DNA from: Crossaster papposus
Lineage: Eukaryota > Echinodermata > Asteroidea > Velatida > Solasteridae
Assembly: GCA_037893245.1 (NCBI GenBank)
Contig: JBAIAA010000661.1
Coordinates: forward strand, 983,001 to 1,047,000
Direction of reading: 5' to 3'
Length of the DNA stretch: 64,000 nucleotides
This document shows positions 1 through 64,000 of the stretch, one piece after another. The position numbers and the translations under genes were made by a program. Each line of letters starts with the position of its first letter. Positions within the stretch are counted from its first letter, which is position 1. Under the pieces are notes generated by a model. It was given only the letters and a program-made list of their open reading frames with translations, made no database searches and was not told where the DNA came from.

Positions 1-384
1 TTGTTTTCGAACGAAAATGGCAGAAAATGACATCGCCCCCAAAAACATTTGTGTAGATCGTGCCTGTGTACCTGGCTTTGCGGACGTTGTATAAATCACT
101 GAATTCGGGGAGCGAGCACGGAGCAAATTTGTACGTGTTTCAATGGTGCGCTTCGAGGTAGCGATCTATACGTATTTACTGTGTGAGATGTGTGGCTCAT
201 GAGCGTGGAAGAATGAATGAGATACATTTCAACGTTGGTGGCGCACTTTGCAACATCAGTGTAACTGCTTATTCCGTGTGCTAAACATTAATATTCCTCC
301 ATGTGCATGACGATCGGATCATTGGAATTGTTTTTAATATTTACAAAAAAATAAAAAAGGTATTGTTGGTGAAAATACGCGACT

Positions 385-535
385 CGAGTCTCGAGTCCTC
401 GAGGTCAAGTCCGAGTCATGGTAGTCGAGTCCGAGTCCGAGTCTTTTGCAGACGTGACTCGAGTCGAGTCCGAGTCACCAAAATTGTGACTCGAGACGGA
501 CTCGGGTCCGAGTCCTGGACTCGAGTCATACAACT
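385..535. repeat. GAGTC-rich simple repeat
   Basis: Degenerate repetition of CGAGTC and ACTCGAGTC. It shares the word CTTTTGCAG and the period with the start of the 15-bp array at 36976-37070, where GAGAC replaces GAGTC. It lies in the intron after exon 13. Confidence 0.7.
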
Positions 536-581
536 CTGCTGTGCAGTTTAAATATTGAATAAAAGTCACAAACCAACCAAC

Positions 582-767
582 CTTTTTGGCCGAGCCAAAG
601 CTGGCTTCCAGATTACCCCTGGCCTCTCTGCTAGCATTGAAGTGCAAGGCAGAGCCCGGTGAGGAGTGGCTTGGGGAGAGAATGTCTGCTGGCTCTGTCT
701 TGATGGTCAGGGGCTTGGTGGCTGAGGCTTCCTGGGCCTTCTCATTCAACCACTCATTCATGAGGAA
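582..767 (-). CDS. KMT2E: KMT2E-like coding exon 13 (last in window)
   Basis: 186 bp, phase 0 on both sides. It encodes [13 protein letters not shown] and [12 protein letters not shown], matching YLVTEWLNDKAEK and PLRITTDPTVLA of SETD5. The donor GTTGGT is non-consensus beyond GT. The gene continues beyond the left edge of the window. Confidence 0.92.
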
Positions 768-3700
768 CTGGAGGAGGGAGGGTTAAAAAAACCAACAATC
801 TAACAAAAACTCCAGGCAATTTCAGAGGGAATGAAAATATTTTCAATTGTTTCATGCTACTGAAAATGGAGTTAAAGGTAAGATACACCATTGGTAATTG
901 CTTGAATTATCATGAATGGGTAGATTTGGGGGGTTGTATTTTATAGTAAATACCGTTTTACTAAGCTGTCCGAAGTTTTACAGTCACTGATGCCGAGAAA
1001 AGCGCGAAAAACAGCGTTTGTTTTCAACCGGAGTCGAAAATATAAAATTATATTTTTCGAAATAATTACAGGATATCTAGCGCAATCATTTTGCTGGATG
1101 CCTAGAATCATTATTTACTTTAAAATGAGTAAAATATTTCTCAATAATTCGGTAGTAAATATTTTCGATATCTGCAAATGGTGTATCCTACCTTTTAACA
1201 CAGGCCTGGAAAGCGTTTTGAACAATATTAAGTTGGTGACTTTTGGGATAGTTGCAAAAGGTACACTCTCCCTTTAAAAAGTTCTGACAATTCCATCACA
1301 AGTCCACCAGTTTCAAAGCAAGTGGCAAGCTATTCAAATCATCGGCCACCAAAACATGCCATTGTTACTATAAATTGGACTTGTGAAAGGACTTGTGATT
1401 TACTTTGGACTGGATTTGTGATAGACTCAACTTCAGCTTTGAGGTAGATACTAGGGCAATGTCAGTGCCTGAGAATATGCCTGTATTTTATGATCGGGCA
1501 CCCAGATACGGTAGGCGTTTGCATTCACCGTCCTCACCTTTTTGGTCTTTGGAAACTTGAAGTGTTTGCTGCAGGCTGGGATCGGTGATGCCAACCCTTG
1601 CTGGTCAGTGTTGTGACTGGGACTGAACACCGTCTGGAGGAGCAATGGGGTCTGACTTGAAGGCAACGAGACCACAGGAAGGATAGAAGACTGGGGAGCC
1701 GTGGGGGGATTGGACTCCTCATCATCATGGGAGGAGAAGTCTACCGAGACGTTGGATGCCCCACTGTTTGCACGACTGCGGCGTCTTGCTCCTTTCCTTT
1801 TACGGCTGTAAGCAGGAACACAGCAAACTTATTATAAAACGGTCAACATAAAGCATTCCTATCAAAGTTTGGGACAGTTTAGGCATTCCTATTGGTCGAG
1901 AGCCCGTCACGTGGCCGGTATTAAACAGACGATAAAGACATGGCTGGAAGTGTTTAAAACCAGCTGGCAACAAAATCTGTCACGCGATGTCGCATTATAC
2001 CCATCCACAGGGCTCACTTTATTTACAACCGTACCTCGTCTCCAATAGTAAGAGAGGGTAGTGTTAAGCGCGTACAGCTCCACACCCTGGGAACGAGGTT
2101 GCCAATGGCAGTAATAGTCTGGTTCATAGTAAATACGCTTTATGTGTAGAGCGACAGAGGCGATTTTTTATTCAATTTTTCGAAACAATTACAGGATATC
2201 TAGCGCAATCATTTTGCTGGATGCCTAGACTCATAACTTACTTTCAAATATAAAAGATATATTCAGCTTAATAATTCAGCAATAAAATATTTAGATATAT
2301 GCAAGTGGTGTATCCTACCTATAAAACTATTAAAGAGAGCTGAATTCATCAATACAATTCACACCACCCTACGGGGCTATGACTCACCCTTTGAATCCTT
2401 TCGGTCTTGTGGTGACGACAGGCATGGTAGTAACAGATGATGTGTTCACTGCAGATGTAGTACATGCCGAGACAGTAGTAGCAGCTAAATTTAAGGACAT
2501 CACCTCCACTGAAGCCACCTCATCAGGGGTTTTTGCATTGGGAAGGAAATCCTGAAATATAAAGACAGGTGCAACAGTTAAACAAATTATATGTGCTTCC
2601 GTTAACATTACTTACTTGGTTGAATTCATTACCTCGGGGGGCTGGGGGAGGGGGAATGAAGAAGCCATATTTGTTTAGCCATGTCTTGTGGGATGCATTG
2701 CTGCACTCTCTATTTTTCGTTTTTTGCATTCATCTCGACTTTCCTAACTTTATATTTGTTGTACAAGGATTTTTGCATCAAATTTGCAAGTACAATTCTG
2801 TATAATTGCAACTGTTCCTACATCCAAAATATATTGGTGAACTCCAATATTAAATTTACATCACCCTAAATATTTTGCTGGCCAAAATTCATCAAGGGAA
2901 CCCCCGGGTGCAAATGAAAACAATTCAGTACCACAAGATCACCATTACAACAGTGGGCTCACTGGGCTGTACAGGGCGAGTAAACAAAGAAGCAGAACCC
3001 TAAAACAAAGAAATATATTTCCTACAAAACAAACTAAGAAACACCAAATATTATTATGAATTGGAAGCCCATTTATTAAACTGCTTTTAGGTGATCAATT
3101 ATTTCATATGCTCTACTCGTTAAAATTATATCACTATTTTAATGAAAATAACCCTAAAATCGGTTTCATCCCAAAATGCCATTTATTGTGTGTTCTAGGG
3201 GAAAAAAAGGTCACAGAATACATGTTTCAACAACTGAAAACAATATCTTTATTAACAACCCTGTGTCTGCAGAGTTCTGATTTTTTGACTCGCCCTGTAT
3301 TTAGTGCCGTGCTACTTAGGGCAAATTTCCCGCAAACGCACTTTTGTTACTGGAAGATCAGGCGTGGCATAACCTTGGTGGAATAACAGGCTTTGAATTT
3401 GGCATTTTTTTTTAGGGCAAGGCCACTTTGGCCTTGAATGAAGCAAAATTTTGGAGGGCACCAAGGCCAGTATGTAGGGCACCAAGGCCAAACAATATTT
3501 GGATTAAGAGCACAGAGGCTAAAATGAAAAAACAATTTTAAGCTCCGGCTGCCGTGCATGCACTGTATTTGCAATGCAACCTTAACTCCTTGGGTGTGTG
3601 GAAAATCATATTGAAATTTTAGGCTGTTCGCTTTACGCGATCCTTGCGCAGCATTGTTGATTTTTCCGATTTTCTTCCTCACAAATTCAAGGCCGTTCAT

Positions 3701-6700
3701 TCAGTAGGATAACTTCATCAACAACTTTTGACAATTGGAGCGCCGGCCGCCGCGTGCAGGGTGATAGTCTTGCTACAAGACCGAGCTGACCGTTTGTTCC
3801 GGGGCGCGCCGTTCGTTTTTTCCGTCTATTCGGGCTTATTGAAGGCGCGCTTAATTATCGCCAGATTCGTTTCCCAGCACTAATGTGAAACAAATCTGGC
3901 TATAATTAAGGGCGCCCTCAATAAGCCCGAATAGACGGACGGTGCGCCCGGAACAAATGAACAGCTTGGTCTTAGAGCAAGACTAGCAGGGTGATCCTGA
4001 CGCGACAACTATCGTTTGCCTCGTACACGAACACACATACGTATTGTGTAAGTAGCACTGAGAAAAGGTTGGGCACCTTGGCCATTAAAAAGGATTTAAT
4101 TCAAGCCCTGGAATAACTTCAAACTACTTTTCACCATGCAGTGCAGGTGTAACCTTTTCGTCTGAACGCAAACATATTTTGAATTTATTTTTTAAATCTA
4201 AATGGCCAAAGGCTTAAATTGTATTAAGTTGTGCCTCCGCCTGAATGTATTTTGAAGGTTTCGTGGGCCATTCCAAAAAATCACAAGTTTCATGCATGCT
4301 GTGGATTTGGTAGGATCTTGACACAGTAAGAGATAAAGATTATGTAAAACTCACTGCTTTTCCCACGGAAACCTCTTCTGTAATGCATGCATCTTCGTTT
4401 TCCTCCTGTTTCTCTTCTGATAGCTTTGCAGGTAGTTTTGCCTCAGAGTTAGCTTCTGTGGCCTTAGTGATAGTCACAGCCGGTGGTACCACTGCTGCCT
4501 TGTTGACTGCTGTCTTCCCCTGAGCTTCCTTTCGTCGTTTTTCCGTCTTCTCCATCCGTGCGAAGGCTTGCATGATGGCCTCTATCTTGCGCTCTTCTCG
4601 TGTCATTTTCTTGGTGACCTCAGGGGCCAGCTTGACGGCGCGGTTCTCTTCTGATCCTTCTGTTTCCGCCTCTGTGAAGGTGCTGCTGTCTATGGGGAGG
4701 GCTGGGGAGGTTTCTGGGTTGCTTTGGGTGTGGTGCGAGGACTCATCACCGTTGGTGGCTGGCAAGGGCTGCGCTTGATTCTACATCAGAAAAGGAAACA
4801 TTTTGTTGTTATTTTACCAAAATGCTTCGCTTTTAAATTATAAATTTTCTTTAAATAACGGATACACTTTCAAATCAGATTCAGTTTTGAAAAATCACTG
4901 GAAATGAATGAATTAAAACAATGAAAAAGTAATGTGAAAATGTTTGACCTTAACCATTCCAGTTTTTTGCTGTTAGTATATAACAGATTTTCAAAATTTT
5001 TCATTTATGTTTTTTTTCTTTACAAAAACTTTAATCAAGACACATGTACATGTACGAATAGCAAATTACGGGTACCGGTACATGTACGATTGTTTTCACA
5101 AACATGAAAAATATTACAAGATCTCCTCATGAATTCAAATGCCAACTCTGGTACACTTTGCTAAAACAAGTATAAGTACATTGAACATGATGAGCAGTAG
5201 CAACTCGTACACAAATTATGGAGTACTCGAACACTGTGCACCGTGGTCAGATATAGGGTCGTATGGCAATTTATGTAAAAAAGTGCAGGGAAAAAAGTTT
5301 CACTTTTGTGTAATTGAGTTAATAGTGGGTGGACCAACACGTGATTAAATTGGAACATTTTATTTGTTTCCTAAATTTTTTAAAACATGAAATGCATGCA
5401 CACCAAACTGGAAAAAATGATGTTCAACAACATTTAAAAACATATTTTATAAAAAAAGGTTTAAAAATCCCTTTACAAACAAAAGTTCACAGCCTACTTG
5501 CCTGCGTACAAAAATTCAAGTTTAAGTTCGTGAATAATGTTGCCGGAAAAAAGTTATAATTATAAACATTTTGTTTCCCAATTTTTTAATTTTATTTTAA
5601 AAAAAAATTTACGATTTGAAATGTTGTTGCTTGTCTTTTATAGCGTACTTTTCCTATTCATTTAGATTCAGTGAAAGTGTTCAAATTCAAATGTGTTTAA
5701 TTTTTTCAGTTTCTAACCACAGGGGTCAGTTTCTAACCACAAGGGCGAGTTTCCAACCACAAGGGCGAGTTTCCAACCACAAGGGCGAGTTTCCAACCAC
5801 AAGGGCGAGTTTCCAACCACAAGGGCGAGTTTCCAACCACAAGGGCGAGTTTCCAACCACAAGGGCGAGTTTCCAACCACAAGGGCGAGTTTCCAACCAC
5901 AAGGGCGAGTTTTCAACCACAGGGGCGAGTTTCCAACCACAGGGGCGAGTTTCCAACCACAGGGGCGAGTTTCCAACCACAAGGGCGAGTTTTCAACCAC
6001 AAGAGCGAGTTTCCAACCACAGGGGCGAGTTTCCAACCACAGGGGCGATTTTCTTACCACAGGGGCGAGTTTCTAACCACAGGGGCGAGTTTCTAACCAC
6101 AGGGGCGAGTTTCTAACCACAGGGGCGAGTTTCTAACCACAAGGGCGAGCTTCTAACCACGAGGGCGAGCTTCTAACCACGAGGGCGAGCTTCTAACCAT
6201 GAGGGCGAGCTTCTAACCTTTAGGGCGAGCTTCTAACCAGGAAAACAAGCTTCTAACCACGAGGGTGAGCTTCTAACCACGAGGGTGAGATTCTAACCAC
6301 GAGGGCGAGCTTCTAACCACGAGGGCGAGCTTCTAACCACGAGGGCGAGCTTCTAACCACGAGGGCGAGCTTCTAACCACGAGGGCGAGTTTCTAACCAC
6401 GAGGGCGAGTTTCTAACCACGAGGGCGAGCTTCTAACCACGAGGGCCAGTTTCTAACCACGAGGGCCAGTTTCTAACCACGAGGGCCAGCTTCTAACACA
6501 AGGGTCAGCTTCTAACACAAGGGTCAGTTTCTAACCACAAGGGTCAGTTTCTGTAACCACAAGGGTGCGTTTCTAACATGTTTCCAACACAATAAGTGCT
6601 CAGTAGTTGTTGGTTGGGTGTGCAAATGTATATAGCTACCTGTGCATTATGAGCAGAGAGTGAGACCCTGAGAGGAGACACAGTTCGCTTCTTGCTGAGG

Positions 6701-9700
6701 TTAGAGACGACAGACAGCGAGGAGCTGTCCTGTAGATGGTTGCCGATAGGGTTCTTGGCCGGCGTGACTTGACTGTTCTGCCTCCTGAAGTGACGTTTCA
6801 CTATGCAGTTTTTCTTGGAACAGATGCAGTGCACTGGGTAGGAACTAAGATGATAACAAATCATGACATTAGTCAACAATTTTTACTTTTGACCTCAGTA
6901 CTTCACCTTTGACACGACCATCAAATAAAAGTTACACTTTTGCATTCATGACCCAAGTTTGATTGCAATTGGATCTCATTTTACCATGTAAAATAACAAA
7001 ATTCTGTGACTTTTCCATGACCTTCAATGATAGCTTTTAATTCTAGGATATTTTTCACTGCACAATGCAGTTCCAACGACGTTACTGGCAGTTCGTGGAT
7101 AATAATGATGATGATTATTATTATTATTTGTTATTCGACCATAAAATTAAAAAAAACAGATGGGCCAGGGGCCACAAAAGTAATGGCCGGCAGACCTGTT
7201 GCCCCCAAATATAATTTCTTGTGATAACTCCCCCCTGCAGCAGCAGATCTAACGTAACAACGTCTTGCCCAAAGACTACACAAAGCATAGCAATGTGGAG
7301 AGCAGTGAAGTACATGTATAACAAAGTCTACCAACTTGCCCTCAGCTTAAAGGTAGGATACACAATTTGCAGATATCGAAACAGTTTACTACCGAATTAT
7401 TAAGAAATATCTTACTCATCTGAAAGTAAATAATGATTCTAGGCATCCAGCAAAATGATTGCGGTAGATTTTCTTTAATTATTCTAAAATAATTTTTGCG
7501 ATCGCAAAAAACACAAATAACATAAGAATAACTGCTCGACGCCTGTTGAAAACAAACGCTGTTTTTCGTGCTTTTCTTGGCATTCCTGATTGTAAAACTT
7601 CGGACAGGTTAGTTAAACAATATTTACTATAAAATACAACCCCCAAATCCACCCATTCAGTATAATTCAAGCAATGACCAATGGTGCATTCTACCTTTAA
7701 CACATAACTGAATTTGGGAGGGTTTATGTACCTCCATGAGTATGAGTATTAGTTATGGTTTGACTCACCACTCCATGTAATTGAAGTCAAACCCAATAGT
7801 AACCTCCGTCTTCTTAGGAATATTGAGCAGGGCAAACAAACAGAAATGGAGCACATTGTTCTCAACGTAGTGTCGCACCTCAGCGTTGGGGGAACAGGAT
7901 CTTCTCACAAAACGTGCCAAGTTGCCGTAGTTACGCGCATCCACACAGATTTCCACATTGTTGAATTTGGAGTAAAACAACACAAACGGGTAATGCCTAC
8001 GAAAAAATAAGAAAAAAAAAAATGTATATTTAAGATTTTTGACTAAATTTCAATTTGATTAAAGCAAGTCCCTGCAAGTCCCTGCAAGTCCCTGCAAGTC
8101 CCTGCAAGTCCCTGCAAGTCCCTGCAAGTCCCTGCAAGTCCCTGCAAGTCCCTGCAAGTCCCTGCAAGTCCCTGCAAGTCCCTGCAAGTCCCTGCAAGTC
8201 CCTGCAAGTCCCTGCAAGTCCCTGCAAGTCCCTGCAAGTCCCTGCAAGTCCCTGCAAGTCCCTGCAAGTCCCTGCAAGTCCCTGCAAGTCCTTCAGTTCC
8301 AATTCAATTTGCAAGCTATTAAAATCAGCTTTGTCAAAAGCATTCCTTTGTCATTGTTCATCAAGTTACTTGTGAATGCCTTTATGAAGGGACTTGTGAC
8401 TGGCTTCACGAAAGGACTTGTGAACGGATTTGCAGGGACTCTACTACAACCATGGATTAAAGGCATCTTCCAAAAAAGGTTAAACTGCGGTTTGAATGAT
8501 GTGAGAGCAGTTTTTCCGATCCTTAATTACGAGCTATTGTAACAATATTGGCTTTTAAGAATGATTTATTTTGGCACATTTAGTACCCCAAACACTGTAC
8601 ATGTACGTGACATATATTTCGAGTGTTCTTTGTTACTAATACCGGTAGCACTCCTTACCTTTTTACCTTGTTAATTTTGGAATGTACCATTATTACATCA
8701 GCTAAAGAGGTTATGTTTTTTATGTTGTTTATTTGTTTGTTAGCAGGATTACAGAAAAACGGACGGAGTATAGATACGATAGCTTATGATTTAATTCTCC
8801 AATTGACCAGTCAAGAGCTTGTAAACAACGGGCAGACAAGTAATAGACCTATGATCACTTGCAACGCTTCCCTTCTTGACATCTTCATGGGCAAAACAGT
8901 CCTCCCCTCCCTCCCCTGTAAATGCCTTGCACTCACAGTGGAAACTGCCGACATTCTTTAGCCAGTAAAGATCAATGAACCTGGTCAACTCCTGGGCCTT
9001 TCCAATTTGACATATTCCTCAACTGCCTCTTGACTTTTTACACAGTGATCTCTACCTCTTCCTGACGAATAATACACCTCAATTCTTCTCTCACTTCTTG
9101 TAGCCACTGGTCATTGTGCTGCACTAGCTTATCCCAATTGCCACCCCAAAAAGCCTTTGCCTCAGCTGTGAACTTCCTGAGAATCGTCACCCTTACCCTC
9201 CAGTTCTCTGAATATCTGTCTTTGGTTTGAACAAAACAACAATTCTGACCAAACTGCTAAATCCTGTCGTCGTACCTCTTCACCTTTACCACCTTCACCT
9301 TAATCTCCTTGATCTCCTCCTTGGCGACTGTCATCCCCTATTCTTTGCCAAAGACAACACTATTTGACAGTGCGCCTGCTAACGACATAATTATTCCAGC
9401 TCCCTAACTCACACAGTGGTCTTTGCAAACTCGTTTAAATGGGGCGTGACCTTTTCATGCCATTTCGACATTCAAATATGCACAGCTTCTTCACGCAGTA
9501 AATGCACAGCTGCCATTCAGCAGTCATGCGGGCCTGCATCGCACATCGAATTAGCGCTGCTTCACAAAGAAATTGGATGCGTGGGCGTAGTATGTATTAC
9601 GCGTATGTAAACAACCGCCATTCTGCGATCGCCAATTGGCTCCCTAAAAAAGCCTGCTCAGAAATAAGAAAAAGATAAACTACTGGATAGAATTTTCAAA

Positions 9701-12700
9701 CACGAATGTGTGAGTTAGAGAGCTAATCTATAACCATGTAGTTAGCGTCAGGCGCGCGCAACGCGTGAACAGAATACGCGATGTGCACAATCAAATATTA
9801 AATCCAGTCGTCTTTGGCAAAGACTATTCATCCCCTTACCCTGCACTCGATACTTAGCCATAAGTCTATCTCTCATGCCAGAATTCTTCATAGCGATTCT
9901 GTTCATCTGCTCAATCCTGCTCGGATCTCTTCAGAGGTCATTATTAATATTATTATTATTCTAATCATTATTGTTATAAAATTCTTTGCAATTTGCAAGG
10001 ACGCATACTCACCGCTTGAAGAACCCTTTGTCTCCTTCCAACTGTTCCTTCAGCATCACCTTGCCGCAGTACTCAACGATCAAGTCGTTGCTTCGCAGGT
10101 TCTCCGAGGCAGTAATTCCTATGCTGGACGCACTCCTCCCAAATCTACTCAGGTCCACCAAGGGACTGGACGGCAGAGATAGACCGGTGAGGACAAACGG
10201 CGATGGGTCCAGTTTTGAAACTTTTGCCTGGGATGAAATGATGTGTTGAATATCTGCGCTATATTGGTTGCAGACTGCTTCCTCGTACCTGTCGTGCATT
10301 ATCCTGAAAAGACAACATTCAAGTGATCAATGTATTAATGCAATGACTTTTTGCAGGCCTTGATGTTAACTGCGGCCATTGGCTGCGTGCCCTGCCCAGT
10401 TAGCTGCAATGTTCCCTCAAAATTCACACTTAACGCCGCCAAGTTGACCAGCATGTCATTGTTGTATGAATCTTTCAATTTTAATAGATAGTTACCGTTG
10501 ATGGATCATGCATTTTGCGTTCGGTTTTGTTTGTTTTTTTCTTCTAAGAAAATACCGAGCTATGTTTGAAATACATGTGGGCTCCTGTAAGAATGCTGAA
10601 AACTCCTAAAAGAAGTACTGTTTCAAACACAATAGTCACTTTTTTTTGTTTTTTCTTGCATAATCTACCACTTGCACCCGCTTTGACCAGGATTTTGTTC
10701 GGGCGAGTCAAAAACAGTCGAAACCAGTATTAAATTTTTAAGAAAAAAAATGTAGTCGTATTTTTAAAAAATCCCGGACAAAATGTGGCAAAATCATACT
10801 AGTTTGCAGGGGTTCTAGTTACAATGGCCGATAAGTTTGCCAACACATGATAACAATACAGCATGAATTTGTTTCGTTTTTTAACTTGCCTGTAAAAATG
10901 CAAGGGTCTTGTCTTGCAAACTACCGGATAACGGTACAGTGTACGTTGAGAAGGGAACCTGCTTTGTAATGGGTCAATGTGAGTAAAATACCACATGTTA
11001 CAACAATATCTAGGCGGTACATGTATATGGTACCTGGCTGTTGAAAGTGTACGAAATACTGGTACCACAGACAACTGTACAGTGACCATGCATAATGAAA
11101 CAGCAAAAAAAACTTATATACCAAATGAAGACAAACAGGTTTCAGCTTGATACTTCTAACGGTTTTCTTAAAGTCTCTTAAAGTGTGGGTGTGAAGACAC
11201 CTTTTTTTGCACTCGCAAATTGCACGTACGTTTTGAAGCATCTTTGAAGGCCTACAATGTATATATTCCTATCCAATAAAGATGGAAAGCTGATAATTTA
11301 GAGGGTCTATAACTTCTGAATTTGAAGAGGTAATCAATTTATGATCGCAGAATCTGAAAATATGGCCAGATATTAGCCTAGACACAAATTATCAGTTTTC
11401 CATCTCCATTGGATATGAATAAATATGCCTTCAAAGATGCTACCAAAACAAAAGAGCAATTTGCGAATGCAAAAAAGGTCATCACACCCACACTCTGAAA
11501 AGCTGTAAAAGGAAAACCGTTAAAGGTATCAAGTAAAAACTTTGTTTGGTATACACACTATTTTTTGAATTTTTTCCAGGCAAATCTAAATCGGGTCATA
11601 TGGGAGATATACTGATTTCGTGGGATTTGACACGGAATGACCCAAAGCCAAAAAGAAAAACCAAACAGGAAAAACAAAATTTCTGTGCAACAATTTCGGC
11701 AACAGGTGTTCGGTAACTACATCAGGTTTAACTCAGGAGAGCGCGAGATATTTATGGCTTTAGCGAATACATTAAAAGGAACAGTTGGGTGGATATAGCC
11801 TGGCCTACAATTAACCTGTGACTCACTCTGAATCATTCCATGCTGGCAGGACCTCCTCGTCCATAATGTTAAGCTCCATTGCAGCTGTGATATCCACCGA
11901 CTTTTTGCTGTGGCGCTTCTGTGATGTACAGCAGACACCGAAAAAAAAAAAAAAAAAGTTGGTAATTTAATTGCAACAGGTATATGAAAGCATCTATACA
12001 ACAATACTATGCTAATAAATGAGCCACATTTTAATGGTTGAGAAATATGTTGAGGACAAATTGGCAATAAGGGCAATTCTGTAAAATACAACTTACATCC
12101 GACCACATGATGTACACATTTAAATATGTACGAGATTGTTAGGTTGGTGGTGTACCTTACATGTAGTTTGGTCTGCGATTGTTTTTTACTCGGTTGCCAT
12201 ATTAGTGATGCATCACTTTCACTTTTCCCAACAAAGCTCATTTGTGTGTAAATCTGTAAATTTACGGAATCGCTCTACTGATTCTAAAAAAATAACTGTT
12301 TTGATAATAAAATGAAACAGGAATAATTTATTTCTTGGATGTTTTTTTGTTTCTTTCTTATATGGCATTTACAATTTGGTTACTGCAAGAATTCACGGAC
12401 AATTCATATGTACTAACAACAAACACGCATAAACGCATATCAGGTGACCCTTCAAATACAAAGCTGAAGAAGCCGAGTGATTAACCACGAAACGTACAAA
12501 GTCCAACACCATACATGGCAACTACAACACTACAACTGTTGCACACCGATTATGGTGGTATGCCTGGCCCCCTTTAAAGCATTATCAGTTTGTGAATTAC
12601 ACACTCCAACAGATTCCAACAAAACATGCAGTTGGATTTTAAAGTTGGGGTGGTTAGGGTTTAATGTAATTGTTGTAATTTGTTACAGGCTTTTTGTGTG

Positions 12701-15700
12701 AAGATGCTTGTATGTGACCTACATACATGTACTGAGGCTAAATAGAGAATGTCCCCCAAAACCTTGTTTCGTGTAATCGGCACCGGAAGTTAGTCATACG
12801 TGCAAAATCATTTTAAAATCGATTCCCAAAATTTCTGTATTTTTGAGTTGCCAAGGTATTTAAGATCACACTGCATTTTTATTGTGAATAAATACCCCCA
12901 AATTTCCACTGCTGTTGGTGGCACAACCTTGTATGTTTTTTCAAAGTTCTTTTTCTCGAAATGCAATCGCAAAAGTTTAGCGGCGCACTGTCAACCTTCC
13001 TGTGGTATATCTTTGGAATTAATTGAGCTACAGAAATAATTTTGGTAATATTGGAAATTCCATTGTCTGCTCTTTACTATGGTGTAAAAATGAAAATAAT
13101 CTAAGATGGGGTTATTCTCCATTATGCCATGGCAGGTCACATTTCAGAAACTACAATGTTTCCTATTTCAAAACCATTACATGTGCATTGCGGTTGTGTG
13201 GCATTTCACAATATAAAGCACCCAGTGTTTCTTCTTCAATGTAATACAGTTGCTGCATAATCTGAACCACTGAAGTGGTATCGGATGTTTATACTAGCAG
13301 TTACTCTTTCGATTTGGACTTTCAGAATGGCATTTCACTCTGTGCTCCATGAGATACTGTACTTACATGTACATTCTTCTTCACAAAGCCAGGAGTGGCC
13401 GTTATATTTCCCAGAAAAGGCATGCATACAGACTCATGCCAGTTCGGCAACTTGTTCATCAGACAAAATGTACTTATCATACACTGTAAGTCTCCCATGC
13501 CTTGCATGTACCGCCAAATCAAATCAAGAGCAATACACATTTATTAAACTTTTACAGTTTCATCAGAAAGTTACTGATGGGATGGGCCAGTATTAAAAAA
13601 CAAGTATAGGAATATTTTGTCGCACGCCACTGTTTTTGTTTTTGTACTATTATTCCCTTTAAAGTGTAGTTACATGTTCATTGGATGGAGTAGACAATGG
13701 TATTACTTTTTACTACACCTCATCAATATTCATGAGCAAATTGAAGCGTGTCATTGGCCGATTCTGCTGCACGTCCGGGAAGTAAAAAATGATACACTGC
13801 CAGGTGATGTCATCCCAGTGAGTATCCAGCTCACTGCCGTTCGGTATTCTAAATCCCCTTTGCAACCCGCCTCGTTGACATGTACATGTAGTCTGTGGTG
13901 TGTAATATTTACGGAACCAGTCTCAGTAACATTACTAGACTTTCGTTCTTGACGAAGAACTTGCTGAATTAAGATGCAAAAATCTACAAAGCCGTTATCG
14001 ACAAGGCTGTGAATATTTATGAGGTGTAGTAAAACAAATACAGCCTGGTTTATTTCAGAAAAATAGTGGGAATTACTCGTTTCCTCGGTAGGTAGTCGAG
14101 CTGACCAACACCTTGGGACCAGTAATTCCCACTACTTCCCCTCAAAACATGCTGTATTTGTATAATACATCGTGATTCATTCACTCAATAACTCCCCAAA
14201 AGGTTTAGTGTGACAATCCGAAAGGCTACAATAGGTCTGAATATTCATTGTACCGCACAACAAAATCCAATATATCTGTTAATTCTTGCCTTTCTCTTTT
14301 TATGATGTTTATCCTCTTCCTTTTCCTTGCATCTTTTCTTCTTCTTCTTCTTCATCTTCTTGTGTTTGTTGTGTGTGGTCAGTGTCAGGCTTGTAGGAGA
14401 GTTGGATATTGCTGTGTACGTCGCTGCGGCGCTTACTGACTCGCTTGGAACTTCATCACCACTGTCGCTCGACGAGTCGTCTGTTGCAAATCAACAGATA
14501 TTGACTGTAAGTCACTGTGAGGTCTCAGAAAGCTTGTGATAACACCGCACATGAAAATTACTGTCCATTATCACATGCAATTCTGTTTCACTTTGTTTAT
14601 CTGTGCAACACTGTGTACACTGTGTTTCATATCTTTCCTTGGCATAACTTAGACAAGGCAATCAAACTTGTATTACATTTGCATGTAAAAGGACAATTTG
14701 TTCACCTTTATAACCTAAACAATCCTTTGGTTTACATGCAAATTACATTGTCGTGTGCAATATCAAAATAATGTCATGCACTATCCTAAAACTTCTATAC
14801 ACAAATTATTTTTGTTCTTTCAGGAAGGGAAAAATACTGCGACAGTATCGCGATATCCCCATTGCCTGCTGGCAGTATTTATACCGTTGTTTGGCCTTAC
14901 CCGACATGGCTGCACGTTTCTTGCTCTGTAGTGCCACAGCTCGCTGCCTGTCCACTTCCCGTGGCTGGCACCTCTCACAATAGAATGTCTCTGGGATGTT
15001 GTCCCTCTCCAGACCCATGCAGTCCACATGCTGCCAAACGCAGCAATGGTCACAGCAAATCATATAGCCATCATCATGTTCAAAGTTGCTGCAAAGATGA
15101 TTGGGGAGAATTAAACTGCGTTATCGATCTAAACAAACGAGCAAACTTACAGTACTTCACTTGTTGATTCGGAAGATAATATTTAGAGATAACATGAGAT
15201 ACAATCAAGCGGAATGAGTCAAATGTCGGGGAAATTCCAAAAATGAACCGTGTTCTTCGTTGGTATTTCAACAAATTTACATAACTCGACAACAAAACAT
15301 TGTATCAACATGGGGTTTTCAGTTTTTAAAACGTACAGATGCCCTCTTTATAACTATATGAAAACTCATTTTTTGACCGGGGCCGACACCCGACTCATTC
15401 CGCTTGATCGTGTCACATATAAAAAAATTATTGCTAAAACCATGTCAGCCTGAGTTTGTTTCTATCTTTAAATTGCTTCCTGCTTGTGCTTTAGTGGACA
15501 AAAAAACATCCTTTTTACGGGTAATCATCTTTCTGAGTCACCCTAGTATTAAGCAAAGGGCATTTTTAACACGTATGAATAAACGTATGAATAACAAAAC
15601 ATCCCAACATCTTGGCTTTCCACAGGAAAATTAGAGCACTTTCATATAAAGGACTTTATTGGCCTAACAATGCACAGAACACCTTATCAGACTGGGCCTT

Positions 15701-18700
15701 ACAAAATTGATTATAAAAAACAGCTTCGAATGAAAACTTACCAAATGCATCTTGTTAACCCTTCGTCTTTGCTTTCTATCGGCACTGGGGGAGTTACTGT
15801 CAACTTCACTTCAAGTTTCAAAGGATCATCAAATATCCCGTTGACTTTGGTTTGTACTGGGGAGACTAGAGGGATATGAGAAGGCGATTCTGGTGGGGTG
15901 GGAGGAGGTGGTGCTCCATAATTATGATCCTACAATAGGGCACACACAAATATAAATGTTGACAATACCACAAAATAGATTTCAAGGACAAAGTTGCACG
16001 TTTTTATCAGAATCCATTTATGAAAAAACATGTACCATTTTTTTGCTAAAAACTGCAGGACAAAATCAGAATAAAGTAGGACTTTTCATGGCTTTTAGGA
16101 GTACATGTATGCTGTTTTTGTTTTGTCATAAGCCTCATTTGGCATACTCTGTACTCCCAAAACTCCCTCAACTATGGCTGTGTCCGAAACGAGTGTCTAG
16201 AACTACGGTCTACAGCTACAGCTATGTCTACGTAGGCGCTAAGGCAAATGGAATTCGGACGCGGCTACGGTAGAGCCTACAGCTAGTTATTGCGCCCCCA
16301 AGCGATGCTTGAATTAGTGTTTGCAAAATTACGATGTAAGAATTTACAACAATTATCGTCTGCTAGATGTAACGCAATGTTTGTTTACAGCCGGTCGGAA
16401 TACCTGATGATATTGACGTATTTGTCGATCTGTTTGTTTCAATTCAATGCACTATCATTGAAAAATAAACAAAAATTTGCTCCAAAATTAACGTTAGTGC
16501 TGCCGCCATTTTGTTTTGCCTGAGCTAGACAACTTCCGTTACGGCTAGATTTTTGTGACGTTGTAGCCGTAGCTGTAGCTCTAGACGGCATTTCGGACAG
16601 CGCTACAAAATGGCCGCCGTAGACAATAGACCTAGCTGTAGCTCTAGACACCCGTTTCGGACAAGGCCTAAGGCCCAAAAAAATAACAGTTCTGCTTCCG
16701 GTTACTCAGCCTACCCTAATTTTACAGCTGTGACCCTAATCCTGATGTGTTTCATGTTGCTTGTAACAGGGTCAATGCTACCAACAAATGGGTTCATCCA
16801 CTGGTCAACCGCACTGTACAATTCCCCTTCTCATGACAATCCCAGTATCAACATTTTTAGCAAATCCCTTTTTAGTTTGAAATCCTCAGTTTGGCAAAGT
16901 TTACAGAGGCCTTATTAATCAGAATTTTGTATTTGTTGCCAAGTCCTGAGTTTTTAACATGTACCGGTAACATGTGTCATGAGATTTTAACGTGTATCAT
17001 GTTTTAAGATTTTATTATTCGATGTTTTATTATGCCATGTACATGTATTGATTTTTTTACGTTTTATTATGGTATAATTTTTTGTTTTATCATGCATGTA
17101 CATGTATGCGTTTTAAATGTCTGGGTATTTTAAAGATAATGTAATTATATCCATCCGTTTTGGCGCTTGCACTGTACATTTTGTTTAAAAAAAAAAATCA
17201 ATATAATCAATAAATAAAAAATACAGCATGTAATCAGATTTTTTTTAAATTTTTTTTTTGGCGGGGGCTAAACTCTTATGTACCGACAGTACTGTACATG
17301 CACAACACAATTGCAGCCAAAACCCTTAATTGTGTGATTTGTATTTGACGTACTACTGTTATCAAAAATATTCAATCATCAATGAGACAAATTTGTTTGC
17401 CGTTGTAGGCCAGACAAATTTGAAAAAAGTACAAAACAGTGGTAATTTCAAGAAAAAAGGAGGAAAATAAAGAGCAAGGTAAAATAAAATTTAAAAAGTA
17501 GAAAAACTAGAAATACTTTAAATTTCTGTGTGTTATTCTGAAATGTGTTTCAGTTACCTCATTGAAACAATTTTCGACCAACGTGTAGCTTTCATGAAAC
17601 AAAAATATAATACCTTATTTATTAATATATTTGCATTTTTTCCTCTGCTGAATACATGTACATGTATGTACATGCATCGTTTCAAAAGCCATTTATAATA
17701 GCACTATGAACATTTTACACAAAGGACAATGACACTTGCATGTTACTGTACCTGATAAGGCAAACCAATATAATGGGTGGTTGTATGCGCTGTATGTGCA
17801 GGATGACTGGTGACATCTCCAGTTGCCACGGGTTGTTCTACTGGTTCGGGACTGCAATGGTAAGAAAAACAATTATCCCTTGCTATAGAGTGGATCTGTA
17901 AATGCCTAGTTTACCCTAACCTTCCCAACTCCATCAAAATCCACCACTTCCCTCCAGCAAGCCTGGCTTGACTAAATATTGGAGTACGGTGGACTTGGTC
18001 CAGGAAGCCTGGAGCACTGATGGGAAAATCAAATTGAGCTTGTTCATTTCAAAGTGAACAAAGAAATTGTCAAGAGGGGACTCGAACGAACCTACGACTT
18101 CCGGAATACCAGACCGGCACTCTACCAACTGAGCTATCTTGCCCTATGTTGGCGGTCTCCCAAATTGCCAGTATCTTCGTTCGAAGGCACTAGTCAGAAG
18201 TCATAAACATCAGAAGTCATAAACACCAGAATGCCGTGTGGTCAGAGATCATGCCCATTTTTACGATACAACCTACATGTAGGAAGCAACATTGTGGGAA
18301 TCACTCACTGCGAAAAAGAGGCAGTAAATTTGAAAAGCAAAAATGACTTGTACACCAATTGATGTAGATTGGGAAAAGCTCAGAAGTTCCTTCTATTTTC
18401 CCACACTGCTTATTTTTATTAGAGCTTACACATTTGTAGCTGAAGCACTGCTGGGGGAATCCAACTAAATTTGTCTATCATGCAGTACTGCTGTTGTCAT
18501 TATGTGTAAGTCCTTCAACATCAAGCACCACTTCAGTGGTGATTTCATTATCTCATTCATGTACGTGTACTTGTATGTATAAGAAGCAGACTGAGTAATG
18601 GATTTTGAAGAATTTGGTCCAGTGGTTAGTAAAACACACAGCAATAGGGAGTTAGAGTTAATGAAGTGGATTGATTTTTTCGTGGCTCTGTAGGATTTTT

Positions 18701-18909
18701 TTTATGTAGGTAAGTAAATAAAAACCACATAACTGATACATGCGTAATGGCAACCTTTCATAAAAACAGCAACATTACAGGTCTTTTTATGCTAAACATG
18801 GTGGGAAGAACATAAAGACTTCCTGGCCAGGTACTTACTCAGAACCTGCAGCCATGGCAGCATAGTTCTTGTCTGTCAGTGCTCCGTCATATACTAGTAT
18901 GTTACTCAT
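582..18909 (-). CDS. KMT2E: KMT2E/SETD5-type PHD and SET domain chromatin regulator, 3' end outside window
   Basis: Coding exons in transcript order: 18839-18909, 17752-17851, 15742-15929, 14901-15088, 14254-14480, 11827-11918, 10013-10303, 7769-7996, 6640-6844, 4355-4780, 2388-2551, 1538-1805, 582-767. All have GT/AG borders and the phases join without a stop, giving 878 codons before the window ends. The N-terminus contains MAAGS and IGLPY blocks shared by KMT2E and SETD5. A C4HC3 PHD finger lies at about residues 118-160 (C118, C120, C132, C135, H140, C143, C157, C160; W138 in the aromatic cage position). The SET domain is at about 352-462 with [12 protein letters not shown] at 417-428, followed by post-SET cysteines, an [17 protein letters not shown] block near 589 and a [15 protein letters not shown] block. 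Vertebrates have two paralogues; this single gene keeps the PHD of KMT2E, so the symbol is nominal. KMT2E-type SET domains are considered weak or inactive methyltransferases that bind chromatin through PHD recognition of H3K4me3. Nuclear location is inferred from the family. Confidence 0.93.
872..1198. mobile_element. TTAA-flanked MITE (AGGTAGGATACAC family), copy 1
   Basis: TTAA at both ends, termini AAGGTAAGATACACCATT and AATGGTGTATCCTACC. The interior matches 7347-7700 inverted. A TTAA target fits piggyBac- or Kolobok-type elements; the superfamily is not determinable here. Confidence 0.72.
1285..1440. repeat. Possible diverged third copy of the hAT-like GACTTGTGA element
   Basis: Words CAAGCTATTCAAAT and GGACTTGTGAAAGGACTTGT recur in the order seen at 8300-8450, without clear ends. 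Confidence 0.35.
1538..1805 (-). CDS. KMT2E: KMT2E-like coding exon 12
   Basis: 268 bp, phase 2 to phase 0. It starts with [11 protein letters not shown] and ends [10 protein letters not shown], equivalent to the KYPKTKK of both vertebrate paralogues. The donor is GTGAGG. Confidence 0.92.
2169..2328. repeat. Partial copy of the AGGTAGGATACAC MITE
   Basis: The sequence from CAGGATATCTAGCGCAATC to GTGTATCCTACCT repeats the right half of the element at 872-1198. The left half is missing. Confidence 0.6.
2388..2551 (-). CDS. KMT2E: KMT2E-like coding exon 11
   Basis: 164 bp, phase 0 to phase 2, with TTTCAG acceptor and GTGAGT donor. It encodes a Thr/Ser/Val-rich linker (ending TTRPKGFK) without a recognised motif; accepted for its strong splice sites and frame. 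Confidence 0.8.
3765..3985. mobile_element. Foldback DNA element, 9-bp TSD GCAGGGTGA (family 1)
   Basis: Perfect 9-bp duplications flank it at 3756-3764 and 3986-3994. Termini are TAGTCTTGCTACAAGACC and, read inward from the right, TAGTCTTGCTCTAAGACC. The arms extend over about 90 bp each, so nearly the whole element folds back. No coding capacity. Other copies: 31535-31709 and a decayed one at 59309-59443. Confidence 0.88.
4355..4780 (-). CDS. KMT2E: KMT2E-like coding exon 10
   Basis: 426 bp, phase 0 on both sides, GTGAGT donor. It encodes an acidic Ser/Thr-rich region and [17 protein letters not shown] followed by [11 protein letters not shown], the conserved helical basic block of KMT2E and SETD5. 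Confidence 0.94.
5707..6577. repeat. 20-bp minisatellite, about 43 copies
   Basis: Unit AGGGCGAGTTTCCAACCACA with ordered subtypes: TTCC units at 5740-6050, then TTCT with AGGGG, then AGCTTCT with CGAGGG to about 6440, then GGGCCAG or GGGTCAG units. It lies in KMT2E-like intron 9, starting 62 bp after the exon 9 donor. Open frames through it are a by-product of the repeat. Confidence 0.97.
6640..6844 (-). CDS. KMT2E: KMT2E-like coding exon 9, post-SET
   Basis: 205 bp, phase 2 to phase 0. It encodes [16 protein letters not shown], matching the post-SET cysteine cluster CKYKVDCAC of KMT2E, then [16 protein letters not shown], matching its SPLRLSVSNN block. The donor GTAGCT is weak but the frame is kept. 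Confidence 0.93.
7347..7700. mobile_element. TTAA-flanked MITE (AGGTAGGATACAC family), copy 2
   Basis: TTAA at both borders with inverted termini reading AAGGTAGGATACAC and its diverged complement GTGCATTCTACCTT. The interior is shared, in opposite orientation, with 872-1198. No coding capacity. Confidence 0.72.
7769..7996 (-). CDS. KMT2E: KMT2E-like coding exon 8, SET domain core
   Basis: 228 bp, phase 2 on both sides. It encodes [32 protein letters not shown] and [11 protein letters not shown]. The canonical NHSC histidine is replaced by RRSC and the final motif is GFDF rather than one with the usual catalytic tyrosine, as in KMT2E and SETD5. The donor is GTGAGT. Confidence 0.97.
8065..8292. 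repeat. 10-bp minisatellite, about 23 copies of CCTGCAAGTC
   Basis: Nearly perfect tandem copies. The array begins directly at the 8-bp target duplication of the surrounding MITE and ends 68 bp upstream (in transcript sense) of the SET exon 8 acceptor. Confidence 0.95.
8065..8454. mobile_element. hAT-like MITE with internal 10-bp minisatellite, TSD GATTAAAG
   Basis: Perfect 8-bp direct repeats GATTAAAG flank it at 8057-8064 and 8455-8462. The right end, read inward (CATGGTTGTAGTAGAGTCC), resembles the CAGGG-type terminus of the related copy at 51194-51448. The left 228 bp are the tandem repeat itself, with no terminal inverted repeat left. The remaining body is about 85% identical by eye to the reverse complement of 51205-51360. 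Confidence 0.78.
8788..9945 (-). mobile_element. Degraded non-LTR retrotransposon (RT region) in KMT2E-like intron 7
   Basis: Minus-strand reading frames at 9837-9945 and 8788-9349 form one broken LINE ORF. Recognisable pieces are [28 protein letters not shown] and, at 8791-8988, [20 protein letters not shown], the conserved RT motif before the catalytic domain. Stops and frameshifts interrupt it, and a 478-bp DNA element at 9350-9827 splits it. It is a dead fragment. Confidence 0.78.
9350..9827. mobile_element. Foldback DNA element, 9-bp TSD TCATCCCCT (family 4)
   Basis: Perfect 9-bp direct repeats TCATCCCCT flank it (9341-9349 and 9828-9836). The right end, read inward, is ATAGTCTTTGCCAAAGAC; the left end is ATTCTTTGCCAAAGAC. 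The terminus is a small hairpin (GTCTTTG-C-CAAAGAC). There is no long ORF, so it is non-autonomous. It sits inside the LINE relic. A related truncated copy lies at 21133-21400. Confidence 0.82.
10013..10303 (-). CDS. KMT2E: KMT2E-like coding exon 7, start of SET domain
   Basis: 291 bp, phase 2 on both sides. It encodes [18 protein letters not shown], close to the DQYEEAFTNQYSADVQ of SETD5, a diverged linker, then [15 protein letters not shown] and GFFK at the start of the SET domain. The donor is GTGAGT. Confidence 0.95.
11827..11918 (-). CDS. KMT2E: KMT2E-like coding exon 6
   Basis: 92 bp, phase 0 to phase 2, AG acceptor and GTGAGT donor. It encodes [16 protein letters not shown] and ends in AWNDS before the conserved DRYEEA of the next exon. 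Sequence similarity is weak; support comes from splice sites and frame continuity. Confidence 0.75.
11919..14253 (-). other. Intron 5 of the KMT2E-like gene
   Basis: No exon, RNA gene or intact mobile element is recognised. The DNA is AT-rich with scattered ACATGT words, a TTC/CTT tract at its upstream edge and a short A run at 11940-11956. Confidence 0.5.
14254..14480 (-). CDS. KMT2E: KMT2E-like coding exon 5, acidic then lysine-rich linker
   Basis: 227 bp, phase 1 to phase 0. It starts [12 protein letters not shown], equivalent to the SATESGDEVP segment of KMT2E, continues with [10 protein letters not shown] and a run of lysines. The donor GCG|GTACAA is the only phase-0 GT before a stop. 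It adds an unusual YIGFCCA tail, so the 3' border is the least certain of the model. Confidence 0.75.
14901..15088 (-). CDS. KMT2E: KMT2E-like coding exon 4, PHD finger
   Basis: 188 bp, phase 2 to phase 1. It encodes most of the PHD finger: [20 protein letters not shown] and FYCERCQPR, then a basic segment ending MSG. All remaining C4HC3 ligands are present. The donor is GTAAGG. Confidence 0.95.
15742..15929 (-). CDS. KMT2E: KMT2E-like coding exon 3
   Basis: 188 bp, phase 0 to phase 2. It encodes [17 protein letters not shown] and ends with the first PHD cysteines (TRCIC), the last split across the intron. The proline-rich block matches the same position in vertebrate KMT2E. Confidence 0.92.
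16176..16668. mobile_element. Inverted-repeat element in KMT2E-like intron 2
   Basis: Termini GTGTCCGAAACGAGTGTCTA and, from the right, TGTCCGAAACGGGTGTCTAG. A third internal copy of the terminus (CATTTCGGACAGCGCTAC) lies near 16590. The target duplication is unclear (perhaps TA). Confidence 0.6.
17752..17851 (-). CDS. KMT2E: KMT2E-like coding exon 2
   Basis: One hundred bases, phase 2 to phase 0, AG acceptor and GTACAG donor. It encodes a His/Thr-rich stretch ending in HYIGLPYQ, matching the IGLPYA block upstream of the KMT2E PHD finger. Confidence 0.88.
17880..18147 (-). mobile_element. tRNA-derived SINE with tRNA-Thr-like head
   Basis: On the minus strand from about 18147 the sequence reads as a tRNA-like head: TAGCTCAGTTGGTAGAG forms the A box and D arm, an anticodon-like loop with GGT, and GTTCGTTCGAGTCC as a B box. 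The acceptor arm pairs poorly and the T arm has an insertion, so it is not a working tRNA. A non-tRNA body follows to roughly 17880. It lies in intron 1 of the KMT2E-like gene, same strand. The lower boundary is approximate. Confidence 0.65.
18839..18909 (-). CDS. KMT2E: KMT2E-like coding exon 1 (start codon)
   Basis: The ATG at 18909-18907 opens a 23-codon segment ending in AAMAAGS, the motif that begins the conserved part of KMT2E and SETD5. The donor is GTAAGT after phase 2. The exon probably extends to 19022, where a pyrimidine-rich tract and CAG form an acceptor (read on the minus strand), so about 113 nt of 5' UTR precede the start and a further non-coding first exon lies upstream, unlocated. 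Confidence 0.88.
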
Positions 18910-18998
18910 TACGCAGTATTTAACATGAGGTGAAATCGTTGTCGTTGTCGGGGGTGCAGGGCAGCTGTTGTCCAAGGGACACTGCCCATTGCACACAT
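18909..18998 (-). promoter_or_regulatory. Upstream ORF ending on the KMT2E-like start codon
   Basis: Within the inferred 5' UTR an ATG at 18998 opens 29 codons that end in TAA at 18911-18909; the last A is the A of the main ATG, giving TAATG. Further in-frame ATGs lie at the fourth and twenty-fifth codons. If the exon is as modelled, ribosomes must terminate exactly at the main start, so reinitiation or leaky scanning would set output. Confidence 0.6.
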
Positions 18999-19703
18999 GG
19001 CAAGTGCTTTGTCCTCAGGACCCTGTGATCAAGAAAAAAATCAACTGGACTTTAGCAGCATAAAAAAAAGGTACATAATTGTACATGTACATGTATACAC
19101 ATTTATGCACAGTAAAAAATAATAATACAACCGACATCTTGTGTTGGATCATTATCGTATGCCCATGTCCTTTGGCTTTTTATACAATTTTGGTGATAAA
19201 GATATAAATTGTATGACAATTATTTGGTAATCAATCATAGACATCATTTGGTAAAAATAATTGTGTACTTCCTGTAACTCTATTACCCGGTAACCTATTC
19301 TGTACATGTACATGTACTCTAATATGTTAGATGTACTGTACTGTAGATGTACTGCACATGTATGGTACATGTTGTGCACGGGTATTTCCATAAATAAGGG
19401 TGCCAATGCATCTTTATGCATAACTTTGTACATGTATGGATTTTCAGTATGTGCTAATGGTTTATCCTTGTCACTCAAAACATGAATCGTACAAATAAAA
19501 TTTCATACATGATACAAAAAATTGTTTCACGTGTAAAATCTTTTTTGTTATAAATATCTGCATGATTACAGAGAATGTGCATAGAGCATGAGCAGTGGGA
19601 AAGTACAAATAACCTCAATCCTCAAAAATCCTCATTTGGATAAATACCCAAGTAACCTCTATCCTGCAAAATAATCCAGCATTAGTTTAAGCCTGATGAC
19701 CTG

Positions 19704-19950
19704 GGGGCCAATTTCATAAAACATGTAAGCACAAAAATTTGCTTAGCACAAAAAAGTCTTGCTCAGTAAAAAAAAGGTTATCGGCCAAAACTCCATCGTA
19801 AGCTTTTCATTCAAAGCAAAAAACAGCTGAATACCAGTCACAAACAATAAACATCAACAGAAATGTTGGATTGTAACCCTGTTTTTTTCAAGGAAGAATT
19901 TTGAGGCTAAGCAAATTCTGATGCTTACATGTTTTATGAAATTGGCCCCT
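19704..19950. mobile_element. MITE with 28-bp terminal inverted repeats
   Basis: Both ends read inward as GGGGCCAATTTCATAAAACA followed by TGTAAGCA. The interior is AT-rich and non-coding. No clear target duplication. Confidence 0.72.
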
Positions 19951-20940
19951 GTATCCTTCATTTTTCTCCAGTGGCAAAAACCATTTGGGATGGTTATGGT
20001 TAAACATTAACATAAACATAAATTTAAACCATTACTCCTAGTTACTGGTACAATACAATTAGCAATCCATTCAGCAAAATCAGCTCAGTGGCAATTTGCT
20101 AGTTTTTATCAAGCAATGAGTCACACTGCCTTTGTTCAGGCAATTCCGTGTATGCCATTATTCAAATTCCTACTGAAATACATGTTTTTTTACAGAATTA
20201 AGCACAGCACAACATACACATTAGCCTATAAAATGAACCTGAATTAATAATATACATGTACACTGTAATTAATTCCTTGTTGTACTGCCATAAACCCTAA
20301 ACCCATTGTGTATCAAAACACACATTGTATGTAGGTATGATGTTAAATACAGATGCAGTACACTGTTCCACTCGCTGCCTTGAAGGCAGCCTTTCAAATG
20401 CAAATAAGCAGCCTCTCCCTGTCCTATAACAACTTCAACAAGCAGTGTCAAACGTTTTGTTCAAGTACATGTTGTATGCTCAAGTACAATACCGTACATG
20501 TACACACAATTGCACATGTGTGCTATGTATTAACCCACAGCAAATTTGTGCAATGAATGGAAGAGATTGTCAATGGTGTTCACAAAAACGGTGAACACAT
20601 GGTACATGTACAATTTTTTTTAGAAATGAGCATGTGAACGTCACTTGTAATGACATGTACATACGACTTGTTTGGCAGTGTACATGTACATGTACATGTA
20701 CATGTACAATTGTACGTAAATGGGTGGTACATGTACATTCTGCCATGCATGGAACACATCAAATAGGTATTCAATGGTTCATATACAAAGGTTTGTATAT
20801 AGGCAGTGGACAAACTATTATTAGCATGTATGCTTTGTTTGCAGTGAATAGCATGAATAGGATAATCCCTCAAATTATTGATGTTACCTAAATAAAATAA
20901 AAATGTGCAAGAGGACTGAAATAGTAGGCGTGTATCTTGT
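19951..20940. other. Intergenic, ACATGT-rich DNA
   Basis: No gene is recognised. A run of five or so ACATGT units lies at about 20680-20708. Confidence 0.5.
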
Positions 20941-21132
20941 ATCAGTGCTAAACAATACAGGTGATGCAGCATGTAGCCACGGTCCCAACTTGCCTACGGT
21001 AGTTAGGGCTGGCCCAACTGGGACGGAGTATTTGGGAAAACCCAACTCTGTAGTTGGGATAAAATACGGAAGGAGATTTCGCGTTGATTTTAAGGCAAGT
21101 TTTGGCTGCCAGCATAGTGACTTCACACTGTC

Positions 21133-21400
21133 AACTATAACCATTCAGCAGTCGCGCGGGCCTGCGTTGCATATCTAATTAGCGCTGCTACACAAAGAAA
21201 TTGTGTACGTGCGCGTAGTAGGCCTACGTCTTGTGAACTGCCATTCTGCAATCACCGGTTGGCTCTCTAGGAGTAGCAGGTTTGCAGGGACGATGGTAAG
21301 AGTAGAGGGAACTGGTCTATCGTGTCGTTTGCGGGCACACTGCGTGAAAAGATTGTACGCGACGTGCACACTATCGATTACCATCATCTTTGGCAAAGAC
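21133..21400. mobile_element. Left-truncated copy of the family 4 foldback element
   Basis: From CATTCAGCAGTCGCGCGGGC to the terminus CTTTGGCAAAGACTA it parallels 9510-9827. The left terminus is not recognisable. Confidence 0.65.
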
Positions 21401-21448
21401 TACCACCGCAGTAGCAGCCAGTAGGCCTACTGTACCATCATGGGAGCA

Positions 21449-21622
21449 ATTATAGAATGCAGAGCCCACTTGCAACTCTCAACTTTATTTACCCTAGAAC
21501 ATAGAATGGACTGACCCTAACCTTTACCTTGTATACCATACCCACAGAATACAGGGCCACTCCATATTATGTCATAGGGTAAATAAAGTCAAGAGTTGTG
21601 AGTGGGCCCTGCATTCTGTAAT
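21449..21622. mobile_element. Small inverted-repeat element
   Basis: About 45-bp arms: AGAATGCAGAGCCCACTTG at the left and AGTGGGCCCTGCATTCTG at the right, both continuing into ACTTTATTTACCCT and its complement. Confidence 0.7.
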
Positions 21623-21791
21623 TAACCTCAATCATGTGACCATGGCCATGGCATCATGCATACTGCGCAATAGCCGTATTGCCATTTTGTGACTGGACAA
21701 TTAACGACGTTTGGCTAATACATTGATACGGGCAACTCGTAAACTGTAAAATTACTAAATTACAATAATAAATAAAAAACAATGTATGATT

Positions 21792-22084
21792 GAGAGTCAA
21801 CTCGTACGCCAGTCAACTCGTACGCCAGTCAACTCGTACGCCAGTCAACTCGTACGCCAGTCAACTCGTACGCCAGTCAACTCGTACGCCAGTCAACTCG
21901 TACGCCAGTCAACTCGTACGCCAGTCAACTCGTACGCCAGTCAACTCGTACGCCAGTCAACTCGTACGGCAGTCAACTCGTACCCCAGTCAACTCGTACC
22001 CCAGTCAACTCGTACCCCAGTCAACTCGTACCCCAGTCAACTCGTACCCCAGTCAACTCGTACCCCAGTCAACTCGTACCCCAT
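21792..22084. repeat. 16-bp minisatellite, about 18 copies of CCAGTCAACTCGTACG
   Basis: The first 11 or so units end TACGCC; later units end TACCCC, a clean switch near 21975. The core is shared with the 31718-31964 array on the opposite strand. Confidence 0.96.
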
Positions 22085-22219
22085 TTATGTGTACGAATGA
22101 ATTTCTTTCTTTTTCTGACTAAAACACGCCTTTTCTGACTAGTAATAATAGTAATAAAAGACTCGAACACGAGTTGCCTCGGGTACGAGCCTGACCGAGT
22201 ACGAGTTAACTCAGGTAAC

Positions 22220-22459
22220 CTCGACCCTCTGTAATCTGCGCACCCAACCCTCCTCATGCACGAACGCGTGTTGCAAACGTAAATCAAATGCAAATGCGTA
22301 GAAATAGGACCGCGTGGATTTAGACTAGAGGGTCTGAAGATACAACTTGACCAAGGTATATCGTCAGACCCTCCACTCGGATCCACATTTAATTTACGTT
22401 TGGCAACACGCGCGCGCGTTTATGAGCGTTGTTAGGTGTGCAGATTACAGAGGGTCGAG
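22220..22459. mobile_element. Foldback element between minisatellite fragments
   Basis: Ends CTCGACCCTCTGTAATCTGC and GCAGATTACAGAGGGTCGAG are inverted; the pairing continues through AGAGGGTCTGA and TCAGACCCTCC. GTACGAGTT-type minisatellite fragments flank it on both sides (22180-22205 and 22470-22505). Confidence 0.7.
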
Positions 22460-23740
22460 AAGACATTTTGGGGTACGAGTTGATTCGGGTGCGAGTTGAC
22501 CCGTTACCCGCGGTACTACGGGTGCAGCTCCTATTATTATTAAATCCCGCAGATGCATGCGGACTTTATGTGTGATACTGTAGAAAGCACGCAGCGCGCT
22601 ACAACATGCAGGTGCGAGCTTGTCGAGCTAGCGCGCACTTAAAATGTGAAAACAACGTCCCAGCAAACAAACTCGTTAATTGTCCAATCACAAAATCAAA
22701 TGGCAAGGGCTATAATTGCACATGCATTGCTGCTTGGACCTGGTGCCAACTCACCTAAACACAGTCACAAGAGGCGAAGAGCAAGAGAAGTCATGTACAA
22801 TCTGTTTTTTCGTTGTCAAGAAGAAGCAGGCCAAAGCCTATGCATTTCACACACGAACATGACGAAGGTTATGCATCAAAATTTGAACTGGAGCCCAGTT
22901 AAACGAGTATTCGGAGTAGCCTAACAACCGTTGAAACAAACGGCGCGATGTGTGTCAACCTCGTTCGAAATGTGTGCGTAAATGGTGTCCAGGCCTTTGA
23001 TAGTACACTAAGTACATGAAGTACATGTACGTCATGTGAGTTGACAACACGCTGTCAGATACGTATTCAGCACGTAGACAGCACGGAGTCATCAATGCGC
23101 GGCGACAGCAAAGCACCAACAAACAAGCCCGATTCTCCAGCAAATTTTATCACATGGGAGTACGCATGGAAACACCCATTAACATTTAGATCCACCAGAA
23201 GCTGATAAAACATTTCTTGAGGCATAATCTGGATACATAACGATTCTGGTACAACCGCTATTATGGCAAGAACTTGTCGCTTGAAAATCACTTCTCTTTA
23301 CGTTAATCCTAATTTACTTTATTCACTTGCGATTCATGATGGCGGCCATGAAAGGAGGGATGACGGGTTTCATGGGCGCTTATTCAGGGTCCAAATTCTA
23401 CGCCTAGCATGCTTTTGCTCGCACATTAACCGTTTTCCAAACCTCCGCTTCGTCTCTGTTTAGGTTTCGTTCATGCATTTTGGCAATTATGATGGAGCCC
23501 AAGTTGAACCAGAACGAAGCCTAAGCTTGGGTTTGGAAACGAGAGGTATATTATGTACACTATATTATGTACACAGCGCATGCCATAGAGCATCAAAGTT
23601 GACCTCAAAAACAGGTCTAAATTTTACGAGAATACACCACATCCGGGCACAACGACGATCTCAGCATTGTGCCAACAATCCTATGTTTAGTATTTATTTC
23701 GTATCATGACTGGGCCTATAATAGGAATCAGATATTTGCG
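22460..23740. other. Intergenic, no gene recognised
   Basis: CpG-containing unique-looking DNA. Short open frames (for example 22646-22924, plus) have no recognisable domain. The unlocated first exon of the KMT2E-like gene could lie in this direction. Confidence 0.4.
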
Positions 23741-23759
23741 GTAACACCACGGTAATACT

Positions 23760-24790
23760 CTTGGTAACCATACTCTTTAGTGCTGTTGGTTCTGGGGAAA
23801 AACGGAGGGAACTCAACGTTTCGGACAGTGTGCTCTGCCCGTCGTCAGGAAACTGAGAGAGTCCAAAGTTAATTGAAGCGGGGTTATATGGAGCCTGGAA
23901 GCAATTATGATGTGGAGGATAATGCTGAATGATCACTGAGGCGTAACATGATGACCACTGAGGCATATGTGAAGGGGCGAGGAGAAGTCCCAGGGTATCA
24001 GGAGACCCATCGGACTCAGTGAGTGAGAGGTGATGATGGGGTGCCAGATCATGTCGCGGATGAGTGGTGTCGTGGCCGGGCGGTTAAGAACCCGGTTTTC
24101 TGTTCCGCAGAGCGTGAGTTCGAGTCCCAGTGTCGACACGTGTGTCCTTAAGCAAGGCAATTAAACCAATAATGCTTCGTTCTTCGGATGGGACGTAAAG
24201 CTGGAGGTCCCGTGTGTTGTGTAATACACGTAAAATAACCCAGTAACACTTATCGCTAAGAGGAGGGGCTTTGCCCCGGTGTTCCTGGCAGCGCCTCGGA
24301 ATAGGCAACTAGATTGATGGCGCTTTACAAATGCAGATTGGATTGGATTGGATTGGATCATGGGATGTAGAAACCGATGTCTTGGGGAACCGTGTTGTGC
24401 TTGATGATTTCGATGGCTTCTCTCAGGCTGATGCAGCAAATGATGCAGCGGGGGTACCAGCGTTCGATGCTTGTGATGAGTTCATCCTGGTTCCAGTTGA
24501 TCTGATGGTCTTCGGTGTGCTTGGATGATGGACAGTTGATGATTTGTCGAAGTCCCTCTTTTTGCCATGGGCTTTGTGTTAGTTGAGTCGGGTGGGGAGG
24601 TTCCTGTCAGTCTCGCCGATGTACACTTTGCCGCATTGGCAGAGGATCCTGTACACATCCTGGTCTGCGCTCTGTGTGTGGCCGGTCCTTGTGTGAAGTC
24701 AGCAGGTTCTGGATCTTCAGGGAAGTTTTGTGGAAAACTCGAATTCCGTGATTGTGGAGGATGCGCTGAATGTGGTGTGAAGAACTACCT
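23760..24790 (-). mobile_element. Penelope-like element relic with GIY-YIG endonuclease
   Basis: The minus-strand frame at about 24660-24590 reads DVYRILCQCGKVYIGETDRN, the GIY-YIG core of Penelope-like elements, preceded in another frame by NHGIRVFHKTSLKIQNLLTS and followed by DHQINWNQDELITSIERWYP and TVPQDIGFYIP. Frameshifts and a stop show it is dead. Below the SINE it continues from CATGATCTGGCACC into a 3' region with GACGACGGGCAGAGCACAC and CCGAAACGTTGAG. Confidence 0.82.
24054..24355 (+). mobile_element. tRNA-derived SINE inserted in the Penelope-like relic
   Basis: The A box lies in GTGGCCGGGCGGTTAAGA and the B box in GAGTTCGAGTCCC; the body ends in ATTGGATTGGATTGG. Seven-bp repeats GATCATG flank it (24047-24053 and 24356-24362). 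A second, diverged copy is at 28325-28700. Confidence 0.85.
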
Positions 24791-25053
24791 AGGTGGGGAG
24801 AGTAATGGAACTATGGGCCCTAACTAGTGTAGTTGGCTTTGGTATAGGTGACCCTTTGGCCGGGATTGGAAAACATAAAGCATTCCATTGTGCAACATTA
24901 CAAATACATGTACTGCGAATTTATGACTATTATAAAATTAAATAAGTTAAGAGGCCTAATAATATTCCGATCTTAACAAGATATTGTGTAATGCTTATGC
25001 TAGCGCTTGCGTTCTGCACACTGTTTAGTTATCGTACATTGTTGCTGTGGACC

Positions 25054-25346
25054 TAGCCTTGGTCAAGGCGCGTTTGTCGTTATCCGTCCGCCGTTATCTG
25101 TCCAGAAATACACGCCACGCGTGCCCCGCATAATGCTAGCTCGCGCTCCCCGTGCAAAATGTACAGTGCGAACAGCGACCTCATATTATGGCCACTATTT
25201 ATGCGAATCAACTGAAGCTACTTTTGCACTTTTTCGTATATCTTCAGTTGATTTGCATATAATAGTGGCCGCGTGAGGTCGTGCTCCGATTACCGCCGCG
25301 CCGTACGTACGGACGGGTAACGATGAACGCCTTGACCAAAGCTATA
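25054..25346. mobile_element. Foldback DNA element, 9-bp TSD CTGTGGACC (family 3), copy 1
   Basis: Direct repeats CTGTGGACC at 25045-25053 and 25347-25355. Left terminus TAGCCTTGGTCAAGGCG, right terminus read inward TAGCTTTGGTCAAGGCG, with two extra bases TA before the right duplication. Non-coding. Confidence 0.87.
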
Positions 25347-25602
25347 CTGTGGACCCTGATAATAAAAATACAGCCTTACTTAATTCTCAATTACTGTACA
25401 TTTCTTGATTGTTGTGAAAAAAATTCTTTGTTGTTCAATGTACCTACAATCCAGTTAAGTTGTCAAGGTGCTTTGTTACATTATTTTTTTGTGATTATCA
25501 CAATCATCATAATCGGTAGTATATTTCTTCCAAATGGACCTGCTCCCTGAGCCTTGAGGTCGCTCTGAGTGGTCTTTCGTCTTGGGAAAGCTTGGGTTTG
25601 GG

Positions 25603-25898
25603 TAGCCTTGGTCAAGGCGAGTTCGTCGTTATCCGTCCGTCGTTATCCGTCCAGAAATACACTGTGCGCGCGCCCCGCATATGCTGCTAACTTACGCCCC
25701 GTGCAAAGATACTGCGCGAACAGCGACCTCACACGGCCACTATTTATGCAAATCAACTGAGGCTACTTTTTCAAGTATCTTCAGTTACTTTGCATATAAT
25801 AGTGGCCGCGTGAGGTCGTTGTTTGAGCTCCGATTACCGCTGCGCTGTGTCCGTACGGCCGGCCGGACGGGTAACGATGAACGCCTTGACCAAGGCTA
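25603..25898. mobile_element. Foldback DNA element, 9-bp TSD GGGTTTGGG (family 3), copy 2
   Basis: Perfect duplications at 25594-25602 and 25899-25907. Both termini read TAGCCTTGGTCAAGGCG. The interior parallels 25054-25346 in order and orientation. Confidence 0.92.
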
Positions 25899-25978
25899 GG
25901 GTTTGGGAAGATCAGTTAGTACATTCTCCTGGGTGTCAGACTCGATCCCAACAGACTTAGGTTGGCCCGGGTAGATCC

Positions 25979-26241
25979 CACTGACCTCAACACCTGGACG
26001 GATCATTGTCCATATTCTGCTGTGCTAACACTTGAAGTCGGCGCGAACTGGAAGTGCAACATGGCGTCACTGCTGTGAGCCAATGAAATGTCCAGTTGTA
26101 GAGGTCAGTGGATTTACCAACCAACTGAACTCTACACCTGGACATTTCATTGGCTCACAGCAGTGACGCCATGTTGCACTTCTCTGCATGCCGACTTCAA
26201 AATGAAACAATGGATGATCTGTCCATGTATAGAGGTCAGTG
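25979..26241. mobile_element. hAT-like foldback MITE, TSD GTAGATCC
   Basis: Perfect 8-bp duplications at 25971-25978 and 26242-26249. Termini CACTGACCTCAACACCTGG and, from the right, CACTGACCTCTATACATGG. The internal arms carry the same terminal motif again near 26103 and 26127, so it looks like a dimerised inverted element. Confidence 0.88.
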
Positions 26242-26426
26242 GTAGATCCCCGCCAAAATATATATATATATATATTTGTTATGCATTGCAAAAAATGCGA
26301 AAGTATAGAAAGTATAATAGTAACGTCTTGGAACCAAACTATGCGACACTGGGGGCGCACACATCAACGCACCAACATGCAGTAAAGGGATTTTTAAGGG
26401 CCAGGATTTCTCATATGAAGCACGAC

Positions 26427-26802
26427 CATTTTGTGTTGACCATTGTGTTCCCGGAATCTCAGGAATTCCTTTTAGGTTTCAAGGGGGGATGGGTTAGGTT
26501 ACAATAGTGTTGAGTGCGTATAAAGTATAGGGATAATAGGGGGTACCCCTCTGCCACACATCGTGCTGGGTATAGGATTTCTCTTCCCGCAGTGAGCCCG
26601 GCCACACATATGAAGCACGATATGTGGCAGAGAAACCCCCCCCCCCCCCCCTCTTTTGTGTTGACCATTGTGTTCCCGGAATCCCAGGAATTCCTTTTAG
26701 GTTTCAAGGGGGGGGGTGGGTTAGGTTACAATAGTGTTGAGTGCGTATAAAGTATAGGGATAAGAGGGGGGTACCCCTCTGCCACATATCGTGCTGGGTA
26801 TA
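26427..26802. repeat. Tandem duplication of a 230-bp segment
   Basis: The stretch from TTTTGTGTTGACCATTGTG to ATCGTGCTGGGTATA occurs at about 26430-26573 and again at about 26655-26802, separated by a C run (26637-26650). Confidence 0.8.
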
Positions 26803-27349
26803 CGGCCACATGGCAACTTGTACGCGCAGGTCAAACCTATTATTTATTTATTTTCTATTTTTCTTCAAAATTAGACAGTTGTGCATGTTTTTATATATTA
26901 TTGTAAAATTCAGTTTGAATTTATCATCTATATTTATGGCCGTTTAATGGTTCAGATCAATTAATCTGACGAATTCAACACTCAATGTGTTGAAATCCCA
27001 ACTTTTCAAGGCTTGTCTCTTTTCAGTAGCAATCATTGCCCCTGGCGCGGCCTGAACAGATCACGAACGCCTATTTGAAACAGAAGAAATTATATATCAC
27101 AAAATACAAAGTTCAAAAGAATTATGTTCTCTAAATTTTACATCTTTTTTCAATTGCTATAACACGACAATAACTGCAACAAAGTGACGATAGTCAAATC
27201 GCACCATTCAAAAGTTTGCGTACCTACAGTTTTCATTGTGGTCGAGTCGTGCATGGTTAGAGGCTGCCTGACATGTACGGTCCACCGATCGCCAAGGCTA
27301 ACCAGTTACAATTTTAAATTGTCAATGAGTAAATTAAAAACAGATAGAT

Positions 27350-27690
27350 GTGCATGGTGGCAAACGGGTGGCTTGTGTGTAAAGCGCTTGCCTCTCACCA
27401 ATGTGGCCCGGGTTCGATTCCCGGCCCGGACCATATGTGAGTAGAGTTGTGCGTTGGTTCTCTCCTGTGCCACGAGGTTTTTTTTCCAGGTCATCCGGTT
27501 TTCCTTACTCCTGAAAAATCAAACACTTTCGATCTCAGGCTGCAAGCTCCGTAGTCATATATGAGTCGATGTGGCCGGCTGGATGCCGTAGGCGCCTTTA
27601 CGTGCCAGCGACTCGACCACGTTGTAGCCGCGTCCTTCGCAATTCAGCACACCAGCTGCGAGTAAGGATGATTATTATTATTATTATTAC
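27350..27690 (+). mobile_element. tRNA-derived SINE, second family
   Basis: The tRNA-like head has an A box in GTGGCTTGTGTGTAAAGCG and a B box in GGGTTCGATTCCCG. The body contains CAGGTCATCCGGTTTTCC and GGCTGCAAGCTCCGT and ends in (ATT)n at 27668-27690. Confidence 0.8.
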
Positions 27691-27787
27691 CACTGACGCG
27701 CGGCCGGATGGGGAAATAAGTGGCGATCTTCACTATCGGACAATAGGTGGCGCTCATCATCCTGAACAATAACATAGAGATTATTTA

Positions 27788-28122
27788 TGCTGCGTTCCAT
27801 CCAATCGCGTCGTGTTTATCGTTTTGACGACGAGTTCACGAGTCGTATAGTGGCGTTCTAAACTTCTAATCGCCTGCTCGTGTTCACCAGTGGTGAACTC
27901 GAGGTGGATTTTTTTTCTCCATGTTCACGACTTCATAACGACTGGAATACTCGCGCATGTGTGTTAATTGGTTCACGTACGAGTTCTTGCGCGATAAAGA
28001 ATGTCCTTACCGCACGACTGTGCGCGTGCGTCTTGGCGGGTAGCGTTTGGAACGCAACCCACTCGTGAACGTGGAGAAATTCACGGTGAACACGATAAAA
28101 ACGACGCGATTGGAACGCAGCA
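27788..28122. mobile_element. Harbinger-like MITE, TTA target
   Basis: Inverted termini TGCTGCGTTCCA and TGGAACGCAGCA with TTA directly outside both ends. Internal arms share CAATCGCGTCGT. TTA targets are typical of PIF/Harbinger elements. Confidence 0.68.
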
Positions 28123-28324
28123 TTATGTCTGTGCCGTGACCAAAGATCGCAGAGCGGCGCTCTATTTTGTAGAGTATTGTTGCGGGGTGCAACGGAGAAA
28201 AATGAATCGGTTCGGACCCAATTGCATCTAAAATACTCCGAATTGGAAGCTTCTGATCCGAGCCAGAGGTGCAATGCGGGATTTCCCCAGTTACCCATCT
28301 ACACGGCTCTTAGAACTCTAATAT

Positions 28325-28700
28325 TACGAGCGGTTAAGAGCTTGGTTTTATGTTCCGCAGAGCGCGAGTTCGAGTCCCGGTGTCGACACGTGTGTCCTTA
28401 AGCAAGGCAATTAAACCACTATTGCTTCGTCCTTCGGATGGGACGTAAAGTTGTAGGTCCCGTGTGTTGTATAATTTATAATGTGTGTATATATCTTTCC
28501 CATTATAACATTATAAAATTGTATAATGCACGTAAAAGAACCCAGAACACTTATCGCTAAGAGAAGGGGTTTGCCCCGGTGTTCCTGGCTGACAGTGACA
28601 CAGCCTCTGTCTACGGGTTTCCTCTGGCTTACGAGCTACAGCGCTTTTGAAGGATCCTTGGTTTCATTACCAGAAAATAATAATAATAATAATAATAATT
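28325..28700 (+). mobile_element. tRNA-derived SINE, same family as 24054-24355
   Basis: It shares GTTCCGCAGAGCGCGAGTTC and the downstream body, carries about 55 extra bp near 28472-28526, has a different 3' part and ends in (AAT)n at 28675-28700. Confidence 0.8.
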
Positions 28701-29110
28701 GTACTGTTATAGTGTAATGTTCACATTTTTGAACGACACGCGTTCCCGGTCTCGGCCCACCGCCATACTGGGCGCTAGAGGGCGCTGATGCAGCTTCGGC
28801 GGGACCGAGCGAATTTTCTGTAGGTATTCCGATTGGCCCTTAGCCTCGGTCTAGGCGCGTTCGTCGTTTAATATCCGTCTGTCATCTAGACTTGACCCAA
28901 GTCGGACTTACCATGGAGTTAAGACTACCAATTTGCTTTCGTCAATCCGGCCGAATAATTATGTGCTTGCTTTGTTGGCCTTAGATATAGGGCGCCCTCA
29001 TCTGGTTGTCGTTCCGCATCAAAGTGATGTCATATCATCATGTCAGTGCAGTAAATCACCACACATGAGCGGGGGCGGTGCACTGACCTCAACACAGTGG
29101 GGCGGTGCAT

Positions 29111-30455
29111 TAGCCTCTGTCATGACCTTTCTAAAAGGTCAACGCGAGGAAAATTGTCAAAATGGCGGCGCTTACCAACAGCAACACGTGTGTCGTCGAT
29201 GTCAGAACTTTATGGATTACGACGGAGCTCTAAAGGCTGTGGTTATTTCGAAAGGATAAACCGTAGGCATAAGGCTAAATGTCATCCAAAACCGTAAAAT
29301 TACGAAAGAAAAAGAAACAGCGACTGAAAAAATGGTCAGTTTGTGAAAGCGTGCTGCGCTATATACGTACGTGCGTAGCTAGTGGATGTCAGACAAGTCG
29401 ACCGTTGAGACAACTCGACTCGGGACAAGTCGACCGTTGAGACAACTCGCCCGTTGAGACAACTCGCCCGTTGAGACAACTCGCCCGTTGAGACAACTCG
29501 CCCGTTGAGACAACTCGCCCGTTGAGACAACTCGCCCGTTGAGACAACTCGACCTTTGAGACAACTCGACCTTTGGGACAACTCGACCTTTGGGAGAGCT
29601 ATAGCTGTACTTCGACGTTTACATTGTTTATAAACAGTTAGTGTTGGGCCGACTTTCCTCATGCAATGTTGCCATACTTCTTTGTTGACAAACTGCAAAT
29701 TCATTGTACCTTTACCATGTTAATGTTATTAATGCTTGCTATTTACCCTCTGTTAACAATTTAGGTGTAAGCTTAGTCCGAAAAAAAACAAAACGGTGGC
29801 GTCCAGAAATTGTGCACACAATCGACCGAGTGCTCCCTAATTGGTCGTGGCGCAATTGAATAATTTTTTGGAAAATCCAAGTTTAATATTTACGAACTTC
29901 TTTTAATGTCAGGTTTCAGTCAATAAAAGGATAAAATATTACTAGATTTCAGGCGTCTGTACATTTAATGTGACAGTATTTAAAACTGGTTTTTAAATTA
30001 ACATTGCAGGATCAGGAATTTTGAGGTTTAACGTCCATATAGTAATTATGTGAACCAAGTGCTTGTGTGTAAATAATTAAAAATACAAAAATAATATTGC
30101 TTGTACATGTATCAAGTTGTTTGTTTACTGTATGGCATTCAAATATGGCTTTCAAATAAAGCTTCAGTTCAGTGCCACTGAATTTTTTGTTTTGTTTAAA
30201 TGTTAATTTGGCCTAACCGGTTTTCTAAGGAGCATAAATACACGGCGGGTCTTTTCAAGTGCAGGAAAGAAAATCTAGTTTTATGATTGGCCATTTTTTA
30301 TTAAGTATTTCCCCGCAATTCATTAACTATCTGTTGTCTTTCCTCCATGGTATGGCTACTTACGTTAGTTTTACGCGCGAGCTCGAAAGCCATATTGACA
30401 AATTTCCGCAAAACGCCCTCTTCGGTTGATTTTCGTCATTTCATGACAGAGGCTA
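29111..30455. mobile_element. Inner DNA element nested in the family 2 element
   Basis: Inverted termini TAGCCTCTGTCATGA and TCATGACAGAGGCTA, with AT on both sides. Terminal arms remain similar for about 60 bp. The uninterrupted relative at 59000-59299 supplies the empty site. Contents: a 17-bp minisatellite (29392-29590) and AT-rich DNA with no recognised gene. Confidence 0.8.
29392..29590. repeat. 17-bp minisatellite, about 11 copies of AACTCGCCCGTTGAGAC
   Basis: Edge units read GACC instead of GCCC. The array lies inside the inner transposon. Confidence 0.94.
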
Positions 30456-30620
30456 ATGAGGGCGCGCTACTGATGAGCGTGGACGTGACGCGTGGCGCAC
30501 GATGTGGATGACTATGAGCAATGTTGAAACATAATCCCGACTTGGGTCAAGTCTATCTGTCATCCGGCCAGAAATACACGCCACGCGCGCCCTGCAAATG
30601 CTGCTAGCTCGCGCTCCGCC

Positions 30621-31393
30621 CACTGACCTGTACACCTGGACAGACCATTGTCCATATTCTGCTGTGCTAGCGCTTGAAGTCGGCGCGAACTGGAAGTGCA
30701 ACATGGCGGACCCAAGACGTCACTTCTGTGAGCCAATGAAATGTCCAGGTGTAGAGGTCAGTGGATTTACTCTATACATTTTGTATTTATAAACATTACG
30801 TCATACGTACCGTACCCACTGAACCTTACACCTGGACATTTCATTGGCTCACAGAGTGACGTCGTGGGTCCGCCATGTTGCACTTCCAGTTCGCGCCGAC
30901 TTCTGGGGTGCGTTCCACTCCAGCGAACGTTGCCAACGTTGGCCAACGTTAGCGTTGTTCGCGTGAGTGGAACGCAATGTGCGCCAATTATGTTGGCGAA
31001 CGTTGGCGAAAACGGCGAACGACATTCCGAGCTGTTCGCTGTTGGCCAGTGACGTATTTTAATGATGGCGAAGCGGTTAGCAGACGGCAGGGTTCTTTTC
31101 ACGGTTTTTATTTACGTTTTATACTTTTCGTTATAAACGGTGGATTGTTTTGAGCATTCACAGGGATCTTTTAAAGAAAAACAACGAGTTGGACAAAAAG
31201 CAGCGAACCAAACGATGTCACTTTCACTGGGCGCCGCCATTTTGAAAACGTAGTTTTTAGAATATCGTTCCACTTCAATTAACGCCAACTCAAAACGTTG
31301 GCGAACGTTCGCGCAAACAGTTCGCGTAAGTGGAACGCACCCCGAAGTGTGAAACAATGATGATCTGTCCATGTGTACGTGTAGAGGTCAGTG
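30621..31393. mobile_element. hAT-like MITE, TSD GCTCCGCC, interrupted
   Basis: Perfect 8-bp duplications at 30613-30620 and 31394-31401. Termini CACTGACCTGTACACCTGG and, from the right, CACTGACCTCTACACGTAC. Without 30905-31343 it matches the 263-bp element at 25979-26241. Confidence 0.88.
30905..31343. mobile_element. Inverted-repeat element nested in the hAT-like MITE
   Basis: Termini GGGGTGCGTTCCACT and AGTGGAACGCACCCC. Subterminal AACGTTGGCGAACGTT words occur in both arms. No clear target duplication. Confidence 0.78.
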
Positions 31394-31534
31394 GCTCCGC
31401 CCCGTGCAAAGATACAGCGCCAACAGCGACCTCATACGGCCACTATTTATGCAAATCAACTGAAGCTACTTTTTCGCCTCGGGATCAACGGTTTTTGAAA
31501 TCTTATGTTTTTCCTATATTTTGCGCCAAATTTC

Positions 31535-31709
31535 TAGTCTTGATCCAAGACCAAGTTAGCCGTTCATTTGTTCCGCGGCGCGCCGTCCGTATATCCGGGA
31601 ACGAATCTTGCAATAATAATTATTAAGGGCGCCATCAATAAGCCCGGATATATACGGACGGCGCGCCGCGGAACAAATGAACGGCTAGCTTGGTCTTGGA
31701 TCAAGACTA
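31535..31709. mobile_element. Foldback DNA element, family 1, copy 2
   Basis: Both ends read TAGTCTTGATCCAAGACC. Arms of about 80 bp include GCGGCGCGCCGTCCGTATAT. A target duplication is not convincing (AAATT at most). It abuts the 31718 minisatellite. Confidence 0.85.
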
Positions 31710-31717
31710 GAAATTGA

Positions 31718-31964
31718 CCCGGGTACGAGTTGACCCGGGTACGAGTTGACCCGGGTACGAGTTGACCCGGGTACGAGTTGACCCGGGTACGAGTTGACCC
31801 GGGTACGAGTTGACCCGGGTACGAGTTGACCCGGGTACGAGTTGACCCGGGTACGAGTTGACCCGGGTACGAGTTGACCCGGGTACGAGTTGACCCGGGT
31901 ACGAGTTGACCCGGGTACGAGTTGACCCGGGTACGAGTTGACCCGGGTACGAGTTGACCCACTT
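31718..31964. repeat. 16-bp minisatellite, about 15 copies of GACCCGGGTACGAGTT
   Basis: Almost perfect copies. The reverse complement AACTCGTACCCGGGTC shares its core with the array at 21792-22084. It lies about 340 bp upstream of the METAP2 start codon, possibly in the promoter region. Confidence 0.97.
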
Positions 31965-32259
31965 GTAACCCAATGAAAATTATAAAATCACCTATTTATT
32001 GGAATTTCCTGCTGCAAAATTTCTCGGTTTTGGTGTTGAAAAACACCCAACATTTCCTATTAAAAGAGACAATTACTGGTTAAATAGATGTTCTACTTTT
32101 TTTATCAACCAACGTTTTTACACTGTATAACTGTTTTACACTGACTCACTGAAATTCTAAAAAAAATAAAATAAAATGTGATGCCACCCCCTACCGGTTT
32201 AGTTATACCCCTTCTAAAGATATTTATGCGACGCCCTCAAAAAGATAATCATAAGCGCG

Positions 32260-32301
32260 ATGGCACATATGGAGCACCATAACAAACGCATGCGAAGTTG
32301 A
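32260..32301 (+). promoter_or_regulatory. Possible upstream ORF of METAP2
   Basis: ATG at 32260, 13 codons, TGA at 32299-32301, three bases before the METAP2 ATG. It matters only if transcription starts above it, which the sequence cannot show. Confidence 0.4.
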
Positions 32302-32304
32302 ATA

Positions 32305-51179
<18,875 letters not shown>

Positions 51180-51193
51180 TCCCAAGAAATAAG

Positions 51194-51448
51194 CAGGGTT
51201 GTAGTCGACTCCCTGCAAGTCCGTTCACAAGTCCTCTCGTGAAGCCAGCTACAAGTCTTTTCATAAGGGCAGTCACAAGTATCTGGATGAACAATGACAA
51301 AGGAATGCTTTTGTCAAAACTCATTTGAATAGCTTGTGATTTGAATTGGAACTGGAGGACTTGTGATGGACTTGCAGGGACTTGCAGGGACTTGCAGGGA
51401 CTTGTGATGGACTTGCAGGGACTTGTGATGGACTCGACTACATCCCTG
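51194..51448. mobile_element. hAT-like MITE in the METAP2 3' flank
   Basis: Termini CAGGGTTGTAGTCGACTCC and, from the right, CAGGGATGTAGTCGAGTCC. Flanking GAAATAAG and GAAACAAG differ at one of eight positions. It contains four GGACTTGCAG units and is the inverted relative of 8065-8454. Starting 15 bp after the stop codon, it is probably in the 3' UTR. Confidence 0.83.
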
Positions 51449-51549
51449 GAAACAAGGCAGTTAAAGATATTGCACTCATGCATATTGATGAGTCAAACAG
51501 GCTACTTTTATTGTGCCAACGTATCAGGGAAGTGGAACGTACGAAGTAG

Positions 51550-54115
51550 AACCCACAGCGTAGGTACTATCACTTAACCCAAACTACCCCAAACCCATCA
51601 AACTCCAACACACAGCGTAGGTACTACCCCAAACCCATCAAATTACAACCCACAGCATAGGTACTATCACTTAACCCAAACTACCCCAAACCCATCAAAC
51701 TCCAACCCACAGCGTAGGTACTACCCCAAACCCATCAAACTCCAACCCACAGCGTAGGTACTATCACTTAACCCTAACTACCCCAAACCCATCAAATTAC
51801 AACCCGCAGCGTAGGTACTATCACTTAACCCAAACTACCCCAAACCCATCAAACTCCAACCCACAGCGTAGGTACTACCCCAAACCCATCAAATTACAAC
51901 TCACAGCATATTTACTATCACTTAACCCAAACTACCCCAAACCCATCAAACTCATCAAACTCCAACCCACAGCGTAGGTACTATCACTTAACCCAAACTA
52001 CCCCAAACCCATCAAACTCCAACCCACAGCGTAGGTACTATCACTTAACCCTAACTACCCCAAACCCATCAAACTCCAACCCACAGCGTAGGTACTACCC
52101 CAAACCCATCAAATTACAACCCACAGCATAGGTACTATCACTTAACCCAAACTACCCCAAACCCATCAAACTCCAACCCACAGCGTAGGTACTACCCCAA
52201 ACCCATCAAACTCCAACCCACAGCGTAGGTACTATCACTTAACCCAAACTACCCCAAACCCATCAAACTCCAACCCACAGCGTAGGTACCGGTACTATCA
52301 CTTAACCCTAACTACCCCAAACCCATCAAATTACAACCCGCAGCGTAGGTACTATCACTTAACCCAAACTACCCCAAACCCATCAAACTCCAACCCACAG
52401 CATAGGTACTACCCCAAACCATCAAACTCCAACCCACAGCGTAGGTACTATCGCTTAACCCTAACTACCCCAAACCCATCAAATTACAACCCGCAGCGTA
52501 GGTACTATCACTTAACCCAAACTACCCTAAACGCATCAAACTCCAACCCACAGCGTAGGTACTACCCCAAACCCATCAAACTCCGACCCAAAGCGTAGGT
52601 ACTATCACTTAACCCAAACTTCCCCAAACCAATCAAACTCCAACCCACAGCGTAGGTACTACCCCAAACCCATCAAACTCCAACCCGCAGCGTAGGTACT
52701 ATCACTTAACCCAAACTACCCCAAACCCATCAAACTCCAACCCACAGCATAGGTACTACCCCAAACCCATCAAACTCCAACCCACAGCGTAGGTACTATC
52801 ACTTAACCCAAACTACCCCAAACCCATCAAACTCCAACCCACAGCGTAGGTACTACCCCAAACCCATCAAACTCCAACCCACAGCGTAGGTACTATCACT
52901 TAACCCAAACTACCCCAAACCCAAACTACCCCAAACCCAAACTACCCCAAACCCATCAAACTCCAACCCACAGCATAGGTACTACCCCAAACCCATCAAA
53001 TTACAACCCACAGCATAGGTACTATCACTTAACCCAAACTACCCCAAACCCATCAAACTCCAACCCACAGCGTAGGTACTACCCCAAACCCATCAAATTA
53101 CAACCCACCGCATAGGTACTATCACTTAACCCAAACTACCCCAAACCCATCAAACTCCAACCCACAGCGTAGGTACTACCCCAAACCCATCAAACTCCAA
53201 CCCACAGCGTAGGTACTACCCCAAACCCATCAAACTCCAACCCACAGCGTAGGTACTATCACTTAACCCTAACTACCCCAAACAATCAAACTCCAACCCA
53301 CAGCGTAGGTACTACCCTAAACCCATCAAACTCCAACCCACAGCGTAGGTACTACCCCAAACCCATCAAACTCCAACCCAAAGCGTAGGTACTATCACTT
53401 AACCCAAACTACCCCAAACCCATCAAACTCCAACCCACAGCGTAGGTACTATCACTTAACCCAAACTACCCCAAACCCAAACTACCCCAAACCCAAACTA
53501 CCCCAAACCCAAACTACCCCAAACCCATCAAACTCCAACCCACAGCGTAGGTACTACCCCAAACCCATCAAATTACAACCCACAGCATAGGTACTATCAC
53601 TTAACCCAAACTACCCCAAACCCATCAAACTCCAACCCACAGCGTAGGTACTACCCCAAACCCATCAAATTACAACCCACCGCATAGGTACTATCACTTA
53701 ACCCAAACTACCCCAAACCCATCAAACTCCAACCCACAGCGTAGGTACTACCCCAAACCCATCAAACTCCAACCCACAGCGTAGGTACTACCCCAAACCC
53801 ATCAAACTCCAACCCACAGCGTAGGTACTATCACTTAACCCTAACTACCCCAAACCAATCAAACTCCAACCCACAGCGTAGGTACTACCCTAAACCCATC
53901 AAACTCCAACCCACAGCGTAGGTACTACCCCAAACCCATCAAACTCCAACCCAAAGCGTAGGTACTATCACTTAACCCAAACTACCCCAAACCCATCAAA
54001 CTCCAACCCACAGTGTAGGTACTACCCCAAACCAATCAAATTACAACCCACAGCATAGGTACTATCACATAACCCAAACTACCCCAAACCCATCAAACAG
54101 CGTAGGTACTATCAC
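51550..54115. repeat. Composite satellite of 57-bp and 40-bp units
   Basis: The long unit is the short one plus 17 bp (TATCACTTAACCCAAAC). They often alternate, giving a 97-bp period. A segment of about 570 bp is itself duplicated (rare variant CCACCGCATAGG at 53104 and 53676). Resemblance to telomeric AACCCT is superficial. Confidence 0.95.
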
Positions 54116-54878
54116 TTAACTAGTTGGGTGACTATCACTTAATTAATTGGGTGGTACTGGTAATTAGTACCACAAGGTAGCTCCTGAACTCAACAATATG
54201 CAACAAATTATTTACACACATTTTGTAGGAGGGATTAGCTAGAGAATTTTTGAAAAGTTGATGACGGAACTGAATACATGTACATGAGTTCCATTAAGCA
54301 TTGGAAAAAAGGTGTGGTTTGTTTCGGGCAAGGAGTACAAAATCATTTGTCCCTTGATTTTGGTTGATAATGACTACCTTCCTAGGTTATACAATGTAGT
54401 ATTTTGGCTTGCCATCACAATTAGGGGTTGAGATAAATAGGAATAATGAAAAGTCAATTTTCCTATAGCGTTTTTGAAATTAGTTTTTGCCTAAAATTAA
54501 AGGTTACCATCTTAAATGTCATAGCAACATTAAAGAGCTTTGTATGTTATTTGTCTTTAATACTTTAAACATTTGGGTTAGATTGTTGATTTTGTTTACA
54601 TGCAAAATGTGCCCATTATTTTAAGAACAAAGTTGTGACACGCCCCCATAAACTAACAAAATCTGCTCATTTTGACATGTAAATATTTTTTTTCTCGATT
54701 GGTCAATATAATGTCAAGTTGATTGTCTGCTTTTGCTTTCCCGCCTTGTACTTTTGTAAAACATGCACCCACCCTCAAAAAGACAAAACACTTTATTTTC
54801 TTTCTTTATTACGGTGTAGCATTTGGGTCAGCTGTCCAAATGTAAAAGAAAAACTCAAATTATCGAAATTAGTTTATG
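54116..54878. other. Intergenic, nothing recognised
   Basis: AT-rich DNA without a convincing gene or repeat. Confidence 0.5.
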
Positions 54879-55086
54879 TTAACCAGTTCGCGCCGGGATT
54901 GTTTTAACGAAACTCGATCTGAAGCGGGTTCAGGCCAATAGTGCCAGAAAGCACACCCACACATTTCCAGCCTTGCTCGCTGCTGACAAACATTCCGGCC
55001 TTACTCGTGGCGTGTTTATGCGTCATTCGTTTTGAATCTGGGGAAAATGTTGCGTTTATATACGTCATCCGGCGCGAACTGGTTAA
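54879..55086. mobile_element. TTAA MITE (CCAGTTCGCGCCGG family), copy 3
   Basis: TTAA at 54879 and 55083; termini perfect complements over 14 bp; inverted relative to copies 1 and 2. Confidence 0.88.
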
Positions 55087-55652
55087 CGAAACCTGTACTT
55101 TTTAATGCCATGGCTCCTCCCATAAAATGGCATCAACTGCTTTTGAACTTGTTAATGTATCCATGTGTGATCCAAAACGGTTCAAAGTGTATATTTAAAA
55201 ATATTCGTGGCCCCCTGCAATCCCACTGATCTGACTACATGCATGTGCGATTTGCCAACACCAGTAATCCCCTCAAACCCTCTTGTACAACCTCGCACAG
55301 TTCTGCTCTGCTCTGCCTCAACTTGGTTGCAAGTTTTGGCCCTGATTTGATCTCATTGCGTCAGTCAAGCATCATCTTTGTTTAATGAACTTAGCAAGGT
55401 TGAACAGATTAAAACTATGTTTGTGGTATATTAGAGCAAAAAATATAAAGGTTTATGGAATAATCAAAATATACTTTTCATGCTTAAAAAGAAACTGCGA
55501 AAAAGCAGACATTGCGAGTATTTACGTTTTATGTGATTTCTAGAACGTTACCTTTGCCCCTTTATAATGTCTGTATTTGTTATGATGTATGTGCGATCCA
55601 TCAACATGAAAACTTGAGTATGTTTTATGCATGTGAAAGTGCAACCCCCTTT

Positions 55653-55894
55653 TTAACCAGTTCGCGCCGGGATTATTTTAACATCACCGAGCCGAGGGGC
55701 GGGATTATTTTTAACGAAACCTGATCCGAAGCGTGTTGAGGCCAATAGTGCCGGGAAGCACACCCACGCATTTCCAGCCTTGCTCGCTGCTGACAGACAT
55801 TTCCGAACTTGAACTTGGCGTGTTTATGCGTCATTCGTTTTGAATTTGGGGAAAACTTTGCGTTTATATACGTCATCCGGCGCGAACTGGTTAA
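55653..55894. mobile_element. TTAA MITE (CCAGTTCGCGCCGG family), copy 4
   Basis: TTAA at 55653 and 55891; same orientation as copy 3. The right TTAA also begins an AAGGTAGGGTAGACC sequence of the other TTAA family. Confidence 0.88.
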
Positions 55895-56480
55895 AGGTAG
55901 GGTAGACCATTTGCAATGTGTTCATTTCTGTTTCATTTTAAGCAGCAAAAGTGCTCACAATCTAAAAACAGGTGTTTGAAATTTTAGCTTCGTGAATGCT
56001 GTATATTCCGATGAAAACTAATTAATATTATCGGATCTCTATTTCAGTTCAAAATTTGTGGCGTCATATTCTGAACTGCGCTATGCAAATCTTTGGAAAT
56101 AACCTTATTTTTTTATATATTTTTTAATTACAGCATGTCGGAAGGAATAAATTGAAAAACAAGTTATTTCAAGAATAATTTGGTCGGTTCTGTTTTTAGA
56201 AAACTGCAATTGGTATACTCCACCTTCAAGGTTCATTTTCTGTATAAAGTTGCAACTAAGTTTCTTGTACAATTTTGGCTCGTCTGCAAGATTTTTAATT
56301 TTTAATTTTTTTTCCCTAAATGTTTTGAGCATGTTAGGTCTTTTTGGACATTTTCTGATTTATCAATTTTGCTTACATGTATTTACATTGAAAAAAATAT
56401 ATATTGCATTTTTTTTAACATGAATATGTAACATCCTTTGTACACAAAGTTCAAACCCTATATCTAGCAATGCTGGATAC

Positions 56481-56680
56481 TCAACTGAACAAAAATATAA
56501 ACGCCCCAAAATTGTTATTTGTGTTCATCTCTGCCAGTGAGGAATTGCTCAGTGATGCAGTGATTCCACCCACAACACAGATGTGGGTGGAATCACTTCC
56601 TCACAGAGATGGACACAAATGTTGTTTACAAATCAAGACAAATGACCTTTTTGTGGGCGTTTATATTTTTGTTCAGTGTA
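56481..56680. mobile_element. MITE with ACTGAACAAAAATATAAACG termini
   Basis: Inverted ends ACTGAACAAAAATATAAACG and CGTTTATATTTTTGTTCAGT; a central hairpin GTGATTCCACCCAC / GTGGGTGGAATCAC. Confidence 0.82.
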
Positions 56681-58998
56681 ATTCAGTTATCGTTAAGAGA
56701 TTTATTTCCAGAGACCGTTTCTGTATTAATGAGACTAGAATAACATGTTATAAGGAAAACTTTCAAATAGTTCAATCCGTTTCTATAGTTTCAAGGCCGT
56801 TTCATACCTCGCATGAATGTAAAAGAGGGACTACCATGACGTCAATGATTGATTAAAGTTAACATACCCTGACGAATTCGCTTCTTGCTTGAATTTGCGT
56901 CAAGTATAAGACTTTAGACATCAGTTGACGACAGGTATAAAAACAAAAGGAAAAGCCTGAAAGGTTGATAGTTAAGGTTTTTTTAATGGAACGGTGCCAA
57001 TGATTTTTCAAATTAACAGAAAGAAAAAAAACTTCCTTTCATTCTTTAGCTTACCACTCTACAAAACACACATACTGTATATGTTTGGAATTTACTAAAC
57101 ATGCGCATAAAGTTATACTATTCATTTTACGTAGATGTTTCCTGTTCAGTTATTAAACAAGCATGATGATAAAAACCCGAATGAGATTATAGTTATTTCT
57201 TAGTCCTTAATTAACGCTGTTCTGGCAGCTTGTACGTTCTGCGTATAGTGCGCAACATCGCACAGTATGTGGGACGCGCCCGCCCAATGAGTTGTTTACG
57301 TGTGGGACCATTTTGGGTTGAACTATGAACTTATTCATTCAGAATAAATTTCACAGAAGTCGTTGATGAACACATGTTATTGTCTATACTGTAGTTATAT
57401 GATTTCTGGGGTTGAATACCAGGGAAATCATGTGCAACTCCTCCATATTGGTCGTCTTTTTAAACAGTTGAACATATGCACAGTCTACTCTTGCTCCACA
57501 GTTAATGTAGTCTAGCCATTATGGAGATCAATGGTCTAGCCCTAGACCTTTGTGTTATTTCGGCGCCCACTCGCGCGCAGATTCGTTAACGCTGTCTCTT
57601 GTTCAAATGCCGGTGTGGCGGTCTCACTTCTCCGGCGTGCTAGCTTCTCCGGGCGGATTGAGCGGATAAGTCAGCACGTTACAATCACATACTAATTTAT
57701 CCGCTGTGCTTACTTCTCCTGATGCCTGGCTACCAACAGAGGGCGCTATCACCATATTTTTCATCGCATTTATGACAAAGTGTGGCTGATTTCAGGACCA
57801 ATTTTCGTTAACTGATCACTCAGATAACTATATAGGGACAAATTGAAAAATAATTTAATTTGAAGATTGTAGCAAGTTGTTTTCATCAGGGGATGATTGA
57901 CTGAACCATGGAGGAATAGTTTATTCCTCCATGACTGAACTGAGAAGAAGCTTTAATTATATCCCTGAGTCTGAGCATGGAGGAATATCTAGTTCATTCC
58001 TCCATGGTCTGAGCACTCACATGAGGCGGACTATGTAAATCTTGTTTATGCGGATACCGTACCACCGCATTACAAATATTCGTTATTAATATTATTATAA
58101 ATAAATGCAACAGTCATCAGATAGATAGAAGATAATACGATCGCTCTTTTTCTTGTCAGAAGCGAGTCTGGCCGTCATGTCTGCTGTCGACGCCGCCGTG
58201 TCGAAGCAAAAGACCGACTATTACTAGTCTAGTACAGCATAGCAGTAGTACAATTTTGTCGCACGCGCCCTGGATTCTACTGGTACCCTGTAACGTACGT
58301 AGACACATCCTACAATCTTACGTTCACCAGTACATCACCAAAGAACTCAGCACACAGAATAAAGTCGTGTGCGTTCTGGTCTCACGCATGCGTAGTTTAC
58401 AAAATGCTGCTAGATCCGCAGAAGACAACCTGAGGCTACCTGGCGCGCATCTAGCCGCTCGTTGGTATCAGAGGTGGCTCCGTTAACCAACGTATGATAT
58501 GCAATAATATGTCCCCTCCATTGCCAATTACAGTTGTGTTGCAGTATATCTGGATGATTGTTTATGTTGTTAATGACCTTGTGTAGGAATGTTAGATGGT
58601 TGGTTTGTCATGGGAGCTATGGTTTGTCGAACCCAAGCTAGGACATTGTCCGAAAGCCCATCTTTTTGGCGCCGGTTATGCTATATATAATTATATATAT
58701 TCCCGCTTGTTCCAGTTTTGGGTGTGGCCCACATTCATATAATCTTATATATTATATATTAATCTCCATATAATCTTGAATTTTTTTGCTAAAAAAAATC
58801 AGAGGAAAGAGGCCAGGAATCGCCTCAGATTGCACCAATTTTTTTAAGAAACCACATTTGTGCAATGGTGCCGTGTGCCGGCAATTTATGGGAATAAGCG
58901 TACACTACATTGAACGAAAACGACTCAGCGCGCGGCATGCGGGGGCGAGTAGCTATTTGAGCTATGCTTGGAATGTCCTCGCAATTTTACGGGTTCAC
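56681..58998. other. Intergenic, no gene recognised
   Basis: It holds a small palindromic block around CATGGAGGAATA / TTCCTCCATGG (57907-58014) and otherwise unassigned DNA. Confidence 0.45.
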
Positions 58999-58999
58999 G

Positions 59000-59299
59000 T
59001 AGACTTGATCCAAGTCGGGATACTGTGGTAACATTGCTCATGGTCATCCACATAGTGCGCCACGCGTCACGTCCACGCTCATAAGTAGCGCGCCCTCATG
59101 CGCCGCCCATGCTCATGTGTGGTTCAGATAATTTACTGCACTGACATGATGACATCACGTTGATGCCGATCGCGGAACGACAACCAGACGAGGGCGCCCT
59201 TTATCTAAGGCCAACAAAGCATTTAATTAGTTCGGCCGGATTGACGAAAGCAAATTGGTAGTCTTAACTCCATGGTAAGTTCGACTTGGGTCAAGTCTA
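59000..59299. mobile_element. Family 2 foldback element, uninterrupted copy
   Basis: Termini TAGACTTGATCCAAGTCGG and, from the right, TAGACTTGACCCAAGTCG. Flanks GGGTTCACG and GGGTTCACA (9 bp, one mismatch). It matches both halves of 28887-30555. Confidence 0.9.
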
Positions 59300-59308
59300 G
59301 GGTTCACA

Positions 59309-59443
59309 TGACTCTTGCGCCAAGACCGTGCTAGGGGAACGAATCTGGCGATAATTTAGGCCTTCTCAATAAGCCTGGATATAATACCGACGGCGCGCCG
59401 CGTAACAAAATGAACAGCTAGTTCGGTCTTGGATTATAGTGGT
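59309..59443. mobile_element. Decayed family 1 element
   Basis: It contains CTCTTGCGCCAAGACC, GAATCTGGCGATAATTTAGG and CGACGGCGCGCCGCG in the order of family 1, with a deleted left arm. It starts directly after the family 2 target duplication. Confidence 0.65.
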
Positions 59444-59786
59444 TACTGAGAAAATACGTGAGGAAATCTCTTTATGCAGGGTCCCCGGTCCCTTGGTTTC
59501 TTCCCCACTCACAAATTTTCTGGTCTGGTGCCCAAACACGAGCCTAATTCCTTCCGAAGCAGCCTAATAAAATGAAACAGCTCAGAAATTCACAAGGTAC
59601 AATAAGTTCCCCTTGAATTGAAAAGAGAATAGCAAATTGTATGAAAAGAATTCTTTATAAAGGCGTGAAAAATGTTTCCCCACTTTGCAAAATAAGAAGG
59701 AATTCACTGCTTATAGAGAAAAAAGTGTTAATAAATTCCTACTTCCAGGTTAACTTTCAAGTACTAGAATCAGAATCTGGCAAATA

Positions 59787-59838
59787 AAAACCTTAAAATA
59801 AATTGGGAGAACTAAATCATGGATTTGGTTCTTGTCAC
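59787..59838. repeat. Direct repeat flanking the fibrinogen-domain gene, left copy
   Basis: About 50 bp ending AAATCATGGATTTGGTTCTT GTC, almost identical to 63951-64000. Confidence 0.85.
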
Positions 59839-60202
59839 TCGGTTTATTCAACGTCATAGGTCATTGAAACCTCTCTTTTTTGAGCCGCAATATACAAGCA
59901 AACCACAAACAGCAAACTGAGCAATACAAATTAAAATTACAGTCTGGGTCAAATTTCATAGCAATGCTTAACAGCAAATTTTGTGCATCTGTCATTTTAT
60001 AAAGACTAGATAACATTAAGCACAAGAAAAGCAAGCTTATCCACTTAAAAAGTTGCTTTAAGATGGTCTCCAACAGACGTACGTATGGACTATTACCAAA
60101 GCATGTACACAGTGATGCTAAACTCTAAAAATAAGATCTTATTTTTAATTTTTTTTCACGCTAAACATGATTTAATTTGTTATTATTTTAGCCTAAATAA
60201 AA

Positions 60203-60655
60203 ATCGGTGACGTAACAATATAGTGCGCGCAAGCTTAAAGTTATAGTATACAATTAGTCAGTTGTGCAATTTTATCGTTTAAATCAGGAAAAGTTCTCAA
60301 AATCTAAAAAATGGTGCTTGACAACTAACCTGGCGAAGTTTTAGCTCTGTGAATACTGTAAATTCTAAGAAAATTACACTCAAAGATTTAGATTTTGAAC
60401 CAATAACTAATTGAGGAAAAGTTGCCTGAATCAAAATCGGTGACGTAACAATATAAATCTTCAAGTGTGCGCAAGCTTAAAGTTATAGTATATCATTTGT
60501 CAGGTTTTTTTATCGTTTGAATCAGGAAAAATTCTCAAAATCTAAAGAATGGTGCTTGACAACTAACCTGGCGAGGTTTTAGCTCTGTGAATACTGTAAA
60601 TTCTGAGAAAATAACACTCAAACATTTAGATTTTGAACCAATAACTAATGGAATT
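60203..60655. repeat. Tandem duplication of a 230-bp repeat
   Basis: CGGTGACGTAACAATATA and GGTGCTTGACAACTAACCTGG occur in both halves, about 235 bp apart. Single related copies are at 40850-40990 and 55895-56050. Confidence 0.85.
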
Positions 60656-61769
60656 TTCCAAAAGTGCGTCTCTGAGAGGCACTTTTAGACTAATTTTCTT
60701 CAAAATGACTGCATGCCAGAAGGAGTAATTCCACAGTTAATAGTGTCATTAATATCTTTACATCAAGTAAGCTTTTTAACAATAACTTGGTCGGTCACTT
60801 TTTTGGATGGTTGCAAAAGGTATACTTTCCCTTTTAAGCAGGTCCACGCCATGAAACATGATAGAGTGATAGAGTAAGCACAACCTTTCTGCTTCCAGTT
60901 AAGCAACACTATAACATTTTGTGTTTATACACTATTTTTAAGCCCAAGTTTTAAATATTCAAATATTTAGTGATAAGGCAGTTTCAAATATTAAATACTG
61001 AATTAGTGGAAATTGAACAGCCCTACATTCATTGCTTCTCCCCACCCAGGAGTATTGGGTACTTGCGAGGGTGGAGATGGTTGTTATTAGCTTTGCACCA
61101 AAACGGCAGCATTGAGCTGTATACTCCGGAGCCAAGATGATATTTGGAATGTTTCGTGGGTCAAATGAAATGAGCAGGAATAACAATGACAGCACCTTGA
61201 GTACCGGTCCTGGTACTGGTAGATAGTGCGCTAATATAAGAACTGCCTATTACTATTATTATTATTATTATTATTATTAAAATAGTCCAAAGATTGCCAG
61301 CCGGCAATCGCTGAAAATTGATGCAAAATGTGAACACGTCCCAAGGATGTACGTTATATTTTACAGAATTGCCCTATTGCAATATACAAGCAAAATAGCA
61401 ACAACAAAAACATTCACCTAGAAAATATTGTTGTAACATCCCGTCTGTCACAGAATGAAATCATTTTTTCCTTCGCACGAACGTTAAACATTCATTATTT
61501 GTTTTGATACAACACCTGAATAAATCCTCCTCATCTGATTGGTCAGAGCGCGACCAGTGGTGTGACGTCCAAAAACATTCGCTGTGAGATTTGCCAGAGT
61601 TGAAATGTGTTCACTTTTGCGAATTTTTAGCACAATTACTTGCAAAAATTTCACAAAGTCTTAAAAAAGCATTTTTAAAAATGAATTTGAACAGGCACAG
61701 TACTAAATATAATGGTTTTTTAAAAATACAATTGGCTAGGAAAACCTATATTAAACCACGAGGCTCCTT

Positions 61770-61900
61770 TTGACAATTGTGCATAATTCGACTGTCATGT
61801 ACGGATATCACTGTCATTATTCTTTATTTTGGCATCCGCTGTGATACTAAATAGAGTCACTGTTAATGCTGCTGGCATCATAGTGGCCGAAATCTAGTTG
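61770..61900 (-). pseudogene. Relic of a second fibrinogen-domain gene
   Basis: The minus strand reads LDFGHYDASSINSDSI, stop, YHSG, matching LNIDRYDASSTADDSLSYHNG of the intact neighbour, then KNNDSD against KDNDND. Stops and small indels show it is dead. Only this patch is recognisable. Confidence 0.7.
61823..61828 (-). terminator. Candidate poly(A) signal AATAAA
   Basis: The first AATAAA on the minus strand after the fibrinogen-domain stop, 216 bp downstream. It lies inside the relic copy, so it may be accidental. Confidence 0.3.
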
Positions 61901-62043
61901 TAATCATCAGGTAGAAGGTTTGAACCCCCCCCCCCCCCCCACCAAAAAAAAAAGTCACCACCCAAAGGTAAACAAAACATCCATCTCAGATTGAAACAAC
62001 AACTTAAACAAATTGTTCAATTTAATTTTATATATGGTGTATT

Positions 62044-63015
62044 TTAACGAATTATCATGCTGCAGGTTCTAAATTCTGTGTCATATTGACCATTCAAGTG
62101 AGTGGTGGAACAAGACTGAAACCACCAGGCTCCATGATAGTCAATTGCACAATTACCCAAATCATCTTGATCATTGTCATTATCCTTTGTTGAGAAGGGA
62201 ACTCCATTGTGGTAACTAAGAGAGTCATCTGCAGTGCTGCTGGCATCGTATCGATCAATATTCAGCTTGTACTTGCCAGCAGATATTTGAAAATCTGCGT
62301 ACTTTACCCATGCCGTGTTGCCGTTCCAGTCCTCTAAGTCAACTCGTAGCTCCCAGGATCCACGTGAATCATCAGACGTCAGGGTCACCAAGTTGTCGTT
62401 GCCCAACCAGAACTCACCGGACAGATCGCCAAAGCCAGACTGGTAGTCGGCCCAGTTACGGTAGAAGTCCACGCTGCCATCTTGTCGCCTCTGAAACACG
62501 ATCCATCCCCCGCCGTCAGTTTCCATGTCACAGTAGACACAAAGACGGTCATTGCCGAATCCCTCTGGGTAGATTGTGTAGATACCGCTCGAATGATAAC
62601 CAGCATCTAAGAGCATCTTGCAACTTCTATAGTTATTCAAGAAACTATCAGCCAGTGAGTACAGAGGTGTGTCCTCATCTGCATCAAAGTACACGCTCCC
62701 TTGAGTTGCATTGAAGTAGTCGGGGTGCAGCCGTCTTGTGGCATGGTTCAACTCGCACATTTTACTGGAGTCATTAAAGTTAAAAGACTTGCAATAATGA
62801 TCCATGCTGCATTCACGTCCGCAGATGACACGAGATCGTACAATTTTGGTTGCAAACGCAAACCCTTTTAGGGCGCGATTTTCTGCGGCATAAAAAGCAT
62901 GTTTCCCTGCATATGAAGTTTCATACCCAGAGACAGAGGTAGCTTCCTGACATATGATGAATATTATGTGAAATAGTTGCAACCCAATAAATGTCAGTTT
63001 TGCCATTGCTTCCAT
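62044..63015 (-). CDS. Secreted PAN/apple and fibrinogen C-terminal domain protein
   Basis: Single-exon ORF of 323 aa. A hydrophobic signal peptide occupies about residues 5-23 (M4 may be the true start). Residues 31-110 form a PAN/apple-like module with C65, C69, C75 and C87. The fibrinogen-related domain runs from about 129: CDMETDGGGWIVFQRRQDGS at 162-181, WLGND, and a calcium-loop-like KDNDNDQDD before GNCA and GAWWFQSC. The expected 25-30 residues between LNGQY and the final MIIR (GVxWxxWxGxxYS region) are missing, so the pocket side of the domain is incomplete. Such proteins are usually secreted lectin-like immune or adhesion factors in invertebrates; the ligand is unknown. Confidence 0.9.
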   Translation of the reverse strand: MEAMAKLTFIGLQLFHIIFIICQEATSVSGYETSYAGKHAFYAAENRALKGFAFATKIVRSRVICGRECSMDHYCKSFNFNDSSKMCELNHATRRLHPDYFNATQGSVYFDADEDTPLYSLADSFLNNYRSCKMLLDAGYHSSGIYTIYPEGFGNDRLCVYCDMETDGGGWIVFQRRQDGSVDFYRNWADYQSGFGDLSGEFWLGNDNLVTLTSDDSRGSWELRVDLEDWNGNTAWVKYADFQISAGKYKLNIDRYDASSTADDSLSYHNGVPFSTKDNDNDQDDLGNCAIDYHGAWWFQSCSTTHLNGQYDTEFRTCSMIIR

Positions 63016-63950
63016 TACTTAAAGGATTCGTTGAAATCAGAGGGCTTAACGTCGATCTCAGTTTGTTTTATTTGTTTTTGTATAATGTGCGCCACACAGT
63101 TGAAATCACGGAAAGGAAATCTAGCGATTTGTCGTGTCTGATTGAACTATCCACAATGGTTGTTCAACGACTACAAGTCAAGCCGTACTGCTTTCGGCTG
63201 CTGTCCTCTCTATACAAATGCTAGTATGCTCCTGTGATACAGAGGCAATGGTGGAACTTGGTATTTTATACAGAAAGGGATGGGTTGAGGCAGACGACGT
63301 GTACCTCTCATTCTCTCTGATTGGTTATCCAAGTAAGTACGTCATTCACGTAAGTGACTAGTAATTGGTCAGTATTCCCGCAGTTACAAACCGTAGCCTT
63401 TGATTGGCTGATGTTTTATCGTAAGCTGGTTACCTCATCGGTCAGTAAGATTCTAGATAAACGTTGAGTGCTGGAGGCACGGACAATCGGGAGATTGCAT
63501 ATGCGTTCATATCAATTTCACGCTGGTTGATTCCATTCTCAAAGCTTGAATGAGAAATTAGGTCAGATAAAAAGTTGTCTATTAAGAAGAGTCTTTACAA
63601 TTATTAAAGCTTTACAAATGACAACACGAACTGTCCACAATATTGATTTAGTTCCAGTGAGTCTAATGAGATTGAGAGGTAAGTCTCTGGTTACTATGCC
63701 AACTCCTTCTACCGAAGGCCACAAGCCGATTACGTTCAAAGAAGAACGATTTATACCAAACATGAATTGACAGCCTGAAATATAATAAAGTCGCAAATAT
63801 TATGAGTTGCGTTACAAAACAAAATCTAGACTCCTTTGTACTTATGACAATTAAAAAACTTACATCATTGCCATCACTCTCCAAAATATAACATTTAACT
63901 TAAATGCTTTTTTAATGGATTACTGTTTTATATCACATGAAATTATATAT
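63016..63950. other. Upstream flank of the fibrinogen-domain gene
   Basis: Presumed promoter side (minus-strand gene). No TATA box or exon is confidently assigned, and short open frames have no recognised domain. Confidence 0.4.
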
Positions 63951-64000
63951 AAAACCTTAAAATAAATTGAGTGAACTAAATCATGGATTTGGTTCTTGTC
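63951..64000. repeat. Direct repeat flanking the fibrinogen-domain gene, right copy
   Basis: It matches 59787-59838 with two or three differences and is cut by the window end. Confidence 0.85.

Follow-up and report, generated by a model that had tools for sequence, protein, structure and literature searches.

The 64,000 nucleotides of Crossaster papposus DNA analysed here (the window; assembly GCA_037893245.1, contig JBAIAA010000661.1, forward-strand positions 983,001 to 1,047,000) contain seven two-ended elements, which belong to four families and have ends that consist of TA followed by a palindrome, together with three remnants. These elements are non-autonomous DNA transposons of the MITE or foldback kind, with inverted ends, a duplication of fixed length, many copies and no transposase of their own. 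With about even confidence, they are read here as cut-and-paste elements moved by one transposase or several related ones, which would act on twofold-symmetric end sites and cut with a 9-bp stagger; assignment of the enzyme to Academ is the less certain part of this reading. Related families differ in both palindrome halves at once, which suggests that the moving enzyme recognises symmetry instead of one particular sequence.

Matches to the patterns of families 1 to 4, with at most three mismatches, number 9, 4, 5 and 7 in the window, against 0.14, 0.00, 0.10 and 0.19 expected. A scan of the window for any inverted ends with 7-11 bp duplications recovered five of the seven two-ended elements; its 19 rows also hold six further candidates, besides shifted duplicates, and none of five simulated windows gave a row (the controls for this and for the loop and stem scan were first-order Markov sequences, five each). 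Because just 11 of the 50 window sites with TA followed by a 6-bp-stem palindrome are ends of these elements, that signature alone is not diagnostic. An earlier note on this DNA had placed termini at 3765, 25054, 25603, 28887, 31535 and 59000, all of which stand, and an inverted partner was found for every one; its family 4 start, 9350, is corrected to 9339. Six of the seven elements measure 175-488 bp.

Family 1 is represented by two foldback elements. The first (3765..3985, 221 bp) has the ends TAGTCTTGCTACAAGAC and TAGTCTTGCTCTAAGAC, two mismatches to the family 1 pattern at 3765, the loop CTA and the duplication GCAGGGTGA, identical at 9/9 positions. The second (31535..31709, 175 bp) has perfect ends and an exact terminus; a target duplication was looked for around it and none was found, and its right end adjoins a 16-bp minisatellite (31714-31960). 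A decayed family 1 remnant (59328..59434) lies beside the shorter of two family 2 elements (59000..59299, 300 bp), which has one mismatch in its terminus, the loop ATC at one end and ACC at the other, and the duplication GGGTTCAC(G/A), 8/9. In family 4, the complete element (9339..9826, 488 bp) runs from a decayed left end, TATTCTTTGCCAAAGAC (TATTC...), to the right end TAGTCTTTGCCAAAGAC; its two ends diverge past the palindrome, and inverted similarity of 74% is seen deeper inside. Its duplication is (G/T)TCATCCCC, 8/9, and TCATCCCCT, as proposed earlier, is one base off. A family 4 remnant (21141..21402) has two stretches 77-79% identical to this element and the right end TAGTCTTTGCCAAAGAT at 21402; its left end was looked for in the window and not found.

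Family 3 comprises two complete elements and one broken-up copy. The left terminus of the first (25054..25344, 291 bp) is exact, and CTGTGGACC, the duplication proposed for it, does flank it on either side, the right-hand copy being set off from the element by an additional TA (alternatively, the repeat is 11 bp and matches at 10/11). The second (25603..25898, 296 bp) has an exact terminus and the duplication GGGTTTGGG, 9/9. The third (28841..31475) is split by nested insertions into pieces at 28841-28886, ~30565-30618 and 31398-31475. Within it sits the longest element of the window, of family 2 (28887..30555, 1669 bp; terminus exact), flanked by the duplication TCTGTCATC, 9/9; the two complete family 3 elements display its empty site, and the insertion is clean once one copy of the duplication is removed. 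Such nesting gives relative insertion ages. The longest frame of this family 2 element has 127 residues, and three of its frames, scanned against Pfam, gave no match over the cut-off; its interior holds a 17-bp minisatellite of 12 copies, AGACAACTCGACCGTTG (29391..29592). The term foldback, applied earlier to all four families, suits families 1 and 3. The two ends of a family 2 or family 4 element agree over a 17-19 bp palindrome and then diverge, and inverted similarity inside is weak or short.

Target duplications were tabulated for 20 elements not picked by duplication, seven from the window and 13 from fetched DNA. An exact 9-bp duplication flanks 10 of the 20, 8 of 9 positions agree in six, in two the repeat is 9 bp plus a further TA (or 11 bp, one position differing), and the remaining two show none. 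Wherever a duplication is present, mismatches are 0-1 at 9 bp and high at 8 and 10 bp. Length scans returned 426 rows at 8 bp, 270 at 10 bp and 29 at 9 bp; palindromes and tandem arrays add many rows, and therefore the raw counts do not favour 9 bp, which is favoured by the per-element table (n=20). Of the six clear duplications claimed earlier, those at 3765, 25603 and 28887 are exact and that at 59000 is 8/9, with the qualifications given above for the copy at 25054 and for family 4.

The duplication length had been taken to fit Mutator-like or Merlin transposases. Merlin does not fit, since 9 bp (at most one mismatch) is seen in 16/20 elements, against reported Merlin duplications of 8 bp (PMC10045372). 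Mutator fits by length, and an origin from either is unproven. It is possible, though distinctly less probable than the preferred reading, that these are Mutator-like elements (MULE; Phantom or Rehavkus type) that duplicate 9 bp and whose ends carry the palindrome as a local peculiarity. Their duplications lie within the 8-11 bp reported for MULEs, among which Rehavkus is described with a 9-bp duplication and a minisatellite ahead of its 3' inverted repeat (PMC6446971), and the foldback family Tm1, of MULE type, is reported to duplicate 9 bp (PMC3169594). Minisatellites also occur at elements of the window, inside the long family 2 element and adjoining the second family 1 element, and the former lies in the interior of that one element, in whose frames no transposase is seen. 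Against a Mutator-like origin are the short inverted ends (just ~17-19 bp) in families 2 and 4, yet MULE inverted repeats are reported down to 14 bp (PMC6446971); the TAGTC start, common to Academ-like elements of this genome; and the elements analysed here, of which none was linked to a MULE transposase.

Across the 1.02-Gb genome, F1 ends with at most two mismatches number 2489+2505, against 43+48 sites for the reversed pattern; the corresponding figures are 729+728 against 37+29 for non-T loop-3 ends, and 2059+2281 against 19+25 for loop-2 ends. Three further end types in fetched DNA of this genome make the four families counted earlier too few. The claim that the variable base changes together with its partner is borne out genome-wide: among the non-T loop-3 sites listed, the pair is complementary in 91/100 (88 A-T, 3 C-G) and unpaired in 9/100, and among readable loop-2 rows it is complementary in 26/30 (16 C-G, 9 T-A, 1 A-T) and unpaired in 4/30. 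Simulated sequence contained a single loop-2 site with complete pairing. A second stem position also covaries, TAGTCTTG..CAAGAC and TAGTCTGG..CCAGAC. Stems are kept, and loops differ in sequence and length; in 27/31 of the listed close opposite-strand pairs of family 2 (counted by eye), the loop ATC at one end is matched by ACC at the other, on the same stem. As copies share descent and are not independent, the covariation amounts to a handful of events; independent events are few, yet more than were seen in the window at first.

Such small numbers bear on the view that there was a single ancestral family with chance substitutions, the covariation being a founder effect of one source copy per family. 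A few large families supply most sites, so that 91/100 stands for few events, and unpaired sites do exist, as the 9/100 and 4/30 above attest. This explanation is nonetheless unlikely: three kinds of complementary pair occur at one stem position and two at another, in elements whose loops (1 to 3 bases) and bodies differ, and random change would be expected to break the stem in most founders. About as improbable is that the ends work as real DNA hairpins, extruded or single-stranded, whose fold the transposase recognises, as transposases of bacterial IS200/IS605 elements recognise folded DNA: conserved stems with free loops would suit it, but the naked folds have little stability (-3.6 to -4.1 kcal/mol, DNA parameters), symmetric inverted ends together with a duplication fixed at 9 bp indicate a double-strand DDE-type reaction, which requires no DNA fold, and a dimer site predicts identical covariation. 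The earlier suggestion that the hairpin itself is conserved is not supported over a palindromic binding site, as a protein dimer on such a site would account for the covariation equally well.

According to the preferred reading of twofold-symmetric sites, one transposase, or a related set, would move all families. Each end would be bound by two identical DNA-binding domains, one on each half-site; as paired half-sites would be read by identical domains, a change of specificity would alter both together. The enzyme would cut at TA and join the ends to the target with a 9-bp stagger, and it may belong, with less certainty, to the Academ superfamily, nearest AcademH by duplication length. A bolder and only tentative extension, which we hold to be somewhat improbable, is that these are a group of animal DNA transposons in which the palindrome (TA + G-N-C-T-T-G / C-A-A-G-N'-C), minimal and evolving, is the whole end code, defining orthogonal families with a common 9-bp cut; if so, transposase and symmetric site would shift specificity in both half-sites jointly. 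The covarying half-sites supply matched end codes as a naturally occurring series, which bears on how a transposase changes its DNA specificity and on why cross-mobilisation between families does or does not happen.

As to origin, an Academ relative is the leading guess, because the TAGTC start is shared with most Academ-like elements here and AcademH duplications of 9-10 bp are reported (PMC10045372), and it fits at least as well as Mutator or Merlin. The duplications seen here fall within the AcademH range and outside the 3-4 bp reported for AcademX (PMC10045372). Four Academ-like elements of this genome (L050, L051, L054, L055) start with TAGTC, three at both ends and L054 at the left only, versus TAGAC in family 2 and TAGCC in family 3. 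DUF6589 has 112 matches in the genome; that this domain marks the Academ transposase we infer from L050, where its match is weak (E 2.4e-4, below cut-off). No TAG-palindrome end was present in the DNA next to two DUF6589 genes (~3.9 kb and 1.06 kb), stretches that stop short of the element boundaries; among 100 listed of 4994 F1 ends, none lay within 10 kb of listed DUF6589 matches, the nearest being at ~22 kb (by eye). Flanking pieces of DUF6589 copies C723 and C481 had no common homology; in C429 and C146, homology extends beyond the right-hand pieces and at the left ends past a repeat. The earlier note had proposed a search for a full-length copy encoding a transposase between these ends, and none was found. 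One 5.1-kb candidate with family 1 ends and a long protein (L009) was rejected as an autonomous element: L054 (98%) has the same gene without the family 1 shell and copies of 617-620 bp lack the insert, so L009 represents an Academ-like element that sits inside a family 1 element, and the short copies are not its internal deletions but copies without the nested insert. No clean duplication is seen at the junction, where ~16 bases of the empty copy L026 are absent from L009. An XPG/FEN1-like nuclease at the Academ-like C-terminus, a motif seen by eye only, was also dropped, as Pfam, NCBIfam and the Protein Data Bank gave none, and an attempt to define the ends of L049 gave no result.

The titles and abstract openings listed (up to 20 per search) on terminal palindromes with 9-bp duplications, Rehavkus, Academ with XPG, and AcademH with AcademX described no such ends, a literature search on DUF6589 returned nothing, literature on amphioxus MITEs and sea-urchin TU elements gave no lead on them, and the exact family 1 pattern was absent from viral contigs. 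Among known systems, Rehavkus is alike in its 9-bp duplications and minisatellite link, but no PHD-finger transposase was found in the window elements, and its reported hosts are arthropods and annelids (PMC6446971). Tm1 of root-knot nematodes shares mostly 9-bp duplications, MITE-like forms and foldback-type ends; those ends, as described, consist of asymmetric 7-bp motifs and tandem repeats, with no terminal palindrome (PMC3169594). AcademH, compared by description, is alike in its 9-10 bp duplications, and the TAG-type ends resemble those of the local Academ-like elements; it differs in that no transposase or helicase has so far been linked to the TAG-palindrome ends. The AcademX-like L050, L051, L054 and L055 share the TAGTC start and differ in their readable duplications, all of 3 bp (TTT, ACC, TAC, TAT), their long protein-coding bodies and their ends, which have one wobble-type near-palindrome and no perfect one. 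A 9-bp Academ branch living alongside this 3-bp one, the TAG starts of the two being similar, would, if true, show a superfamily changing its target stagger, and the presence of both kinds of element, with similar first bases, in one genome makes the question of stagger length testable by comparison.

In this genome, transposons that end in TA plus a short palindrome, that duplicate 9 bp of target and that are non-autonomous form a large and real group, whose mechanism and superfamily we infer. Seven two-ended elements of four families (F1a, F1b, F2a, F2b, F3a, F3b and F4a) and three remnants (F1c, F3c and F4b) lie in the window. A scan of the window for any inverted ends flanked by a 7-11 bp duplication recovered F1a, F2a, F2b, F3b and F4a together with six further candidates of other kinds, and returned no rows in five Markov-simulated windows. 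The palindrome alone is common, as TA with a 6-bp-stem palindrome occurs at 50 window sites, 11 of which are ends of these elements. Another inverted-end family, with ends ACTGACCT.. and 10-bp duplications, is present at 25980-26240 and 30622-31392 (GGTAGATCCC, 10/10; CGCTCCGCCC/GGCTCCGCCC, 9/10); its second copy lies inside F3c and by eye contains a further element starting GGGGTGCGTTCCACT.

The window DNA is animal nuclear. A PAN + fibrinogen-C gene is found at 62047-63018, a PHD-finger exon lies at 14809-15120, and a peptidase M24 match falls under its cut-off; on reading of the translations, the exon appears KMT2E-like and the peptidase match METAP2-like. In addition, a 15-bp minisatellite occupies 37093-40220 (~208 copies, 99% matches, open frames on both strands) and a 17-bp one 44865-46155 (76 copies). 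Minisatellites of 16-17 bp at 21795-22083, 29391-29592, 31714-31960 and 32574-32646 share, by eye, a CAACTCG/CGAGTTG-like core, one of them within F2a and one directly adjoining F1b.

Across the searched genome (1,023,315,904 bases, 1841 contigs, the window being C661:983001-1047000), family 1 ends with at most two mismatches occur at 2489 forward and 2505 reverse sites, and their reversed pattern at 43 and 48. Loop-3 ends whose first base is not T number 729 + 728 versus 37 + 29 for the reversed pattern, and loop-2 ends with any first base 2059 + 2281 versus 19 + 25. At G000:C1:807930-808013 the end sequence TAGTCTTGGTCAAGAC stands five times in tandem at 17-bp spacing, resembling a satellite built from a transposon end. 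On contig G000:C156, DUF6589 genes as well as family 1 ends repeat at intervals of 260-270 kb, which suggests a very large tandem duplication.

Target duplications were tabulated for 23 elements: the seven window elements, 13 family 1 insertions at distinct sites and three elements of new families, the last not counted as evidence because they were found via their duplication. The 13 insertions derive from 20 fetched close pairs, picked among 100 listed family 1 end sites with a few listed pairs left out; seven were dropped as copies of insertions already counted (L015, L016, L023, L026, L027 and L028 of the L009 site, L022 of the L010 site). Among the 20 counted elements, ten duplications are exact (9/9), six match at 8/9 (L010 was scored on the flanks of its copy L022, which are the same), two (F3a and L012) are 9 bp plus TA or, equally, 11 bp with one mismatch, and two (F1b and L018) are absent. 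The extra TA of these two elements stands between duplication and terminal TA, once per side (window 25345-25346; L012 99-100). As for the six 9-bp duplications described in the earlier note, three proved exact and one holds at 8/9, while one had to be shifted by a base (8/9) and one lies beside an extra TA. Moreover, F2a sits within F3c, and F3c without F2a and one TCTGTCATC copy aligns across the junction with F3a and F3b, which thus represent the empty site.

The earlier note had also held that the variable base covaries with its partner on the other arm. The variety of pair types is real, and it is this variety, rather than any percentage, that carries the weight: T-A, A-T and C-G all occur at one stem position, each with more than one loop, a second position has T-A and G-C (TAGTCTTG..CAAGAC and TAGTCTGG..CCAGAC), and the family 4 palindrome has one pair added. 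The independent events are few, as copies share descent. The variable pair was A-T in 88, C-G in three and unpaired in nine of the first 100 of 1457 non-T loop-3 ends in contig order; the 30 readable among the first 100 of 4340 loop-2 ends gave 16 C-G, nine T-A, one A-T and four unpaired, five T-A rows being one tandem array and two C-G rows one site on both strands. Because the order of listing is non-random and copies share descent, these proportions are no test of independent events. The frame TAGxCyzGnnnCz'y'Gx'C was found at 47 sites in 263,034 bases, made up of the window and 20 fetched stretches of 10 kb each. All three pairs are complementary at 38 of these sites, 20 of them being the family 1 ends that guided the choice of stretches; five simulations gave 13 sites, none fully complementary. 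The 2-base-loop frame gave nine sites, four fully complementary, and 12 with one in five simulations. A wider scan of 310,242 bases for inverted ends with a 9-bp duplication (at most one mismatch) returned 75 rows, in which TA is the commonest start (16 rows, 11 of them elements of this kind). TAGTCCGAGTTACTGGACTCTA marks a further 9-bp element, by eye with a shorter stem and longer loop.

The two ends of an element agree across the palindrome and then diverge in the new L035 family as in families 2 and 4, with weaker inverted similarity further in for F4a (74%) and a short inner repeat, seen by eye, for F2a; the L037 family, like families 1 and 3, has ends that agree beyond the palindrome. 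Family 2 carries, by eye, loop ATC at one end and ACC at the other on one stem in 27 of 31 listed close opposite-strand pairs, the other four being three ACC/ACC and one ACT with GCT; therefore, constraint on the end seems to fall on stem, TA and spacing. As the cause of covariation, a symmetric protein site is preferred over a DNA hairpin: a protein reading a twofold-symmetric site would predict the same covariation, making a hairpin unnecessary, and the naked DNA hairpins of the ends are weak (-3.6 to -4.1 kcal/mol). In L032, L036, L041, L046 and L047, a TAGTCTGGTTCCCAGAC end or near copy lies ~240-250 bases inside the arms of family 1, as though an element had been captured by another and then co-amplified.

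A full-length copy with the same ends and a transposase was sought, and the sole apparent case, the 5.1-kb L009, has family 1 ends and codes for a long, disrupted protein that matched nothing in Pfam or NCBIfam above cut-off. Its standing as the autonomous family 1 element is ruled out, because the gene is also found at other places with no family 1 shell around it and 617-620 bp copies lack the gene: an Academ-like element is nested in the shell. The L009 protein has at least 100 matches, and the ends of four fetched relatives could be read: L050 (TAGTCCGTGGGC at both, duplication TTT), L051 (TAGTCCATGAGCC at both, ACC), L055 (TAGTCTGGTGGG at both, TAT) and L054 (TAGTCTAG left, TAGTTGGG right, TAC on either side, read by eye). 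All four duplications are of 3 bp, and the inverted ends of L050 span 737 bp at 97% identity. Intact reading frames, ~1535-1575 residues long, are present in L049, L050 and L051; ends were looked for in L049 and none was found. L050 matches DUF6589 weakly and under the cut-off (E 2.4e-4). These five relatives are candidate large Academ-like elements, termed AcademX-like because of the 3-bp duplications, the published account of the lineage (PMC10045372) and nuclease-like motifs seen by eye, for which no match in the searches offers support.

DUF6589 matches number 112 in this genome; the 14 control genomes gave none. Palindrome ends are absent from ~3.9 kb beside the C111 DUF6589 gene and 1.06 kb beside that of C429, mutual comparison of the pieces around C723/C481 and C429/C146 found no element boundaries, no element end was reached in the fetched flanks, and all 100 listed family 1 ends lie more than 10 kb away from every listed DUF6589 match. 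The 9-bp elements may have a Mutator-like origin, of the MULE or Rehavkus type, because 9-bp duplications are made by both of these too, and minisatellites are carried by Rehavkus (PMC6446971). The leading guess for their source is an Academ relative, since the AcademH branch is reported to make duplications of 9 or 10 bp (PMC10045372), and TAG-type starts are alike in both kinds of element: TAGTC, TAGAC or TAGCC in the 9-bp elements, and TAGTC in the 3-bp Academ-like elements of the same genome.
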